A DNA stretch of 64,000 nt from Polynucleobacter finlandensis. Its GTDB lineage: Bacteria; Pseudomonadota; Gammaproteobacteria; Burkholderiales; Burkholderiaceae. The number at the start of each line of letters is the position of its first letter. The stretch's first letter is position 1. A program made the translations under genes and the position numbers. The notes beneath the pieces are model-generated. The model searched no databases and was not told the DNA's origin. It saw nothing but the letters and a program-made list of their open reading frames with translations. The stretch covers positions 1 through 64,000 of the forward strand of contig NZ_JACVPS010000011.1 of assembly GCF_018881755.1 (NCBI RefSeq), given 5' to 3'. Below are positions 1 to 64,000 of the stretch, piece after piece.

Positions 1-16
1 ACAGCCATCGCACTGC

Positions 17-319
17 CTACACAATTTCATATGTTAGGAGTAAGACTGCGGCACCCATGCAGATCAATGCGAGCATAAAGAACTTATCCGCAATATCTTC
101 AAAATAAACCTTTTTTGAATTACTTCGAATCGATAGGTATGAAAAGATAGAGCTTGCTAGAAAGATGAGGGTATCTAGGGCTAGGAGGTCATCTACCCAA
201 TAGGCAATACCTCGGTTTGTTTGGGTTAGCTTCACAATGCTGATAACGGTCATGCATACCCCAAGCATTGCGCCTGAAGTCGGCAGAATATGACCACTTA
301 GATTGTTGGGGTTACGCAT
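17..319 (-). CDS. Small inner-membrane protein, unknown function
   Basis: A 100-residue protein with three hydrophobic stretches (about residues 15-30, 45-62 and 80-98), so probably a three-span inner-membrane protein. I do not recognise a family. Its ATG directly abuts the TAA stop of the Spy-like gene upstream on the same strand, so the two are almost certainly co-transcribed and perhaps translationally coupled. By position it may belong to the same envelope-stress response as that gene. No catalytic motif is visible. Confidence 0.6.
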   Translation of the reverse strand: MRNPNNLSGHILPTSGAMLGVCMTVISIVKLTQTNRGIAYWVDDLLALDTLIFLASSIFSYLSIRSNSKKVYFEDIADKFFMLALICMGAAVLLLTYEIV

Positions 320-988
320 TTACTGGCGAATGTAGCCTGGCAAGGTACCTGACCCAGGGTTTTGGTTGGGCGATGGTGATCCACCGAGTTCTGGCAAGTT
401 GTAGTTTGGTTGGCTTGGCGCCAGCCTTTTTGGGCTTGCATTAATAAAAGTAGGTACTTTGCTATCAAAAGATGCCTTTTGCTCAGCACTCAATAGTTTG
501 TAAAGCGGTTTGGCAGTCTCATCTACCTCTTTTAAGCTGGTGTATCGATTTTTTGCATCTTCAGTAGTTTGACTTAGAAATTTCAGTCCATCAATAGTGG
601 CGGAACTATCGTTATTCAATTTAGCCCTTTCTTTGGCAACATCACTCGCATAAAGTCTCACCTTGATTGCAAAATTACCCCAAGCCTTGCTTTGTTCGGG
701 TGTTAGCTTAAGACTTTCCTCAAGGCGAGACAATCCAATTTCGATTTGCTCATAAGTCAGCAGATGTGAGCCTGGAGTAGGCATTGAGATATGGGTATTT
801 GCCGATGTGCTGGAAGAGTCGGGATTAGAGGCATTGCGCCCGGCACCCCTTCGCATTCCAGGCATTCCTGGGATTCCAGAGCCTTGGGATCCGCCCCATT
901 GAGCAAAAGACTCTTTAATGGGCAAAATTGCTACTAAAACTAGAAAACTCAAGATAATTGAGCGCAATGGCATGATGGCTCGATTCAT
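320..988 (-). CDS. Spy/CpxP-like (LTXXQ) periplasmic protein
   Basis: A 222-residue protein with an N-terminal signal segment (hydrophobic residues about 9-25, cleavage after SFA), a low-complexity Gly/Pro/Ser/Asn stretch (about 30-75), then a helical region with the motif LKLTPEQSKAW, typical of the LTXXQ family that includes Spy and CpxP. Those are periplasmic chaperones or stress sensors. The C-terminus is Pro/Asn/Gly-rich and probably disordered. It is divergent from a second periplasmic repeat protein, and a promoter-like motif upstream (1017-1047, minus strand) matches the one before the sigma-factor operon, so it is probably a target of that sigma factor. The substrate is unknown. Confidence 0.65.
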   Translation of the reverse strand: MNRAIMPLRSIILSFLVLVAILPIKESFAQWGGSQGSGIPGMPGMRRGAGRNASNPDSSSTSANTHISMPTPGSHLLTYEQIEIGLSRLEESLKLTPEQSKAWGNFAIKVRLYASDVAKERAKLNNDSSATIDGLKFLSQTTEDAKNRYTSLKEVDETAKPLYKLLSAEQKASFDSKVPTFINASPKRLAPSQPNYNLPELGGSPSPNQNPGSGTLPGYIRQ

Positions 989-1016
989 ATTTCTTTCAAC
1001 TGGATATCCTTAACTC

Positions 1017-1047
1017 TTCTTAGACAGTAATTTTGGGAAATACTTAC
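1017..1047 (-). promoter_or_regulatory. Candidate ECF-sigma promoter, Spy-like gene
   Basis: On the minus strand this reads GTAAGT, 16 bases, then GTCTAAGAA, ending 28 bases before the ATG of the Spy-like gene. The same two elements with a 17-base gap lie on the plus strand at 1080-1111. Two identical bipartite elements facing opposite ways in a 144-bp gap, next to a sigma-factor gene, suggest that sigma factor's promoter. The -10 core GTC is common in ECF promoters. Inferred from the repeat only. Confidence 0.55.
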
Positions 1048-1079
1048 TCTAAAAAGAAAATAATTATTTTGTCTTGGTC

Positions 1080-1111
1080 GTAAGTTTTTTATAGGCGCCC
1101 GCGTCTAAGAA
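1080..1111 (+). promoter_or_regulatory. Candidate autoregulated ECF-sigma promoter
   Basis: GTAAGT, 17 bases, GTCTAAGAA, ending 21 bases before the ATG at 1133. It matches the oppositely oriented element at 1017-1047 in both boxes. It would drive the repeat protein, sigma factor and membrane protein as one autoregulated operon, which is the usual arrangement for ECF sigma factors. Confidence 0.55.
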
Positions 1112-1132
1112 TTAACAAATAAGGAGAAATAG

Positions 1133-1573
1133 ATGAAAAGAACGATGCAAGGTTTAATGATGGCAAGTATTTTGATGGTGGGAGCGATTGGTATTGCAAG
1201 CGCAGCTTTGCCTGAGCCACAGGATCCTCAAGTGGTGGCTAATATGAGCTTTGAGCAACGCCTGCAAATGTCCAAGGATTTGCGAGAGCAATTTAAACAA
1301 GCTACTCCAGAAGAGCGCCGTGCATATCGCCAAAAACTTCATGCCAAATTTAAGGCGCTCAGCCCCGAAGAGCGCAAGGCATTGCGCGACAAAATGCACG
1401 CTCAGTGGCAGGCACTAAGCCCTGAGCAAAAGAAAGAGCTGCGCGATAACCGCAAAGCCATGATTGCAGCAATGACTCCTGAAGAGCGTCTTGAGATGAA
1501 AAAAGAACGTGAAGAGTGGATGAAGACGCACCCTCACGAAAAAGAGCATTGGAATAAGCCAATGAGCAATTAA
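1133..1573 (+). CDS. Periplasmic five-repeat (DUF3106-like) protein
   Basis: A 146-residue protein with a signal peptide (about residues 1-24, cleavage after ASA). The mature part is almost entirely five consecutive 19-residue repeats, roughly residues 38-132. Each has a core like L/T-S/T-P-E-E/Q-R/K followed by a charged amphipathic helix. The tail is His-rich (HPHEKEHW). This resembles DUF3106 and LTXXQ/Spy proteins, which bind unfolded proteins or metals in the periplasm. A strong ribosome-binding site (AAGGAG) precedes ATG 1133. The sigma-factor start lies 9 bases downstream, so it is probably the sensor or effector of that system. The His-rich tail could bind metal, but that is inference. 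Confidence 0.65.
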   Translation: MKRTMQGLMMASILMVGAIGIASAALPEPQDPQVVANMSFEQRLQMSKDLREQFKQATPEERRAYRQKLHAKFKALSPEERKALRDKMHAQWQALSPEQKKELRDNRKAMIAAMTPEERLEMKKEREEWMKTHPHEKEHWNKPMSN

Positions 1574-1581
1574 GGATCAGC

Positions 1582-2154
1582 TTGACTTTATTTCCTAGTA
1601 AGCAACACCGCATCGAACAGGCTTTATTAAAAAGAGCTGTAGCGGGGGATTCCAAGGCGTCAAAAGAAGTCATTCACCTACTGAGTTCCCCCGCATATTC
1701 CTTGGCCTGGAAGATGCTTGGCAACAAAGAAGATGCGGAAGATGTCGTACAAGAGGCCTTTATTCGCTTATGGAAAAGTGCCGATTCGTTTGCGGGAAAG
1801 TCGGGACTTTTTACGTACTTTTACGCAATCGTGAGCAATCTTTGTTTGGATCGGATCAAAAGTATTAATAAGGGATTCTTCGAGGAGTTTGATGAGATTG
1901 AGCATCAACCCATAAAAGAGATTGAGTGGAGTATCGCAGAGGGCGTCAGCCCAGAAAGCATTAAAAAGGCAATGGATGTTTTAAGTAGCAAACAAAGAAT
2001 GGCGATGTTGATGTGGGCCTATCAAGATATGACGGCAGAAGAAGTTGGTCTGGCAATGGGTATGAATAAGAATAGCGTCGATCAATTGTTATATAGGGCT
2101 AAGTTGAAACTCAAGATGGAATTAGAAAAAGGTGAATCTCATGCGAGCGAATGA
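1582..2154 (+). CDS. ECF-type RNA polymerase sigma factor
   Basis: A 190-residue sigma-70 family protein. Region 2 is visible around residues 25-95 (AWKMLGNKEDAEDVVQEAF, then a YAIVSNLCLDRI segment), and a region 4 helix-turn-helix at about 130-180 (LSSKQRMAMLMWAYQDMTAEEVGLAMGM). There is no region 1 or 3, as in ECF factors. The start is TTG with AAGGA six bases upstream. The end overlaps the next gene by about 14 bases, typical of sigma/anti-sigma pairs. It probably redirects RNA polymerase to the GTAAGT/GTCTAAGAA promoters found upstream in both directions. The inducing signal is unknown; envelope or metal stress is suggested by the periplasmic partners. Confidence 0.85.
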   Translation: MTLFPSKQHRIEQALLKRAVAGDSKASKEVIHLLSSPAYSLAWKMLGNKEDAEDVVQEAFIRLWKSADSFAGKSGLFTYFYAIVSNLCLDRIKSINKGFFEEFDEIEHQPIKEIEWSIAEGVSPESIKKAMDVLSSKQRMAMLMWAYQDMTAEEVGLAMGMNKNSVDQLLYRAKLKLKMELEKGESHASE

Positions 2155-2446
2155 TAAAAAACATTTAAAGAAAGTGTTAGATCAAATCGAAGTGCAAGAG
2201 TCATCTACCCATTTTGAAAAACGCATTTATCAAGATTGGCAACGAGCTGTCTCTAAGGGAGATCAACCAACGGATCGATTCTCTGAGGTTTTGGTTCTTG
2301 CTAGATTGCATCCTAGGCTTGTCGCATTGATTGCGATAGCAATCATCACTGCTTCCGTGTTATTGGGTCAGCATCTGCTGACATCTCCGGAAGAAGAGTT
2401 GCATCGAATTGACGCCTTATCTGAATTAAGCCTCTCAACTATTTAA
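2141..2446 (+). CDS. Probable membrane anti-sigma factor
   Basis: A 101-residue protein with a charged N-terminal cytoplasmic part (about residues 1-57), one transmembrane helix (about 60-78, rich in Ile/Ala/Val) and a short periplasmic tail. It starts inside the sigma-factor gene. I chose ATG 2141 because AAGGTG lies about six bases before it; an in-frame GTG at 2132 would add three residues. The size, topology and overlap match small anti-sigma factors such as CnrY, or the DUF3619 proteins that follow sigma genes in Burkholderiales. No zinc-binding motif is present. The assignment rests on context and topology, not on sequence similarity. Confidence 0.6.
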   Translation: MRANDKKHLKKVLDQIEVQESSTHFEKRIYQDWQRAVSKGDQPTDRFSEVLVLARLHPRLVALIAIAIITASVLLGQHLLTSPEEELHRIDALSELSLSTI

Positions 2447-2464
2447 TCTACAGCGTTCTCCCTT

Positions 2465-2500
2465 GCCCCTTGAACTCAAAGGAGTTTTTGGGGCCTTTTT
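2465..2500 (+). terminator. Rho-independent terminator of sigma operon
   Basis: A hairpin with GCCCC/GGGGC outer stem and an AACTC/GAGTT-type inner stem around an AAAG loop, with a small T-T mismatch, followed directly by CTTTTT. It ends the sigma/anti-sigma transcript 16 bases before the next ATG. Confidence 0.75.
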
Positions 2501-2515
2501 AACAAAAGGATAATC

Positions 2516-3022
2516 ATGAAAAAGCAACTATTAGCAGCGATACTCACTACCATGGGAATGGTGGGTTTGACTTATTCTCAAAATGCTATGTTTCAGGCAA
2601 CGCCAGAGCCAACCGTTCGTCAACAAATATCAGAGACACAAAAGCAATTTGCTAATTGCATCAATCAGACCAAGAAGAGTGATGAGGCAAAGGTTGTCAA
2701 TAATGAGTTATTTGAAATCGTGCCCAAGTCAGATCATAAGATGAATTTATTCACTACTGAAAACAAAATTACGGATGAAGAAGCAAGGGCACTAACGGCC
2801 TACTTAGCCTCTACAAATCAATGCCGAGCAATATCTAGTCATTTTCCCGTACCGGAGTTAGCGGGTATCTACCAGAACTTTTATAACCAAGTCGATCTGG
2901 TTTATGAGAACTTGTTGTCTAGGAAAATTTCCATAGGCGAGGCAAATAAAGAAAAGTATGAGCTTATGCAGACAGCTCAATCGCAATGGATTAACTATGA
3001 ATCTACCCACAAGATTAATTGA
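2516..3022 (+). CDS. Exported protein of unknown function
   Basis: A 168-residue protein with a short signal peptide (about residues 1-21). The mature part is mostly helical and polar with two cysteines (about residues 48 and 102) that could form a disulfide. I recognise no family. It follows the sigma-operon terminator after 16 bases with a GGATAATC spacing to ATG, so it needs its own promoter or read-through. Context suggests a periplasmic role in the same stress neighbourhood, but nothing in the sequence proves it. Confidence 0.5.
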   Translation: MKKQLLAAILTTMGMVGLTYSQNAMFQATPEPTVRQQISETQKQFANCINQTKKSDEAKVVNNELFEIVPKSDHKMNLFTTENKITDEEARALTAYLASTNQCRAISSHFPVPELAGIYQNFYNQVDLVYENLLSRKISIGEANKEKYELMQTAQSQWINYESTHKIN

Positions 3023-3051
3023 TGCATAAGTAATTGGTAAAGGTATTGAAT

Positions 3052-3459
3052 ATGGAAAGATTGGCTAAAACAAAGCAAATTCTTCAAAAGAGTATTGCAC
3101 TATCAGCGTATATTCGTTTTTTACATCTTATAGATGTTATTGATTCGACAGGTGGATGGAAAAAGCTTGACCCGCTAGAGGAATCATTGCTGAATAAGCT
3201 TGTTTTAATGGCGACAAAGCAAGATGAGCCTATATTGGTGAAAGATCTTATATCTATTGCAAGCATAGCCTCTCAGGCAACACTGCATGGAAGAGTTAAG
3301 AGCCTTGAGAGGAAAGGGCTGATCAATCTGATAGCTGACCAAGATGACGCTAGGAAAAAGCATGTATATCCAACGCAATTGGCCATGAAGCGTTATGAAA
3401 TGCTTTCAGATAATTTTGAGAGAGCTCTTGGTTCCGCCGAACAAGCATATGCAAATTGA
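3052..3459 (+). CDS. MarR-like winged-helix regulator
   Basis: A 135-residue protein. The central part (about residues 45-110) reads as a winged helix: recognition region TLHGRVKSLERKGLI, then a wing with DQDDARKKHVYPT, as in MarR-family regulators where R-x-K/V-x-P-T closes the wing. The flanking N- and C-terminal helices would form the dimer interface. I chose ATG 3052 over an upstream in-frame TTG (3034) because AAAGG is eight bases before it. It is 49 bases upstream of a lipoprotein gene. The ligand and targets are unknown; it may also be a more distant replication-initiator-like winged helix. Confidence 0.6.
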   Translation: MERLAKTKQILQKSIALSAYIRFLHLIDVIDSTGGWKKLDPLEESLLNKLVLMATKQDEPILVKDLISIASIASQATLHGRVKSLERKGLINLIADQDDARKKHVYPTQLAMKRYEMLSDNFERALGSAEQAYAN

Positions 3460-3503
3460 AGCATTGTCTGAGTTTGGTCTATCGATGTTGTGAAGGAGGT
3501 TGG

Positions 3504-3785
3504 ATGCCGATGTATTCAAAGTTATTCTTATTACTAGGGCTATTAGCTTTGTCTGCTTGTGGATCATCTGAAGTAGTGATGACCATGGATTCCTTGCGTC
3601 TGATCAACTCTACCGATGGCCCTCAAGAGGCAATGAATTATGCAAACAAAAATTGTAGGTCTGACTTTTATGTTGGAGCAAGTTTTATCTCTAAATCTGG
3701 TGATGAATATCGATTCAGATGCGTTAAGACGGATGACTCCGAGGGTTTAGTTCCAGTGCCAGGAGCTGCGGTTGTAAACCATTAA
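3504..3785 (+). CDS. Small lipoprotein, unknown function
   Basis: A 93-residue protein with a lipobox (LLALSAC, Cys about residue 17), so an outer- or inner-membrane lipoprotein. The mature part of about 75 residues has two more cysteines (NYANKNC and YRFRC), likely a disulfide. The start is decided by AAGGAGG at 3493-3499. ATG 3504 and ATG 3510 are both in frame; a longer frame reaching back into the MarR gene is unlikely to be real. No family is recognised. Confidence 0.6.
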   Translation: MPMYSKLFLLLGLLALSACGSSEVVMTMDSLRLINSTDGPQEAMNYANKNCRSDFYVGASFISKSGDEYRFRCVKTDDSEGLVPVPGAAVVNH

Positions 3786-3815
3786 TATTTTCTTATGAGA
3801 TAGATTTTTTGGGGG

Positions 3816-4262
3816 ATGGTTTTGAGGGTAATTAGTGTCAATAGATTAGTGGCTGCTGTATTGGGAGTGCTTTGTATTTTTGCTTCTTTGCCTGTTTTGG
3901 CTCAGTGGGGTTCTGGTCCATACCCAATGCATCGTTTTCATGAGAGACATGTGCAAGTTTGGCGGGGAGGTAATTGGTATCACGGCGGATACCAAGGGCG
4001 CTTTGGCTGGTATTGGGTAGTGGGCGGCGTTTACTACCCATACCCAAGTCCAATTTATCCTTATCCAGACCCTTATATTCCTGGAGTTGTAGTCGGTGCG
4101 CCCCCAGTGGTTTCGATTTCTTCGCCAAAACCAGCAGTTCTTGCTAGTCAACCACTGCCATCAGTTTGGTATTTTTGTGAGGCATCCCAAGGGTATTACC
4201 CGTATGTTGCGGAGTGTCCGGCAGGCTGGAAGAGTGTTCCTGCTATCCCACCTAAACAATAG
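3816..4262 (+). CDS. Exported Tyr/Pro-rich protein
   Basis: A 148-residue protein with an N-terminal signal segment (hydrophobic residues about 10-28, cleavage after LAQ). It then has aromatic/Gly-rich sequence (HGGYQGRFGWYWVVGGVYYP), a Tyr-Pro repeat zone (PYPSPIYPYPDPY, about 75-90) and a C-terminal module WYFCEASQGYYPYVAECPAGW with two cysteines. That module recurs in short secreted proteins of Burkholderiales whose function is unknown to me. It probably sits in the periplasm or at the surface. It ends 6 bases before the next lipoprotein gene. Confidence 0.6.
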   Translation: MVLRVISVNRLVAAVLGVLCIFASLPVLAQWGSGPYPMHRFHERHVQVWRGGNWYHGGYQGRFGWYWVVGGVYYPYPSPIYPYPDPYIPGVVVGAPPVVSISSPKPAVLASQPLPSVWYFCEASQGYYPYVAECPAGWKSVPAIPPKQ

Positions 4263-4268
4263 TAAAGA

Positions 4269-4700
4269 ATGAATATGAAGAAATTAATACTTATCAGTGC
4301 GGTAATTAGCTTGGTTGCATGTACATCTGCGCCAACGGGGCCAACAATTGCAGTGATGCCCGCGCAAGGAAAGCCTTTTGAGATATTTCAAAAGGAGGAT
4401 CAGCAATGCCGTCAGTTTGCTAGCGGAAGCGTTGAGGGCACTTCAAATGCCGCTCTAAAAGAAGGTATGACTAGCGCAGCGGTAGCGGCGGCGTTAGGTG
4501 CAGCAGCGGGAGCTGTCATTGGGGGAGGGAGTCATCAAGGAGTTGGTACGGGTGCTGGTTTAGGCTTGCTTGGTGGATCTGCAATTGGTGCAAGCAATGC
4601 TGCAAATAAACAAAATCAAAGCCAGAGTCAATACAACACGGCATATATTCAATGTATGTATGCCCATGGCAATCAGGTGCCTAGTTATCCCGCGAGATAG
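4269..4700 (+). CDS. Glycine-zipper lipoprotein
   Basis: A 143-residue lipoprotein with lipobox LVAC (Cys about residue 18). Residues 70-115 are Ala/Gly-rich with GxxxG-type spacing (AAAGAVIGGGSHQGVGTGAGLGLLGGSAIGAS), a glycine zipper forming a two-helix hairpin in the membrane, as in Rickettsia 17-kDa/SlyB-like proteins. It also has QCRQFA and IQCMYAHGN cysteines. It is probably an outer-membrane lipoprotein contributing to envelope stability and is co-transcribed with the exported protein just upstream. Confidence 0.75.
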   Translation: MNMKKLILISAVISLVACTSAPTGPTIAVMPAQGKPFEIFQKEDQQCRQFASGSVEGTSNAALKEGMTSAAVAAALGAAAGAVIGGGSHQGVGTGAGLGLLGGSAIGASNAANKQNQSQSQYNTAYIQCMYAHGNQVPSYPAR

Positions 4701-4817
4701 TCTAAATTTGCAAAATGCGTGAAATTGCCCAGCTAGGATTAGTTGGGTCTATAACTGTTATAAAGAAGTCTAAATCTAGGAATAAAATGTTTTATATAAA
4801 TAGGCAATGGATTATTT

Positions 4818-6410
4818 GTGTTCAGTAAACAGAAGTTCCTATTTTTTATTTTCAGATGGTGCATTAGTTTTTTATGTATTTATAGTGCCGCTAGTGTTTA
4901 TGCCCAAAATATTTTCGGGCCCCAACCTGCGATACCAATCATCAATAACAGTCAACAACTAGTTGACTTAGATACTCCTCCTCTAATCGTTATTAAATCT
5001 CAGCCTGCGATTTTAATTAAAGAGATATCAATAAGTTCAGTTGGCAAAGTATCTGATGGCAAGGATTTGATACATTTTTATCAAGATGCTGCCTTTAGCG
5101 ATCCCGTTCTGACAGCTGCCCGCTTTAACTACCAAGCTAGTAAAGAGCTCTTTTGGCAAGGCCTCTCTTTACTACTTCCTCAGGCCAGTGCCACCCCTGG
5201 CGGTACGCGCTATTACCAACATGGTGTTGGTCAAACCGTAGTGGCAGCAGGCCCAGGCAATTCACGGGTATTTGATCAAAAGAATTACACCGTCACTTTG
5301 ACTCAGCCCGTATTCAATATAGCCGCACTAGAGGCCTTTAAACAGGGTGACCTCAATACCAAAATTGCGGATATGAATTTTTACCAGGCTCAGCAAGATC
5401 TCATTTTGCGGGTCTCGCAGGCCTATTTTGATGCACTGACTAGCCAGGATAACGTTGAGCTCTATCGCAATAAAAAAGGCCTCATTAAGCAGCAATTAGA
5501 AGTTGCCCAAGCCAAATTTGATGCTGGCCTAGCTACCATTGTCGATGTCAATACGGCGCAAGCGAGTTATGACTTAGCGAACTCGCAAGAGATCGCTGCG
5601 CAAGCTGACTTGGTAGTAAAGTGTGGCGTATTAGAACAACTCGTTGGCCATCCGGTTGGTCAGCTAAGGCCTTTGGTGAAAGATGCCAAGATTGATGGTG
5701 TGCTCAAGGATCCTAGGGCGATATCCAAGGATGCCAAAGGCAATGTGATTGCCGAGAGCGTGAACCCACAGCTACCTCCTGGCCAAACCCTAGATGACTG
5801 GGTTGGACAAACTGAAGTTGCCAACTTTAAGGTGCTTGCTGGTCAACTCTCGATATCGCTTGCCGAGAGCACCTATCGTGCCGCCCAAGCGCTGAACTAT
5901 CCCTCACTTAATTTAGTGGGTACAAGTGGATACAACACCTCTAACGGCACGCCTAATAGTTATCAACCTGCACAGACTAGTGTATACAACAACACCCTGA
6001 GCTTACAATTAACCATTCCCTTAGTATCTGGTGGCTTTAATAGTTCTGTCATTCGCCAAAATGCCGCTTTAGTTGATGCTGCCAAAGCAAATTATGACAA
6101 TGCACGCCGTACTGCTGCGCAAAACACCCGCGCGGCCTTCACCGGTTTTTATGGTGGACTCGCTAGCGTAAAGGCGTATGAGGCAGCTGAACGCTCATCC
6201 CAATCTGCTCTAGACTCGAGCAAGCTGGGTTTCCAAGTGGGTACTTTAATTAACATTGATGTACTAATAGCACTAGATACCCTGTTTACGACGCGCTCTC
6301 AATTGCTGCAATCGCGCTACAGTACGATTTTGAATGCCATCAGATTAAAGGCAAGCGCCTCTACCTTATCGGATGAGGATCTCTTAGCGATTAATTCATT
6401 ATTGCGTTAA
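4818..6410 (+). CDS. TolC-family outer-membrane efflux channel
   Basis: A 530-residue outer-membrane factor with a signal peptide (about 1-30) and two OEP repeats of long coiled-coil helices (QAYFDALTSQDNVELYRNKKGLIKQQLEVAQAKFDAGLATIVDVNTAQASYDLANS and a second near the C-terminus). The G-x-x-x-x-x-DV/N-A-Q signature that follows the first helix pair is present. It would form the exit duct for the MacAB pump encoded directly downstream (11-base gap). The start is GTG 4818; the ribosome-binding site is weak, so the start is uncertain by a few codons. Its substrate is set by the pump, not the channel. Confidence 0.85.
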   Translation: MFSKQKFLFFIFRWCISFLCIYSAASVYAQNIFGPQPAIPIINNSQQLVDLDTPPLIVIKSQPAILIKEISISSVGKVSDGKDLIHFYQDAAFSDPVLTAARFNYQASKELFWQGLSLLLPQASATPGGTRYYQHGVGQTVVAAGPGNSRVFDQKNYTVTLTQPVFNIAALEAFKQGDLNTKIADMNFYQAQQDLILRVSQAYFDALTSQDNVELYRNKKGLIKQQLEVAQAKFDAGLATIVDVNTAQASYDLANSQEIAAQADLVVKCGVLEQLVGHPVGQLRPLVKDAKIDGVLKDPRAISKDAKGNVIAESVNPQLPPGQTLDDWVGQTEVANFKVLAGQLSISLAESTYRAAQALNYPSLNLVGTSGYNTSNGTPNSYQPAQTSVYNNTLSLQLTIPLVSGGFNSSVIRQNAALVDAAKANYDNARRTAAQNTRAAFTGFYGGLASVKAYEAAERSSQSALDSSKLGFQVGTLINIDVLIALDTLFTTRSQLLQSRYSTILNAIRLKASASTLSDEDLLAINSLLR

Positions 6411-6421
6411 ATTGAGCAAAT

Positions 6422-7720
6422 ATGACAGTAAAAAACTTGAAGCTTAATATCGTCAAATATTTTGATTTATCTCTCAAGTATTTGAATTTGATGGTTGATC
6501 GACTACCCCTAGCTTCTCGGGTCAAATCAACATGGCTACGTCTTTTATGCATTTTTCTTGTTGGTAGCCTTTTTCTGTTGGTTTTGATTAAAGGGGTTCA
6601 AGTCACATTTGGCCTTAACAGTCCTGACTTCAGGTTAGCCGCTATTGAAGAAGGGCCCATTGTGGCTACGGTTAGTGCAAGCGGGACATTAAATCCAGTG
6701 AAGTCTGTAACTGTTGGTACGCAAGTAACGGGAATGATTAAAGAGCTCGATGTGGACTTTAATTCACCTGTAAAGCAGGGGCAGGTTATCGCTAGAATTG
6801 ATCCAAGAGAATATCAAGCTCGTTATGACCAAGCTCTTGCTAATTATGAGTTGGCAAAGCGTAATCATGATTACAACCTTAAGTTAGTCGATAAAGGCTT
6901 TATTTCTAAATCGGCAGTTGTTCAAACTGAGGGGGCATACAAGGCCGCCTTAGGCGCTTTGAATTTGGCAAAAAAATCTTTGGACGACACAGTAATTCAT
7001 GCGCCAGTTGATGGGGTAGTTGTAAAGCGTAGCGTAGAGGTGGGCCAAACGGTGGCAGCAAGTTTGCAGGCGCCTGAGTTATTCATCATTGCGCAGAATT
7101 TAGCTGAAATGCAGGTTGAGGCATCTATTGATGAATCCGATGTTGGTCGCTTATCGGAAGGAATGGACGCCAGTTTTACGGTAGATTCATTTCCAGGCAG
7201 GGTTTTTCAGTCTAAGGTCTTGCAAATTCGCAAAGCGCCTATCACCATTCAAAACGTCGTTACTTATACAGTATTAATTTCTGCGGACAATCCAGATTTA
7301 AAATTATTACCCGGCATGACTGCTAATGTTCGCATTATTTTTGATAAGCGAGAAAAGGTTCTTAAGGTTCCAAATGTCGCATTACGATTTAGGATGCCAA
7401 GTGCCGATGATTCTCTTGCTGCTAAGTCATCTCAAGCTGGGAATACTACCGGCAGTCCTCGCACCTCAAGAGGCGGGGCCGGGGGATGGGGATCTTCCGG
7501 AATACGAAAAGTGTGGCTACTAGATAGAAGTGGCCTGCAGGATAAGCCGATAGAGCTAAAAATTCGGACTGGAATGACCGATGGAAGCTTTACAGAACTT
7601 TTGCCAGACGCAGACTCCAAGTTTCCTCTTCAAGTAGGGAATTTAGTTATTACTGGCATTCAATCTCCAGGCTCTAAAGAGGGATCTCCTAAGCGTCAAA
7701 ACGGCCCCAGGATGTTTTAG
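6422..7720 (+). CDS. macA: MacA-like periplasmic adaptor protein
   Basis: A 432-residue membrane-fusion protein. One transmembrane helix lies at about residues 40-62; the barrel-sandwich (lipoyl-like) halves are at about 85-130 and 190-215 around a coiled-coil hairpin (YDQALANYELAKRNHDYNLKLV); the beta-barrel and membrane-proximal domains are at about 225-430. An Ala/Ser/Gly-rich insert (about 325-355) interrupts the C-terminal domain. It bridges the inner-membrane ABC pump and the TolC-type channel. It sits between their genes with gaps of 11 and 8 bases. Substrate not deducible; MacAB pumps export macrolides, lipopeptides or toxins. Confidence 0.85.
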   Translation: MTVKNLKLNIVKYFDLSLKYLNLMVDRLPLASRVKSTWLRLLCIFLVGSLFLLVLIKGVQVTFGLNSPDFRLAAIEEGPIVATVSASGTLNPVKSVTVGTQVTGMIKELDVDFNSPVKQGQVIARIDPREYQARYDQALANYELAKRNHDYNLKLVDKGFISKSAVVQTEGAYKAALGALNLAKKSLDDTVIHAPVDGVVVKRSVEVGQTVAASLQAPELFIIAQNLAEMQVEASIDESDVGRLSEGMDASFTVDSFPGRVFQSKVLQIRKAPITIQNVVTYTVLISADNPDLKLLPGMTANVRIIFDKREKVLKVPNVALRFRMPSADDSLAAKSSQAGNTTGSPRTSRGGAGGWGSSGIRKVWLLDRSGLQDKPIELKIRTGMTDGSFTELLPDADSKFPLQVGNLVITGIQSPGSKEGSPKRQNGPRMF

Positions 7721-7728
7721 ATAATTTC

Positions 7729-8430
7729 GTGCTCATACATACCGAAAATCTTTCAAAAATATATGGCGTAGGTGATCAAGTTGTCCACGCATTAGATTCT
7801 GTTTCCATTGATATTGATTCTGGTGATTTTGTAGCTATTGTCGGTGCATCTGGATCTGGAAAATCCACCTTCATGAACATGATTGGCTGTTTAGATCAGC
7901 CCAGTAACGGTAGGTATTTTCTAGCTGGCGAAGATGTGGCATCACTTGATCCAGATTCCCTAGCGGATATTCGTAATCGGCGGATCGGATTTGTATTTCA
8001 ACAATTCAATTTATTGAATCGGACCTCTGCTATTGAAAATACTGCGCTCCCACTTTTATATGCTCGTTCAGGCCCTTTGGCTGGTCTTAGTAAAGAGGAG
8101 CGTTTAGACCATGCAAAAAAACGTTTAGAGCAAGTGGGCCTTGGAGATCGACTTGATAATATGCCGAATCAACTTTCAGGCGGTCAACAACAAAGAGTGG
8201 CTATTGCGCGTGCATTGGTCAATGATCCGGATTTAATTTTGGCTGATGAACCAACTGGCGCCTTAGATTCCAAAACCACTTCAGAAGTGATGAACTTATT
8301 TACGGAGTTGAATAATCAGGGAATGACGGTGATCGTAGTTACCCATGAACCAGATGTTGCGGCTTATGCAAAACGAACCATTACCTTTAAGGACGGCAAG
8401 GTTATTGGTATCAAAATAAATCACGCCTAA
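7729..8430 (+). CDS. MacB-type ABC transporter ATPase
   Basis: A 233-residue ABC ATPase with Walker A GASGSGKS (residues 39-46), signature LSGGQQQRVAIARAL (about 148-162), Walker B DLILADEP and an H-loop VVVTHEP. The insert QQFNLL is typical of the MacB/LolD/FtsE group. It starts at GTG 7729 and ends one base before the permease. In MacB of E. coli the ATPase and permease are one chain; here they are two genes, as in LolD/LolE and many Gram-positive exporters. It hydrolyses ATP to drive the mechanotransmission of the permease. Confidence 0.88.
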   Translation: MLIHTENLSKIYGVGDQVVHALDSVSIDIDSGDFVAIVGASGSGKSTFMNMIGCLDQPSNGRYFLAGEDVASLDPDSLADIRNRRIGFVFQQFNLLNRTSAIENTALPLLYARSGPLAGLSKEERLDHAKKRLEQVGLGDRLDNMPNQLSGGQQQRVAIARALVNDPDLILADEPTGALDSKTTSEVMNLFTELNNQGMTVIVVTHEPDVAAYAKRTITFKDGKVIGIKINHA

Positions 8431-8431
8431 T

Positions 8432-9670
8432 ATGAAGATTGAAATTGCAACTAACTTAGCCATCGCCTTTCAAGCTCTGAAAGTCAATAAGCTACGATCG
8501 TCTTTGACTATGCTGGGGATCATTATTGGTGTAGCCGCAGTCATTACGATGATTGCTGTTGGTGGCGGTGCGCAGGCTCGCGTGAAGGCACAAATCTCTA
8601 GTCTCGGCTCAAATTTAATGATCATTATTCCAGGATCATTATTGCAATCAGGGGTGCGTCTCGGAACTGGAAATGCGCAAACTCTAACTGAGGATGATGC
8701 AAATGCAATTTTGAGAGAAATTCCTGAAGTTGCCTATGCTGCCCCTATTAGTAGGGGCGGTGGTCAAATCATTTCCAGTAGTAATAACTGGGGCACAACT
8801 ATTTATGGGGTCAATCCTGATTTTTTCGAGGCCAGGGAGTGGCCACTCGCTAGTGGTCGGATGTTTGAATATGCTGAAATTGCAGGTGCTGGGAAGGTTG
8901 TGATTCTTGGCCAAACTGTTGCTAATCAGTTATTTGGTAGCGAAGATCCAATTGATCAGCAAGTCAGAATTAAAGGCGTTCCATTTACTGTCATTGGCAT
9001 TGCAGAAAAAAAGGGACAAAGTATGCAAGGGCAAGATCAAGATGATGGCGTCTTTGTTCCTCTATCAACCGGTAGACGCAGAATTTTTGGTGAGGCAATG
9101 GGAAAAATTGCGAGGGTTGGAAGCATTGCTGTTAAGGTTCAAGATGGCAATGATATGAAGGTGACAGAGCAAAAGATTGCTGAACTGTTGAGACAACGTC
9201 ATCGAACCCAAATAGGAGCAGAGGATGATTTTACGATTAGGAATCTTACGGAAATACTTGAGGCTCAGGAGGCGGCTAGCAAAGTGATGTCAGCATTGTT
9301 AGCTGCGGTAGCCTCTGTCAGTCTTTTGGTTGGAGGGATCGGAATCATGAACATCATGTTGGTGTCAGTAACAGAGCGCACTAGGGAAATTGGCTTGAGA
9401 ATGGCAATTGGTGCAAAGGGCAGGGATATTTTGGAGCAATTTTTAGTGGAGGCGATGACCTTAGCTACTCTTGGAGGATTGGTTGGCATACTGCTTGGAT
9501 TTTTGGCGTCCGAACTGATTGCAGTATTGGCAGGATGGGCTATACAGTTATCCCTGATCTCTATTATCTTGGCAGTAGGGTTCTCAGCGGCGATTGGTAT
9601 TTTCTTCGGGTTCTATCCAGCTAAAAAAGCGGCGATGATGCAGCCAATTCAAGCATTGCGTTATGAATAG
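8432..9670 (+). CDS. MacB-type ABC permease (FtsX fold)
   Basis: A 412-residue permease with four transmembrane helices: one near residues 22-45, a large periplasmic domain (about 50-280, MacB_PCD), and three C-terminal helices (about 285-310, 335-360 and 370-395; FtsX domain). The motif RTREIGLRMAIGAKGRDIL between the second and third helices couples to the ATPase and is characteristic of this family. With the upstream ATPase, adaptor and channel it completes a tripartite efflux pump spanning both membranes. It is the last gene of the operon. Confidence 0.87.
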   Translation: MKIEIATNLAIAFQALKVNKLRSSLTMLGIIIGVAAVITMIAVGGGAQARVKAQISSLGSNLMIIIPGSLLQSGVRLGTGNAQTLTEDDANAILREIPEVAYAAPISRGGGQIISSSNNWGTTIYGVNPDFFEAREWPLASGRMFEYAEIAGAGKVVILGQTVANQLFGSEDPIDQQVRIKGVPFTVIGIAEKKGQSMQGQDQDDGVFVPLSTGRRRIFGEAMGKIARVGSIAVKVQDGNDMKVTEQKIAELLRQRHRTQIGAEDDFTIRNLTEILEAQEAASKVMSALLAAVASVSLLVGGIGIMNIMLVSVTERTREIGLRMAIGAKGRDILEQFLVEAMTLATLGGLVGILLGFLASELIAVLAGWAIQLSLISIILAVGFSAAIGIFFGFYPAKKAAMMQPIQALRYE

Positions 9671-9935
9671 GTTTATTAGCTTAGTGTCGCTACTAGACAA
9701 AGACTTCCAATCCATAATAAGTATTACTTTTAGCAACGCTCAACCACATCAAGAAAAAACACTTTGGAGCAACCAAGTGATAGATGTTTGCTCAATAATT
9801 CCGATGGTTTGGAAAACCAAAGAGTGAGCTAGCGTTTATTGTGATCTTGATAATCTAGTCACACAAAAGCTCACACACCGATATTTATGAGACGTAACCT
9901 CTTGAAATCTTAATGGTTTTCTTTGGATGTCTGCT
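9671..9935. other. Gene-free stretch after macB
   Basis: No open frame of note, no RNA gene and no clear terminator recognised between the pump operon and tRNA-like remnant A. It may hold decayed sequence from an old insertion. Confidence 0.4.
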
Positions 9936-10023
9936 CTCATAATCCTTTGGTCCCAGGTTCAAGTCCTGGTGGGCCCACCAGAAAAGCAAGCCCTCATCAG
10001 AAATGGTGGGGGTTTTGTCTTTT
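9936..10023 (+). repeat. tRNA 3'-half remnant + terminator (copy A)
   Basis: Positions 9936-9980 read as the 3' half of a tRNA: anticodon loop CTCATAA (anticodon CAT at 9938-9940), variable region, a perfect T arm (CCAGG-TTCAAGT-CCTGG), the 3' acceptor strand TGGGCCC and ACCA. No matching 5' half lies upstream. The sequence resembles bacterial tRNA-Ile2 (CAT). It is followed by a hairpin (CCCTCATC/GGTGGGGG) and TTTTGTCTTTT, i.e. the tRNA's terminator. Two decayed copies of the same unit occur at 18871-18932 and 28099-28184. Such 3' fragments are typical scars (att sites) of elements that integrate into tRNA genes. Confidence 0.75.
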
Positions 10024-10044
10024 GAGCGCCACTTTAAGTAAGGC

Positions 10045-10392
10045 TCAATTCTCTTTTAAGCGAGAACTTTTGCGCGATTTTTCGTAAAAGTGATTAGGCT
10101 TAGATTTAACCCAATGAATAAATCGTTGCATTTCAGGATGTTCTTGAAGGGCTAAGGCCGTATTTAATTTCATAGCCAATTCAGTTTCTGTAAATAGCGC
10201 ATGAATCTGGCGATGGCAGATGCGGTGTAGGTACTCGGTAGTTTTTCCACCCTTAGATTTAGGTATAAGGTGATGAGCATCTTTTTGAGATTCTGGGATG
10301 AGGCGATCGCAAATAGGGCACGCAATCTCAAGCTCTTTTGGGCATGGAGATGGCCCAAGTGTTATTAGCTTTCGGCGTATTTTTCCAATCAT
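10045..10392 (-). CDS. HNH endonuclease-like protein
   Basis: A 115-residue protein with a CPIC-x19-HH pattern (CPICDRLIPESQKDAHHLIPKSKGG), then N/Y-x-x-x-LHRICHRQIHALFT: the zinc-binding Cys/His and catalytic HH of HNH nucleases. I chose ATG 10392 so the gene does not run into the divergent TIGR03643 gene; longer in-frame starts exist up to 10575. No ribosome-binding site is obvious. Small stand-alone HNH proteins of this type are widespread in proteobacterial chromosomes and their role is unclear. It lies next to tRNA remnant A. Confidence 0.7.
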   Translation of the reverse strand: MIGKIRRKLITLGPSPCPKELEIACPICDRLIPESQKDAHHLIPKSKGGKTTEYLHRICHRQIHALFTETELAMKLNTALALQEHPEMQRFIHWVKSKPNHFYEKSRKSSRLKEN

Positions 10393-10451
10393 ATAATTTT
10401 TTTGAAATATTAATGTGCAATACAAGTTTAGTAAATAAGTCATAAACTTGC

Positions 10452-10724
10452 ATGGTGCCAAAATTCTCTCCAAAAACACTTTCTGAATCTGATATATCCC
10501 GCCTGATTGAAATGGCTTGGGAAGACCGCACGCCATTTGATGCAATCGAGAAATTGTTTGGCTTATCCGAGTCACAAGTGATCCTATTAATGCGCCATCA
10601 ACTCAAGCGAGGCTCTTTTGAGCTATGTCGTAAGCGCGTCACAGGGAGGGCGACTAAGCATGTTGCTCTTCGAAGTAAGCTAGTGGCTCGCGCATATTGC
10701 CCAACTCAGTATAAAAATAAATGA
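10452..10724 (+). CDS. TIGR03643 family protein
   Basis: A 90-residue protein with the conserved core SRLIEMAWEDRTPFDAIEKLFGLSE-type segment followed by VTGRATKHVALR, which I recognise as the TIGR03643 family. The first part looks like a helix-turn-helix (IEKLFGLSESQVILLMRHQL). Its function is unknown. The family commonly neighbours photolyase/cryptochrome genes, and here its stop codon overlaps the photolyase start (ATGA), so the two are translated together. A role in light response or DNA repair is inferred only from this link. Confidence 0.8.
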   Translation: MVPKFSPKTLSESDISRLIEMAWEDRTPFDAIEKLFGLSESQVILLMRHQLKRGSFELCRKRVTGRATKHVALRSKLVARAYCPTQYKNK

Positions 10725-12256
10725 ATTCTCTTAAAAGGTTGGTCCTGATTCTCGGGGATCAGTTAGATTTAAAAGGGGCAGCCCTTAGAGATTTTGATTT
10801 TAAGACCGATGAAGTGGTCATGATCGAGTCAATTCCAGAGGCTCAGTATGTTTGGTCCCATAAGGCAAAGATTGCTTTATTTTTATCGGCCATGCGTCAC
10901 TTTGCGAAAAGCCTGAAAGAGCTTAATTACCCGCTTGAATACATTCAGGCCTCACCTCTATCAATAGTCGCAGCTTTAAAGGAAAAGATAGCCCAAGAGA
11001 GAATTACACACTTGATCTGTGTTGAGCCGGGTGAATGGCGTTTAAAGCAGCAGCTAGAAGAACTAGCAAAGGAATTATCGATTGGGCTTGAGATGCGTGA
11101 AGACGATCATTTTTATTGCTCACATCAAGAGTTTATTCAATGGACAGCTGGCAAGAAAGAGCTAAGGCTAGAGTACTTTTACCGCTTGATGCGTAAGACA
11201 CACAATATTTTGGTGGATTCAGAAGGAAACCCTGAGGGTGGGCAATGGAATTTTGATCAAGATAATCGCAAGCCCTATCCTAAAAAGGGTCCCGGCATGA
11301 TTGAGGCTCCAGTTTTATTTGAGCCAGATTTAGTTACCAAAGAGGTTCTTGAGTTTGTGAACGCTACCTATTCCGATCATCCTGGATCGCTAGATGATTT
11401 TTGGTGGCCGGTTACCCGTGAGCAAGCCTTAGAGGCCTTGGAGTATTTTGTGGAATACCGCCTCAGAAATTTTGGGATATTTCAGGATGCAATGTGGACT
11501 GATACCCCGCTTGGTTGGCATTCGATTCTTTCGAGCTCACTGAACCTAAAGTTACTCAACCCACGTGAAGTGATTAATGCTGTTTTGCAGGCATGGAAAA
11601 AATACTCCTTAGATCTTTCCACGGTTGAGGGATTTATTCGGCAAATATTAGGTTGGCGTGAGTTTGTCAGGGGCATGTATTACCTTGATATGCCTCGGAT
11701 GGCTAAAGATAATTACTATGGCCACCAAAGATCTTTGCCAAAATGGTATTGGACAGGGAAAACCGATATGGCTTGCATGAAAGATGCCATTGGTCAAACA
11801 TTACGATATGGCTATGCCCATCATATTCAGCGCTTGATGGTTACTGGCAACTTTGCTTTGTTGTCGGAGATACTGCCATCAGAAGTATGTGATTGGTATT
11901 TGGCCATTTATGTTGATGCGATTGAGTGGGTAGAGCTTCCTAATACCGCTGGCATGGCTCTATTCGCAAATGGTGGGCGCTTCACTAGTAAGCCCTATAT
12001 TGCCAGTGGTGCTTATATAAAGCGCATGAGTAATTATTGCGACTCCTGCAAGTACAAGCCAGATGTTCGCTTTGGAGATGCCGCTTGTCCCATTACCACT
12101 TTGTATTGGAATTTTTTAATTAAACATCGCAGTCAGTTTGAGTCAAGCCCACGTGCAAGGCTGATGACAGCAAACCTTAAAAGAATTAGTGATGAAGACC
12201 AGAAGTCGATCGTGGAGCATGCCGATCAACTCTTGAATAATCTGAACAATCTATAG
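10721..12256 (+). CDS. FeS-type photolyase/cryptochrome (PhrB/CryB group)
   Basis: A 511-residue flavoprotein of the deoxyribodipyrimidine photolyase-related family (FeS-BCP group). It has the N-terminal Rossmann domain (LVLILGDQLD, about residues 5-140) and a C-terminal helical FAD-binding domain (about 220-500). It has the segments GWREFVRGMYY, YGYAHHIQRLMV and SNYCDSCKYK...ACPIT, where the last three cysteines plus an upstream one (TDMACM) would bind a 4Fe-4S cluster. Characterised members repair (6-4) photoproducts using blue light. Co-encoded with TIGR03643 and DUF2256 proteins. An enzyme or a light sensor is possible; repair is more likely. Confidence 0.85.
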   Translation: MNSLKRLVLILGDQLDLKGAALRDFDFKTDEVVMIESIPEAQYVWSHKAKIALFLSAMRHFAKSLKELNYPLEYIQASPLSIVAALKEKIAQERITHLICVEPGEWRLKQQLEELAKELSIGLEMREDDHFYCSHQEFIQWTAGKKELRLEYFYRLMRKTHNILVDSEGNPEGGQWNFDQDNRKPYPKKGPGMIEAPVLFEPDLVTKEVLEFVNATYSDHPGSLDDFWWPVTREQALEALEYFVEYRLRNFGIFQDAMWTDTPLGWHSILSSSLNLKLLNPREVINAVLQAWKKYSLDLSTVEGFIRQILGWREFVRGMYYLDMPRMAKDNYYGHQRSLPKWYWTGKTDMACMKDAIGQTLRYGYAHHIQRLMVTGNFALLSEILPSEVCDWYLAIYVDAIEWVELPNTAGMALFANGGRFTSKPYIASGAYIKRMSNYCDSCKYKPDVRFGDAACPITTLYWNFLIKHRSQFESSPRARLMTANLKRISDEDQKSIVEHADQLLNNLNNL

Positions 12257-12264
12257 GGTTGGAG

Positions 12265-12420
12265 ATGAGCACTTCTTTTAAGGGTAATAAAAGTTTTCTA
12301 CCAAGAAAAATTTGTGTTGTCTGTAAAAAAGAAATGACGTGGAGAAAGTCGTGGGCCAAAAACTGGGAATCGGTAAAATATTGCTCAGATGCTTGCAGGA
12401 AAAAAGCGCCTACAGTGTAG
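12265..12420 (+). CDS. DUF2256 zinc-finger-like protein
   Basis: A 51-residue protein easily missed because of its size. It contains KICVVCKKEMTWRKSWAKNW then VKYCSDACRKK, i.e. CxxC-x(n)-CxxxC around the TWRKxWxxxW core that defines DUF2256. Four cysteines probably bind zinc. A ribosome-binding site (GGAG) precedes ATG 12265 and the gene begins 8 bases after the photolyase stop, so it is the third gene of the photolyase operon. The family's function is unknown; it is often found beside or fused to photolyase-related genes. Confidence 0.85.
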   Translation: MSTSFKGNKSFLPRKICVVCKKEMTWRKSWAKNWESVKYCSDACRKKAPTV

Positions 12421-12493
12421 ATATAAATGGCTACTAGCTTTCTTCTAAGATATTGTTTCGCTCGAGCAAGAGTCAAAACGAAAGAAAAAAATC

Positions 12494-13393
12494 CTAGTAC
12501 CGCAGTTGAAATTTCAACGCGGATTTTATTGTCTGAAAATGAATATCAACCGTAGACTCAATATTCTTTCCATACCCTCCTGCCATTGAGAGGGCTAAAG
12601 GTATTTGATGTCCTATTGCATATTGAAAGACTGTTTCATCCCGTCTTTGTATCCCATTTTTAGTCAGTTTTAATCTTCCTAGCCGATCATGTTCATGAGG
12701 ATCTGCGCCTGCTAAATAAATAATGAAATCTACTGAAAAGCGCGCCTTGAGTTTTTCAAGAGAATCTTCAAGTGCATTCAGATAAGTTTGATCATCACAA
12801 CCATCAGGCAAATCAACGTCTAGGTCGCTTTGCTCCTTAGTGAAGGGAAAGTTATTTTGACCATGAATTGATAAAGTAAAAATAGAAGAATCATTTTTTA
12901 AAATAGAGGCTGTCCCATTGCCCTGGTGAACATCTAAATCAATCACTGCAATTTGAAGTTTGGGATTAATTTCTTTTTGTAAGGCCCTAGCAGCAATTAC
13001 AGAATCATTAAAAACGCAGAAACCACTTCCTTGATCTCGATAAGCGTGGTGTGTGCCACCAGCTAGATTGGCTGCGATGCCCTCTTTAAAGGCTGTTTTG
13101 GCTGCGGCGACGGTAGCGCCGGAAGATCGACGCGAACGCTCAACCATTTGTTCGCTCCAAGGAAAACCTATTTCTCTTTGTTCCCCGGGACTTAGATTGC
13201 CCTGAAGTACTTTAATCAAATAACCTGGATCGTGGGCATATAGAATTTGTGTATCAGTTGCACTAGGCGCCTCAAGGAGTTCAATTTCTGGAACTGTAGC
13301 GACAAGATCATGCAAACGAGAGTACTTTTCCATTGGAAAGCGATGCCCAGAAGGCAATGGTAAGACAAAATGATCGGTATAAAACGCCTTCAC
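12494..13393 (-). CDS. Histone-deacetylase-like amidohydrolase
   Basis: A 299-residue arginase/deacetylase-fold protein. Visible motifs: GGTHHA (catalytic His pair, about residue 112-117), DLDVHQGNG (zinc ligands Asp and His, about 152-160), AGADPHEHDRLG (third zinc ligand Asp, about 230) and a C-terminal SMAGGYG. These define class II-like bacterial HDAC/AcuC/acetylpolyamine hydrolases. It would remove acetyl or acyl groups from lysines, polyamines or related amides. Its start overlaps the end of the upstream DUF2237 gene by 4 bases (ATGA), so they form a two-gene operon. Confidence 0.85.
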   Translation of the reverse strand: MKAFYTDHFVLPLPSGHRFPMEKYSRLHDLVATVPEIELLEAPSATDTQILYAHDPGYLIKVLQGNLSPGEQREIGFPWSEQMVERSRRSSGATVAAAKTAFKEGIAANLAGGTHHAYRDQGSGFCVFNDSVIAARALQKEINPKLQIAVIDLDVHQGNGTASILKNDSSIFTLSIHGQNNFPFTKEQSDLDVDLPDGCDDQTYLNALEDSLEKLKARFSVDFIIYLAGADPHEHDRLGRLKLTKNGIQRRDETVFQYAIGHQIPLALSMAGGYGKNIESTVDIHFQTIKSALKFQLRY

Positions 13394-13764
13394 TCTACAA
13401 CTGCAAATTGCTCTAGCGTTTGAAGGGGGACAGTTTTAAGGGCGCTAATGTGGGTACTCTCCAACTTAATTTGAGGCGCACAATCGGCTTCATGTGCTTC
13501 AGCCCAACGGTTAATGCATAAGCACCATTGATCGCCTGGTAGTAGGCCAGGAAAGGCAAATTCGGGTCTTGGGGTAATAAGGTCATTGCCTTTTTCTAGG
13601 CTAAATTGCAAAAACTCCTTTGTAACAATTGCGCAGACCAGATGTCTGCCCAGATCGTTATCATCTGTTTTGCAGCAACCATCCCGAAAGAATCCAGTTA
13701 AGGGATCAAAAGAGCAGGGGACGAGAGGCTGCCCTAAAACATTGAGATCAACTTCTTTAGGCAT
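13390..13764 (-). CDS. DUF2237 family protein
   Basis: A 124-residue protein that matches DUF2237 along its length: NVLGQPLVPCSFDPLTGFFRDG, CCKTDDNDLGRHLVCAIVT, GNDLITP and FPGLLPGDQWCLC, ending with ATHISAL-like sequence. Five conserved cysteines and a His are compatible with metal binding, but no activity is known to me. It is translated together with the HDAC-like protein (4-base overlap). Confidence 0.85.
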   Translation of the reverse strand: MPKEVDLNVLGQPLVPCSFDPLTGFFRDGCCKTDDNDLGRHLVCAIVTKEFLQFSLEKGNDLITPRPEFAFPGLLPGDQWCLCINRWAEAHEADCAPQIKLESTHISALKTVPLQTLEQFAVVE

Positions 13765-13903
13765 CTGGTTTTTATTTGATTGGTTGGATTTAAAAGAAGT
13801 TTATTTTAGATGTTATTTGAATCCAAGAGCGCTCTCTAGAAATGTTGGGTTTTTGGGGTCTTTGAAAGCGATTGCTTTTTGGTTTTTGTCAGAATTAAAA
13901 GGT

Positions 13904-13918
13904 AATTCCTATAGAATT
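13904..13918. promoter_or_regulatory. 15-bp inverted repeat upstream of SDR gene
   Basis: AATTC-CTATA-GAATT, a 15-bp inverted repeat 53 bases before ATG 13972. Its ATTCCTATAG core is identical to one half of the 20-bp palindrome at 63661-63680. It may be an operator; chance similarity cannot be excluded. Confidence 0.3.
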
Positions 13919-13971
13919 AATTGGGCAATCAATAACTTTGTTAAATAAGCTTCAATTTTTAGAAAAGCATA

Positions 13972-14778
13972 ATGAATATAGACTCCCCTGATAAACAACG
14001 CGTAGCGGTAGTAACGGGTGGCGCGCGAGGAATTGGGCTTGCAATTGGTGAATGGTTTTTACGCCATCAGTACAGGGTTGTTCTCTTAGATATTGATGGC
14101 GCTACGCTTGACGCAACTGTTGAACGGATCGGCCAAGCAAATCAGGTTTTGGGTATTCATTGTGATGTTTCCAATCCAGAGCAAGTAAGTCGTGCAGCTG
14201 ATGAAGTAATTTCCAAGTTTGGGCATGTTGATGCTTTGGTAAATAACGCTGGAGTGGCTGTATTTAAACCTATCCTGGAGACTTCCTATGAGGAATGGCG
14301 CACGGTACTAGGAACCAATTTAGATGGTGCATTTTTATGTTCCCAGAAATTTGGTAGTTTGATTGTCAAAAATGGTGGGGGTGCAATCGTCAATATCGCC
14401 TCCATCTCTGGCCTTAGGGCGAGCACTTTACGGGTGGCTTATGGCACAAGCAAAGCCGCTTTAATTCAGTTAACTAAGCAATACGCCGTAGAGCTAGGTA
14501 ATGTGAATGTCCGAGTGAATGTGATTGCGCCAGGGCCAGTAGATACCGAAATGGCTAAGCTTGTGCATAGCGTTGCAATACGCTCGGATTATTACGATGC
14601 TATTCCTTTGGGCCGTTATGGCACCCCCGAGGAAATGGCCAATACAGTTGGCTTCCTATGTAGCGATGCCGCTACATTTATTAATGGCCAAGTCATTGCT
14701 GTAGATGGTGGTTTTGAAGCATCTGGCGTTGGATTGCCTACCTTACGTCGTAATATGGCAGCCCCCGGTGGAGATTAG
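13972..14778 (+). CDS. Short-chain dehydrogenase/reductase
   Basis: A 268-residue classical SDR: TGGARGIGLAIG cofactor loop (about residues 15-26), NNAGVA (about 91-96), the catalytic Ser in NIASISGLR and YGTSKAAL (Tyr-x-x-x-Lys, about 157-161), and a C-terminal IAVDGGF. An acidic residue after the second strand (LDIDG) predicts NAD over NADP. It oxidises or reduces a hydroxyl/keto group; the substrate is unknown. It is followed by a TRAP transporter 120 bases downstream, suggesting it acts on the imported organic acid or sugar acid. Confidence 0.8.
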   Translation: MNIDSPDKQRVAVVTGGARGIGLAIGEWFLRHQYRVVLLDIDGATLDATVERIGQANQVLGIHCDVSNPEQVSRAADEVISKFGHVDALVNNAGVAVFKPILETSYEEWRTVLGTNLDGAFLCSQKFGSLIVKNGGGAIVNIASISGLRASTLRVAYGTSKAALIQLTKQYAVELGNVNVRVNVIAPGPVDTEMAKLVHSVAIRSDYYDAIPLGRYGTPEEMANTVGFLCSDAATFINGQVIAVDGGFEASGVGLPTLRRNMAAPGGD

Positions 14779-14898
14779 CCTGCTGGTTTTCCCTTGATTT
14801 TTCCTGTTTAATTAAAATCTGACCGTATATTAAGAGTATTGCCAAATGAGTATTTGGCGGTGCTAAAAGTGTATTAAAAATAATCCAATGGAGACAAG

Positions 14899-15912
14899 AT
14901 GACATTTACAAGACGTGACTTTATGAAGCATGCTGGTATTGCAGCATTACCTTTAGTGGCTGGCAATGCCTTTGCACAAAGCGCAGAGTTTAATTTAAAG
15001 TTTGGCAGTAATTTGCCTGCTACGCATCCATTAAATATTCATGCATATAAGATGGCGTCCAAAATTAAAGTGGAGACAAAAGGGCGCGTTGATATTCAAG
15101 TATTTCCTTACAATCAATTGGGAAATGATACGGATATGCTGTCTCAATTGCGCTCTGGTGCGTTGGACTTTATGACTTTGTCACCATTGATTTTGGGCTC
15201 GCTGGTGCCGCAAGCACAAATTAATGGCGTAGGTTTTGCATTTAAAGATTACAAGCAGGTATGGGCTGCAATGGATGGCGAGTTGGGTGCCTATGTACGT
15301 CGTCAAATCGCTGCGACTGGCACTATCTTTGCATTCGATAAGATCTGGGACAACGGCTATCGCGAAGTCACTAATAGTGTGCGCCCAATCAATAAGCCAG
15401 AGGATTTAAAGGGGATTAAGTTGCGCACCCCTCCTGGCCCAATGTGGGTCTCTTTATTTAAAGCTTTAGGCGCATCTCCAACACCATTAAATTTCGCTGA
15501 AGTTTATTCAGCGCTTCAATCTAAAGTAGTCGATGGCCAAGAGAACCCTTTAGCTATTATTTATACTGCCAAGCTATACGAAGTGCAAAAATATTGTTCG
15601 CTGACAAACCACATGTGGGATGGTTATTGGTTCATGGGTAATAAAAAATTATTTGAGCAGTTGCCCCCAGACTTGCAAGCCATCGTGACTCGTAATGTTG
15701 CGGAATCCGCTGTGCTTCAAAGAGCTGATGTACGTAAGATGAATGATGGCCTACAGGCAGAATTGCAGGCAAAGGGTATGGCAATTAACCCCACTAACGC
15801 AGACCCATTCCGTGAAAAATTAAGACAGGCTGGTTTTTATTCGGAATGGAAAGCGAAATTCGGGGACGAAGCATGGTCTTTGCTTGAGAAATACACGGGC
15901 AAGCTTGCGTGA
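14899..15912 (+). CDS. dctP: TRAP transporter substrate-binding protein (DctP)
   Basis: A 337-residue periplasmic binding protein with a twin-arginine-type signal (TRRDFMKHAGIAALPLVAGNAFA, residues 3-26), so it may be exported folded by Tat. The DctP fold is shown by the GSNLPATHPLN start, the PEDLKGIKLRTPPGPM segment (ligand Arg) and the TPLNFAEVYSALQSKVVDGQENP segment typical of the family. It captures an organic acid for the fused permease encoded immediately downstream (4-base overlap GTGA). Ligand not deducible. Confidence 0.9.
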   Translation: MTFTRRDFMKHAGIAALPLVAGNAFAQSAEFNLKFGSNLPATHPLNIHAYKMASKIKVETKGRVDIQVFPYNQLGNDTDMLSQLRSGALDFMTLSPLILGSLVPQAQINGVGFAFKDYKQVWAAMDGELGAYVRRQIAATGTIFAFDKIWDNGYREVTNSVRPINKPEDLKGIKLRTPPGPMWVSLFKALGASPTPLNFAEVYSALQSKVVDGQENPLAIIYTAKLYEVQKYCSLTNHMWDGYWFMGNKKLFEQLPPDLQAIVTRNVAESAVLQRADVRKMNDGLQAELQAKGMAINPTNADPFREKLRQAGFYSEWKAKFGDEAWSLLEKYTGKLA

Positions 15913-17741
15913 GTTTAGTTGGTGTTATCTCGGGTGTGGAAGCAGTTGTTGCCAAGGTAGTTGAGTGGCTCGCTGCTTCTCTTGTGCTGGCTTGTATTGG
16001 GATTTTATTTTCTGGAGTGGTGGGGCGATATTTACTGAATGCTCCATTAGTTTGGTCTGATGAATTAGCCTCCATTTTATTTCTATGGCTCGCAATGATG
16101 GGTTCTGTCATTGCCTTAAAGCGTGGCGAGCATATGCGCATGACGGCATGTATCAGCAGATTAAGCGCGAGCAAAAGAGCATATCTAGAGGCTTTTGGTA
16201 TTGCGGCCTGTTTTTTCTATCTCGTCATCATCCTACGTCCTGCATTTCACTTTGCCCTTGAAGAGATTATTGTTACCACGCCTTCGCTTGAGATCTCAAA
16301 TGCTTGGCGCGCTGCGGCTATTCCGGTAGGCATTATTCTGATGATGTTCTTCTGTTTGTTTCGGCTAGGTAGAATTGCAAGCTTAAAAGTAGTTGCCTTC
16401 AGCGTACTGTTGTTTCTGTTGGGATTCGGCATTTTGCATTACTTCTCGCCTTGGTTTGCCAATCTTGGCAAATACAATTTATTAATATTTTTTGTTGGGG
16501 TGGCAGGTTTTAGTATTTTGGCGGGAGTGCCAATTGCTTTTGCATTTGGTCTGGGCACAGTCGCTTATTTGGGTTTGAGTACCCACATGCCTATCTCCGT
16601 AGTCATTGGCCGTATGGATGAGGCCATGTCACACATGGTCTTGTTAGCGGTCCCCTTATTTGTATTTCTTGGTCTCTTGATGGAGATGACTGGTATGGCT
16701 AAGGCAATGATTGCCTTTTTAGCTTCTTTGCTTGGCCATGTGCGCGGCGGCCTTTCTTATGTGTTGGTTGGTGCCATGTATTTGGTGTCGGGCATATCTG
16801 GATCTAAGGCAGCCGATATGGCTGCAATCGCACCAGCCTTGTTTCCCGAGATGAAGCGCAATACGCCGCCCGGCGAGTTAGTTGCATTATTGGCGGCTAC
16901 TGGGGCGCAAACTGAAACTATCCCTCCTAGTCTGGTATTAATTACGATTGGATCCGTAACAGGGGTTTCAATTGCCGCACTCTTTACAGGCGGCATGCTA
17001 CCTGCATTTATTTTAGGGCTCATTTTGTGTTTATTGGTTTGGTGGCGCAATCGTCATGTCCAGATTGAAAATGTTGCGCGTCCAAAGATTTTGGCAGTGT
17101 CTAAGCTTTTCTTGATAGCCCTTCCAGCACTGGCTTTGCCATTTGTCATACGTGCTGCGGTGGTGGAGGGTGTAGCTACAGCTACCGAGGTCTCTACGAT
17201 CGGGATCGTATATGGATTGATTTGTGGAATTGTGGTTTACCGAAAATTTGATGTGAAGCGCATCCTACCGATGTTGATCGATACCGCTTCTTTATCAGGA
17301 GCCATTTTATTGATCATTGGCGCCGCTACCGGAATGGCTTGGGGATTGACCCAGTCTGGGTTCTCTCAAGTGGTAACGCAAATCATGGCCGACCTTAATG
17401 GTGGTCCAAACTTATTTTTGCTTATTTCAATTTTGGCGTTTGTGGTCCTGGGCTCAGTTCTAGAGGGCATTCCTGCAATCGTTCTATTTGGCCCCCTCTT
17501 ATTTCCAGTGGCGCGTCAGCTAGGTATTAATGAAGTGCACTATGCAATGGTTGTCATTCTATCTATGGGCATCGGTCTGTTTGCACCACCTTTAGGGGTT
17601 GGTTATTACGCTGCATGTGCGATTGGCAAAGTAAATCCTGATGAAGGCGTCAAACCAATCATGGGCTACTTGTTTGCATTACTGATTGGAATTTTGGTAA
17701 TTGCCTTTGTGCCTTGGTTATCCACTGGATTTTTATCTTGA
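15909..17741 (+). CDS. TRAP transporter fused permease (DctQM)
   Basis: A 610-residue membrane protein. Residues about 1-165 are a four-helix DctQ domain (LLNAPLVWSDELASILFLWLAMMGS is its signature) and 185-610 a 12-helix DctM domain with SGSKAADMAAIAPALFPEM and ALLAATGAQTETIPPS. Fusions of the two permease subunits occur in a subset of TRAP systems. It uses a sodium or proton gradient to import the ligand delivered by the DctP protein. The start is GTG overlapping the dctP stop; the stop overlaps the next gene's TTG start. Confidence 0.9.
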   Translation: MSLVGVISGVEAVVAKVVEWLAASLVLACIGILFSGVVGRYLLNAPLVWSDELASILFLWLAMMGSVIALKRGEHMRMTACISRLSASKRAYLEAFGIAACFFYLVIILRPAFHFALEEIIVTTPSLEISNAWRAAAIPVGIILMMFFCLFRLGRIASLKVVAFSVLLFLLGFGILHYFSPWFANLGKYNLLIFFVGVAGFSILAGVPIAFAFGLGTVAYLGLSTHMPISVVIGRMDEAMSHMVLLAVPLFVFLGLLMEMTGMAKAMIAFLASLLGHVRGGLSYVLVGAMYLVSGISGSKAADMAAIAPALFPEMKRNTPPGELVALLAATGAQTETIPPSLVLITIGSVTGVSIAALFTGGMLPAFILGLILCLLVWWRNRHVQIENVARPKILAVSKLFLIALPALALPFVIRAAVVEGVATATEVSTIGIVYGLICGIVVYRKFDVKRILPMLIDTASLSGAILLIIGAATGMAWGLTQSGFSQVVTQIMADLNGGPNLFLLISILAFVVLGSVLEGIPAIVLFGPLLFPVARQLGINEVHYAMVVILSMGIGLFAPPLGVGYYAACAIGKVNPDEGVKPIMGYLFALLIGILVIAFVPWLSTGFLS

Positions 17742-18430
17742 GTTTGGTAATTGAATTTTTGGGATTTAGTCCTAAGGCCTTCAAGTTCTTGGAAGAGTTA
17801 ACGAGTAACCAAAATAGAGTGTGGTTTTCAGAACATCGTTCTGAATATGAAGACTTTGTGCGCGAACCAATGAAACACTTTACTGATGCGCTCTCAGAAA
17901 ATTTAACCAAGAAAGATGTTCCTTTGTGGGGCGACCCCAAAAGATCACTTTTTAGAATCAATCGAGATGCTCGGTTTTCAAAGGCAAAACACCCTTACAA
18001 CATGCATGCCAGTGGTTTATTTACCAGAACAGGTGATAAGCATTCTCCCGGAGTTTTATATTTTCGTTTAGATCCTTTGGGGAGTAGATGCGCAGCAGGT
18101 TACATGCAACCTGAAGCCCATATTCTAAAAAAGCTAAGGCAAGGAATTCTGGACAATCCAAAAGCTTGGCTATCACTTGAGAAGTCTTTGAAGCGCAAAG
18201 GTTACGATCTTGATTACACACATACTTTGGCCCGTATTCCTAGAGGGTTCGCTGATGTGCCAAAAGAAATTGAATCGGCTATCAAGCTCAAGGGTTGGAT
18301 TATTAGAAAGCAGTTGCCCCGATCGATTGTTTGCTCAAAAGACTTAATTAAACAGGTCTCAAGCTTTGCTACAGACATGCTGCCACTACTGAGTTTTGGT
18401 TGGCATGCCTTAGCCAAATTTTCTGATTAG
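17738..18430 (+). CDS. DUF2461 family protein
   Basis: A 230-residue protein matching DUF2461: FSPKAFKFLEELTSNQNRVWFSEHRSEYE at the start, then LFRINRDARFSKAKHPYN and HSPGVLYFRLDP. The family is of unknown function (TIGR02453-like) and cytosolic. I placed the start at TTG 17738, which overlaps the TRAP permease stop (TTGA); an upstream in-frame TTG at 17714 would overlap more and adds non-conserved residues. The coupling to the transporter may be incidental. Confidence 0.75.
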   Translation: MSLVIEFLGFSPKAFKFLEELTSNQNRVWFSEHRSEYEDFVREPMKHFTDALSENLTKKDVPLWGDPKRSLFRINRDARFSKAKHPYNMHASGLFTRTGDKHSPGVLYFRLDPLGSRCAAGYMQPEAHILKKLRQGILDNPKAWLSLEKSLKRKGYDLDYTHTLARIPRGFADVPKEIESAIKLKGWIIRKQLPRSIVCSKDLIKQVSSFATDMLPLLSFGWHALAKFSD

Positions 18431-18463
18431 ACTATTAAGGGTCTAATTTTTTAGGAGTCCTAG

Positions 18464-18862
18464 ATGTTATTAGTTACCTCAATCATTGCTTCTCTATTAA
18501 CTATCATCTTTGTAAAACTTTCCTTTGCCGTCATTGGCCTAAGAAGAAAGAATAAGGTTGGATTGGGAAGTGGCGGTCATGAAGATCTTGAGAGAGCCAT
18601 TCGTACCCAAGGTAACTTTGCTGAATATGTGCCATTTGGGATCATCCTGGTTGCCTGTCTTGAGTTAAATGGTGCTCCTTGGTGCTTGGTTGCTATTCCC
18701 GGTATCGCGTTGATCATTGGGCGCTTGATTCATGCCAAAGGAATGAATATTCCGCCACCGGATTTCAGTCAGCGTGTTTTAGGGATGAAGTTTACTTTTG
18801 GAACGCTGACTGCATTAATTGCATTGAACTTGGGTTGGTCTTTGTACCGATTGCTTGGCTAG
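18464..18862 (+). CDS. MAPEG family membrane protein
   Basis: A 132-residue protein with four hydrophobic segments. The MAPEG motif ERAIRTQGNFAEYVPFGIIL (about residues 43-62) contains the Arg and Asn/Glu used to bind glutathione in eicosanoid/glutathione-metabolising enzymes. C-terminal RLIHAKGM and FTFGTLTALIALN also match. In bacteria these proteins are probably glutathione transferases or peroxidases of the inner membrane. A ribosome-binding site TTAGGAG precedes the ATG. Confidence 0.85.
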   Translation: MLLVTSIIASLLTIIFVKLSFAVIGLRRKNKVGLGSGGHEDLERAIRTQGNFAEYVPFGIILVACLELNGAPWCLVAIPGIALIIGRLIHAKGMNIPPPDFSQRVLGMKFTFGTLTALIALNLGWSLYRLLG

Positions 18863-18870
18863 AGTAATAA

Positions 18871-18932
18871 ATCTCCTAGACCCACTCGAAAACCAAACCC
18901 TCAGCAGAAATGGTGGGTGTATGTCATTTGAT
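18871..18932 (+). repeat. Decayed tRNA-end/terminator repeat (copy B)
   Basis: This aligns with the 3' end and terminator of copy A (9971-10027). By eye about 45 of 57 positions match, including the block CCCTCA-x-CAGAAATGGTGGG. The T arm is lost and the acceptor end is mutated, so only the downstream part survives. Its last bases (TTTGATC) merge with an FNR box that may have arisen inside the repeat. Confidence 0.6.
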
Positions 18933-18941
18933 CTACATCAA
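18928..18941. promoter_or_regulatory. Perfect FNR/ANR box before sulfatase operon
   Basis: TTGAT-CTAC-ATCAA, an exact match to the FNR/ANR consensus, centred 105 bases before the first sulfatase ATG. A TAGTAT candidate -10 at 18981-18986 would put the box near -59, close to a class I position. Confidence 0.55.
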
Positions 18942-19039
18942 TTTCATGTTAAATTCCAGAATTAGTCCTTTGAGCAGATTTAGTATTTTTTAAATCACCG
19001 CCCTAGTACTCCAGATGTATCAATCCTTAGGGGTGTTAA

Positions 19040-20524
19040 ATGAAGCTTAGTAAATTGAAACGCTCAATCGTTGGCCTGTCTCTAGCAATCTTTCTAGTGA
19101 CTTCAACCACCTCAATTGCTCAAACTGCTCCACAAACAGCCTCTGTTGAAAAGAAACCAAACATCGTTTACTTCCTGGTTGACAACACGGGGTGGGGATC
19201 GTTTGGTGTTTATGGTGGAACAGTGCCAACTCCAAATATTGATAAGTTAGCAAGTCAAGGCATTCGCTTTAATAACTACAACGTTGAAGTTCAGTGCACC
19301 CCATCGCGCTCTGCCATCATGACGGGGCGTCATCCAGTTCGATCGGGAACGTATACAGTACCTTGGCCTGGTCAAGGTAAAGCTGGAATGGCTCCATGGG
19401 AATACACCATAGCCAAACTCTTTTCGGATTCGGGCTATGCTACTGCCCTATATGGCAAGTGGCACTTAGGTAATACGCAAGGCCGTATGCCTAATGACCA
19501 GGGTTTTGATGAATGGTGGGGCACTCCCGATACATGGGATGAGTCTGGCTATACACAGTGGCCGCTATTTAAAGAGAGTGGAGTTCCTGTTCCAATGCTC
19601 TGGGAAGGCAAAAAGGGTCAGCAATCCAAGGCAGTAATGCCACTAGATCTAAAAGTACGACCTATTGTTGATGGCAAATACATTATTCCGAAAACTGTTG
19701 ATTTCATTAAACGTAATGCCTCAGATAACAAGCCATTCTTTGTTTATGTAGGTTACTCGGAAATGCATCCGCCGGTAATGTCCAATCCAAACTTTGCGGG
19801 CAAGTCGACTGAACGCGGGGGAGTAAATGCTGATGTTATTGCTGAAATGGATTATCGCGTGGGGCAGGTGATGCAAGCGGTTAAGGACGCGGGTATTGAG
19901 GACAACACTATCTTTGTCTTCAGTAGCGACAATGCAACTGGTGGCGCAGAACCTCAGATTGGAGGGAGTACTAATGGGCCGTGGCGTGGTGATTTCTTCA
20001 ACGTACCGTTCGAGGGGAGTATGCGTGTTCCTGCGATGATTCGTTGGCCAGGTCATGTACCTTCGGGTGTTGTTACTCAAGAAATATTTGCGGCGGTCGA
20101 CTGGATGCCTACTTTAGCGGGAATGATTGGCGCCTCAAATTTAGTGCCAAAAGATCGGCCTATCGACGGCATTAATGCAGCCCCGTTTATGTTGGGCAAG
20201 AGCAATACAACTGGCCGCGATCTTTATCCATTCTTTGGTATCGATGGTGAGTTAATGTCAATTAAGTGGAAAACATACAAGAACATCTTCCGTTATGCAG
20301 ACTCACCAGCCTCTGTTGGAAAGCCTTATGTGAAACCTCAGATTCCAATGATTTATGACCTGAGTAGCGATCCGCATGAAGATAACAATCTGATGTATAC
20401 GGATCTGACCTTGGGTTGGGTTTATGCTCCGAGCTTTAAATGGATTGAGGGTTATGAACAAAGTGTGAAGAAATACCCCAATATCAAAGTAGGCGAAGAT
20501 TTCAAGGGCTATTCGAATAAATAA
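19040..20524 (+). CDS. Periplasmic arylsulfatase (Cys type), first copy
   Basis: A 494-residue sulfatase with a signal peptide (about 1-28). The sulfatase signature CTPSR is at residues 86-90, where Cys86 is the residue converted to formylglycine, followed by SAIMTGRHPVRSG. The metal-site segment is FLVDNTGWG (Asp48, with Asn where many sulfatases have a second Asp), and GKWHLG and SSDNATGG supply other active-site residues. It hydrolyses a sulfate ester in the periplasm. The gene is first of a four-gene cassette that also encodes the maturating enzyme. Substrate unknown; about 35-40% like the next gene by eye. Confidence 0.9.
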   Translation: MKLSKLKRSIVGLSLAIFLVTSTTSIAQTAPQTASVEKKPNIVYFLVDNTGWGSFGVYGGTVPTPNIDKLASQGIRFNNYNVEVQCTPSRSAIMTGRHPVRSGTYTVPWPGQGKAGMAPWEYTIAKLFSDSGYATALYGKWHLGNTQGRMPNDQGFDEWWGTPDTWDESGYTQWPLFKESGVPVPMLWEGKKGQQSKAVMPLDLKVRPIVDGKYIIPKTVDFIKRNASDNKPFFVYVGYSEMHPPVMSNPNFAGKSTERGGVNADVIAEMDYRVGQVMQAVKDAGIEDNTIFVFSSDNATGGAEPQIGGSTNGPWRGDFFNVPFEGSMRVPAMIRWPGHVPSGVVTQEIFAAVDWMPTLAGMIGASNLVPKDRPIDGINAAPFMLGKSNTTGRDLYPFFGIDGELMSIKWKTYKNIFRYADSPASVGKPYVKPQIPMIYDLSSDPHEDNNLMYTDLTLGWVYAPSFKWIEGYEQSVKKYPNIKVGEDFKGYSNK

Positions 20525-20556
20525 GCAGTTGCGTTAACTACATCATGGGGATTGAA

Positions 20557-22074
20557 ATGTTTTTACAAAGATTACTGATTGGATTCTTGTCTATTTCAGT
20601 GGCTGCGCCTGCAGTATTTGCCCAGTCAACTCCTGCATCCAATCAAAAGAAGCCGAACGTAGTTTTCATTCTTGCGGATAACGTCGGTTATGGCGACATG
20701 GGTCCTTATGGTGGCGGTGAATTACGTGGTGCTCCTACACCGCGCACAGATGAGTTGGCAAAGAGTGGGCTGAAGCTGACCCAGTATTTGGTAGAGCCAG
20801 CATGCACACCATCTCGTGCTGCATTAATGACCGGGCAATACTCTATTCGCAATGGTTTGTCACTTGTTGCAGAGTCAGGTACTCCTAGTACTTTGCCAGG
20901 CAAAGCCTACACAATGGGTCAATTATTTAAAGATGCAGGTTACGCAACCGCAATTTTTGGAAAATGGCATTTGGGCGCATCACCTCAGAGTTTGCCTGGT
21001 GCTCACGGATTTGATCAGTATTACGGTTTACCGCCGGATGTCTCTTGGGACTCTGCGACCTACGTTGCACAAGCAATACAAACACATTCCTATTCAAATG
21101 TACCCGACAAGGTTTTGTATGAAAAGGGGCCTTGGATTAGTCAGCAAAAGGGAAATGGACCTCTTCAGCGTGTAAAGCCATTTACGATGGAAGTCAGAGC
21201 AGAGATTGATAATGAATTGACTCAAAAATCAATTGCATTCATGAAGCAAGAAAATGCAGCTGGCAAACCATTCTTTCTGTATCTACCATTTTCGATGGGG
21301 CACTCTCCAAATCTATCTTCTAAAGAATTTGCAGGTAAGTCACGCATTGGTCAGTATGGAGACAAATTGATGGAGGGGGATTACCACGTTGGCCAAATCA
21401 TCGATGCCCTCAAAGAAATGAATATTGAGGGCAATACTATTTTGGTTTTTGCCTCTGATAATGGTAGCACTGGGCAATATATGATGACTTATGATCGATT
21501 AGGTCTTGGTGCTCCTGACATGGGATCTAATGGCCCATTTCGAGGGGACTTAGGCGAGGCTACTGAAGGCGCTGTTCGAACTTTTTGCTTTATTCGCTGG
21601 CCTGGTCATATCGTCCCAAATACCACTTCATATTCCATGTTTTCGATCATGGACTTTATGCCAACCTTTGCCGCTATCTTAGGCGCTAAGCTACCAACAG
21701 ATCGAGCCATTGATGGTGTGAATCAATTGGATATGCTTACTGGTAAGAGCAAAACAGGTAATCGCGAACATTTAATGTCATTTATTGGTGCGGACTTAGT
21801 GGCAGTTCGCTGGAAGCAGTGGAGAATGTATTTTAGGGATATGAATCGTACGGGCACTGGACAGCAAATGCTTGGCGGCATAGCTGCTAATTCAGTTCCA
21901 ATGTACTACCCAAAGGTTTACAACATTGAAATGGATCCGCATGAAGACTTACAGTTAGTAAATTATGAATCAATTTCAGTTAACGCATTCAAAGCAATTC
22001 AAGAGTATCTTGCCTCGGTTAAGAAGTTCCCTAACCCGCCACCTGCTAACTTAACGAACTTTAATCAGCGTTAA
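20557..22074 (+). CDS. Periplasmic arylsulfatase (Cys type), second copy
   Basis: A 505-residue paralogue of the preceding sulfatase, with a signal peptide (about 1-23), FILADNVGYGDMG (metal site), CTPSR at residues 83-87 (Cys83 the formylglycine precursor), GKWHLG and ASDNGS. I chose ATG 20557 since GGGGA lies just ahead; ATG 20545 is also in frame. The 20-base gap to the previous stop indicates one transcript. Two diverged copies suggest either two sulfate-ester substrates or a recent specialisation. Confidence 0.9.
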   Translation: MFLQRLLIGFLSISVAAPAVFAQSTPASNQKKPNVVFILADNVGYGDMGPYGGGELRGAPTPRTDELAKSGLKLTQYLVEPACTPSRAALMTGQYSIRNGLSLVAESGTPSTLPGKAYTMGQLFKDAGYATAIFGKWHLGASPQSLPGAHGFDQYYGLPPDVSWDSATYVAQAIQTHSYSNVPDKVLYEKGPWISQQKGNGPLQRVKPFTMEVRAEIDNELTQKSIAFMKQENAAGKPFFLYLPFSMGHSPNLSSKEFAGKSRIGQYGDKLMEGDYHVGQIIDALKEMNIEGNTILVFASDNGSTGQYMMTYDRLGLGAPDMGSNGPFRGDLGEATEGAVRTFCFIRWPGHIVPNTTSYSMFSIMDFMPTFAAILGAKLPTDRAIDGVNQLDMLTGKSKTGNREHLMSFIGADLVAVRWKQWRMYFRDMNRTGTGQQMLGGIAANSVPMYYPKVYNIEMDPHEDLQLVNYESISVNAFKAIQEYLASVKKFPNPPPANLTNFNQR

Positions 22075-22087
22075 GAGAGAATGTTGA

Positions 22088-23056
22088 GTGCATAGCCAGA
22101 TTTGCAAAAGAAGTTTAGGAATTTTTTCTAAACTTCTTTTGATTTCAATCAGCTTCTTTTCGTCACAATCAGTATTGGCGGATGAGGGCGGCGTTCCTTT
22201 TTGGATGTCTGGCCAATATGCCAGCATGGCAGCCGTGCCATCCAACCCTGGTTGGTCATTGGTATTAATGCCTTACGTTTATAGCGGCAGTGCAGATAAG
22301 TCAAAAACTTTTCAGCACGGCGAGAGTGTTAATGCAGGATTAAGTACAAGGGAATCGATTGCCTTATTTCAGTTGGGTTATTCCGCTGAAGAAAAGATAC
22401 TCGGCGGTCAACCATATGTTGGAGTAGGTTGGGGTCCTGGTGCAAATACCACCACGGCATCTGCAAGCATTGCCAGCCCTAATGTCGAATTCAATCGCGC
22501 TAATTCTGTTAACGGTAGCACTGATATTTACCCCCTTGCCAGTTTGGCGTGGAACAAAGGTAATAATAATTTCATGACCTATGTGACTGGCGATATTCCA
22601 GTAGGTACATATAGCGCAACCAGTCTTTCGGCTATTGGTATCGGGCATGCTGCAATGGATGCCGGTGGGGGCTACACTTATTTAAATAATACGACTGGCC
22701 TTGAGTTTTCTGGTGTACTGGGTGCCACTTATAACTGGATGAATAACCAAACCAACTACAAGAATGGTGTTGACTCTCACTTGGACTGGTCTATTTCTCA
22801 ATTTTTGTCGCAAAACTGGCAAGTGGGTATTGCAGGATATGCTTACTACCAACTCACTGGGGACTCTGGTAGCGGGGATAAGATGGGCGCTTTTAAGTCT
22901 CGCGTGGCGGCCATTGGCCCACAAATTGGCTATCTATTTAATATTGGTAAAAAACAGGCTTATATCAATTTGCGTGCTTATAAAGAGTATTGGGCGCAGA
23001 ACCGAGTTGAAGGGTATGCCACGATTGCAACCATCAGCATCCCACTAGGAAAGTAG
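22088..23056 (+). CDS. Outer-membrane channel (SphA/MetA-pathway family)
   Basis: A 322-residue protein with a signal peptide (about 1-31, cleavage after VLA) and alternating beta-strand pattern to the C-terminus, which ends in an IATISIPLGK strand. The start of the mature part, GGVPFWMSGQYASMAAVPSNPGWS, is typical of the 'phenol MetA-degradation' porin family (PF13557, SphA-like), proposed to pass hydrophobic or aromatic substrates. Between the sulfatases and their activator it probably admits the sulfate ester or exports products. It starts at GTG 22088, 13 bases after the sulfatase stop. Confidence 0.75.
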   Translation: MHSQICKRSLGIFSKLLLISISFFSSQSVLADEGGVPFWMSGQYASMAAVPSNPGWSLVLMPYVYSGSADKSKTFQHGESVNAGLSTRESIALFQLGYSAEEKILGGQPYVGVGWGPGANTTTASASIASPNVEFNRANSVNGSTDIYPLASLAWNKGNNNFMTYVTGDIPVGTYSATSLSAIGIGHAAMDAGGGYTYLNNTTGLEFSGVLGATYNWMNNQTNYKNGVDSHLDWSISQFLSQNWQVGIAGYAYYQLTGDSGSGDKMGAFKSRVAAIGPQIGYLFNIGKKQAYINLRAYKEYWAQNRVEGYATIATISIPLGK

Positions 23057-23060
23057 TCAT

Positions 23061-24173
23061 ATGAAGAATGTACAAGGTCGGGTGTTATGGATTGCAGTTC
23101 TCTTCGCTTTAGGGCTAGGCGCATATTTGGTTTGGAGTCATTTCATATCCAAACCTCAACAAGCGATTCCAGAAATCCGTTTAGGCGATGGTGTGAATGG
23201 CCCCAAAGGAATGGCATGGATTCCTGGGGGAGAATTTTTAATGGGCAGCAATCATCAAAAATCACAAGCCAATGAGAAGCCTACACACAAAGTGAAGGTA
23301 TCAGGATTTTGGATGGACACCACCCATGTCACGAACGATCAATTCGCCCAATTTATTAAAGAAACCCATTACAAAACAACTGCTGAGCAAGTTCCAGATT
23401 GGGAAACGATTCGAGTGCAGTTACCGCCTGGAACACCTAAGCCGCCTGCTTCAGTATTTGTACCTGGGGCGATGGTTTTTGTGGGCACGAAGGCTAAAGT
23501 GAATCTCAATGATTACTCCCAGTGGTGGGCCTATGTTCCTGGCGCTAATTGGCAGCATCCCACTGGACCGCAAAGCAATATTGAGGGCAAGGGCGATCAC
23601 CCTGTAGTGCAAGTTAGCTACGAAGACGCTTTGGCTTATGCTAAATGGGCTGGCAAAAGATTGCCTACAGAGGCGGAGTGGGAGTTTGCGGCTCGTGGTG
23701 GCTTAAACCAAGCAACCTATGTATGGGGTGATCAATTAGAGCAACAAGGTAAGCTGCCCGCCAATATTTGGGATGTGAAAAAACAAGCCTTCCCAGTGGT
23801 GAGTCCTAAAGCTGGCGGCGCAGTTGGTACGAGCGGAGTGGGAACATTTCCTCAAAATGGCTATGGCCTCTTTGATATGACGGGCAATGCTTGGCAGTGG
23901 GTTGCTGATTGGTATCGTGCTGATTATTTTGCGATGCAAGCTAAAGAGCATGGCAATAGTGTGATTGACAATCCCCAGGGGCCTAGCAGCTCATATGATC
24001 CGGATGATTACGGTGTTCCGCCCAATGCTCCTAAAAGAGTCATACGTGGCGGATCATTTTTATGTAATGAAGATTACTGCCAATCCTATCGTCCAAGTGC
24101 GCGTCGTGGAGCGGATCCATTTAGCCCAATGTCCCATTTAGGCTTTAGATTAGCAAAAGATAGCGAGAAGTAA
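23061..24173 (+). CDS. Formylglycine-generating enzyme (sulfatase activator)
   Basis: A 370-residue FGE/SUMF1-family protein. An N-terminal helix (about 8-25) anchors or exports it. The FGE domain starts at GMAWIPGGEFLMGS (about 51) and has KRLPTEAEWEFAARGG, GYGLFDMTGNAWQWVADWY and a C-terminal GGSFLCNEDYCQSYRPSARRG. The two active-site cysteines of copper-dependent FGE are both kept (Cys335 and Cys340). It oxidises the cysteine of CTPSR in the two upstream sulfatases to formylglycine. Its placement in the same operon makes the sulfatase system self-sufficient and oxygen-dependent for maturation. Confidence 0.9.
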   Translation: MKNVQGRVLWIAVLFALGLGAYLVWSHFISKPQQAIPEIRLGDGVNGPKGMAWIPGGEFLMGSNHQKSQANEKPTHKVKVSGFWMDTTHVTNDQFAQFIKETHYKTTAEQVPDWETIRVQLPPGTPKPPASVFVPGAMVFVGTKAKVNLNDYSQWWAYVPGANWQHPTGPQSNIEGKGDHPVVQVSYEDALAYAKWAGKRLPTEAEWEFAARGGLNQATYVWGDQLEQQGKLPANIWDVKKQAFPVVSPKAGGAVGTSGVGTFPQNGYGLFDMTGNAWQWVADWYRADYFAMQAKEHGNSVIDNPQGPSSSYDPDDYGVPPNAPKRVIRGGSFLCNEDYCQSYRPSARRGADPFSPMSHLGFRLAKDSEK

Positions 24174-24303
24174 GTCCAAACAAAGCTTAAGTCCAGGCCT
24201 ACCCCGGAAATCAAAATACTAAGCTTCGGCTCGGTTTTATGCGCTCAGGGATGGGCTTTGGACTTGATGCAGGGGTATTCAGAAGTCTTTATAGTTAGGC
24301 ATT

Positions 24304-25704
24304 ATGAATAGAGACAATTTCCTATCCTCGGTAGACGCTTGGTTTAAGCAAGGCGAGTTACAAGAGGTTCTAGCCAAACGTATTGCGTATAAAACTGAGG
24401 GTGACTTGCCCGAAGCCCCGCAAGAGCTTTGGGATTATTTGAAAAATGAAATCATTCCATATTTAACGGGAATGGGTTTTATCTCTACGGTATTTGATAA
24501 CCCTTTGCCGGATGCCGCTCCAATCTTAGTGGCAAGATTAATTGAGGACGTGAATTTACCGACCCTATTAATTTATGCCCATGGTGATGTTGTCAATGGA
24601 CAAGATTCACGTTGGCAAGAGGGTTTAAATCCGTGGGTGCTATCAGTTGATGGTGAGCGCTGGTATGGTCGCGGCTCAGCTGATAACAAAGGCCAGCACA
24701 CGATCACTTTTTTTGGTCTGGCAAAAGCTCTAGAGGCTCGTAGTGGAAAGCTAGGTTACAACGTCACCGTCTTAATGGAGATGGGTGAAGAGGCTGGTAG
24801 CCCTGGTTTGGCAGAGTTTTGTGAGAACAATAAAGAGTTACTCAAAGCCGACTTGTTAATTGCAAGTGATGGCCCCCGTATCAATGCGGAAACACCAACC
24901 ATTTTTTTAGGATCAAGAGGGCTTGTCAACTTTAGCTTGCTGGTGAAAGCTCGAGATAAGGCGTACCACTCTGGCAATTGGGGCGGGGTGCTTGTGAACC
25001 CAGCTACTCGCCTGGTCCATGCGTTAAGTAGTTTGATTGATGCTCGTGGCCGAATTTTATTAGATGGTATTAAAGCTCCCGCTGTGGATTCCCTTATAAA
25101 AGAGGCGTTGAAGTCAGTTACAGTTGGCAATGGCAAGGGTGATCCTGAAATAGATCTTAGCTGGGGGCAGTCAGAGTTAACTTCTGCTGAGCGACTATTT
25201 GCAAGCAACACCCTGGAAATTTTAGCTCTTGGATCTGGCCAATCGGAACGCCCTGTTAATGCTATCCCGTCGCAGGCTATCGCACACTGTCAATTGCGCT
25301 TTGTTGTGGGAACGGATTGGCAGAATTTATTGGAATACGTTCGCGAGCATTTAGTGGCTTCAGGTTTTGATGATGTTGTTGTGAAGGTGAATGCACATAC
25401 ACCAGCTACACGCCTGGATTTGAAAAATCCTTGGGTGAATTGGGTCAAGTCATCGATAGAGAATACGACTGGTAAGCAAGTCACTGTTTTGCCCAATCTT
25501 GCGGGCTCCTTGCCAAACGATGTATTTGCCGATATTTTGGGTTTGCCAACGATTTGGGTGCCACATTCTTATCCAGCTTGTAATCAGCATGCTCCCAATG
25601 AGCATATGCTGAAATCTGTCGCCGCCGAGGGTCTGCAAATGATGGCTGGCATCTTTTGGGATTTGAGTGAAAAATCTTCTACAGCAAATTCTTCTTGGGA
25701 TTAA
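24304..25704 (+). CDS. M20-family metallopeptidase
   Basis: A 466-residue M20 peptidase. The zinc site is visible: YAHGDVV (His93), GRGSADNKGQ (bridging Asp127) and MGEEAGS (Glu162 base, Glu163 ligand), with a lid/dimer domain inserted at about residues 205-330 (FLGSRGLVNFSL). The late ligand is in the HAPNEHM segment near 445. It cleaves a dipeptide, carbamate or N-acyl amino acid in the cytoplasm; the family is broad. No signal peptide. It is followed closely by a Bug binding protein, so peptide- or acyl-amino-acid-like uptake is conceivable. Confidence 0.85.
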   Translation: MNRDNFLSSVDAWFKQGELQEVLAKRIAYKTEGDLPEAPQELWDYLKNEIIPYLTGMGFISTVFDNPLPDAAPILVARLIEDVNLPTLLIYAHGDVVNGQDSRWQEGLNPWVLSVDGERWYGRGSADNKGQHTITFFGLAKALEARSGKLGYNVTVLMEMGEEAGSPGLAEFCENNKELLKADLLIASDGPRINAETPTIFLGSRGLVNFSLLVKARDKAYHSGNWGGVLVNPATRLVHALSSLIDARGRILLDGIKAPAVDSLIKEALKSVTVGNGKGDPEIDLSWGQSELTSAERLFASNTLEILALGSGQSERPVNAIPSQAIAHCQLRFVVGTDWQNLLEYVREHLVASGFDDVVVKVNAHTPATRLDLKNPWVNWVKSSIENTTGKQVTVLPNLAGSLPNDVFADILGLPTIWVPHSYPACNQHAPNEHMLKSVAAEGLQMMAGIFWDLSEKSSTANSSWD

Positions 25705-25723
25705 TATTTTGAGCGCTTCAAAA

Positions 25724-26701
25724 ATGACCGTAATGAAAAATCTAAAACAGTGCTATTTGGGCGCAATTATTTTTGCGATGAGCGCAGTGGTGCAAGCTCA
25801 AGTATGGCCAAGTAAGCCCCTGAATTTAATTGTCCCGTTTCCTCCAGGTGGTGCTACTGATATCTTAGGCCGGGTGCTTTCAGAATCTTTGCCGTCAAAG
25901 TTAGGTCAGCCAGCCGTTGTTGAAAACAAGCCAGGTGGCTCAACCGTTATTGGGGTGATGGCTGCACTTCGCGCCCCTGCGGATGGCTATACAGTTTTGG
26001 TATCGGCGAGCAGTAGCTTTGTTGTATTGCCGGCGTTGAGATCTAATCTGCCTTATGACGTTGAAAAAGATATCTACCCAATCAATCTTTCTGTGACAAC
26101 GCCTTTGGTAGTCGTCACTTCTGCAGATAAGCCTTATATGAAGCTTGCTGATTTAATTGCGCAGGCGAAGGCTAAACCCAAATCTTTGAGATATACCAGT
26201 TATGGACCAGGGACCACACCACACTTAGCAACTGAGATTTTTGCAGGTGCTGCGCAAATTGATGTTGAGCCCATTCCATACAAAGGTAGTAGCGATTCCA
26301 TTTTGGCTTTAATGCGTGGCGATGCAGATTTTGGTTTAGAGACTATTGCAGCAGCCGGGGCCCAAATTAAAGCGGGTAAATTACGCGCACTTGCCGTGAC
26401 GTCTCCATCCCGCTCACGTTTTCTTCCTGAGGTTCCAGGTTTGGATGAGTTACATTTGCCGGCAGCAAATTTTGAGGTTTTTTATGGTGTTGCTTTATCT
26501 GCATCAGTTCCCAAGCCCATTGCTAATAAGTTTGCAAAGGCCGTATCGGAGGCCATGAATACGCCAGAAGTGAAGGAAAGAATGTCGGCTCAATCGCTAG
26601 AGATTTCCAATAAAGGGCCTGAGGCCATGGCCGCTTTTATGAAGGCGGAGATCACACGCTTTAAGACTTTGAATAAGCGGCTGAATATTCAGCTGGAGTA
26701 A
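25724..26701 (+). CDS. Bug/TctC-type binding protein 1
   Basis: A 325-residue periplasmic binding protein of the tripartite tricarboxylate transporter family. Signal peptide about 1-25; WPSKPLNLIVPFPPGGATDILGR (phosphate/carboxylate-binding loop after the first strand), ENKPGGSTVIG and PYKGSSDS are family hallmarks. ATG 25724 is chosen; an upstream frame inside the M20 gene is unlikely to be used. No TctA/TctB membrane genes are nearby. Paired with the M20 peptidase gene (19-base gap). Ligand is likely a carboxylate, but unproven. Confidence 0.85.
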   Translation: MTVMKNLKQCYLGAIIFAMSAVVQAQVWPSKPLNLIVPFPPGGATDILGRVLSESLPSKLGQPAVVENKPGGSTVIGVMAALRAPADGYTVLVSASSSFVVLPALRSNLPYDVEKDIYPINLSVTTPLVVVTSADKPYMKLADLIAQAKAKPKSLRYTSYGPGTTPHLATEIFAGAAQIDVEPIPYKGSSDSILALMRGDADFGLETIAAAGAQIKAGKLRALAVTSPSRSRFLPEVPGLDELHLPAANFEVFYGVALSASVPKPIANKFAKAVSEAMNTPEVKERMSAQSLEISNKGPEAMAAFMKAEITRFKTLNKRLNIQLE

Positions 26702-26720
26702 TGAACTACTTGTTCGTAAA

Positions 26721-26740
26721 AAAGCCACCCGAAGGTGGCG
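26721..26740 (-). terminator. Terminator between convergent genes
   Basis: GCCACC-CGAA-GGTGGC hairpin at 26724-26739. On the minus strand it is followed by seven T's, a good intrinsic terminator for the propeller gene; on the plus strand a weaker TTAATTTT follows for the Bug gene. Confidence 0.8.
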
Positions 26741-26761
26741 TTAATTTTGAAAATGATCATG

Positions 26762-27916
26762 TCACTTCGTTTTTATAATAGTGACCCAGTTTGCCCCTTT
26801 ACCTCCAGGGACTCTCTCAATCAGATTTAGTTCACCCGTGGATTGATTGATTGAGTAAAGCGAAACCTTATCTGACTTTTGACCAGAAGCAACTAAAAAT
26901 TGTCCGCTAGGATCAATATTGAAACCTCTAGGCATTTCCTCTGTAGGGACAGTAAACAGATACTTTACTTTGCCAGTTTGTGGATCTACTTCAAAGCCGC
27001 TTAGTGTGCCCTTGGTTCTCTCTGATGTGTAGAGAAACTTACCGTTTGGCGTCAATTTGATTTCGGCAGAGAAGATCATGTTCGAGTCATCAAAAGCAGT
27101 CGCCTCTGGAGATCCGGTTGGAGGTCTTGGTCTTCCAGGGACTAGCTTGGAGTCACTTGGGAGGCTTGAAGTGGCTTGAAGTTGAGTTAAGCCCCCTGAT
27201 TTGATATCCCTAGAAAAGACAATAACTTCTCCAGTCATCTCTGTGATGACGTAGGCAAACTTATTATCAGCTGAGATAACAATATGTCTCGGACCTTGTT
27301 GCTTTTGAAGGGCTACCGAGCTGGCTGTTTCTGAGAGAGGCTTGGGTTGAGACGCATTAAAGGTGTGGATTTTGATTTCATCTGTACCTAGTTGGGGCAC
27401 ATACACAAACTTATTAGACTGATCAAAGACGATTGAGTGAGGATTCTTCCCCCCGCTTGGAAACGCCTCTGCTGGAACGGGGTTGATATAGCCATTGGCC
27501 TGAATTTGATTAACGCTATTGTTATGGCCGCCAAAAGAGGTTGCCAATAACCACTTACCAGTTTTATCGATAGAAACGTTTACCATGCTGTCGGCCAATG
27601 GGATTGCGCCTGTCCACTTTAGTTGACCAGTACCTTGATCAATTTGATACATGTATAAAGAAAACGGCTTAGAACGCACAGAGGCATATAAATTTTTTCC
27701 ATCTGGTGAGGTAGCCATTGGCATCACAAATTTTCCAGCAGGAAAACGACCCACTGAATTTAAGTGTGGGCTTGACCCTGCTATGAGTTCATAAGCTGAT
27801 ATATCAGCATCGTCAATATTGGAAATATAAACATAGGTTCCACAATATGCGCTTGTTGCCATCGCTAGACTAGTTATTGCAAGTGCCAGATTTCTAAAAA
27901 TCGCTTTCTTTTTCAT
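26762..27916 (-). CDS. Secreted beta-propeller (lactonase-like) protein
   Basis: A 384-residue protein with a signal peptide (about 1-26) and a seven-bladed propeller of the 6-phosphogluconolactonase/YVTN type: repeats such as SPDGKNLYASVRS, SIDKTGKWLLATS, IVFDQSNKFVYVPQLG, ISADNKFAYVITE, KLTPNGKFLYTSERTKG and NIDPSGQFLVASGQKS. An N-terminal extension to 27964 has no support; ATG 27916 has GGGAGA just upstream. Unlike cytosolic phosphogluconolactonases it is exported, so its substrate (lactone or other) is outside the cytoplasm or it is only a binding scaffold. Confidence 0.8.
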   Translation of the reverse strand: MKKKAIFRNLALAITSLAMATSAYCGTYVYISNIDDADISAYELIAGSSPHLNSVGRFPAGKFVMPMATSPDGKNLYASVRSKPFSLYMYQIDQGTGQLKWTGAIPLADSMVNVSIDKTGKWLLATSFGGHNNSVNQIQANGYINPVPAEAFPSGGKNPHSIVFDQSNKFVYVPQLGTDEIKIHTFNASQPKPLSETASSVALQKQQGPRHIVISADNKFAYVITEMTGEVIVFSRDIKSGGLTQLQATSSLPSDSKLVPGRPRPPTGSPEATAFDDSNMIFSAEIKLTPNGKFLYTSERTKGTLSGFEVDPQTGKVKYLFTVPTEEMPRGFNIDPSGQFLVASGQKSDKVSLYSINQSTGELNLIERVPGGKGANWVTIIKTK

Positions 27917-27960
27917 GCTGTCTCCCTTTTTATTTTTTTCACTATTGAATAATAGATATT

Positions 27961-27981
27961 GCAATAGTATTTTTGTATTGC
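27961..27981. promoter_or_regulatory. Inverted repeat upstream of propeller gene
   Basis: GCAATA-N9-TATTGC, 45 bases before the propeller gene start on the minus strand. It is a possible operator; the regulator is unknown. Immediately beyond, a weak CACC/GGTG hairpin with six T's (27982-28001) follows on the plus strand. The stretch 28002-28098 contains a C-rich tract (about 28063-28086) that I cannot assign. Confidence 0.3.
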
Positions 27982-28098
27982 CACCTTCTTTGGGTGTTTT
28001 TTACTGCTTTATTTAAATAATAACTTTTCACCCTTAAGCTCACTATACATAAAACTGCGTGCCACCGCCGCCGGACCGCACCCCCCTTGTTTATAGAG

Positions 28099-28184
28099 CT
28101 CTATCCTACGGTCCCAGCTTGAAATCCTGGGGATTCGTCAGAAAAGCAAACTCCCTCCTAAGTGGTGGGGGTTTTGTCTTTTGT
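28099..28184 (+). repeat. Decayed tRNA 3'-end + terminator (copy C)
   Basis: This aligns with copy A over its whole length. GGTCCCAG matches, a T-loop-like TTGAAAT (the invariant C of TTCRA is lost) stands between partly paired arms, then TCAGAAAAGCAA and GTGGTGGGGGTTTTGTCTTTT follow exactly. The acceptor end is mutated and the anticodon region shortened, so it is a pseudogene fragment. With copies A and B it brackets two segments of about 9 kb each. Confidence 0.65.
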
Positions 28185-28278
28185 GACTTATGATTAGCCA
28201 ATAAAATGTAAGCTAGATAATGATCAAAAACCTTCAAAACAAACACTGCGACCAGACTATTTCATGAAGGAGAAAGAC

Positions 28279-29427
28279 ATGCAATTTGACTTTCATTCCA
28301 CTCGCTCCATCCTCCTTGAAAGAGGCGGCTCTGCCAATTTAGCGAAAAGAATCCAAGAGCGTGGCGGTCAATCAGCGCTCATCGTCACCGATCCCGGTGT
28401 TTTGTCTGCGGGGCTGTTGAATAAAGCTTTGCCTCAATTCAAGGAAATTGGCTTACCGGTACAAATCTTTTCAGATGTCCAAGCTGACCCTCCGGTGTCG
28501 GTGATTGATGCCGCTATCAAAGTAGCTCAAGAATGCAAAGCAGATTTTATTGTTGGCTTTGGTGGTGGTAGCTCAATGGATGTGGCTAAATTGGTTGCAC
28601 TATTGGCGCCTGGAAAAGAAAAGCTGACAGACGTTTATGGCGTAGGCATGGCTAAGGGTCCGCGCCTTCCCCTTATCCTGGTTCCTACGACTGCAGGAAC
28701 AGGCTCTGAAGTCACTACGATTTCTATCGTAACGGTGAGTGAAAGCGAGAAAAAAGGTGTTGTTTCTCCTCAGCTATTACCTGACATCGCCTTGCTAGAT
28801 GCCGAACTCACTCTAGGATTGCCAGCCCATGTCACTGCCGCTACTGGTATTGATGCAATGGTCCATGCTATTGAGGCCTTCACAACCAAGCGCCTAAAAA
28901 ATCCCCTATCCGATTGTTTGGCAAAAGAAGCCTTGCGATTGCTGGCGGCCAATCTTCATAAAGCAGTGAACTCTGGCAGCGACATCGTCGCCCGTGAAAA
29001 TATGTTGCTAGGAGCCTGCCTTGCGGGCATGGCATTTACCAATGCCCCTGTAGCAGGTGTGCATGCCTTGGCTTACCCCATTGGCGCAAGATTTCATGTC
29101 CCACACGGACTCTCAAACTCATTGATGTTGGGCCCGGTAATGCGTTTTAACTTAGATGCGGCACATGCAATGTATGCAGAATTGGGCAACATTATTAAAC
29201 CTGGATTGCAGGGGTCCACAAAGGAGCAGGCTGCTCAATTGTCCGATTACTTAGGTGGTCTGGCAGGTGAGCTTGGCTTACCCCAGCGCCTGTTAGAAGT
29301 TGGTATTACGGCAAATGACATTAATCAGCTTGCTAGCGATGCCATGTTACAAACCCGATTATTGCAAAACAGCCCCCGTGAAATTACTTTGGCTGATGCT
29401 GCAGCTTTATATAGAGAAGCGTTATGA
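28279..29427 (+). CDS. Iron-containing alcohol dehydrogenase (maleylacetate-reductase-like)
   Basis: A 382-residue group III dehydrogenase. GFGGGSSMDVAK (residues 94-104) binds NAD(P); metal ligands are in GIDAMVHAIEAF (Asp, His), and HALAYPIGARFHVPHG (two His). The family covers maleylacetate reductase and alcohol, lactaldehyde or 4-hydroxybutyrate dehydrogenases. Start ATG 28279 has AAGGAG seven bases ahead; the upstream in-frame ATG 28264 overlaps that site. First gene of a nine-gene operon to 35514 with only short gaps. The operon's ring-derived acid enzymes favour a keto/hydroxy-acid reductase role. Confidence 0.8.
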   Translation: MQFDFHSTRSILLERGGSANLAKRIQERGGQSALIVTDPGVLSAGLLNKALPQFKEIGLPVQIFSDVQADPPVSVIDAAIKVAQECKADFIVGFGGGSSMDVAKLVALLAPGKEKLTDVYGVGMAKGPRLPLILVPTTAGTGSEVTTISIVTVSESEKKGVVSPQLLPDIALLDAELTLGLPAHVTAATGIDAMVHAIEAFTTKRLKNPLSDCLAKEALRLLAANLHKAVNSGSDIVARENMLLGACLAGMAFTNAPVAGVHALAYPIGARFHVPHGLSNSLMLGPVMRFNLDAAHAMYAELGNIIKPGLQGSTKEQAAQLSDYLGGLAGELGLPQRLLEVGITANDINQLASDAMLQTRLLQNSPREITLADAAALYREAL

Positions 29428-29876
29428 GCGACAAAAAACCTTCTCCACCAACACGCGCTGAGTTTGTTGCATTTGAAGATGTTCATTCCAGGTGGATGGA
29501 TAACGATGCCTATGGGCACATTAATAATGTGGTGTATTACTCATTCTTTGATACGGCTGTAAATCGTTATTTGATTGAGCGCAATGTTTTAGATATTGCC
29601 AAAAGTGAAACGATTGGCTTGGTAATTGAAACCCAGTGCAAATATTTTTCATCTATTGCCTATCCCGACATGATCCACGTAGGTCTGAAAGTGGCTCACC
29701 TTGGAAATAGTAGCGTTAAGTATGAGGTTGCCATCTTTGCAAATGATGATGACATCGCCTCTGCGCTTGGACACTTTGTACACGTTTATGTAGACCGCAT
29801 CAGTAATAAGCCAACGCCAATACCGCAGAACGTGCGGGTCGTGTTGCAAGGGCTTGTAAAAACCCATTTGAACTAA
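29424..29876 (+). CDS. Hotdog-fold acyl-CoA thioesterase
   Basis: A 150-residue single-domain hotdog protein of the 4-hydroxybenzoyl-CoA thioesterase (YbgC) type: RWMDNDAYGHINNVVYYSFFDTAVNRYL, with the catalytic Asp in the DxxGHxNN motif (about residue 26-34). It releases CoA from a short or aromatic acyl-CoA in the cytoplasm. Start overlaps the dehydrogenase stop (ATGA). It suggests a CoA-activated intermediate in the pathway although no ligase lies in this operon. Confidence 0.85.
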   Translation: MSDKKPSPPTRAEFVAFEDVHSRWMDNDAYGHINNVVYYSFFDTAVNRYLIERNVLDIAKSETIGLVIETQCKYFSSIAYPDMIHVGLKVAHLGNSSVKYEVAIFANDDDIASALGHFVHVYVDRISNKPTPIPQNVRVVLQGLVKTHLN

Positions 29877-29917
29877 GCCCATATAATCTTCATAATTGCT
29901 ATCAAAAAGGAGCTCAA

Positions 29918-30784
29918 GTGCCCGTACATTTAGGAAGCACCTTACGTAGACTCGTAAATGAAAAGCGTGGCCTTTTAGTTCCTGGTGCCGGCAATGCACT
30001 GGCCGCACGTTTGATTGAAGATGCAGGATTCGAGGCCGTGTATCTCAGCGGTGCGGGATTAACAAATCAGTTTTATGGCATCCCAGATTTAGGGTTTATT
30101 AGTCTGAATGACGTGGCAGCCCATACTTCAGCAATCTGTGATGTTGTGCAAATACCTTTGATAGTCGACATTGATACCGGCTTTGGAAATGCGGTCAATG
30201 TTCATCACACGGTTAAGGTTTTAGAACGTGCTGGTGCTAGCGCCATCCAAATTGAAGATCAATCTAGTCCTAAACGTTGCGGGCACTTTGCTGGCAAACA
30301 AGTCATTAGCAAAGAAGAGATGTGTGGCAAGATTAAGGCCGCTGTAGATGCCAGAAAGCACGATGACTTTCTAATTATTGCTAGAACAGACGCCAGAACA
30401 ATCAATGGATTAGACGATGCGCTCGACAGGGCTGCTAGCTATGCGCAATCTGGCGCAGACATGACTTTCATTGAAGCTCCTGAAAGTATTGAAGAGATCA
30501 AAATCATTGCCTCGCAGTCTTATTGTCCTCAACTGATTAATGTCGTGATTGGTGGGAAGACGCCTTCGCTGCCTCTCGCAGATTTATCTCAGATGGGATT
30601 TGGGATAGTGCTATATGCCAACGCAGCCTTACAAGGCGCCGTACGTGGTATGACCAACGCATTGAGTCATCTCAAGCAATATGGTGAACTGAAAGAAGAT
30701 CCAGTATTAGTAGCTACTTTTGCAGAGCGTCAAAGTTGTGTCAACAAAGAGTATTTCGACTCATTGGAGAAAAAGTTTTCATGA
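29918..30784 (+). CDS. Isocitrate lyase/PEP mutase superfamily lyase
   Basis: A 288-residue TIM-barrel enzyme. LVPGAGNALAARLIEDAGFEAVYLSGAGL and VDIDTGFGN supply Mg-binding acids; KRCGH (about residue 122-126) carries the catalytic Cys of carbon-carbon lyases such as 2-methylisocitrate and 2,3-dimethylmalate lyase; IIARTDA follows. The Cys argues for C-C cleavage over PEP mutase or simple oxaloacetate decarboxylation. It would split a hydroxy-dicarboxylate into pyruvate plus another acid. GTG start with AAAGGAG upstream; the end overlaps the Bug gene by 4 bases. Confidence 0.8.
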   Translation: MPVHLGSTLRRLVNEKRGLLVPGAGNALAARLIEDAGFEAVYLSGAGLTNQFYGIPDLGFISLNDVAAHTSAICDVVQIPLIVDIDTGFGNAVNVHHTVKVLERAGASAIQIEDQSSPKRCGHFAGKQVISKEEMCGKIKAAVDARKHDDFLIIARTDARTINGLDDALDRAASYAQSGADMTFIEAPESIEEIKIIASQSYCPQLINVVIGGKTPSLPLADLSQMGFGIVLYANAALQGAVRGMTNALSHLKQYGELKEDPVLVATFAERQSCVNKEYFDSLEKKFS

Positions 30785-31743
30785 AAATAATTAAAGTACT
30801 AGCGCTTGCTTTTGCGATGCTTGTTGCTAACGGTGCATTTGCAGATACCTGGCCAAGTCGTCCCATTAGATTCATTGTGGGCTTTGGTCCCGGGGGTGCC
30901 AATGATTTAGTTGCGCGTGCTGTTGCTGAAGCTGTTAGCAAGCAATTGGGTCAGCCGATTATTGTTGAGAATAAGCCTGGGGCGGGATCAGTGGTTGGCG
31001 GTGATTACGTTGCCAAGAGTGCACCTGATGGCTACACCTTTTATGCTGGGGCTGCAGGCGGCGTGGTTACCATTCCAATGTTGCGTAACAACATGCCCTA
31101 CAAGCCAGAAGACTTAGTGCCCGTGGGTATGATGGCTGTGAGTCCATCCATCATTGTGGTTAATAGCGATTCTCCGATTCAGAACTTGAAAGACTTAATC
31201 AAAAAGGCGCAGGGAAATCCGGGGCTGACTTTTGCCACTGCAGGCAGCGGCAGCACCCCTCACTTTGTGGCTGAAATGCTCAAGCTATATGCTGGGGGCG
31301 GAAATTACGAAATCATTCCTTATAAAAGTGGTTCAGAGGGCGTGTTTGCAGTCGTATCAAAACAAGTGGATGCTACTTCAGAGGCTAGCGTAGTGGTCTT
31401 GCCGCAAATTGAAGGTAACAAACTCAGGCCCATTGCTTCTACTTGGAATAAACGCATCACACGTTTGCCTAACGTCCCAACTACTAAAGAGTTGGGATAC
31501 CCCAATATTTTCATTGGCCATTGGTCGGGAATATTTGCACCTAAGGGCACGCCAAACGAGATTATTCAGAAAATGAATGCTGCTATACAAGCAGCTCTAG
31601 ATACAAATGCGCTCAAAGCCCGCTTGATCCCGCAAGGTATTGAACCTGCGCCAGGCAGTCAAGCAGATTTCATTAAATTCTTGACTGAAGAAAGAAAGCG
31701 TCTTCAGCCGATTGTGAAAAGCGCCAATATGAAAGATGAGTAA
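30781..31743 (+). CDS. Bug/TctC-type binding protein 2
   Basis: A 320-residue binding protein. Signal peptide MKIIKVLALAFAMLVANGAFA (1-21), then WPSRPIRFIVGFGPGGANDLVAR, ENKPGAGSVVGGDYVAK and PYKSGSEG as in Bug proteins. ATG 30781 overlaps the stop of the lyase gene (ATGA), so production of both is coupled. This suggests that the ligand is the substrate of the operon's enzymes. Membrane components missing. Confidence 0.88.
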   Translation: MKIIKVLALAFAMLVANGAFADTWPSRPIRFIVGFGPGGANDLVARAVAEAVSKQLGQPIIVENKPGAGSVVGGDYVAKSAPDGYTFYAGAAGGVVTIPMLRNNMPYKPEDLVPVGMMAVSPSIIVVNSDSPIQNLKDLIKKAQGNPGLTFATAGSGSTPHFVAEMLKLYAGGGNYEIIPYKSGSEGVFAVVSKQVDATSEASVVVLPQIEGNKLRPIASTWNKRITRLPNVPTTKELGYPNIFIGHWSGIFAPKGTPNEIIQKMNAAIQAALDTNALKARLIPQGIEPAPGSQADFIKFLTEERKRLQPIVKSANMKDE

Positions 31744-31757
31744 ATAGATCTAGAGAT

Positions 31758-32621
31758 ATGAGTGACCTGATACAAACCTATCTTAGTTCGCCAAGCAAAC
31801 CCGCTTTTAAGTTGCCGGCAAATTCTTGTGATGCCCATTGCCATATTTTTGGACCCGCTAGCCAATTTCCGTATGCTGAGAGTAGAGCATTTACTCCAGT
31901 GGATGCTGGTAAGGAGAAGCTGTTTGCTTTGCACGATGCCTTAGGAATTGAGCGCTGTGTGATTGTTCAAACCGCGCTCCATGGATTTGATAACGCTGTT
32001 GTGGTGGATGCGATGCAGGCTCGTAAAGGCAGTTATTTAGGTGTTGCTCTTGCCCCAGCTAGCACCACCTCCCAGCAAATTGCAGAGATGGATCAGCAGG
32101 GGTTTCGTGCGATTCGCTTTAACTTCATGTCGCACTTAAAAAATAGTGATTCTATGGAAGATATTTTGGCATTAACAAAGCGCATGGAGCCATTTGGCTG
32201 GCATTTGCAGGTTCATTTCTCTAGCGATTTAGTTCATTCACTGGCACCCCTTCTAAAACAATCAGCCGTACCCGTGATGATTGATCATATAGGCAGGGTG
32301 GATGCTTCCCTTGGTAGTGATCATGTCGATTTCCAAGGGCTTTTGAAGTTGCTAGATGACGCCCGTTTCCATATCAAGGTCAGCGGGATTGATCGCATTT
32401 CAAAGAGTCATCCCTATAACGATGGTGTGTCCTTGGCAAAAATTCTGGTAGATCAATTTACAGAGAAGTGTGTATGGGGGACTGACTGGCCTCATCCAAA
32501 TCACCACCACATCCCGGATGATGGGCATTTGATTGATCTGATCCCTCGAATTGCTGATAGTCAGGAAAAGATTGAGAAGCTCATGGTCAGAAATCCGGAA
32601 CAGTTTTATCGGTTTGCATAA
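31758..32621 (+). CDS. 2-pyrone-4,6-dicarboxylate hydrolase-like amidohydrolase
   Basis: A 287-residue amidohydrolase of the LigI group. DAHCHIFGPASQFPY (His27, His29) begins the barrel; IRFNFMSHL, VMIDHIGRVDASLG and VWGTDWPHPNHHHIPDDG (catalytic Asp) match LigI motifs one by one, better than other lactonases in the superfamily. LigI opens PDC to oxalomesaconate without needing a metal. Here a PDC or related lactone substrate is likely. Companion LigJ and LigK-type genes lie 9-11 kb downstream. A muconolactone- or sugar-lactone-type substrate remains possible. Confidence 0.7.
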   Translation: MSDLIQTYLSSPSKPAFKLPANSCDAHCHIFGPASQFPYAESRAFTPVDAGKEKLFALHDALGIERCVIVQTALHGFDNAVVVDAMQARKGSYLGVALAPASTTSQQIAEMDQQGFRAIRFNFMSHLKNSDSMEDILALTKRMEPFGWHLQVHFSSDLVHSLAPLLKQSAVPVMIDHIGRVDASLGSDHVDFQGLLKLLDDARFHIKVSGIDRISKSHPYNDGVSLAKILVDQFTEKCVWGTDWPHPNHHHIPDDGHLIDLIPRIADSQEKIEKLMVRNPEQFYRFA

Positions 32622-32639
32622 AAAATATCAATGGAGTAA

Positions 32640-33443
32640 ATGATGGCTGGACGCTTAGAAGGAAAGGTAGCATTTATTACTGGGGCCGGATCAGTAGGCC
32701 CTGGATGGGGAAATGGGCGTGCAACAGCAGTGAGATTTGCTCAAGAAGGAGCAAAGGTGTTTGCAACGGATATTGATTTAACGCGCCTAGATGAAACATT
32801 AAACTTGGCCGGTGAGTTTAGAGGCAATATTCAAACCGGTGTTTTGGATGTCACTAAGTCTGGATCGATAGAAGAGAGTATTCATTCTTGTATTAAAGAA
32901 TTTGGGACGCTCGATATTTTGGTAAATATCGTTGGGGGCTCCGCAAAGGGCGGCCCAGTAGAGATGACTGAAGAGATTTGGGATGCTCAGGTAGATTTCA
33001 ATCTCAAGAGCGTATTTATGACTTGCAAATATGCCCTCCCTGAAATGATTCAAAAGGAATCAGGCTCAATTATTAATTTGGCATCCACTTCAGGCATTCG
33101 CTGGACTGGCTCTGCACAAATTGCTTACGCTGCAACGAAGGCGGGCGTTATTCAATTTTCAAGGGTATTAGCGGTTCAGTACGCAAAACAGAATATTCGC
33201 GTAAATACGGTTGTTCCAGGTCAATTGCATACGCCGATGGTCGAGAGTCGCTTGGCAAAACAGCGTGTTGGGGGCGATGTGGAGTTGCTATTAAAACAAA
33301 GACAATCACGCATCCCATTGCCATTCATGGGGGATGGCCGTGATACAGCCAATGCGGCATTATTTTTGGCTTCAGACGAGTCTCGCTTCATTACGGGGAC
33401 AGAAATTATTGTTGATGGCGGTATGTCAGCGCGATGTGATTAG
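32640..33443 (+). CDS. Short-chain dehydrogenase/reductase
   Basis: A 267-residue SDR. The cofactor loop is unusual: TGAGSVGPGWGNGRATAVRFAQEGA, with a 5-residue insertion compared with the normal TGxxxGxG. VNIVGGS stands in place of NNAG, and catalytic Ser (ASTSGI) and YAATKAGV (Tyr-x-x-x-Lys, about 161-165) are kept. FATDID predicts NAD. ATG 32643 is a second possible start. In operon with LigI-like and Bug genes; probably oxidises a hydroxy group of the same substrate family. Confidence 0.8.
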   Translation: MMAGRLEGKVAFITGAGSVGPGWGNGRATAVRFAQEGAKVFATDIDLTRLDETLNLAGEFRGNIQTGVLDVTKSGSIEESIHSCIKEFGTLDILVNIVGGSAKGGPVEMTEEIWDAQVDFNLKSVFMTCKYALPEMIQKESGSIINLASTSGIRWTGSAQIAYAATKAGVIQFSRVLAVQYAKQNIRVNTVVPGQLHTPMVESRLAKQRVGGDVELLLKQRQSRIPLPFMGDGRDTANAALFLASDESRFITGTEIIVDGGMSARCD

Positions 33444-33453
33444 GAGGTTGGAA

Positions 33454-34398
33454 ATGAAAAAGATTCTATTGGGGGTTTTTTGTTGTTTATCCATTGCCGG
33501 AGCTCAAGCACAATCAAATGTTATTAAGATGATCGTCGCCTTTCCGCCTGGTGGTCCGGTGGATTCAATGGCGCGCTCTCTTGTAGAGCCTTTAGGAAAA
33601 GAGCTGAACTCACAAATCGTGATTGAAAATAAACCTGGTGGGAATGGAGCGATTGCTGCTGAATATCTAGCAGCAAATCCTGCAGATGGCAAAACCATTT
33701 GGTTTACCAGTGCCGGAGCAGTGGCAATTAATCCAGGCCTTTATGAAAAGCTAGCCTATAACCCAGTGAAAGATTTAGCGGCTGTTTCTTTGGTTGCCAA
33801 TAACGTAGAAGTACTCGTTGTTAATCCAGCTAGCCCTGCAAATAACGCCGCTGAATTTATAGCTTTGGCCAAAAAAAGTGATTTAACTATGGGGTCATCT
33901 GGCACTGGAAGTGTTCCTCATCTTGCCTTAGAGCAGTTAAATGACTCGGCTAACGTCAAGATTTTGCATGTGCCATATAAAGGCGCAGCACCAGCAATTA
34001 CTGACGTGATGGCCGGTCACGTGGATGGATTCTTTGGCGATATTCCAGGGCTTATTAGTTACATTAAAAGTGGTAAGTTAAAGCCGATTGGGCTTGCTGC
34101 AGATAAGCGCAATAGCGCCATACCCGATGTAAAAACCTTTAATGAGATGGGCATAAAAGGTGTAGACACCAATAATTGGTATGCCGCTTTTGTGAAGGCA
34201 GGTACACCAAAGGCGGATATTGATCGTCTGAGTGCCGCAATCAAAAGGGTGGTTAAACAGGATCCTTTAAATTCTAAATTAACACAGGCTGGCAGTGAGC
34301 CAGTGGGATCCACGCCAGAAGAGTTGAGCGCCACTTTGAAAAAAGATATTGCCAAGTGGACCCAATTGATTAAAGCCAAGAAAATTTTGCCGGAATAA
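33454..34398 (+). CDS. Bug/TctC-type binding protein 3
   Basis: A 314-residue binding protein with signal peptide (1-20, cleavage after AQA), IVAFPPGGPVDSMARSLVEPLGKEL, ENKPGGNGAIAAEYLA and PYKGAAPAITDVMAGHVDGFF. ATG 33454 has a textbook AGGAGG six bases ahead; the long frame into the SDR gene is an accident. Second binding protein in the same operon, so the operon probably handles at least two imported acids or one ligand with two affinities. Confidence 0.88.
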   Translation: MKKILLGVFCCLSIAGAQAQSNVIKMIVAFPPGGPVDSMARSLVEPLGKELNSQIVIENKPGGNGAIAAEYLAANPADGKTIWFTSAGAVAINPGLYEKLAYNPVKDLAAVSLVANNVEVLVVNPASPANNAAEFIALAKKSDLTMGSSGTGSVPHLALEQLNDSANVKILHVPYKGAAPAITDVMAGHVDGFFGDIPGLISYIKSGKLKPIGLAADKRNSAIPDVKTFNEMGIKGVDTNNWYAAFVKAGTPKADIDRLSAAIKRVVKQDPLNSKLTQAGSEPVGSTPEELSATLKKDIAKWTQLIKAKKILPE

Positions 34399-34400
34399 AA

Positions 34401-34919
34401 ATGAGCAAACGTATAGCGCCGATCACTCCTGGCACTAAGGCGGAGTTAGCTGCCTTAGAGGCAAAGATTTTGCAGGAGCGTGGAAATATCTCTCCCTTGT
34501 ATCAAATTCTGTTAAATGCGCCCGAGATTGCGCAGGGCTGGGAAGCTCTGTTGACAGCCATCCGTAACCGCAATTCACTATCTCCCGCGATAAGAGAGAT
34601 GATTATTTTGAGGGTAGCGGTTTTAAACCGTGCTAATTATGAGTTTGATGCACACGCTCCGCACGCTAGCAAGGCTGGCATGAGTCAGGAGAAGATTGAG
34701 TCCCTGAAAGACTCAAAAATCAGCGATGTATTTGATGAGAAAGAATGCTTAATACTCAAGCTAACTGATGTCATGACTCAAGATATTCAGGTGCCCGATA
34801 CTGTATTTGATCAAGTAAGGCCGTATTTCAATGATCAAGAGATTCTTGAATTAGTTGCCACGATCTCGGCCTATAACATGGTCTCAAGATTATTAAACGC
34901 ACTGCACATAGGTCACTAG
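34401..34919 (+). CDS. Carboxymuconolactone-decarboxylase family protein
   Basis: A 172-residue AhpD/CMD-fold protein: LLTAIRNRNSLSPAIREMIILRVAVLNRANYEFDAHAPHASKAGMSQEKIE. The family's usual CxxC of AhpD is absent (NRANYEFDAH instead), so it is not a peroxide-reducing AhpD; the E-x-x-x-H type pattern fits a decarboxylase-like subgroup. It may decarboxylate or isomerise a lactone from the pathway. Two bases after the Bug stop. Confidence 0.8.
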   Translation: MSKRIAPITPGTKAELAALEAKILQERGNISPLYQILLNAPEIAQGWEALLTAIRNRNSLSPAIREMIILRVAVLNRANYEFDAHAPHASKAGMSQEKIESLKDSKISDVFDEKECLILKLTDVMTQDIQVPDTVFDQVRPYFNDQEILELVATISAYNMVSRLLNALHIGH

Positions 34920-34920
34920 A

Positions 34921-35514
34921 ATGAGCGATCAGAAGGTTAGCTTACTACTGCTTAGAGCTAAGCCGATAGGGGGCTCGAAACATATTGCTGAGATATCTAG
35001 TAGATTAAAAAATACAAAGCAGCCCGAATTTAAAGAAATCATCATGACTTATAGCGTCGAATCGAATGCTCTCTATGGGTATTTTTATTTCGACAGTCCG
35101 ACAGAACTTGCGCTTCTTGATGCACAGACCTTCTTAGGTGAGGCGGCAAACTTTTTGGCTGAAATTAAGCTGAGTCGCATTGTGTTTGCCAATCCAATAA
35201 AAGGATTTTCTAGCGATCAAGTCCCGCTCAATCGTTATGCGGTTGAGACGGATCCCGAGGCAGGGTGGCAAGAAGAGTTATTTGCCTGGTATGACCAAGA
35301 GCACTTGCCTGGTTTAGCGGCCGTCCCTGGATGCGTCAGTGCTACTCGCTGTTTGAACTTGGATCATGCGCCATATTCCTTTTCTTTCTATGACCTTCTT
35401 TCTCCAGAAGTTTTAGGTTGCGAACCTTGGTTAAAAGTTAGGCATACCAGCTGGAGCGACAGGGTTAGACCTCATTTCACGAACACGAGAAGAACAATGT
35501 TCCAGTTCTTGTAA
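34921..35514 (+). CDS. EthD-like ferredoxin-fold protein
   Basis: A 197-residue cytoplasmic protein. The C-terminal half (WQEELFAWYDQEHLPGLAAVPGCVSATRCLN) matches EthD/dimeric alpha-beta barrel proteins, in which a WYxxEH motif lies at the active site; the N-terminal half looks like a degenerate duplicate. Such proteins act as small mono-oxygenase- or isomerase-like partners in aromatic catabolism, but no function can be assigned. Last gene of the operon, one base after the CMD gene; a strong terminator follows. Confidence 0.6.
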   Translation: MSDQKVSLLLLRAKPIGGSKHIAEISSRLKNTKQPEFKEIIMTYSVESNALYGYFYFDSPTELALLDAQTFLGEAANFLAEIKLSRIVFANPIKGFSSDQVPLNRYAVETDPEAGWQEELFAWYDQEHLPGLAAVPGCVSATRCLNLDHAPYSFSFYDLLSPEVLGCEPWLKVRHTSWSDRVRPHFTNTRRTMFQFL

Positions 35515-35550
35515 GCCTATTGGTGACGTCAGTCGTTTGCAGTGATCAGC

Positions 35551-35576
35551 CCCAGCCATATAGCTGGGTTTTTTTT
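35551..35576 (+). terminator. Terminator of nine-gene catabolic operon
   Basis: CCCAGC-CATATA-GCTGGG followed by eight T's; strong intrinsic terminator 37 bases after the EthD-like stop. Confidence 0.88.
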
Positions 35577-35679
35577 GGCGCTGCGCGCTTTCAACGACCC
35601 TTAATTTGTTGACACTAATGACGTGCATGTAGGGTGAAAACAAGATTCTGAGGGCTTTCTTCATCCACTGGCCAATAGC

Positions 35680-35720
35680 TTGATTTGGATCAAATCGAAG
35701 ATTTCTGGCCTAAGCATAAT
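35680..35720 (+). promoter_or_regulatory. FNR/ANR-dependent class II promoter
   Basis: A perfect FNR box TTGAT-TTGG-ATCAA (35680-35693) and a CATAAT -10 (35715-35720). The predicted start near 35727 puts the box at about -40.5 to -41.5, the class II activator position. It drives the universal stress protein 26 bases further on. Strong case for induction at low oxygen. Confidence 0.75.
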
Positions 35721-35752
35721 GAAGTTAATTACACATTTTCTAGGATGAAGTC

Positions 35753-36559
35753 ATGTTGAAAAATTTAATGGTGCATTTAGATCAAAGCCCTCGCTGTGAG
35801 GCTCGTTTGAAAATAGCTACCGCTTTAGCAAAAGCAAATGGCGCCAGATTGGTTGGGGTATTTGCCCAAAAAGGACCCTCTAAGCTTGTCGGTAGCATGG
35901 CAAGCTGGCCCCCACAAGAGTATGTTGAGGCTAGCCAAGAGAGCAAAAAGACATTTGAATCTGCAACCCAAGGATTAAATGCTGAATGGGTAGACATCAA
36001 TCGAGGAAGTGACTCTGCTGTTTTGGCTCTGGTTTCGGAGAAGGCAAGGTATTTTGATTTAGTCATCATGGGGCAATATGAGGAATCAGGCCTTAATTTT
36101 GTCCCAGCCGAGCTTGTTGAGGAAGTATTAACCAACGCAGGCCGTCCTGTACTCATCATTCCGTATGTTGGTGAATTCTCTGGCTCATTTAAACATCCAT
36201 TAATTGCTTGGAATGCATCGAGCCAAGCTGCTCATGCATTAAATGATGCTCTTCCATTGATATTAAATTGTGACCAAGCCGTTGTCTTGGCTTTTGATTC
36301 CAGCTTTGACCGAGCAGAAGCATCCTGTAAAGAGGTTGCCGTACAACTCTCATGCCATGGCATCAAATCTAAAACAGAGGCCATGATCATTGATGATATT
36401 GGCGTGATGGATATGCTACTCAACAACGCCTGTGATCAAGGTGCTGATTTACTGGTTATGGGTGCTCATAGTCATATCGGCTTCCCATTCATCAGTCGGG
36501 GTGCTGGTACAAGACATATTTTGAAAACGATGGTTCTGCCGGTTTTAATGTCTAGCTAA
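35753..36559 (+). CDS. Universal stress protein (UspA), tandem domain
   Basis: A 268-residue protein of two Usp domains (about 1-140 and 148-268). The second has the ATP-binding GAHSHIGFPFISRGAGTRHIL, close to G-x2-G-x9-G-S/T; the first has MGQYEESG without the usual glycine string, so perhaps only the second binds nucleotide. Tandem Usps are cytosolic stress/hypoxia proteins. Its promoter carries an FNR/ANR box at the activating position, and it lies alone between two terminators. Confidence 0.88.
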   Translation: MLKNLMVHLDQSPRCEARLKIATALAKANGARLVGVFAQKGPSKLVGSMASWPPQEYVEASQESKKTFESATQGLNAEWVDINRGSDSAVLALVSEKARYFDLVIMGQYEESGLNFVPAELVEEVLTNAGRPVLIIPYVGEFSGSFKHPLIAWNASSQAAHALNDALPLILNCDQAVVLAFDSSFDRAEASCKEVAVQLSCHGIKSKTEAMIIDDIGVMDMLLNNACDQGADLLVMGAHSHIGFPFISRGAGTRHILKTMVLPVLMSS

Positions 36560-36608
36560 ATATTTTTTTGTTGTTTGTTGGAAGTCTCCTTACTGCTTTG
36601 GCAGTTTT

Positions 36609-36632
36609 AGCCACCTCCGGGTGGCTTTTTTC
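36609..36632 (+). terminator. Terminator after universal stress protein
   Basis: AGCCACC-TCCG-GGTGGCT hairpin followed by TTTTTTC, 50 bases after the Usp stop. Confidence 0.85.
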
Positions 36633-36746
36633 TTGGCGCAAAGCAGTCATCCGATGCGATGTTGATTTTTAGGTGATACTAAGAGTTAGTAACTAGTAGA
36701 ATTTAAAAATACGATAAAAATGAGTTTTAACTCATACGGAGATCAT

Positions 36747-37790
36747 ATGAAAATCACTTACAAGATATTTGCTTTACTGATTTCTTTCGTTGGGATTGGT
36801 CAGGTATTTGCTGCCGGAAAAATTCAAATGAATGAATACATGGTGCAAAGCGATACACTTGGCATTTCACTTTACGTACGCAATAAGCACTTAACTGGTA
36901 TGAAGAAATTCACAGCAGAGAAAACGCTGCTGTATGTGCATGGCTCTACATATCCAGCAGAAACTGCTTTTGATTTATCGCTAGGCGGAACCTCTTGGAT
37001 GGAGTACATGGCATCGAGAGGCTATGACGTTTGGTTGGTTGACTTGCGCGGTTATGGAAAATCAACTCGCCCACCAGAGATGGATCAACCTGCAGAACAA
37101 AACGCACCTCTAGTGCGAACCGATGTTGCTGTGAGCGATGTTTCCAGTGCTGTCGATTACATCTTAAAAAAGCGCAATATTCAGAAGATGAATTTACTCG
37201 GCTGGTCATGGGGTACAACCATTATGGGTAAGTACACTACTGAACATAATGAGAAAGTTAATAAGCTAGTCCTATACGCACCTCAGTGGTTACGTCAGGG
37301 TGGTGCACCATTAACGGATAAAGGCGGTGCACTTGGGGCATATCGAGTCGCATCAATTGCTGATGCTAAAAATCGCTGGTTAACTGGTGTTCCAGAAAAT
37401 GCCAAAGCCAGTTTGATTCCAGAAGGTTGGTTTGAGAAATGGGCTAATGCGACTTTTGATACCGACCCTTGGGGCAAGACGCAGACACCTAAGAAGTTAC
37501 GAGCACCTAACGGAACAGTGCAAGATGCGCGTGAGTACTGGACTGCTGGTAAGCCTGTCTATGAGCCAAAAGATATTCGGGTGCCTGTAATGTTGGTTCA
37601 TGCTGAGTGGGATGCTGACTTACCTAGCTACATGATGTATGAATATTTTACTAAGCTAGAAAATGCGCCATACAAGGAAATGCTCCAAATCAGTGAAGGT
37701 ACTCACACCATCATCATGGAAAAGAATCGTATGTTGATGTTTGCGGGAGTGCAGGAATTCTTGGATAGCGGCTTTAAGCCAGAGAAGTAA
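36747..37790 (+). CDS. Exported alpha/beta hydrolase
   Basis: A 347-residue hydrolase with a signal peptide (1-23, cleavage after FAA). GWSWGT (Ser154) is the nucleophile elbow, YVHGSTYPA the oxyanion loop, HAEWDADLP the acid and EGTHTIIMEK the catalytic His. Start ATG 36747 has GGAG upstream and gives a clean signal; ATG 36720 is possible but weaker. It would cleave an ester or amide in the periplasm. Single gene, likely own promoter. Confidence 0.82.
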   Translation: MKITYKIFALLISFVGIGQVFAAGKIQMNEYMVQSDTLGISLYVRNKHLTGMKKFTAEKTLLYVHGSTYPAETAFDLSLGGTSWMEYMASRGYDVWLVDLRGYGKSTRPPEMDQPAEQNAPLVRTDVAVSDVSSAVDYILKKRNIQKMNLLGWSWGTTIMGKYTTEHNEKVNKLVLYAPQWLRQGGAPLTDKGGALGAYRVASIADAKNRWLTGVPENAKASLIPEGWFEKWANATFDTDPWGKTQTPKKLRAPNGTVQDAREYWTAGKPVYEPKDIRVPVMLVHAEWDADLPSYMMYEYFTKLENAPYKEMLQISEGTHTIIMEKNRMLMFAGVQEFLDSGFKPEK

Positions 37791-37805
37791 GTATTTAGCT
37801 GAAAC

Positions 37806-37829
37806 GCTAGCCGTCTTCGGGTGGCTAGC
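37806..37829. terminator. Hairpin between convergent genes
   Basis: GCTAGCC-N10-GGCTAGC, a perfect 7-bp stem overlapping the stop of the minus-strand gene. No T-run on the plus strand, so its terminator role is tentative. Confidence 0.4.
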
Positions 37830-38205
37830 CTTCAATAATAAATTCTGCGTTAAGCGGTCGCACACGCTCATCAACATAGTAGCCGCCATACTCACCATAC
37901 CTTAGGTACTTGCGAGTGCAGTTCATGCACTCGTAGATATCGCACCTGGTGTAAGGGTGGTAGCCAATAGCTATTGGTGCATCAGCAGACCATGAGTTTG
38001 TCCCATGAGGGTGGTATTCCTCCCAAGTTTCTGGCTTGTCTTCATCCCGTAGTGTGCCAATGATTTTTAAGAGCTTCAGGTCAAAACTTCCAGGTACAGA
38101 CTCCCACCCCGGATTCATCAGCGCATTGCAAGTGCCGCATTCCGAGCTTGCCTGATTTAAGCGCGCAAGCTCTAAGAGCTCACTTGAGCGTGTAATTTTG
38201 AGCAT
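37825..38205 (-). CDS. Conserved hypothetical with two CxxC pairs
   Basis: A 126-residue cytoplasmic protein. Cys pairs CGTC (about residue 23-26) and CMNC (about 93-96, in YECMNCTRKYLRYGEYGGYYVDERVR) probably form a zinc ribbon. The middle contains WEEYHPHGTNSW. I believe similar short proteins occur in other Burkholderiales but no function is known. It ends against the hydrolase gene with a shared hairpin. Confidence 0.65.
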   Translation of the reverse strand: MLKITRSSELLELARLNQASSECGTCNALMNPGWESVPGSFDLKLLKIIGTLRDEDKPETWEEYHPHGTNSWSADAPIAIGYHPYTRCDIYECMNCTRKYLRYGEYGGYYVDERVRPLNAEFIIEG

Positions 38206-38331
38206 TCGTTAGTTTGAGCTAAAAGGGTAAATCATAGGCTGAATTTAGCCTTAAAGTTTAGGAACAAGACAATATATTTGCGTTATATTGACATGGTTAA
38301 AACTATATAAATAAATTCAGGAGATTTGTTA

Positions 38332-39000
38332 ATGAGCACAACTGGGATTGAAATTCATCCAAGAAAAGAAGCCTTTCAAGAGGGCATCTCCGCTCTAACG
38401 GGGCTGGCAACCTCAGTGGTGAGTGATGTCATGGGCAGGACGATTGGCGCAGTCAGTATTCTCCCGGTGAATAAATCTTCTGTCTCCGTTTGCGGTAATG
38501 CCGTAACAGTTAGCGTTCGTGCTGGGGACAATCTTTTAATTCATAAAGCCTTGCAAATCCTAAAACCAGGTGATGTCTTGGTAGTGGATGGTGGTGGCGA
38601 TATAACGCGTGCCCTGTTTGGGGAAATCATGATGACGGTTGCCAAATCGAAAGGTGCGATTGGCTGTGTCTTTGATGGTGCTATTCGTGATGTGGATGCT
38701 TTTGAGAAACACAAATTCCCATGCTGGGCTCGTGGCGTGAATATGCGCGGCCCTTATAAGGATGGCCCTGGATCGATTAATACCTCAATTAGTATTGGTG
38801 GCATGGTCGTCAATCCGGGTGATGTGATTTTGGGTGACTGCGATGGCATTATTGCTCTATCTCCAAACATTGCACTCGAAGCTGCCAAGTTGGGTAAAGA
38901 AAAAGAAACGGCTGAACGCAAAACCATTCAATCCATTTTGGATGGTCAATATAACGATGCTTGGGTGGATGCCACTTTAAAACAAAAAGGCGCCCTATGA
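38332..39000 (+). CDS. RraA-family aldolase/decarboxylase (LigK-like) 1
   Basis: A 222-residue RraA-fold protein. VVDGGGDITRALFGEIM and GAIRDVDAFE (the Arg/Asp that bind the divalent metal and keto-acid) match the HMG/CHA aldolase-oxaloacetate decarboxylase group, unlike the RNase E inhibitor RraA proper. It would cleave 4-carboxy-4-hydroxy-2-oxoadipate or decarboxylate oxaloacetate. CAGGAG precedes ATG 38332. First gene of a seven-gene operon; its stop overlaps the next Bug gene (ATGA). Confidence 0.78.
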   Translation: MSTTGIEIHPRKEAFQEGISALTGLATSVVSDVMGRTIGAVSILPVNKSSVSVCGNAVTVSVRAGDNLLIHKALQILKPGDVLVVDGGGDITRALFGEIMMTVAKSKGAIGCVFDGAIRDVDAFEKHKFPCWARGVNMRGPYKDGPGSINTSISIGGMVVNPGDVILGDCDGIIALSPNIALEAAKLGKEKETAERKTIQSILDGQYNDAWVDATLKQKGAL

Positions 39001-39944
39001 AAAAAGCCCTATTTACTTTTGCTTTAAGTATCCTAGCGATCAATGCCATTGCCGCATATCCAGATAAGTCCATTAAGTTTTTGGTTCCGTGGCCTCCAGG
39101 CGGCGCAACGGATCAGGTGGCGCGTATCTTGGTTCAACCCTTAACAAAAGAGCTGGGCGTTTCAGTATTTGTTGAGAACAAGGGTGGGGCAGGCGGGAAC
39201 ATTGGCACCCAAGCTTTTGTACAAGATAAACCTGATGGTTACTCTATTTTGATGGCCACGAGCTCTACCAATGCTGCTGGCCCTCACTTATTTGCGAACC
39301 AGGGATTTGATGCCGCTAAAGATTTCACGCCAGTAGTGCTGGTCTGCACGATTCCAAACATCATGGTCGTGCCAGCTGCATCACCCTGGAACAGCATGAA
39401 AGATCTCATGACTGATGCGAAGCAGAACCCTGGAAAGTTTACTTATGGCTCGGCTGGTATCGGCGCCTCTCAGCATTTGGCTGGAGCGCAATTTAAAACG
39501 GTGACTGGTTTGGATATTCGTCACGTTCCCTATAAGGGGAGTGGTCCGGCAGCAGTAGATTTGATGGCTGGGCATATTGACATGATGCTGGATACTGGGT
39601 CACTCAATAATATTAAAGCGGGGAAGCTGAAGGCCCTTGGTGTAGCTGCTGATAAACGTATTCCTGAATTACCTAATGTACCCACGATGAAAGAAGTAGG
39701 TGTGCCGATGGTAGCTAATGCCTGGTATGGCGTCATGCTCCCAGCTGGAGCCCCAAAAGATATTACCGAAAAACTGAATGCAGCTTTTAATAAAGTGCTG
39801 AGGGATCCTGAGGTGAAGCAGCACCTTCAATCCATAGGTGCACAGGTTGATGGTGGCTCTGTTGCTGATTTCACAAAGTTTTCTCAATCAGAGATTAAGC
39901 GTTACGAAGGTATTGTCAGAATGTCAGGGGCTCCTAGAGAGTAA
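38997..39944 (+). CDS. Bug/TctC-type binding protein 4
   Basis: A 315-residue binding protein, signal peptide 1-19 (cleavage after AIA), FLVPWPPGGATDQVARILVQPLTKELG, ENKGGAGGNIGTQAF and PYKGSGPAAVDLMAGHIDMM. ATG 38997 overlaps the aldolase stop by 4 bases. It directly precedes another Bug gene; the two share the fold but differ in ligand-loop residues (WPPGGATDQ versus YAPGGAVDL), implying different ligands. Confidence 0.88.
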   Translation: MKKALFTFALSILAINAIAAYPDKSIKFLVPWPPGGATDQVARILVQPLTKELGVSVFVENKGGAGGNIGTQAFVQDKPDGYSILMATSSTNAAGPHLFANQGFDAAKDFTPVVLVCTIPNIMVVPAASPWNSMKDLMTDAKQNPGKFTYGSAGIGASQHLAGAQFKTVTGLDIRHVPYKGSGPAAVDLMAGHIDMMLDTGSLNNIKAGKLKALGVAADKRIPELPNVPTMKEVGVPMVANAWYGVMLPAGAPKDITEKLNAAFNKVLRDPEVKQHLQSIGAQVDGGSVADFTKFSQSEIKRYEGIVRMSGAPRE

Positions 39945-39946
39945 AA

Positions 39947-40915
39947 ATGATGAAGAAGATGATCTCCAATGTTTTATTGTTTTGCGGGTTTCTATTCTCA
40001 GTCCATTCGATGGCTCAGGACTATCCGAATAAACCAATTAAGGTTCTGGTTGGGTATGCGCCAGGTGGCGCGGTAGATTTAGTTGCCAGAAGTTTGGGAC
40101 AAAGTCTTTCTGGCTCAATGGGGCAAGCTTTTGTCATTGAAAACAAGCCAGGTGCTGGGACTAATATTGCGGTTAAGCAATTGATTGATAGCCCGCCAGA
40201 TGGATATACGCTGATGGTTGCAGCCAATGCCTTAGCTGCCAATATGGCTCTTTATAAACCTCAGCCATTTGATGTCGATAAAGACATCACCCCAATTGCA
40301 ATGATTGGTAGCGTCCCGGTAGTGATAGCTACAACTGCTGGAAGTAAGTATCAAAAATTATCAGACCTGATTAAAGCGGCAAAGGCAAATCCGGATTTCA
40401 TTACCTACGGGTCACCAGGCAATGGCGCAACCCCACACATGGCCATGAAATTCTTTGAGCAGGCTGCTGGAGTTTCCTTTAAGCATGTCCCATATAAAGG
40501 GGGCGCACCCGCCATTACAGACTTAATCGGAGGCCAGTTAGATTTGGTCGCAATGAATATGCTTGAAATTGCTCCTCAGGTTAAAGCTGGAAATCTTAAA
40601 ATCATTGCAGTGATGAGCGCTAAGCGCTCCCCATTATTTCCAGGTGTACCTACAATTGCAGAATCTGGATTTCCTGGATTTGAGGCTTCTGTTTGGTATA
40701 GCTTAATTGCGCCTGCTAAAACACCAGCAGGGATTGTGAAGACATTGCACACAGAGGTAGAGAAAGCACTCAAATCGAAAGACATGATTGAGCGTTTAAC
40801 TTCGGTTGGCGGCGAGGTCAATCCCGGTAGCACTGCGCAATTTACAGCCTTTCTTAATTCAGAGCGCAAGCGTTACGAAAAGCTGGTTCGCGATGCCAAT
40901 ATTCAGCCTGATTAA
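39947..40915 (+). CDS. Bug/TctC-type binding protein 5
   Basis: A 322-residue binding protein, signal peptide about 1-23 (after SMA), VLVGYAPGGAVDLVARSLGQSLSG, ENKPGAGTNIAVKQLI and PYKGGAPAITDLIGGQLDLVAMN. It starts 2 bases after the stop of Bug protein 4. Tandem genes may be an old duplication with specialisation. Confidence 0.88.
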   Translation: MMKKMISNVLLFCGFLFSVHSMAQDYPNKPIKVLVGYAPGGAVDLVARSLGQSLSGSMGQAFVIENKPGAGTNIAVKQLIDSPPDGYTLMVAANALAANMALYKPQPFDVDKDITPIAMIGSVPVVIATTAGSKYQKLSDLIKAAKANPDFITYGSPGNGATPHMAMKFFEQAAGVSFKHVPYKGGAPAITDLIGGQLDLVAMNMLEIAPQVKAGNLKIIAVMSAKRSPLFPGVPTIAESGFPGFEASVWYSLIAPAKTPAGIVKTLHTEVEKALKSKDMIERLTSVGGEVNPGSTAQFTAFLNSERKRYEKLVRDANIQPD

Positions 40916-40933
40916 TGCCCAGAAAATAAATTG

Positions 40934-41716
40934 ATGAGATATCGTTTTTTCTGGGGCAAGGTGTGCGGATTCGTTTTTTCACTCATCCTCTGCGCTTGCT
41001 CCACTGCACCGCAAAACTCTATAGCCCCTCAAGGGGAATTAAAGATGGGCCTCTATAAAGGCACACCAACTTCAATCTTGCCAGCTAAATTAGCCAGTGG
41101 CGATCCTCGGGGAATCGGATATGAATTAGGCGGAGATCTCTCCACCAAGTTAGATGTTAAATACTCTCCAGTAGTTTTTGAAAAGAATGCTGATGTTCTG
41201 GCAGCCGTGAAAAAAGGTGAGGTCGATTTAGTGTTTACGAATGCCAGTGCTGATAGAGCGCAATATATTCAATTTTCAAAGACGGTGATTCAGATTGAAA
41301 AGGGATATTTAATTGGCCCTCGAAGCAAAATTAATTCACCTTCTGAGTTGAATCAACAGAAAGTCAATATTGGCTATAGTATGGGCAGCAACTCTGCGCG
41401 AGAACTCCCAGGCCTTATTCCGAATGCCACACTGGTACAAACCACGTCGACGAAGCAAGCTATTGAGCTTCTCAAGTCTGGTGAACTCGATGGTTTTTCA
41501 AGTAATAAAGCGATTCTGTATGAAATGGCGGGAAGCACACCTGGATCGAGAGTGCTGCCAGTAGTTATTGGCTATGAAAACCTTGCTTTAGGAACGCCTT
41601 TAAATAGAAATGGCACGACAGAGCAGTTAAATCTCTTTGTTGATGAAATAACTGCCTCAGGGAAATTAAAGGCGATTATTGAGCGCTCCGGTATTCAAGG
41701 TCTTGCTGCAAAATAA
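40934..41716 (+). CDS. Lipoprotein of family-3 solute-binding type
   Basis: A 260-residue lipoprotein: lipobox ILCACST (Cys about 22), then a periplasmic-binding fold (ELKMGLYKGTPTSILPAKLASGDPRGIGYELGGDL; SADRAQYIQFSKTVI; NIGYSMGSNSARELPGL; GELDGFSSNKAILYEM). This is the amino-acid type (SBP_bac_3) family, unrelated to Bug proteins. No ABC permease or ATPase is nearby. In the same operon as two Bugs and LigJ, so it may bind an alternative ligand or act as a sensor. Confidence 0.72.
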   Translation: MRYRFFWGKVCGFVFSLILCACSTAPQNSIAPQGELKMGLYKGTPTSILPAKLASGDPRGIGYELGGDLSTKLDVKYSPVVFEKNADVLAAVKKGEVDLVFTNASADRAQYIQFSKTVIQIEKGYLIGPRSKINSPSELNQQKVNIGYSMGSNSARELPGLIPNATLVQTTSTKQAIELLKSGELDGFSSNKAILYEMAGSTPGSRVLPVVIGYENLALGTPLNRNGTTEQLNLFVDEITASGKLKAIIERSGIQGLAAK

Positions 41717-41739
41717 AATGATAACTAGAGAGATGCAGA

Positions 41740-42759
41740 ATGATCATTGACTGTCATGGGCACTACACCACAGCGCCAAAATCTTTAAAAGCATGGCGTG
41801 ACGCGCAAGTTGCCAACTTAAGCACTCCTGAGCTTGGTCCAAAAGTATCAGACCTCAAGATCAGTGATGATGAAATCCGAGAATCAATAGAGCAGAATCA
41901 GTTGGCAAGGATGCGTGAGCGCGGCATTGATGTCACCATTTTCTCGCCCCAAGCCAGTTTTATGACACACCATATTGGTGATTTCAATACATCAGCAACC
42001 TGGGCCGCTATCTGTAATGAGCTTTGCTATCGAGTGACTCAGTTATTCCCTCAGCATTTTGTAGGCGCTGCAATGCTCCCGCAATCACCTGGTGTCGATA
42101 TCAGCACCTGCTTGCCTGAAATGCGTAAGTGCATTAATGAGTATGGATTTGTGGGTATTAACCTCAACCCCGATCCTTCTGGAGGGCATTGGCGCGATCC
42201 GCCCTTAAGTAATGCCTACTGGCATCCTATTTTTGCAGAAATGACCGCATTGGATGTACCTGCCATGATCCACGTCAGTACCAGCTGTAATGAGTGTTTT
42301 CATACGACTGGTGCACATTATTTAAATGCAGATACCACAGCATTTATGCAGTGTTTAACTTCTGATTTGTTCGAGAAATTTCCAAAGCTACGCTTTTTGA
42401 TTCCACATGGCGGCGGGGCTGTTCCTTACCACTGGGGGCGCTTTAGAGGCTTGGCTCAGGATATGAATATTCCAGACCTCAATCAGAAGCTTCTGAATAA
42501 TATCTACTTTGATACTTGTGTTTACCATCAACCAGGTATCAATTTATTGACTGAAGTAATTCCGGTGAAAAATATTTTGTTTGCCTCGGAAACCTTTGGT
42601 GCCGTGAAAGATATTGATCCTGATACTGGATTCTATTTTGACGATACGCGTCGTTATATCGATGAAGTGAAGTCATTGAGCGAGAAGGATCGATCAATGA
42701 TCTTTGAGGGTAATGCTCGAACAGTATTTTCTAGAATCAACTTCAGAATTCCTAAGTAA
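41740..42759 (+). CDS. ligJ: 4-oxalomesaconate hydratase-like amidohydrolase (LigJ)
   Basis: A 339-residue amidohydrolase of the ACMSD-like group. IIDCHGHYTTAPKSLKAWRDAQ (His6, His8) is nearly the LigJ N-terminus known from Sphingobium; GVDVTIFSP-like, PHGGGAVPYHWGRFRG and the late SETFGAVKDIDP (catalytic residues) also fit. LigJ adds water to 4-oxalomesaconate to give 4-carboxy-4-hydroxy-2-oxoadipate (CHA), the substrate of the aldolase encoded next door. Gap to that gene is 11 bases. Confidence 0.8.
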   Translation: MIIDCHGHYTTAPKSLKAWRDAQVANLSTPELGPKVSDLKISDDEIRESIEQNQLARMRERGIDVTIFSPQASFMTHHIGDFNTSATWAAICNELCYRVTQLFPQHFVGAAMLPQSPGVDISTCLPEMRKCINEYGFVGINLNPDPSGGHWRDPPLSNAYWHPIFAEMTALDVPAMIHVSTSCNECFHTTGAHYLNADTTAFMQCLTSDLFEKFPKLRFLIPHGGGAVPYHWGRFRGLAQDMNIPDLNQKLLNNIYFDTCVYHQPGINLLTEVIPVKNILFASETFGAVKDIDPDTGFYFDDTRRYIDEVKSLSEKDRSMIFEGNARTVFSRINFRIPK

Positions 42760-42770
42760 AAAGGCTTTAG

Positions 42771-43442
42771 ATGACATCCCAAGAATTTGATCAAAAATAT
42801 AGACCTCGCCTAGAAAAGTTAGCAACATCCAATCTCAGTGACGCCCTCGATAAGCTGGGAATTTCTGCGGCGGTGATTGGGATTCTTCCTCAGTGGGGCA
42901 AGACGAAGGTAGTTGGGAGAGCGATAACCATTCGCATGATTGCCGCGGGAGCTGTTGAAAGTAAGACGCATTTGGGCGTAGATGCCATTTTTTCAGCTTC
43001 ACCCGGCGATGTGATTGTGATCGATAACCGCGGGGACCTAAACAATAACTGTTGGGGTGAGATTCTCTCCATGGGTGCGCTTAAAAAAGGGATTTCAGGG
43101 GTGGTGGTTGATGGGGCTGTACGTGACGTTGATACCTGTGAAGAATTCGGCTTTCCAGTGCATGCACGGGGAACAGTACCCATTACTGCCCGTGGGCGCA
43201 TTGTGCAAGAGGCATGGAATATCCCAGTCAGAATTGGCAATATCCCAGTTATTCCTGGAGATGTCATGGTTGCTGATGTGAATGGTGTAGTGGCTATTCC
43301 AGCTGCAAAACTTGAGCTAGTTTTGGATGCAGCAGAAGCCATTGCCAAGAAAGAGCTCGCCATGGTTGAGGCTTTAAGACAAGGCCAGTCAATGATTGAT
43401 GTCGATAAGCAGTTTAATTACGAGCAAATGCTCAAGCATTAA
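42771..43442 (+). CDS. CHA aldolase-like RraA-family protein (LigK)
   Basis: A 223-residue RraA-fold enzyme with NRGDLNNNCWGEILSMGAL, GVVVDGAVRDVDTCEEFGFPVHARG, and a VADVNGVVAIPAAK C-terminal region. These match 4-carboxy-4-hydroxy-2-oxoadipate aldolase/oxaloacetate decarboxylase (LigK/GalC), which splits CHA to pyruvate and oxaloacetate. Next to LigJ, so it forms the last two steps of the protocatechuate 4,5-cleavage or gallate pathway. A second family member is at 38332; which of the two is the main aldolase is unclear. Confidence 0.78.
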   Translation: MTSQEFDQKYRPRLEKLATSNLSDALDKLGISAAVIGILPQWGKTKVVGRAITIRMIAAGAVESKTHLGVDAIFSASPGDVIVIDNRGDLNNNCWGEILSMGALKKGISGVVVDGAVRDVDTCEEFGFPVHARGTVPITARGRIVQEAWNIPVRIGNIPVIPGDVMVADVNGVVAIPAAKLELVLDAAEAIAKKELAMVEALRQGQSMIDVDKQFNYEQMLKH

Positions 43443-43466
43443 TTCATCTATACGAGAGGGCGCCCA

Positions 43467-44453
43467 ATGTTGCCAAGATCCAAGCTTAGAAAATCTTTAC
43501 TAGATTTGAGTTTGTCTTTAGTCGTTTATTTTGGTTTCATTGGTGGGGCATATGCCGAGTACCCATGCTCTGTCGTGAAGATTGTCTCTCCATATCCGCC
43601 TGGTGGTGCCAGTGATGTTCTGGCGAGGATCTTAGTCCCGGGACTCACGAAGCAATTGGGCGTCAATATTATTGTCGAAAATAAGACTGGTGCAAGTGGC
43701 AATATTGGCACTGAATTTGTCAGCAGTGCTGCAGGAGATGGCTGCACTTTATTGCTGGGGAATAGCACAGGCATTGTGATCAACAGAAATTTATACAAGC
43801 TCAGAAGCGATCCTATTCTCAGTCTGAAGCCAGTTGTTGAAGTTGCGGCAGTGCCAATGGTCTTATATGTCAACTCATCCGTCCCTGCAAATTCTTTCGC
43901 GGAGCTGATTGCTTTAATTAAAAAAGAACCAGGCAAATATAGTTTCGCTTCTCCAGGTAGTGGTAGCACCCATCATTTATTAGGTGAGTTATTAAAGCTC
44001 GAGCAAAAGCTGGATATGACGCATATTCCTTATAGGGGTTCAGGCCCTGCTATTGCTGATGTCTTAGCAGGTCAAGTGCCTATGGCCTTTGAATCGACCG
44101 GTGCCATGGTGCCTCATCTGAACAGCGGCAAGGTTAGAGCCTTAGCTACAACAGGATCCGTTAGGGCAAAAAACTTACCAGATGTTCCCACAATGAAAGA
44201 GCTTGGCTATCCAAAATTTGTAGTTGAGAACTGGTATGGAATTTTTGTTCCTGCTAAAACTCCAACATCACTGGTGAATATCTTAAATAAAGAAATCAAC
44301 AAGATTCTAGTCTCGGCTGAAGTTGCTGAAAGCTTAGCAAAAATGGGCTCCATTAATAGCGAGCAAACACCTGAACAGTTCGCTGCATTTATAAAAAAGG
44401 AAATCCCTTATTGGGAGCTGCTAGTTAAGCAGTCGGGCGCAACGGCTGACTAG
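43467..44453 (+). CDS. Bug/TctC-type binding protein 6
   Basis: A 328-residue binding protein with signal peptide about 1-30 (after AYA), IVSPYPPGGASDVLARILVPGLTKQLG, ENKTGASGNIG and PYRGSGPAIADVLAGQVPMAF. Unusual: Cys in PCSVVK and GCTLLL where other Bugs here have residues YP-N/D-K and YTLL, possibly a disulfide. Last gene of the operon; its TAG shares a CTAG tetramer with the stop of the convergent MFS gene. Confidence 0.87.
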   Translation: MLPRSKLRKSLLDLSLSLVVYFGFIGGAYAEYPCSVVKIVSPYPPGGASDVLARILVPGLTKQLGVNIIVENKTGASGNIGTEFVSSAAGDGCTLLLGNSTGIVINRNLYKLRSDPILSLKPVVEVAAVPMVLYVNSSVPANSFAELIALIKKEPGKYSFASPGSGSTHHLLGELLKLEQKLDMTHIPYRGSGPAIADVLAGQVPMAFESTGAMVPHLNSGKVRALATTGSVRAKNLPDVPTMKELGYPKFVVENWYGIFVPAKTPTSLVNILNKEINKILVSAEVAESLAKMGSINSEQTPEQFAAFIKKEIPYWELLVKQSGATAD

Positions 44454-46060
44454 CTTTTGAGCGCAGAAGCAATGCGTCTAGTGAGCTTGGGAGGGCTAGA
44501 GTCAATATGAAAGCGATGCCGCTCTTCTTGCATGGCTAGGTCATCGGCTGTGAAGCGGTCAAATCGTCTGAGATAGTCGGCCCAAGTCTCAAATACAAAA
44601 TATTCCAAGAACTTGCCGGCATGCTCGGCATCTTCAAACAGACTCCAAGATAGCGCCCCTTGTTTGAGCCTGGATCTGCGAGTCTTGGCCATGAGTTTCT
44701 TAAATTGCTCTACATGCCCTTTGTTGACGTGATACTCCATGGAGATCATGACAGGACCTTCATCGGGGTCGATATCTCGAGATGGATGTGGGCGCTCAAT
44801 TGGGCAAACAGGCGTTAAGTCTTCTACCTCATGGCCATTGACAGGATGCTTGCGAATCAAGACTAGCATTACCAATCCAAATACTGCACTTAAGCAAATG
44901 CTTACGGTGACATTATGTGCGGTAGTGATCTTCCCCCAAACAAATGCTCCAAGTGCGCTACCCCCCATGAGGCTCATTTGATAAAAGGACATCCCGCGCG
45001 CGCGAATCCAATTGGGAAGTGACAATTGTGAGGCGGTACTCAGTGAATTGCCAACAGAGAACCAAGACATTCCACACATCACCATCAGTGGAGCTGCGTA
45101 CCAAATATTGGGAACTAACACTACTCCAACGGAACTCAATGAAAGAAAGATAATTCCATAGGTAGCTAGTTGATTTGGGTTCCAGCGCGCTCTGATAGTT
45201 TGAAGTTGCGAGCCAACCAGAATGGCACCAAATCCGAGGCACGATAGCAATAAGGTAAAGGTATTGGCATTGCCATGAAAGTGATCTTTTGCAATGACTG
45301 GAAGCAGGGCAAGCAAACTCGAAGACTGCATAAAAAATAAGAATGATCTCAGCAGAATTGAACGCATCGGCTTGGATTGCCTGATGTATTGAGCTCCAAG
45401 GCGCATGGCACCGAAGAAGCGTTCACCTGGCAGGGTAGAAACATAACTCTCATTTTTCCAGCGGACCACGATCCATATCATCCCCAAGGAAAGAATCATA
45501 TTGAGGGCAAATACAAACTCAGTACCGATACTCGCAATAATGAGTCCAGCAATCAGCGGGCCCAAAATGCGGGATGCATTCATGGCGATGGAGTTGAGCC
45601 CCAAAGCAAGATGAAGTGAATCTCGTGGCACAAGATCGGGAACAATTGCCGCATAGACTGGCCAGCGCATTGCCAAACCGATGCCATTAATAAAGGTCAG
45701 TATTAATAAGAATGTAGGATTAAGCAGGTCGAATGCTGAAGAGAAAAATAATAAGGTGGCATTGAGAGCTAACCAGAGTTGCGTAAAGACCAGAAAATGC
45801 TTGCGATTCAAAATATCGGCCAGAGCCCCGCTAGGAACACCCAATAAAAGTACCGGTAGATTTGCGGCGGTTTGTACTAAGGCGATCAATGTCGCCGAGG
45901 TGGTCAACGAGGTCATCATCCAGGCCGCGGCTACATCGTTGGTATACATGCAGACGTTGGCAACTAGCCATGTAGACCATAGCGCTCGAAAAACAGGAAA
46001 TGACTTTAGTGGAGCCAACCACCCAGGAACTTTGCTTGGTAGTAGGGTATTTATGCTCAT
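44450..46060 (-). CDS. MFS exporter fused to ferredoxin-like (ABM/dabb) domain
   Basis: A 536-residue protein. Residues about 20-405 give 12 transmembrane helices of the MFS_3/EntS group (RALWSTWLVANVCMYTNDVAAAWMMTSLT start; RARGMSFYQMSLMGGSALGAFVWG). Residues about 420-536 form a soluble domain (MISMEYHVNKGHVEQFKKLMAKTRRSRLKQGALSWSLFED) like antibiotic-biosynthesis mono-oxygenase folds. The fusion recurs in proteobacterial EntS-like exporters. Probably exports a small organic molecule; the soluble part's role is unknown. Last in a minus-strand operon, 66 bases after the binding protein gene. Confidence 0.8.
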   Translation of the reverse strand: MSINTLLPSKVPGWLAPLKSFPVFRALWSTWLVANVCMYTNDVAAAWMMTSLTTSATLIALVQTAANLPVLLLGVPSGALADILNRKHFLVFTQLWLALNATLLFFSSAFDLLNPTFLLILTFINGIGLAMRWPVYAAIVPDLVPRDSLHLALGLNSIAMNASRILGPLIAGLIIASIGTEFVFALNMILSLGMIWIVVRWKNESYVSTLPGERFFGAMRLGAQYIRQSKPMRSILLRSFLFFMQSSSLLALLPVIAKDHFHGNANTFTLLLSCLGFGAILVGSQLQTIRARWNPNQLATYGIIFLSLSSVGVVLVPNIWYAAPLMVMCGMSWFSVGNSLSTASQLSLPNWIRARGMSFYQMSLMGGSALGAFVWGKITTAHNVTVSICLSAVFGLVMLVLIRKHPVNGHEVEDLTPVCPIERPHPSRDIDPDEGPVMISMEYHVNKGHVEQFKKLMAKTRRSRLKQGALSWSLFEDAEHAGKFLEYFVFETWADYLRRFDRFTADDLAMQEERHRFHIDSSPPKLTRRIASALKS

Positions 46061-46126
46061 AAACCCTATATTACTTGAGCTCTACAAATAGCGTATTGCC
46101 ACTCACGCTCTAATGGTACTGCAGGC

Positions 46127-46882
46127 TTATCTTTGAATAAGGTCCATACCGCTATTTTGTATGGCCTGCGTGGCTTGTTGAGAGGTCAGTAGTTGGATTA
46201 ATTGCTGGGCAGGTTTAGTCTCTTTTGATCCTGTCACAATTGCGGCAGAAAAAGTCTGTATTAGTTGCACCTCTTTTGGGAGTCGACCGATATAGTCAAT
46301 CCCAGCAATATTGACCAACTCGCTTGTCGGCTGAATGGCCATCCCCACCTCTTTTGCAGCCAACATCGTAGTGGCTTCTTTGCCTCGCTCGGTTACCTTA
46401 ACGGATATCAGATTGGTAAGACCAAGACGTGGAAAAAGTTCATCAACTAAGTAGATGCCACTAGTGCTCCCAGGTACTACGATCAATTTTGTATCGATGA
46501 GACTTTGTTTTAATTCTGCAACTGTGCTGATCTTGGGTTTTACTGCTCCCGTCGGAATTGCTGCACCCAATGGCGCGGTTGCTAAGTCAACATCTGTTCC
46601 TGGAATGATTTTTCCAGCCGTCATTAACTCTGCAAGACCTTCTCTGGATAGGATAACCACATCTACACTTGCACCCTTATCAAGTTGGGCTTTGATCGTT
46701 TTGGGACCAGAGCCCTGTGATGCGCCTGATAGGGTGGTGACAGTCACCCCTGATGCTTTTTCAAATTGCGGCAGCATTTTTTGATAGGGACCACTAAAGC
46801 CACCAGAGATCATGACGGTGAGTTGTGCCATTGCTGATGTGCTGAGAAGTATGGTGGCAATGCTACTGAGAATGTATTTCAA
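46127..46882 (-). CDS. Molybdate-type (ModA-like) binding protein
   Basis: A 251-residue periplasmic protein with signal peptide (1-19, after AMA), then LTVMISGGFSGPYQKMLPQFEKASGVTVTTLSGASQGSGPKTIKAQLDKGASVDVVILSR, the ModA/SBP_bac_11 start. The usual ModA ligand Ser motifs are only partly kept (SGGFSGPY), so the ligand may be another anion or organic acid. No ABC genes are linked. Encoded 13 bases after the NHL propeller gene. Confidence 0.75.
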   Translation of the reverse strand: MKYILSSIATILLSTSAMAQLTVMISGGFSGPYQKMLPQFEKASGVTVTTLSGASQGSGPKTIKAQLDKGASVDVVILSREGLAELMTAGKIIPGTDVDLATAPLGAAIPTGAVKPKISTVAELKQSLIDTKLIVVPGSTSGIYLVDELFPRLGLTNLISVKVTERGKEATTMLAAKEVGMAIQPTSELVNIAGIDYIGRLPKEVQLIQTFSAAIVTGSKETKPAQQLIQLLTSQQATQAIQNSGMDLIQR

Positions 46883-46895
46883 TCTTTGCCTTTAA

Positions 46896-47981
46896 TCACT
46901 TTGATTTAGTAAATCGTTGAGCGCGTTTGCCAGTATCAACTTCAGTGGTGTAAACACTTCCATCAGAATCCACGGCGATGTTATGCACCCAATGGAAGTC
47001 GCCAGCATTTCGGCCGCTTCTTCCAAAGGAGCCCATTTTTTGACCGGTCTCGCGAACAAGTACAGTGACCTCATTATTGGTGCCATCGGCAATGAGGATG
47101 TATTTTTGGCTAGCATCGGATGGAATGAGATCCCATACGGAACCAGATCCCTTGGTTTCAGTTTCGTAAGCCATCTCACGAATGAATTTCCCGCTCTTCT
47201 CAAATACTTGAATGCGATTATTGGCACGATCACATACTAAGAGTGTGTTGTCTTTCATCAAGCGTACACAATGCACTGGGTTAGCAAATTGTGGTGACGT
47301 AGGATTGAAATTAGCCATCTTTTCATCGCTCGGTACGTTGCCATAAGCACCCCAATGACGCTTATAAGCTCCAGTATTTGAATCAAAAACAATGACACGC
47401 TTATTAAGATAACCGTCCGCAATATAAATTTCATTAGCAGCGGGATCTACATTCATATGGGCGGGGCGACCGAGCTGAGTCGTGTTATTGCTACCCAAAC
47501 TTTCTCCTTTGCCACCAATCTGTAGGAGAAATTTTCCTTGTGGCGTGAACTTCAAGATCATATGATCAGTGACATCATTGCCGCCGACCCAAACATTTCC
47601 ACTAGGCTCTATGTAAATACCATGCTCATTTTTAGGCCAGTCATAACCGGCTCCTGGACCACCCCAAGCATGCAATAGATTTCCTTGCTTATCAAACTCC
47701 AGAACGGGTGGTGCAGGTACGCAGCACTTAGACCGACGAGGGGTTAATGTGGCACCCTTTTCATCATCGGTGACAGTGAGTGGGCGATGAATGATCCAAA
47801 TGTGATCGTTCGCATCTGTAGCAACTCCTGACACTTGACCCAAAATCCAATTGTTCGGCAAAGGCTTGGGCCAGTAAGGATCAACTTTGTATTGGGGTGC
47901 CTTGCTTGCCGATTGCGCATACGCGCCGCCACAAATAGCAATGAATAGAATGAGGAAAATACTACGAATATAGGTGTTCAT
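46896..47981 (-). CDS. Secreted NHL-repeat beta-propeller protein
   Basis: A 361-residue protein with signal peptide (1-22, after AYA) and about six NHL-type blades (SGVATDANDHIWIIHRP, GIYIEPSGNVWVGGN, HMNVDPAANEIYIADGYLNKRVIVFDSNTG, CVRLMKDNTLLVCDRANNRIQVFEKSGKFI, NIAVDSDGSVYTTEVDTGKRAQRF). It resembles the peptidylglycine amidating lyase-like propellers. A Cys pair (KCCVP) sits in blade one. I chose ATG 47981 because it yields the signal. Lactonase, lyase or binding scaffold cannot be told apart. Confidence 0.78.
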   Translation of the reverse strand: MNTYIRSIFLILFIAICGGAYAQSASKAPQYKVDPYWPKPLPNNWILGQVSGVATDANDHIWIIHRPLTVTDDEKGATLTPRRSKCCVPAPPVLEFDKQGNLLHAWGGPGAGYDWPKNEHGIYIEPSGNVWVGGNDVTDHMILKFTPQGKFLLQIGGKGESLGSNNTTQLGRPAHMNVDPAANEIYIADGYLNKRVIVFDSNTGAYKRHWGAYGNVPSDEKMANFNPTSPQFANPVHCVRLMKDNTLLVCDRANNRIQVFEKSGKFIREMAYETETKGSGSVWDLIPSDASQKYILIADGTNNEVTVLVRETGQKMGSFGRSGRNAGDFHWVHNIAVDSDGSVYTTEVDTGKRAQRFTKSK

Positions 47982-47991
47982 ATTGTTCTTC

Positions 47992-48603
47992 TTAGCGTGT
48001 CGCAGGTTTTGATAAATACTCTTTCGATTGCGCCTCACCTTTTAATGGGGTAACTTTGTCGGGGTCAAAGCGAATCATCAGATAGTTAATGTGGTCATCA
48101 ATCTTGGTGAACCAGTGCCCAGTTCCCGCAGGAATGACTACAACATCCCCTGGCTTTAGATCACGAGAGATGCCATTTAAAATCTCAGTCCCGTTATTTC
48201 CAGGACCATTAAATTCAACCACGGTCTTTTGTGTAGCTGGTCTGCGTTGTCTATTGGTAATGTCTGGCCCGAGAACCAATGTGCCAGATCCCGAAATGAT
48301 GTGATACACCTCGCTAATTTGATCATGCTCTGCCACAGAGTCTGGACTGGGCGCATCAAGCTTCCCACGGTAGACCATGCCGATACCCACTCTAGCTTTG
48401 CCAATGTCAATATCACGCACCTGCTGATCAATATGCCTTTCTTCGATTGCTTTTTTCGTATAGGCATTGAGCTCATCGACCGGAATAAAGGTTCCTGGAC
48501 ACATATAACAACTTGGCTGAGGATCTGTTGGATTTACTTTTCCTTGGGCGAGCAAGGAAGTGCTAGCCATGAGCGCGAGCGCGCCACAAAGTACGTATTT
48601 CAT
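47992..48603 (-). CDS. Exported cupin-domain protein 1
   Basis: A 203-residue protein with signal peptide (1-19, after LLA) and a single cupin (about 85-185): EHDQISEVYHIISGSGTLVLG and KPGDVVVIPAGTGHWFTKIDDHINYLMIRFDP. Metal ligands His/Glu/His can be placed there. CYMCPG near the mature N-terminus is a CxxC. First gene of a minus-strand operon (cupin, propeller, binding protein, MFS) and divergent from a second cupin gene. Confidence 0.78.
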   Translation of the reverse strand: MKYVLCGALALMASTSLLAQGKVNPTDPQPSCYMCPGTFIPVDELNAYTKKAIEERHIDQQVRDIDIGKARVGIGMVYRGKLDAPSPDSVAEHDQISEVYHIISGSGTLVLGPDITNRQRRPATQKTVVEFNGPGNNGTEILNGISRDLKPGDVVVIPAGTGHWFTKIDDHINYLMIRFDPDKVTPLKGEAQSKEYLSKPATR

Positions 48604-48763
48604 ATTGCCTCCTGTTATGACTTCTTTTTATGCTGAGAAGCTTAGCGCAAAACAAGCGTCTATAAGCTTAGCTCAGGGGTAATCCCTTAGGGAGCTTTGC
48701 TATTTGGCATGTTAGATTGGCTCAAAAGGCAGCAACTAAAAATAACGATATTTGGAGATGATG

Positions 48764-49252
48764 ATGAAGCTATTGAATTTTTGTAAAGTAACTTTTTTAG
48801 CCCTAGCAGCAGCTACGACGACATTCTCAGTTCAGGCCCAAAGCGGTCCAAAGGATTTTGTCGTCGTCAAACCGGACCAGGTGGTTTGGGGTGATGCTCC
48901 AGCTGGCGTGAAAACAACCGTTTTATATGGCGACCCTAATAAACCCGGCATGTATGTCGTCAGAAATATATTCCCCACTGGAATCATGAGCACGCCGCAT
49001 TTCCACACACAAGATCGTTTTGTCACAGTGATCAAGGGGACTTGGTATGCAGGCACTGACGCTAGTTGGGATCCAGCTACGACGGTTGGCTTACCAGCCG
49101 GCAGCATGATGTTTCACCCGGCAGGGGTAGTGCACTTTGATGGCGCCATTAAGGGCGATACTGAAATTCAGATTATCGGCATGGGACCGGTTTCGACTAC
49201 GTCGGTATATCCGAATGAAGGACGATTCGGCAAGCCGCACAAGCTCAATTAA
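48764..49252 (+). CDS. Exported cupin-domain protein 2
   Basis: A 162-residue protein with signal peptide MKLLNFCKVTFLALAAATTTF (about 1-26 to VQA) and a cupin core: STPHFHTQDRFVTVIKGTWYAGTD and GLPAGSMMFHPAGVVHFDGAIKGDTEIQIIGMGPV. His-x-His, and a later His supply a metal site. I chose ATG 48764, six bases after GGAG, among three consecutive ATGs. Divergent from cupin protein 1; the 160-bp gap between them may hold a shared control region but no clear motif is seen. Confidence 0.78.
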   Translation: MKLLNFCKVTFLALAAATTTFSVQAQSGPKDFVVVKPDQVVWGDAPAGVKTTVLYGDPNKPGMYVVRNIFPTGIMSTPHFHTQDRFVTVIKGTWYAGTDASWDPATTVGLPAGSMMFHPAGVVHFDGAIKGDTEIQIIGMGPVSTTSVYPNEGRFGKPHKLN

Positions 49253-49348
49253 TTTCCCCTAGTGGTATATCTCTATAAGAAAGCTGCTGATTCAAGAGTA
49301 GATTGGATTGAGATCAAGATGCATCATTGAATAAAAGGAGCTTTCTTT

Positions 49349-49918
49349 ATGAGCAAGAAACCATTTGATTTAAATGTGATGGCAAATCAACAAAAGGTAA
49401 TCAAGACTTCCAAGGCTGTAGGCCTGGTTGCTGCTGAAAGTGCTCAAGCGATTGCTCAGATTAATCAGAAAGCCGCTCAAGAGTTAGCTGCACTTTTTCA
49501 GAAAAAAGTGACAGAGCTATTAAAGACCCAAGATCCAAAGGCTGCATTTGATCATGTGCATGCTGAAGTGTTGCAAGATGCCGCCAAGGAGGTTTCTCAA
49601 TATCAGGCTCAGTTAATGGATGTGCTGAGTAGTGGTAATAAGGAGCTCAATCAAATTGCCGAATCTATGATTGAAGAGTCTAAGGTAGATCTGATTCATT
49701 TCGTCAACGAAGCCACAAATAATGCGCCCCCTGGATCTGAGGCTTATGTCTCTGTATTTAAGACCTCTTTCAATACAGCCTTACAGAATTTTGAATTAGT
49801 GAGAGCTGCAATGGCAGATTCGTTTAATAGCTTTGAAAAGAGCGTTGAAAACGTATCTAACCTTGGTAGTTCGCAAGCCAAGAAACCTGTAAAAGCCGCC
49901 ACTAAAAAGGGTGCATAG
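49349..49918 (+). CDS. Phasin family protein
   Basis: A 189-residue helical, Ala/Gln/Lys-rich protein of the Phasin_2 type: MANQQKVIKTSKAVGLVAAESAQAIAQINQKAAQ at the start, coiled-coil-like throughout, and a basic AKKPVKAATKKGA tail like PHA-granule proteins. Phasins coat polyhydroxyalkanoate granules and limit their size. A strong AAAGGAG ribosome-binding site suggests high expression. No PHA synthase is in the window. Confidence 0.85.
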   Translation: MSKKPFDLNVMANQQKVIKTSKAVGLVAAESAQAIAQINQKAAQELAALFQKKVTELLKTQDPKAAFDHVHAEVLQDAAKEVSQYQAQLMDVLSSGNKELNQIAESMIEESKVDLIHFVNEATNNAPPGSEAYVSVFKTSFNTALQNFELVRAAMADSFNSFEKSVENVSNLGSSQAKKPVKAATKKGA

Positions 49919-50009
49919 GGTTCAAACGGCCCCATGATGACGAGGCATCACGTGTTCACTGTTCTTAAGGTATGATATTTTTTTAAATAAAAAATATATA
50001 AGGTGACAC

Positions 50010-50990
50010 GTGACAACTGCTCGAATAGTAAGCCTCAATGAACTGGGAAGCGCTGACGTAATCAAATTGATTGATAAGGAATTGCCTGCACCTGGAAAAG
50101 GTGAGGTGCAACTGCGCCAAACGGCGATTGGATTTAATTTTATTGACGTTTACCAGCGCTCTGGCGTCTATCCCTTGGAGCTGCCTACCGGGCTTGGACA
50201 TGAAGCCGTCGGCGTAGTCGAGGCGCTTGGTGAGGGCGTAATAAGATTTAAGGTCGGCGATCGCGTGATGTATATGAATGCAGGTATTGGCGCTTACGCT
50301 AGCCACCGTAATGTGTCAGTCGATAAATTGGTTCCTGTACCAAGCAATGTTTCTGATGAGGTGGCAGCTGCTGTTTTCTTCAAGGCCATGACTGCTCAGT
50401 ATCTCGTGCAAAAAACCTACAAAGTAAAAGCGGGTGATGTGGTTCTGATTCATGCGGCTGCTGGCGGTGTTGGACAGATTGTTGCTGGTTGGGCAAAAGC
50501 CTTGGGCGCATTTGTGGTGGGTACTGTTGGGTCACAAGCCAAGGTCGCAGCAGCGAAAGCTGCTGGATGCGATGCAGTGGTCGATTACTCGCAAGCAAAT
50601 TGGGTTGAAGAGGTGTTAAAGGCTACAGGTGGACGTAAGGCTAATGTGGTTTATGACTCCGTAGCTAAAGATACTTTTTTAGGTTCCTTAGATTGTGTTG
50701 CGCCATTTGGTACTTTGGCACTATTTGGCGCCGCATCAGGTCCTGCTCCTGAGATTCAACCGGAGATCTTGAATAAGAAGGGCTGCCTGTTTTTAACAAG
50801 ACCTTCGGTGTTCCCGCATAACGCCACCCCTGAGTTGCTGCAAGAAAATGCCCGTGCTGTATTTGAGGCAATTGCCAGTGGCGCTGTCAAAGTGCAGATT
50901 GGCGCTCAATTTAGCTTGGAGCAGGCTGCAGATGCCCATAAAGCTGCTGAGGGTAGAAAGGTATCAGGCGCCATCATCATGATCCCTTGA
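50010..50990 (+). CDS. Quinone oxidoreductase (zeta-crystallin-like)
   Basis: A 326-residue MDR-family NADPH enzyme. GHEAVGVVEALGEGV starts the catalytic domain, and HAAAGGVGQIVAGWAKALGA (about 149-168) is the NADPH loop. It lacks the zinc ligands of alcohol dehydrogenases, as expected for QOR. The protein reduces quinones by one electron or is an enone reductase. GTG start with AAGGTG upstream. Single gene with its own terminator. Confidence 0.87.
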   Translation: MTTARIVSLNELGSADVIKLIDKELPAPGKGEVQLRQTAIGFNFIDVYQRSGVYPLELPTGLGHEAVGVVEALGEGVIRFKVGDRVMYMNAGIGAYASHRNVSVDKLVPVPSNVSDEVAAAVFFKAMTAQYLVQKTYKVKAGDVVLIHAAAGGVGQIVAGWAKALGAFVVGTVGSQAKVAAAKAAGCDAVVDYSQANWVEEVLKATGGRKANVVYDSVAKDTFLGSLDCVAPFGTLALFGAASGPAPEIQPEILNKKGCLFLTRPSVFPHNATPELLQENARAVFEAIASGAVKVQIGAQFSLEQAADAHKAAEGRKVSGAIIMIP

Positions 50991-51022
50991 TGAGCTGCTG
51001 ACATCCTGCTTTGATGCACTAG

Positions 51023-51050
51023 GCCTCGTACTTGTACGGGGCTTTTTCTT
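51023..51050 (+). terminator. Terminator after quinone oxidoreductase
   Basis: GCCTCGTA-CTTG-TACGGGGC hairpin followed by TTTTTCTTTT. Confidence 0.85.
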
Positions 51051-51104
51051 TTAAAGTCTCTAGTTGTAATATGTATGCTTAGTCCAATAAATCTAGGGGA
51101 AACA

Positions 51105-52214
51105 GTGAAGAAGACATTCATTAAACAAATTTTGGCCACAGCTCTTGCAGCCTCTTTAGCGTTTACTTCTTTTGCAAGCAATGCCTGCACCAGCTTTTTA
51201 TTAAAAGGTAGCGATGGCGGATTTGTATATGGGCGCACGATGGAATTTGGTTTACCGCTTAAATCCCAATTGACGGTCATGCCTAGAAATTTAGCGGTTC
51301 CTGGAGTGGGGATTGATAGTAAGCCTGGCTCGGGCTTAAATTGGACTACAAAATATGCTGTCGTCGGCATGAATGGCTTGGGTATGCCTGTATTGGTTGA
51401 TGGCATGAATGAAAAAGGCTTAGTGGGTGGCCTACTGAATGCCCCTAACACTGCGGTCTATCAAGTCGTCAGTCCAGCTGATTCTGCTAAGAGCATCGCC
51501 TCCATTCAGATGCTGATGTACGCCCTTACAAATTTTGCTACGGTTGATGAGGTTAAAGAAGGCTTTAAAAAGATTTATGTGAATCGCTCCATCATTCCTG
51601 CGTATAACAATAGTTCAGCTCCGGTGCGCATGACTTTGCATGATGCAAAAGGCAAGAGTATTGTGATTGAATATCTTAAGGGTGAGCTAGTTGTTACCGA
51701 CAATCCTACTGGCGTAATGACAAATGATCCAGCCTTTAGAGATCAGTTAAATAACATTGGTAATTACGCAAATCTCACCAATGTTGAAAAACCGGCGATG
51801 GTAATTAATGGCGCAACGTATGTGCCACCAAGCTCTGGTAGTGGCTTGCATGGCTTGCCAGGCGATTACTTAAGTCCAAGTCGTTTTATTCGGGCGCTAT
51901 TTTTATCTAAGTCAGCCCCTACTACCTATACCACTGCAAAACAGACCAATACTGCCTGGCATATCTTGGGAAGCTTTGACATCCCTCCGGGCGCAATTAG
52001 TTTGCCGGCAAGCAATGCCTATGGTGGTGGTGCAGGTGGCATAGAGATTACTGAGTGGACAGTTGTGGCCGATAACAAAAACATGATGTATTACGTCAAA
52101 ATGTTTGAGACAACCAATGTGCAATCTTTTGATCTGAAGAAAATGGATTTCAATGCAAAAGAGGTGAAGTACTACAGCCTAGATAAGCCGCAGTCATATA
52201 TCTCAGTAAATTAA
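51105..52214 (+). CDS. Exported linear-amide C-N hydrolase (Ntn family)
   Basis: A 369-residue choloylglycine hydrolase/penicillin V acylase relative. A signal peptide (1-27, SFASNA) ends right before Cys28-TSFLLKG. In this family the N-terminal Cys is the nucleophile, so signal cleavage itself makes the active enzyme. GRTMEFGLPL (Arg), MNEKGLVGGLLN and IEYLKGELVVTDNPTGVMTNDP (Asn) are other conserved parts. It would cleave a linear amide in the periplasm. GTG 51105 has AGGGGA upstream; ATG 51075 is possible but shifts the signal. Linked to the small gene 15 bases downstream. Confidence 0.85.
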   Translation: MKKTFIKQILATALAASLAFTSFASNACTSFLLKGSDGGFVYGRTMEFGLPLKSQLTVMPRNLAVPGVGIDSKPGSGLNWTTKYAVVGMNGLGMPVLVDGMNEKGLVGGLLNAPNTAVYQVVSPADSAKSIASIQMLMYALTNFATVDEVKEGFKKIYVNRSIIPAYNNSSAPVRMTLHDAKGKSIVIEYLKGELVVTDNPTGVMTNDPAFRDQLNNIGNYANLTNVEKPAMVINGATYVPPSSGSGLHGLPGDYLSPSRFIRALFLSKSAPTTYTTAKQTNTAWHILGSFDIPPGAISLPASNAYGGGAGGIEITEWTVVADNKNMMYYVKMFETTNVQSFDLKKMDFNAKEVKYYSLDKPQSYISVN

Positions 52215-52229
52215 AGATAAGAGGCGATG

Positions 52230-52640
52230 ATGAAGCTGATTTTGAAGTTCGCGGTTCTGTGCGCTTGCCTCATCCCTTGCTTAACAGTATTCGCTCAGCT
52301 GCCCAGTCCGCAATACTCTGAGGGTGTTGCGTACATCTCTGGTGGGGTTGGTGAAGAAGAGTCTATTGCGATTTTGTCTGAGGCTAAACAATGGCCGTTA
52401 ATGCTGGAGCTTTCTCAGATTGAAAATGGACGAGGAATTTGGATCTTTGGCGCTAGTATCAAGATTGCTAATACACAGAAAAAAATCATCTTTGATGCTC
52501 AGGCAGATGGCCCTTATATATTGATCAATATTGAGCCTGGCGAATATATTTTGCAAGCAAGCTATCAGGGCGTTGAACAAAAGCGAGCACTTTCTATAAA
52601 GGCTGGCCAGCCACAAAAGGCATCCGTCTTCTGGAAGTGA
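52230..52640 (+). CDS. Small exported beta-sandwich protein
   Basis: A 136-residue protein with a signal peptide (1-22, after VFA). The rest is Gly/Ile-rich with IVFDAQADGPYILINIEPGEYILQASYQGVEQKRALSIKAG-like strands that recall carboxypeptidase-regulatory or transthyretin-like folds (the GPY..N.EPGEY turn). No catalytic motif. Probably a periplasmic accessory of the upstream amidase; function unknown. Confidence 0.6.
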   Translation: MKLILKFAVLCACLIPCLTVFAQLPSPQYSEGVAYISGGVGEEESIAILSEAKQWPLMLELSQIENGRGIWIFGASIKIANTQKKIIFDAQADGPYILINIEPGEYILQASYQGVEQKRALSIKAGQPQKASVFWK

Positions 52641-52663
52641 TGCCTGAGATTGATTTTTAATCT

Positions 52664-52677
52664 TTGAGTGCAATCAA
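52664..52677. promoter_or_regulatory. Near-consensus FNR-type box
   Basis: TTGAG-TGCA-ATCAA, one mismatch from the FNR consensus, 107 bases before the MBL-fold gene. TATAAG at 52714-52719 is a possible -10, but the spacing (about -55) is not a favoured one. Confidence 0.35.
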
Positions 52678-52783
52678 ATTCTAAGCCTTCAAGCTTAAAT
52701 TGTTGCGCTGCCATATAAGCTAAGTACTCTTTTCTGAGCTATAGTTTTAGAAGATTTATAAAAATACAACTGGAGACTGATTT

Positions 52784-53641
52784 ATGCGTATTCATTCATT
52801 GAAAAGTTCTGTAGGTGCCACCCTCATTGCGGGCTTATTACTGGCTTTGACATCTAGCGTACAAGCGCAGGCACCTGCAACAAGTGGCGCTCAAGGAAAA
52901 ACCGAATTATTGTGGTTGGGGCAGGCGGGCTTTCGGATTAAGAGCCCTAATGGCAAGATGATTCTGATTGACCCATGGATTACTGGTGGGCCTAAAACAC
53001 CCCCAATGTATAAAACTGATTTAGCTGCGATTGGGCCAATCGATTTGTTATTGGTAACGCATGCACACGTTGACCATCTTGGTGATGCTCCAGCGATTGC
53101 CAAAATGAATAACACCAAGCTTTATGGCCCCGCCGATATGGTGACACCTTTAACTACCTTGGGAATTTTGCCGCCAGATCTTGGACATCGTTTTAATAAG
53201 ACTGGCAGTGTCACTCCATTACCAGGCATTAAGGTAACTGCAGTCCAAGCAGAGCATTCTTCATTATTGGTTTGGAAAAATCCAGCCACTGACAAGATGG
53301 AATCTCATCCTGCTGGTGAGCCAATGGGTTATATCATCCAACTAGAGAATGGCTTCAAGATTTGGCATATGGGTGACACAGGTCTCTTTAGTGATATGAA
53401 ATTCATTAGCGAGCATTACAAACCTGATCTGGTATTGATTCCGATTGGTGGCAATTTCACGATGGCGCCAGAAGATGCTGCTTATGCATTGCGTACTTGG
53501 GTTAAGCCGAAGATGGTGATCCCAATGCACTATGGTTCCAATCCGATGACCAAGGGCACGGTAGCTGAATTCCAAGAGGCGATGAAGGGAAGCTCTATCA
53601 AGATTATTCCTATGACAGAGGGTGAAACAGTTCAGTTTTAA
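52784..53641 (+). CDS. Exported metallo-beta-lactamase-fold hydrolase
   Basis: A 285-residue protein of the UlaG-like MBL group. Signal peptide 1-29 (after VQA), LLWLGQAGFRIKS, THAHVDHLGD (HxHxDH zinc site, about 90-95), AVQAEHSS, HMGDTGLF (bridging Asp) and PMHYGSNP (last His). The exported form is unusual for UlaG relatives, which are mostly cytosolic lactonases; substrate unknown. Own promoter likely; terminator follows. Confidence 0.85.
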   Translation: MRIHSLKSSVGATLIAGLLLALTSSVQAQAPATSGAQGKTELLWLGQAGFRIKSPNGKMILIDPWITGGPKTPPMYKTDLAAIGPIDLLLVTHAHVDHLGDAPAIAKMNNTKLYGPADMVTPLTTLGILPPDLGHRFNKTGSVTPLPGIKVTAVQAEHSSLLVWKNPATDKMESHPAGEPMGYIIQLENGFKIWHMGDTGLFSDMKFISEHYKPDLVLIPIGGNFTMAPEDAAYALRTWVKPKMVIPMHYGSNPMTKGTVAEFQEAMKGSSIKIIPMTEGETVQF

Positions 53642-53665
53642 TTTGCTTCAGCTTCAGTAGAAAAA

Positions 53666-53689
53666 TCCTGCGCAAGTCGCAGGGTTTTT
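53666..53689. terminator. Bidirectional terminator, convergent genes
   Basis: CCTGCG-CAAGT-CGCAGG hairpin (53668-53684 within this span) with TTTTTC after it on the plus strand and, via AAAAA before it, a T-run on the minus strand; it serves both the MBL gene and the IlvD/Edd gene. Confidence 0.82.
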
Positions 53690-53701
53690 CTTTATACGGC
53701 C

Positions 53702-55441
53702 TTAGAAAATATCTGGCTCTGGAACGGGTGCCCCAAATCCAGTTTCCAGAAAATCAAAGTCACAGCCATCTTCGGCCTGAAGGATATGTTTGCTAAACAT
53801 CCAGCCGTAACCACGCTCATATTTGGGTGGTGGTGGTATCCAGGCTGATTTTCTGGAGGCTAATTCAGCATCAGAAACTTCCAAATGAATTTTTCTCGCA
53901 TCAACATCTACCGTGATGAGATCACCCGTCTTTACAAGAGCGAGCGGACCACCAATATAGGCTTCGGGAGAGGCATGCAAAATACACGCGCCGTAACTTG
54001 TACCGCTCATTCGTGCATCGGAGAGTCGGAGCATATCTCGCACTCCTTGCTTAACGAGCTTAACTGGTATTGGTAGCATTCCCCATTCTGGCATCCCAGG
54101 GCCACCCTTGGGCCCTGCGTTTCTGAGGACAAGAATATGATCTTCGGTAACGTCGAGGTTTTCATCTTCTACTGCTTTTTTCATTTCGGGATAGCTATCA
54201 AACACTAAGGCAGGCCCAGTGTGCTTCAAGAATTTTGCAGCACAAGCGCTTGGCTTAATGACGGCGCCGCCCGGTGCAAGATTGCCCCTGAGAACTGCAA
54301 GAGCACCTTCTTGATAAATGGCAATATTTAATGGGCGGATGACATCATCATTGTGTACTTGCGCATGCTCAATATTTTTGCCTAATGTTGTTCCGGATAT
54401 CGTCATCGCATTGAGATCTAAATGCGACTGCATCTGTTTCATTAGCGCTGGCATTCCACCGGCGTAATAAAAATCTTCCATGAGATATTTCTCGCCACTA
54501 GGGCGAATATTGGCAATAACTGGGACCTTTCTACTTGCAGTATCAAAGTCATCAAGCGTAATCGTGCAGTCTTTTCCAGCTCGGCGTGACATCGCCACTA
54601 GGTGGATGATGGCATTGGTACTGCATCCCATTGCCATTGCGACGGCGATGCTATTGATGAAGTTTGCTTTAGTCAAAATCTTTGCGGGCGTGAGGTCTTC
54701 CCAAACCATATCCACTATTCGTCTGCCACATGCAGCTGCCATGCGTGGATGACTTGCATCTGCCGCAGGAATACTTGAGGCGCCTGACAATGTGAGGCCT
54801 AGAGCTTCGGCAATTCCCATCATGGTTGCTGCGGTTCCCATAGTCATGCAGGTGCCATGGCTGCGGGCAATACCACCTTCAACTTCAAGCCATTGGGCTT
54901 CTGAAATTTTTCCTGCTCGACGCTCATCCCAATATTTCCAGGCATCAGAGCCAGAGCCCAGTATTTGTCCTTTCCAATTGCCTCGCAACATCGGTCCAGC
55001 AGGCAAGTAAACAAATGGCAGACCAGCTGATAGAGCGCCCATAATTAAGCCCGGCGTTGTCTTATCGCATCCGCCCATTAGTACTGCACCATCAACAGGG
55101 TGGGAGCGAATGAGCTCTTCTGTTTCCATAGCTAGCATATTGCGATAGAGCATGGTGGTAGGTTTTACATACTGTTCTGCTAGTGAGATTGCAGGGAGCT
55201 CTAGTGGAAATCCACCGGCTTGTAAAACCCCTCGCTTGACGTCTTCTACACGCTGTTTAAAGTGGGTGTGGCAGGGGTTAATATCAGACCAAGTATTGAT
55301 GATGGCAATAACCGGTTTTCCAGACCAATCCTCCGGTCCATATCCCATTTGCATTGCTCGTGAGCGGTGTCCGAATGAGCGCAGATCATCTGGTTCAAAC
55401 CATCGTGCGCTGCGTAGTGTCTCTTTAGTCTTTTTTGTCAT
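53702..55441 (-). CDS. IlvD/Edd-family dehydratase (sugar-acid type)
   Basis: A 579-residue dehydratase. Cysteines in NPCHTH, GGCDKTTPG and GTCMTMGTA bind an Fe-S cluster; MGCSTNAIIHLVAMSRRAG and RMSGTSYGACILHASPE are family signatures. It resembles L-arabinonate/pentonate dehydratases more than IlvD proper by length and by the RSARWFEPDDLRSFGHRSR start, so a sugar-acid or other dihydroxy-acid dehydratase is likely. Single gene, divergent from Bug protein 7, suggesting they serve the same compound. Confidence 0.82.
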   Translation of the reverse strand: MTKKTKETLRSARWFEPDDLRSFGHRSRAMQMGYGPEDWSGKPVIAIINTWSDINPCHTHFKQRVEDVKRGVLQAGGFPLELPAISLAEQYVKPTTMLYRNMLAMETEELIRSHPVDGAVLMGGCDKTTPGLIMGALSAGLPFVYLPAGPMLRGNWKGQILGSGSDAWKYWDERRAGKISEAQWLEVEGGIARSHGTCMTMGTAATMMGIAEALGLTLSGASSIPAADASHPRMAAACGRRIVDMVWEDLTPAKILTKANFINSIAVAMAMGCSTNAIIHLVAMSRRAGKDCTITLDDFDTASRKVPVIANIRPSGEKYLMEDFYYAGGMPALMKQMQSHLDLNAMTISGTTLGKNIEHAQVHNDDVIRPLNIAIYQEGALAVLRGNLAPGGAVIKPSACAAKFLKHTGPALVFDSYPEMKKAVEDENLDVTEDHILVLRNAGPKGGPGMPEWGMLPIPVKLVKQGVRDMLRLSDARMSGTSYGACILHASPEAYIGGPLALVKTGDLITVDVDARKIHLEVSDAELASRKSAWIPPPPKYERGYGWMFSKHILQAEDGCDFDFLETGFGAPVPEPDIF

Positions 55442-55579
55442 TTGTTTTATTTCTTATATAAATGCTTCTATATTAGTACCGTAGGCGGGGGAGGGTATAT
55501 CAGCACTTGTTTTCTGAGTTATACCTATTTACCCTTCAAATTCTAGTCTGATATTTAATAAAACTATGGAGATGACTTG

Positions 55580-56599
55580 ATGACCGTATTTATGGCCTTT
55601 TTTAGGGCGCTGATATGCGCTAGCGTGTTTTCAGTTTCCGCTTCTATCGCATTTGCCCAGGCAGACTACCCAAATAAACCGGTGAAGATTATTGTTCCAT
55701 TCCCTGCTGGCGGAACTACGGATGTCATGGCTCGTATTTCTGCGGATCAGCTCACCAAAATCTTTAAGCAAGCTTTCATTATTGAAAATATTGGCGGTGG
55801 CGGCGGCGTGATTGGTGCTGAACGTGGAGCCAATGCTACTCCTGATGGATACACCTTGGTCATGACTGGTGTTGGCCAAAATGCAGTGGCTCATGGTTTA
55901 GATCCAAATCTGAAATACGACTCCCTAAAAGATTTTGCAAATATTTCTTTAATTGATTTGGGCCCAAACGTGCTGGTGGTGAATCCGGATCGTCCATTTA
56001 AAACCTTAAAAGATATTGTTGATTACGCCAGAGCTAATCCAGGTAAGCTGGATTATGGGTATACCTATGCATCATCAGGTCATATGGCGATGGAATTACT
56101 TCGACAAACAACTAACAATTGTGGCGATCCCAAAAAGAAAAATAATTGTGGACCGCTACCGATTGTCGGAATCCCTTATCGTGGCGGCGGCCCCTTGATG
56201 AATGCAATCCTTGCTAATGAAATTCCGATGGAATTTATTAATCAAGATGCAGCGCTTCCATATGTGCAGGCTGGTAAATTACGTCCAATTGCTGTGAGTA
56301 GTTTGCAACGTAATCCCTTATACCCAAATGTGCCAACAGTATCGGAAAGTGGTTATCCGGGATTCCAGGCTTTATCTTGGGCAGGGATTAGCGCCCCTAA
56401 GGGAACGCCCAAGATTGTTTTAGATAAGTTGGAAGCAGCCATGATTCAGGCAATGCAAGCGCCAGAGGTTAAACAGCGTTTGGAGTCAGTTGGATTTGTT
56501 ATTCCACCCCTAGGCTCAAGCGCATATAACAACTTCCTAAAGTCGGAAATCGATCAGTGGGTCACCCTAATTAAAAAGGCTGGTATCAAGCCAGAATAA
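55580..56599 (+). CDS. Bug/TctC-type binding protein 7 with Cys insert
   Basis: A 339-residue binding protein, signal peptide about 1-27 (after AFA), IIVPFPAGGTTDVMARISADQL, ENIGGGGGVIGAERGA and PYRGGGPLMNAILANE. A 15-residue insert not found in the other six Bugs here contains CGDPKKKNNC (Cys181, Cys190), probably a disulfide loop next to the ligand mouth. Divergent from the IlvD/Edd gene. GGAG precedes ATG 55580. Confidence 0.87.
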   Translation: MTVFMAFFRALICASVFSVSASIAFAQADYPNKPVKIIVPFPAGGTTDVMARISADQLTKIFKQAFIIENIGGGGGVIGAERGANATPDGYTLVMTGVGQNAVAHGLDPNLKYDSLKDFANISLIDLGPNVLVVNPDRPFKTLKDIVDYARANPGKLDYGYTYASSGHMAMELLRQTTNNCGDPKKKNNCGPLPIVGIPYRGGGPLMNAILANEIPMEFINQDAALPYVQAGKLRPIAVSSLQRNPLYPNVPTVSESGYPGFQALSWAGISAPKGTPKIVLDKLEAAMIQAMQAPEVKQRLESVGFVIPPLGSSAYNNFLKSEIDQWVTLIKKAGIKPE

Positions 56600-56670
56600 T
56601 CAGTAACAAGGGGTTAATATGCTTTTGAGTTCTATTAGGACTCAAAATTCATACTGCAGTGCACTAAAGT

Positions 56671-56712
56671 TTGTTCTATATCAAATTGCTTGCTCCATGG
56701 TTGACCGATACT
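56671..56712 (+). promoter_or_regulatory. Candidate FNR class II promoter, Pat-like gene
   Basis: TTGTT-CTAT-ATCAA (56671-56684, one mismatch to FNR consensus) and GATACT (56707-56712) as -10. The predicted start near 56719 puts the box at -41.5. Between 56623 and 56647 a TTTTGAGT/ACTCAAAA inverted repeat lies upstream; no T-run follows it. Confidence 0.5.
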
Positions 56713-56737
56713 GAGGGTTAACCATAGATCGATCGCC

Positions 56738-59428
56738 ATGGACAAACATTACCTTTCTTACTTATTTCAGCCAAAAAGCATTGTGGTGTTTGTTGGCGAT
56801 GCCGATGATCCAGTTCTGTCGAGTCCTTTTGCCAAAGGTTTGACTGAAGACTTGAGTGCCCAGAAATTTAAGGGCTCCATTCAGTACCTCAATATTTATG
56901 CCCCCGACACTCTTTTAGAGTTGGGTAAGCTAAAGGCCGAATTGGCCATCATCACTCTGCCGCATGACAGAATTCTGGCCGCTTTAGATATGGCCGCTCG
57001 TATTAAATGTAAGGCTGCACTGGTTATTGGCACGGGAGTATCTGCTGGACTTGCTACAGAAATTCATGAGGCTGCACGTCGTCACGGCATTCATCTTCTG
57101 GGACCAAATAGTTTAGGTTTCCAAATGCCCGCACTGCAACTCAATGCTAGCGTGATCGGACCCATGGCTACAGCTGGCCCATTGGGTTTGATTTCTCAGT
57201 CGGGAGCTTTAACGGCATCGATCTTAGATTGGGCAAAGCAAAATCAAGTAGGGTTTTCAAATGTCGTCTCATTGGGGCCAAACTCCGATGTGGATATTGC
57301 TCAAGTACTCGACTACCTGGCCTCAGACTCACGCACTCATAGCATCGTGATTTATCTAGAGGGTATTTCTAATGCGCGTGGCTTTATGAGTGCATTGCGC
57401 TCTGCTGCGAGAGCAAAGCCTGTGGTGATCCTAAAGGCCGGCAGAAAATCAGCTGCTAACCTAGCAGCCCAAACGCATAGCGGCGCCATTGTTGGTAGTG
57501 ATGAAGTATTTGATGCAGCATTACGACGTGCTGGTGCTGTCAGAGTGCGCTCTTTTGTAGAATTATTCTCGGCCGCGAAATGTCTGGCCTCACGCTATCG
57601 TCCGGTTGGTAAACATTTGGCAGTCATTACGAACGGTGGAGGCCCAGGTGTATTAGCGGCAGATTGGATTAATGAGATTCACCTGCAATTAGGCATGCTG
57701 TCGCCTGAAGCGATTGCAGCATTAAAACCCCTCGTTTCTTCAAACGCATCTCTTGTCGATTTAATTGATCTTTCTGAAGAGGCGACGCCAGAGCAATATC
57801 GCGCTGCGATAGAGGCAGCCAATAAAGAACGTGAGATCGACGGCCTATTGGTGATTTACTCGCCTAAGCTAGGTGTAGATGGTTTAGCGATTGCACAGTC
57901 CATAGTCGATGTCAAATCCAAGATCGGTAAACCATTACTCTGTTGTTGGATGGGGGACTCTTCAGTCGTGAGTGCGCGCGATCTGATTGCGAACGCCAAT
58001 ATTCCGAGTTTTAGAACGCCGGAAGCCGCAGTGGGTGCTTTTGGAAATATCGCTAGCTTCTATCAAAACCAACGTTTACTTCAGCAAACACCACCACCTC
58101 TCTCTCATTTAGCTCAACCTGATGTTGAAGGAGCTCGCTTGTTGATTGAGAACGTTCTCGCCGAGCGGCGCAATATCTTGACGGAGATGGAATCTAAGGC
58201 ACTACTTGCAGCCTTCCATATCCCAGTCACACAAACTATTTTGGCAACTAGCTCAAACGAGGCCATGATGATTGCAACGCAGTTAGGTTATCCCGTTGCC
58301 TTGAAAATTGATTCACCGGATATTAGCCATAAGTCTGATGTGAATGGTGTAGCGCTCAATATTATGAATGCCGCCGGAGTACGTGATGTCTACAACAGCA
58401 TCATTGAATCCGTTTCAGTGCTAGCCCCTAAGGCACGGATTAATGGTGTCACAGTGCAAAAGATGGCGCGTAGCAAAAGAGGGCGCGAACTCTATATTGG
58501 TTTGGTAACAGATAAGCCCTTCGGGCCAATGATTGCCTTTGGCGCCGGTGGCACCATGATTGAGTTACTAAATGATCGAACCATGGAGCTACCGCCACTG
58601 AATCAATATTTGGCGCACCGGATGATCGAGCGTTCACGCGTTGCTGAAACTTTAGGAGAGTGGCGTGGCGCCAGCGCTGTAGATGTAGCGGCACTTGAGC
58701 AAGTGCTTTTACGCGTGTCTGAGATGGCCTGCGAGTTACCTCAACTGCGCGAGATGGATATCAACCCAATTATTGTTGATGAAGCTGGCGCTGTAGCAGT
58801 AGATGCGCGGATTGTGATTGAACGGCCACCTCAACCAGTAGATGGAAAGTCACGGGTATACAGTCATCTGGCGATTCTCCCTTACCCATTGCGCTATGAG
58901 CAGGTTTGGCCCATGAAGGGTGGTGGCGAGTATGTCATTCGACCTATACATCCAGATGATGCCGATATGTTGCAGCAGTTGGTGGCTGGACTATCACCAG
59001 AGAGTCGGTACTTCCGTTTTGTGGCGACTATTTCTGAACTCTCACCAGCAATGCTTTCTCGGTTTACATTGATTGACTATGACCGCGAGATGGCGCTAGT
59101 TGCAGTATTAAAAGAGCGCAAAGTGAACGAAGAGGGCGTCTCGATTGAAACCCAAAGAATTATTGGGGTATCGCGCTACATCACCAATCCTGATGTCGTA
59201 AGCTGTGAGTTCTCTTTGTTAGTTGCCGATGAATTTGGTGGCAAAGGCTTGGGTTCACGTCTGATGTTGAGCATCATGGACGTTGCCCGCGACAAAGGCT
59301 TAAAAGAAATTGATGGCCTGGTTTTGGCTAACAATCATGGAATGCTCAAATTAATGACGGGTCTTGGGTACAAAGTAAAAGAATTTGAAGAAGATCCTGA
59401 TTTTAAAATTGTGACCCATACCCTGTAA
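56738..59428 (+). CDS. Acyl-CoA synthetase/GNAT fusion (Pat/AcuA-like)
   Basis: An 896-residue protein. Domain order: CoA-binding (about 8-125), succinyl-CoA-ligase-like flavodoxin folds (about 145-450), ATP-grasp (about 475-700), and a C-terminal GNAT acetyltransferase (about 735-896, acetyl-CoA loop GGKGLGSRLM). It matches PatZ/YfiQ, the lysine acetyltransferase that controls acetyl-CoA synthetase. In Pat the synthetase part is reported to have lost the catalytic His; here QTHSGAIVGSD keeps His247 where ADP-forming synthetases have it, so that half may be active. An FNR-like box lies at -41.5. Confidence 0.83.
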   Translation: MDKHYLSYLFQPKSIVVFVGDADDPVLSSPFAKGLTEDLSAQKFKGSIQYLNIYAPDTLLELGKLKAELAIITLPHDRILAALDMAARIKCKAALVIGTGVSAGLATEIHEAARRHGIHLLGPNSLGFQMPALQLNASVIGPMATAGPLGLISQSGALTASILDWAKQNQVGFSNVVSLGPNSDVDIAQVLDYLASDSRTHSIVIYLEGISNARGFMSALRSAARAKPVVILKAGRKSAANLAAQTHSGAIVGSDEVFDAALRRAGAVRVRSFVELFSAAKCLASRYRPVGKHLAVITNGGGPGVLAADWINEIHLQLGMLSPEAIAALKPLVSSNASLVDLIDLSEEATPEQYRAAIEAANKEREIDGLLVIYSPKLGVDGLAIAQSIVDVKSKIGKPLLCCWMGDSSVVSARDLIANANIPSFRTPEAAVGAFGNIASFYQNQRLLQQTPPPLSHLAQPDVEGARLLIENVLAERRNILTEMESKALLAAFHIPVTQTILATSSNEAMMIATQLGYPVALKIDSPDISHKSDVNGVALNIMNAAGVRDVYNSIIESVSVLAPKARINGVTVQKMARSKRGRELYIGLVTDKPFGPMIAFGAGGTMIELLNDRTMELPPLNQYLAHRMIERSRVAETLGEWRGASAVDVAALEQVLLRVSEMACELPQLREMDINPIIVDEAGAVAVDARIVIERPPQPVDGKSRVYSHLAILPYPLRYEQVWPMKGGGEYVIRPIHPDDADMLQQLVAGLSPESRYFRFVATISELSPAMLSRFTLIDYDREMALVAVLKERKVNEEGVSIETQRIIGVSRYITNPDVVSCEFSLLVADEFGGKGLGSRLMLSIMDVARDKGLKEIDGLVLANNHGMLKLMTGLGYKVKEFEEDPDFKIVTHTL

Positions 59429-59480
59429 GTATGGTTAATATGACTACTGAACTTTTAATCTACCTTTAATGATCAATATT

Positions 59481-59936
59481 ATGAAAACACTGCTACTTGC
59501 TGGATTACTGAGCTTAACTTCTTTGGCTTATGCTGCCGATGCCCCCATGGTGAACCCCCACGGTAGTTCGCCGCACGGGGCGGTAGCTAGCGCCGCTGAG
59601 ATCGGCGATGTCAATGTGACTAAGGCTGTGGGTCAAAATGCCTATACGGTTGCCGAGATCATCGACCAATCCAAAAGCCTCAAGGACAAGCCGGTGCTGG
59701 TGCGGGGCAAAGTGGTTAAATTTAGCCCAGAGATTATGGGTAAAAACTGGATTCATTTGCGGGACGGATCTGGTACTGCTGCAGCCAAAAACAATGACTT
59801 GGTACTTACCACCAAGGATCAGGCTAAGGTAGGCGCTGTAGTGACGGTGAAGGGCATCTTGCGTACTGACAAAGATTTTGGTCACGGTTACGCCTATGAA
59901 GTCATTATTGAAGATGCTTCAGTGAGCTCTAAATAG
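59481..59936 (+). CDS. Exported OB-fold nucleic-acid-binding-like protein
   Basis: A 151-residue protein with signal peptide MKTLLLAGLLSLTSLAYA (1-18) and an OB-fold like the tRNA_anti type: AEIIDQSKSLKDKPVLVRGKVVKFSPEIMGKNWIHLRDGSG then VLTTKDQAKVGAVVTVKGILRTDKDFGHGYAYEVIIEDA. A periplasmic location means nucleic acid may not be the ligand. ATG 59469 is another in-frame start. Separated from the Pat-like gene by 52 bases. Confidence 0.7.
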   Translation: MKTLLLAGLLSLTSLAYAADAPMVNPHGSSPHGAVASAAEIGDVNVTKAVGQNAYTVAEIIDQSKSLKDKPVLVRGKVVKFSPEIMGKNWIHLRDGSGTAAAKNNDLVLTTKDQAKVGAVVTVKGILRTDKDFGHGYAYEVIIEDASVSSK

Positions 59937-59963
59937 CCTAATAGCTAACTACCCGCTATAAGT

Positions 59964-60003
59964 TTGAGCTATATCAATATCTAGCAAGATATAGGGAGTA
60001 CAT
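59964..60003 (+). promoter_or_regulatory. Candidate FNR-type box and -10
   Basis: TTGAG-CTAT-ATCAA (59964-59977, one mismatch) with TACATT (59998-60003) as -10 gives a start near 60010 and a box at about -39.5, near the class II position. It would serve the gene at 60028. Confidence 0.45.
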
Positions 60004-60027
60004 TTTTCAAGACCAGTAGGAGTCTGA

Positions 60028-60594
60028 ATGTACCTCTTTTTTGAACCGACCTTAGATGATCGCAAGCGCACCCTTGAGGTAGCCTTGCTCTCTATTTATG
60101 GTTTATCAGAGCAACCCATCCCCACTTATTTTTGCGATAACGCCTTCTGTTCCAGAAAGCCTATCAAGAGTTTTAACCTGATTGAGTTATTAAAGTACTG
60201 CTGGATTCATCAGTTTGATAAACCAGCACTGTTAGTAGCCTTACCGATAGAGTTGGAATCCGATACAGCACTCATCCAGCAGTTTGGTGACGCTTACTTG
60301 GGGTGCATATCTGGCGCTATTAAAAAGGGTGAGCTACAGAATTTAGCGCTCACCTATCGCAAGCTAGTGCAGGTAGAGGGCAGTCGCCGGTTTTTCTCAG
60401 TACCAAGCTTTGTAGTGGAGGAGCGCCTCAAGCAGACCCCTTTCACCGAAATGGAAATTAAGTCCTTAGTAAAGCTGCAAGATAAAAATCTGAAGTTAGT
60501 TGATCAGTTAATTCAGAAAAAAGTAGATGAACTAAAACGTGAGCTCAGTGTATTACCCAACATCCTAAAAAGAGGGATTGGGTCAAGGGCTTAA
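60028..60594 (+). CDS. Protein of unknown function (188 aa)
   Basis: A cytoplasmic 188-residue protein with no signal or transmembrane helix. It has two Cys near the middle of the N-terminal third (YFCDNAFC) and a lysine-rich helical C-terminus (about 145-180, LVDQLIQKKVDELKRELS). I recognise no family. A candidate FNR box and -10 precede it, so it may belong to the low-oxygen regulon. Confidence 0.5.
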   Translation: MYLFFEPTLDDRKRTLEVALLSIYGLSEQPIPTYFCDNAFCSRKPIKSFNLIELLKYCWIHQFDKPALLVALPIELESDTALIQQFGDAYLGCISGAIKKGELQNLALTYRKLVQVEGSRRFFSVPSFVVEERLKQTPFTEMEIKSLVKLQDKNLKLVDQLIQKKVDELKRELSVLPNILKRGIGSRA

Positions 60595-60612
60595 AGCAGG
60601 CCAATCTAAAAA

Positions 60613-60813
60613 CTAGGCTATGTCACCAAACTTGCAGGCTGGATTGGATGGGCTATAGGTTTCATTGCCCCTAGCGCCCGCTGATTCTTTAGAGAAACAG
60701 CCAGCTAGTGGGCAGGCATCATCATCGAGGCACTCATGAAATGCAATGCAATTCTCTTGGGTGATATCGACACGCACAGCCTCATGTAAGCGAGGGCACA
60801 TTAATGTTTTCAT
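60613..60813 (-). CDS. Small cysteine-rich protein
   Basis: A 66-residue protein with six cysteines (LMCPRLHEAVRVDITQENC, HECLDDDACPLAGCF, NPACKF) that could bind zinc or an iron-sulfur cluster. I chose ATG 60813 over 60834 because AAAGGAT lies just before it. It is divergent from the sensor kinase; the FNR box at 60917-60930 would lie at about -70 for it, using TATACT (60865-60860) as -10. No family recognised. Confidence 0.6.
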   Translation of the reverse strand: MKTLMCPRLHEAVRVDITQENCIAFHECLDDDACPLAGCFSKESAGARGNETYSPSNPACKFGDIA

Positions 60814-60916
60814 CTTATCTATCCTTTTATGCAAATGGGATCACACTCTGGTGACATTCAGTATAAGAAGAGTGATTGGACTTGCAAATGGGCTAATAGA
60901 GATTTCAGCCCATTTG

Positions 60917-60930
60917 TTGATATGGATCAA
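60917..60930. promoter_or_regulatory. Perfect FNR/ANR box in divergent gap
   Basis: TTGAT-ATGG-ATCAA, exact consensus, 28 bases before the sensor kinase ATG and 104 bases before the small Cys-rich gene. It could activate the latter from a class I site or affect the kinase. Confidence 0.6.
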
Positions 60931-60957
60931 ACCCCTTCAATCGGTTAAGATAAAACC

Positions 60958-62988
60958 ATGAATTTTCATGGGCGTCCTGCCTATCCCATCGGCTTTTTTG
61001 CCACCATCACCATTGTTATCGTGGCTGTATCTACGAGCCTGTTGTTATGGGACTTGCGTAAACGAGAGTTGACCCACACCCGTATGGAGACGATTGGGGT
61101 TACCAAAATCTTTGTAGAGCAGACCGAGCGCAGTTTTGAGAGTGCCGATCTTGTCTTAAGGGGCGTACAGGATCGATTGAACTCAACATTTGGTGTTCAG
61201 TTTCCTCTGGATAGTCTCGAGGTTCATTTATTGCTTGGCACCCGTGTCCTAGGAATGCGGCAGCTAGATGCATTGTTTTTGATTGATCCGAATGGAAGGT
61301 TGGTTAATTCTTCCGCTGAATTTCCTAGCAAGAAGATATCTGTAGTTAATCAAGATTACTTTAAAGCATTTGCTAATAAAAAAGATGGCGGGCTTTTTAT
61401 CGGCAAGCCATTTCGTGATGCGCAGAAAAAAGAATGGACCTTGTATCTTGCGAGAAAAATTCAAGATCAAGATGGTGCTTTTAAGGGGATAGTCGTTGGC
61501 GCAATTGATATTGCCCATTTCGAAGATATTTATCAATTGTTGAAGTTGGATTACCCTCGGCCAGTTTCACTGTATCGCGATGATGGTGTTTTGTTAGCAA
61601 GCTTTCCCCATCGAGAAAGTCTCATGGGTGAGAGGGCTCCTGAATTAGGAGAGTATCTGCCCGTCATTGAATCGGGAAAGATTGAATTTTCTAGCCATAA
61701 AAAGAGTAATGGAGAAGCTGAGTTATTCGCCTTGGGTGCCGTTCCCAAGTTCCCACTATTTATTTCAGTGACCAATGATGAGGAAGAGGCGCTGGCCTCA
61801 TCACGTGAGACGGCTATTCCAATTGTGATGAGCGCTGTATTGGTCAGTCTTTTTATCATCGCCGCCGCCGGCTTATTGATCCGTGAAGCGGTGCGTCAGC
61901 AGAAATTGGCTGATCAATTAGGCGCTGCACATAACCGCTATCAGCATACGATTGAATCCGTAATGGATGCCATCATTGCGGTAGATGAAGAGCAAAATAT
62001 CATTTTGTTTAATCCATCAGCTGAACGCATGTTCGGCCTTAAGGCTGTTGATGTGATAGGCGAGTCTTTACTGGTGCTATTGCCAGAACGTTTTCGTGGC
62101 GCCCATCATTCGCATGTACAGAAATTTAAGAAAACAGATAGTGGCTCTCGCACTATGGGGCCACAGCTCGGGATTGTCGGGCTGCGCGCTGACGGCACCG
62201 AGTTCCCAATTGAGTCCACTATTTCTCAGACGGTGATCAACGGTAAAAAGCAGTTGACTGCGGTACTCCGAGACGTGACTGAAAGACGTCAGGCCGAGAC
62301 TGAGTTGCGTGAGATGAATCTGCAACTGCGCGGATTGTCAAAGGCTTTAGAAAATATTCGTGAGCAAGAAAGAACCAGAATTGCTAGGGAGTTGCATGAT
62401 GACCTGGGTCAGCAGCTTACTGGGCTAAAGCTTGAGCTCGCATGGTTAAGCACTCGCGTGAAAGACGGGCACGCTCTCCCGGTAGATCGAATTACTGAAA
62501 TGAAGCAGCAATTGGATGGCGCCATTGCATCTGTTCGTCGCATCTCTACAGAATTACGCCCCATTATTTTGGACGACTTAGGATTTGAAGAGGCTGTTAA
62601 GTGGCTGGTTGGCGAATTTACCAAACGCACTCATATTCCGGTTAATTTAGAGCTTAAAGAGGAAGTCCGAGTCAGCAATACCAACTTAGCAACTGCGCTG
62701 TTCAGAATTGTTCAGGAATCCTTGACGAATATTGCACGACATGCCCAAGCCACTGCAGTCAATATTTCTCTTGATAAAGATAACGGCCATTTAGTGCTCC
62801 TCATTTCTGATGATGGTGTAGGTCTCCCTCCAGAATTGCAATCCGGAGGATTTGGTTTGGTGAGCATGCGCGAAAGATCCAATGCTTTGGGCGCCAAATT
62901 TACTATTAGCAACGGTAAACTGAAGGGCGTTACTATTCGAGTGGAATTTGCACTTGATTCACCGATCTTTACTGAGGCCAATGCATGA
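60958..62988 (+). CDS. Sensor histidine kinase (Cache-PAS-HisKA_3)
   Basis: A 676-residue kinase. Transmembrane helices at 11-31 and about 287-308 flank a periplasmic Cache-type sensor (about 40-280); a PAS domain (about 328-442) and HisKA_3 dimerisation domain follow, with RTRIARELHDDLGQQL (His480 the phospho-acceptor), then HATPase_c (FRIVQESLTNIARHAQ; SDDGVGLP). It belongs to the NarX/DegS type, paired with NarL-type regulators. The stop overlaps the response regulator start (ATGA). Signal unknown; the sensor may bind an organic acid or respond to redox. Confidence 0.9.
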   Translation: MNFHGRPAYPIGFFATITIVIVAVSTSLLLWDLRKRELTHTRMETIGVTKIFVEQTERSFESADLVLRGVQDRLNSTFGVQFPLDSLEVHLLLGTRVLGMRQLDALFLIDPNGRLVNSSAEFPSKKISVVNQDYFKAFANKKDGGLFIGKPFRDAQKKEWTLYLARKIQDQDGAFKGIVVGAIDIAHFEDIYQLLKLDYPRPVSLYRDDGVLLASFPHRESLMGERAPELGEYLPVIESGKIEFSSHKKSNGEAELFALGAVPKFPLFISVTNDEEEALASSRETAIPIVMSAVLVSLFIIAAAGLLIREAVRQQKLADQLGAAHNRYQHTIESVMDAIIAVDEEQNIILFNPSAERMFGLKAVDVIGESLLVLLPERFRGAHHSHVQKFKKTDSGSRTMGPQLGIVGLRADGTEFPIESTISQTVINGKKQLTAVLRDVTERRQAETELREMNLQLRGLSKALENIREQERTRIARELHDDLGQQLTGLKLELAWLSTRVKDGHALPVDRITEMKQQLDGAIASVRRISTELRPIILDDLGFEEAVKWLVGEFTKRTHIPVNLELKEEVRVSNTNLATALFRIVQESLTNIARHAQATAVNISLDKDNGHLVLLISDDGVGLPPELQSGGFGLVSMRERSNALGAKFTISNGKLKGVTIRVEFALDSPIFTEANA

Positions 62989-63632
62989 AGTACGAAGTAT
63001 TAGTTGCTGATGACCACGCCATCATTCGTGATGGCCTGCGCAAGATATTGGCAGATACGGATGATTTGGTGGTGGCTGGTGAGGCCGCTAACGGTAATCA
63101 AGCCTTGGAGAAGGTACGTGAGCGCGATTGGGCTATGGCAATTTTGGACTTATCCATGCCTGGCAGAAGCGGTATTGAATTGATCAAGCTCATCAAGGCT
63201 GAGCGTCCTAAGTTGCCAATCTTGATATTCAGTATGCACCCAGAAGAACAATATGCAGTGCGGGCTATTCGGGCGGGCGCCTCTGGCTATCTGTCGAAAG
63301 AAGAAGATAGTGATAACTTCTTACCTGCAATCCGTAGAGTGGCAGCAGGCGGCATGTTCATTAGCCCTAAAGTCGCTGAATTACTAGCTGCGGATGCCTC
63401 TCCTGGGGCCGCACACACACATGCACATAGCAAACTTTCTAATCGGGAACATGAGGTTCTGGTCCGCATTGTTAAAGGAATCAGCCTGACTGATATTGCG
63501 GATGAGTTCTCGCTCAGCATTAAGACTATTAGCACCCACAAAACCCACATTCTTTCAAAGTTGGGTTTAGCGAGCCAGGCTGACCTGATTCGCTATGCCA
63601 TCGAGCATAAATTGCTCGATTTAGACAAATAA
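62985..63632 (+). CDS. NarL/FixJ-type response regulator
   Basis: A 215-residue regulator: receiver domain (1-120) with phospho-acceptor Asp55 (AILDLSMPG) and Lys105, and a LuxR-type helix-turn-helix (about 148-210, KLSNREHEVLVRIVKGISLTDIADEFSLSIKTISTHKTHILSKLGLAS). Encoded by overlap with its kinase. A cluster of TCCTATA/TATAGGA sites lies just after it and before a cytochrome c gene, a likely target site for it. Confidence 0.92.
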   Translation: MKYEVLVADDHAIIRDGLRKILADTDDLVVAGEAANGNQALEKVRERDWAMAILDLSMPGRSGIELIKLIKAERPKLPILIFSMHPEEQYAVRAIRAGASGYLSKEEDSDNFLPAIRRVAAGGMFISPKVAELLAADASPGAAHTHAHSKLSNREHEVLVRIVKGISLTDIADEFSLSIKTISTHKTHILSKLGLASQADLIRYAIEHKLLDLDK

Positions 63633-63651
63633 GCAGAAATAAGCAGATTTG

Positions 63652-63712
63652 TCCTATCTCCTATAGGAATATTCCTATAGTTATTTACCTTAGCAATCCT
63701 ATATCTATAGGA
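63652..63712. promoter_or_regulatory. Palindromic operator cluster before cytochrome c
   Basis: CTATAGGAAT-ATTCCTATAG is a perfect 20-bp palindrome (63661-63680). TCCTATA-TC-TATAGGA (63697-63712) is a 7-2-7 inverted repeat, the spacing of NarL-type sites, and TCCTAT at 63652-63657 adds a further half-site. Likely binding sites of the adjacent regulator. No clear -35/-10 is seen between here and ATG 63787. Confidence 0.6.
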
Positions 63713-63786
63713 CGCGTCAAAAAATAAAATTCTCCTTAAGTAATGAAGCCTTGGGTATTCCCGAGCCAGAACTAAAGGAGAATTAA

Positions 63787-64000
63787 ATGACGCAAGCTAA
63801 ACAAATCATCCGCACTGTAGCAATCGCTGCTGCAGCTTTGGCATTCACATCAATCGCGCACGCTGCCCCTGATGCAGATGCTGCTAAAGCACTGGCCAAG
63901 CAAAACAACTGCTTCAAATGCCATGCGGTCGATAAAGATAAAGATGGCCCGTCCTATCACAGCGTTGCCGAGAAATACAAAGGCAAACCAGGTGCTGAAG
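63787..64000 (+). CDS. Cytochrome c class I, cut by window end
   Basis: The first 71 codons of a c-type cytochrome. Signal peptide about 1-27 (AHA), then ALAKQNNCFKCHAVDKDKDGPSYH: the heme motif CFKCH with the axial His, and DGPSY typical of small class I cytochromes such as c551/c552. AAGGAG is seven bases before ATG 63787. Periplasmic electron carrier. The methionine ligand is beyond the window. Probably controlled by the two-component pair just upstream. Confidence 0.88.
   Translation, partial: MTQAKQIIRTVAIAAAALAFTSIAHAAPDADAAKALAKQNNCFKCHAVDKDKDGPSYHSVAEKYKGKPGAE

Follow-up and report, generated by a model that had tools for sequence, protein, structure and literature searches.

The locus and its three repeats

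The window, the whole stretch of DNA analysed here, comprises bases 1–64000 of the 99,654-base contig C11 of a Polynucleobacter finlandensis draft genome (G000; 2.28 Mb, 41 contigs). Three same-strand repeats, A, B and C, are located near 9.94, 18.87 and 28.10 kb, amid genes that we name by their Pfam matches. To the left of A lie an outer membrane efflux protein, an HlyD-type protein, an ABC ATPase and MacB/FtsX (4818–9670, plus strand). To its right follow an HNH endonuclease-like gene (minus) and a DPRP photolyase-related gene (plus), together at 10045–12256 and found elsewhere in relatives, a histone-deacetylase-like and DUF2237 module (12494–13764, minus), a module of a short-chain dehydrogenase (SDR) and a TRAP transporter (13972–17741, plus), which stay together in the relatives G018, G026 and G060, and a DUF2461 and MAPEG module (17714–18862, plus), which is the left neighbour of B. 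The right side of B is occupied by two sulfatases, an outer-membrane-type protein and FGE (19040–24173, plus), a block found 84% identical in G031. It is followed by an M20 peptidase and TctC module (24304–26701, plus) and by a lactonase (26762–27964, minus), beyond which C is reached. An iron alcohol dehydrogenase and a thioesterase (28264–29876, plus) are found to the right of C.

A contig-wide local alignment with the tRNA half and terminator of A as query yields scores of 220 for A, 73.5 for C and 57 for B, above a noise level set by the next forward match (29), the reverse complement (32, at A itself) and the reversed control (25). The three tRNA-end repeats reported in the preliminary description are thus real, being the sole three places above noise on the contig, all on one strand. 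Searched against its own genome, the A region finds C at E 5.3e-11 and B at E 1.7e-7. ARAGORN detects no tRNA gene in the whole window.

Copy A is a fusion of three parts, all on the plus strand. A conserved element end of about 180 bp (9762–9942, from alignment and profile) with the terminal sequence TCTGCTCTCATAA comes first. It is followed by a tRNA 3' half that runs from the 7-nt anticodon loop CTCATAA to CCA (9936–9980), and by a terminator (9981–10045) that is in place in G026 too. The tRNA half equals nucleotides 33–77 of the intact gene on contig C15 in every letter (45/45). The description of A as a clean 3' half of a CAT-anticodon tRNA with its terminator is therefore borne out, and its place among three decayed copies is not. 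A also reaches further than had been described, with the element end preceding the tRNA half.

Copy C consists of a worn tRNA half (28095–28139, plus; 31/45 identities in gapped global alignment) and a terminator (28140–28191, plus). Copy B (18872–18938, plus) reaches 27/45 in the same kind of alignment, which is not clearly above chance, and we therefore read it as a terminator with perhaps, and at most, the tRNA acceptor end. In both copies, the hairpin of the terminator is the best-kept part. The view of B and C as mutated versions of the A unit consequently holds for C, with its tRNA half and terminator, and applies to B in little beyond the terminator. No element end is found beside B (526–998 of 1000 shuffles). 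Upstream of C, a worn right end is hinted at by two ends (2 and 8 of 1000 shuffles), with 101–128 of 1000 for three others.

The intact tRNA gene and further copies in the genome

The intact CAT tRNA gene that the preliminary description presupposed is present on C15 (G000:C15:9268–9341; Rfam, 73.6 bits), where it adjoins rpoD. In line with the Azoarcus intron case, this gene would be a tRNA-Ile2 and not a tRNA-Met. C11 would lie downstream of this gene, where the draft is gapped. The A-region query finds seven places in the genome: A, B and C, one on C18, two on C23 and the 45 identical bases on C15. The extra copies comprise one on C15 with 34/45 identities, one on C23 with 39/45 and a second element end, and one on C18 that has the terminator and a tRNA part of 26/45. 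The worn C15 copy lies just 5.4 kb from the tRNA, whereas A is perfect, which argues against simple outward ageing.

On C23, a unit between two right ends (216–17599, L010) contains genes for a cytochrome bd oxidase, a Crp-type regulator and RND efflux. Related bd-oxidase genes occur in the hotspots of G014, G016, G024 and G031.

Element ends and terminators across relatives

The length of the right end is 174–181 bp in 19 of 22 listed cases, the other three being partial; 19 of the listed loci had also served to train the profile. In the 19 near-complete right ends, CTCATAA is followed by a tRNA half in ten cases, by a CC[AT]GAGA end in six, by GAAAGAAG in one and by worn sequence in two. At E<1e-4, the 27 stretches examined contain no minus-strand match to the tRNA half, the terminator or the right end. 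Because the orientation of each stretch had been set from its tRNA or its match, this strand result carries little weight for C18, C23 and the second stretch of G060.

The same 27 stretches allow us to weigh the reading of the repeats as a generic family of intrinsic terminators with no tie to integration. The well-kept hairpin of B and C would fit such a family, as would the 10 of 31 terminator matches that have no recognised tRNA half beside them. The remaining 21 of 31 abut a tRNA 3' half, by a profile that had B and C among its training sequences, and this usual joining argues that the terminator is not generic, in line with the preliminary description. The count of seven A-region places in the whole genome speaks against a generic family as well. 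Outside the genus, among 120 family genomes, matches are confined to the tRNA half, with one extending 24 bases further. We regard this reading as the least probable of those considered here; it is rejected for A and unlikely for B and C.

A genus-wide hotspot downstream of the tRNA gene

A-region matches are found in 59 of 61 genomes of the genus (its own included) and in 51 of 51 good ones, a count in which the tRNA gene alone may supply the match. For 18 single-contig genomes, 60 matches are listed, from which 19 functional tRNA copies were set aside by hand to leave 41 fragments. Of these, 31 (in 12 genomes) lie on the strand of the tRNA and at most 86 kb downstream of it. The probability of this clustering by strand and distance is about 5e-38, a figure that assumes independence and serves as a guide only. 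The ten fragments outside this zone or strand count against the element model. Among 22 stretches from relatives, the cargo downstream of one rpoD-tRNA locus differs, a comparison at the level of species and not of strains. A, C and, probably, B belong to this genus-wide, tRNA-anchored accretion hotspot, as one fresh and two worn scars.

Preservation in relatives is better in distal than in proximal fragments (Spearman +0.69, n=20; within-genome pairs 3 versus 2 with 4 ties), in a count that omitted the G000 sequences, the second G060 stretch and one G012 copy. Decay thus does not rise with distance from the tRNA, a result that counts against the element model, and the idea that distal copies are older is not supported.

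The exact 28-base junction pattern occurs in 44 stretches of the genome_contigs collection, which come from Polynucleobacter, uncultured beta-proteobacterial sequences, Burkholderiales/Burkholderiaceae MAGs and one Thermoflexus-labelled MAG. In the latter (L162), the junction is found at the extreme end of what is perhaps a misassigned contig. A phage origin was weighed with two exact junction patterns (28 and 20 bases), neither of which matches any viral contig, in a search that diverged versions would escape.

Changed flanks and mosaic intervals

The flanks of the repeats change between genomes. For A, the terminator and the HNH and DPRP genes follow in the same order in G026, where the upstream sequence is different. 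In G004, G014, G033, G035 and G060, homology to the right side of A begins after the terminator and there is no terminator match, which counts against the element model. In the case of C, G004 has the lactonase of its left side and, about 430 bp further on, a terminator copy. Its right side occurs in G014, where a tRNA-half remnant precedes the iron alcohol dehydrogenase and thioesterase by 120 bp, 371 kb from the G014 tRNA. In relatives, the neighbours of B lie apart, and no repeat accompanies them; MAPEG in G060 has a terminator copy at a distance of about 2.8 kb. Since the flanks switch at the repeat for A and C, these two are junctions, and B is unproven. The breakpoints in synteny that the preliminary description expected at each repeat are thus found at A and C.

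That description had further proposed that exactly two 9-kb elements, A–B and B–C, integrated in turn and were then fixed. Three same-strand copies spaced about 8.9 and 9.2 kb apart, with different cargo, do suggest as much. Each interval, however, holds several modules whose neighbours or order differ in relatives: in 24 genomes, and among the matches listed, this applies to HNH/DPRP, deacetylase/DUF2237, SDR/TRAP, DUF2461/MAPEG, the sulfatases, M20/TctC and the lactonase. These modules are partly non-independent, with HNH/DPRP and deacetylase/DUF2237 within about 8 kb of each other in G058, in changed order. In G060, HNH/DPRP, SDR/TRAP and the deacetylase are found within 16 kb, again reordered. 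Such recurrence lets much of A–B appear as reshuffled, hotspot-distal background and not as one element. M20/TctC of B–C is found in G004 inside one unit, which is bounded by the tRNA on one side and by right end, tRNA half and terminator on the other. As judged by sequence comparison, both intervals are mosaics of several modules. With no element end beside B and at best a hint of one beside C, two successive 9-kb integrations are highly improbable, and the segments as first described do not stand. At the inner module boundaries of both intervals, the contig-wide scan finds no scar above noise, a null result that also counts against the element model.

In G031 (826001–846000, L093), an integrase is found about 1.1 kb away from the counterpart of the sulfatase cluster at window positions 19149–24160 (84% identity).

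Occupied and empty sites in relatives

In G031, an orphan tRNA 5' half terminates in CTCATAA and continues with GAAAGAAG. Compared with G031, G012 has 22,509 bp inserted at the core, with flanks identical at 299 of 307 and 378 of 400 positions, against 231 of 400 in the control. The insert starts with a tRNA 3' half and finishes with a right end. A further right end inside it indicates at least two units.

Integrases

None of the genome's 13 Pfam integrase matches lies on C11, which weighs against the element model, and the near border of the A unit is off the contig. The Pfam matches of 30 window ORFs that span 0.3–29.9 kb include no integrase, and none of the relaxase and conjugation genes of an integrative conjugative element. 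The claim that no integrase remains is thus correct for C11 and not for the genome, since C23 encodes a 207-aa integrase-family protein beside another right end. In the hotspots of six relatives (G014, G016, G026, G027, G031 and G032), we find a tyrosine recombinase of 190–222 aa. Against the NCBIfam integron integrase model (cut-off 265), the G031 recombinase scores 42 bits and the C23 protein 19.5, so neither is an integron integrase by this model. A larger integrase of 448 aa is present at 96–100% identity in 8 of 37 genomes searched, that of the query included, and all eight genes have the hotspot tRNA, or the arm described below, no more than about 10 kb away. This protein matches no Pfam family at E 0.01, is an integrase in PHROGs at 1.1e-31 and finds nothing useful among solved structures; its best relative in G000 has 37% identity. 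Its identity across seven genomes is 96–98% at the protein level. Compared with G031, its DNA is 88.0, 87.4 and 85.6% identical in G014, G016 and G058, where the end of rpoD is 88.4, 83.5 and 93.0% identical; these values give no clear sign of a recent horizontal transfer of this gene. Enzymes of these kinds may be the ones that move the ends described above.

The 190–222-aa recombinase has no usual N-terminal part. In G016, G026 and G031, it is followed by a convergent protein of about 300 aa, for which the G016 and G031 versions have no Pfam match.

Origin of the repeats

We consider it likely that A and C, and probably B as well, are scars left at attachment sites by genus-specific, cargo-carrying integrative elements. 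The enzyme, the circular form and the order of events are what we infer. A tyrosine integrase would act on two copies of the 7-bp core CTCATAA, one in a circular element and the other in the CAU tRNA gene beside rpoD or, alternatively, in a tRNA fragment already there, and recombine them. With a replacement 3' half and terminator brought in by the left end of the element, the tRNA would usually stay whole, and the displaced half would become joined to the right end of about 180 bp. Repeated rounds would give same-strand arrays of metabolic modules. Recombination, deletion and integrase loss may then wear such arrays to mosaics with scars, as in the window. Serial integration into one CAT tRNA gene, as first proposed, is thereby retained in kind, with the intact gene in place and the same ends around cargo downstream of it in relatives.

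Copies of the tRNA half and terminator could also have served as passive homology for ordinary homologous recombination that swaps modules, with no integrase acting now or for B and C. A conserved terminator whose flanks change on one side or the other, a contig free of integrases and mosaic intervals all agree with such passive exchange. It does not explain why homology at A sets in at the anticodon loop, behind a right end whose length is constant, and it leaves the insertion at the 7-bp core in G012 versus G031 and the integrases in the hotspots of relatives unaccounted for. We judge it unlikely and retain integrative elements as the preferred reading.

A substitute tRNA and a group I intron

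In G010, G014, G016, G031 and G037, the orphan tRNA 5' half is followed by an arm of about 190 bp and a complete tRNA, an arrangement absent from G000. G010, G016, G026, G031, G032 and G037 have a working tRNA that is interrupted after CTCAT and before AA of the core, and an orphan 5' half beside rpoD. G023 has the split tRNA and no orphan half, and G014 the orphan half and an unsplit tRNA. Three of four intron loci submitted to Rfam are called as group I intron, the exception being G010. With matches of any length counted, the intron query hits 32 of 61 genomes, and a query with the arm that follows the orphan half hits 24 of 61. By coordinates, 14 strong arm–intron pairs are neighbours in 11 genomes, and a weak arm match lies beside the intron in four more. 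G000 has neither intron nor arm. At least 17 fragments start inside the intron, seven of them near query position 170, where three are at or within two letters of a sequence end, and five near 206. Starts that fall mostly at two places suggest that other elements may target the intron, which speaks against simple shielding of the tRNA. Loci with such fragments include L123, L126, L122, L125, L114, L027 and L043.

From these arrangements we tentatively propose a docking platform, which we hold to be possible, at less than even chances. An element would have taken over the CAU tRNA, often with an intron-split core, and would have left beside rpoD an orphan 5' half whose core is intact. Modules would be gained and lost at this orphan half or at tRNA fragments with the working tRNA untouched; the window would represent the intron-free version. 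Support for docking comes from one genome pair, G012 and G031, and this counts against the proposal, as do the fragments that start inside the intron.

In G027 (L076, oriented 1961–7800), about 5.7 kb separate the orphan 5' half from a second rpoD 3' end with a complete tRNA, and an integrase lies within this interval.

Relation to known systems

Alteromonas (PMC4119200) and, as fGI-2, Methylophilaceae (PMC10872708) have additive flexible genomic islands at tRNA genes. These islands share with the present hotspot a conserved tRNA target, cassettes that are added or missing, repeats of the tRNA 3' end and metabolic cargo. Here, a direct repeat of the tRNA 3' end is present at the far border of the island (copy A, 45/45). 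Variable cassettes at one tRNA locus, by which additive islands are recognised, occur among relatives at the species level. Different from those islands are a repeat that begins at the anticodon loop, a right end of about 180 bp, several recognisable left ends and, in some relatives, a substitute tRNA. Tycheposons, as described in PMC10872708, likewise start at a tRNA (there tRNA-Met CAT), use a tyrosine recombinase and carry metabolic cargo. Of the tycheposon features (tRNA border, tyrosine recombinase, 4–200 kb of cargo), the border and recombinases, of a type that may differ, occur in relatives, and no recombinase is found in the window.

The relatives with the GAAAGAAG arm resemble tRNA-dependent lysogeny, in which, according to PMC10865867, a tRNA is broken and a complete substitute is brought. 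Unlike in that system, the arrangement is not found in G000, cargo modules take the place of a phage, the substitute may carry a group I intron and the two junction patterns are not in viral contigs. Archaeal intron shielding (Randau and Soll, as described in PMC3293823) is similar in that the attachment core of a tRNA is interrupted by an intron, which an element may have brought along. In contrast, the present case involves a group I intron of bacteria, which itself seems to serve other elements as a target. The literature searched contains nothing that joins Polynucleobacter and a group I intron. By title and start of abstract, it contains nothing on the hotspot, a paper on Polynucleobacter islands (PMC5244307) lying outside this scope. 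The process is of a known kind; the element family and some tricks of the relatives look new.

A target core, a right end and left ends are now defined for a main gene-flow hotspot of a widespread freshwater genus. With core and ends defined, a rule can be used to excise modules from genomes and to follow them from species to species. If the docking platform is true, culturable bacteria could be used to test the protection of attachment sites by tRNA introns.
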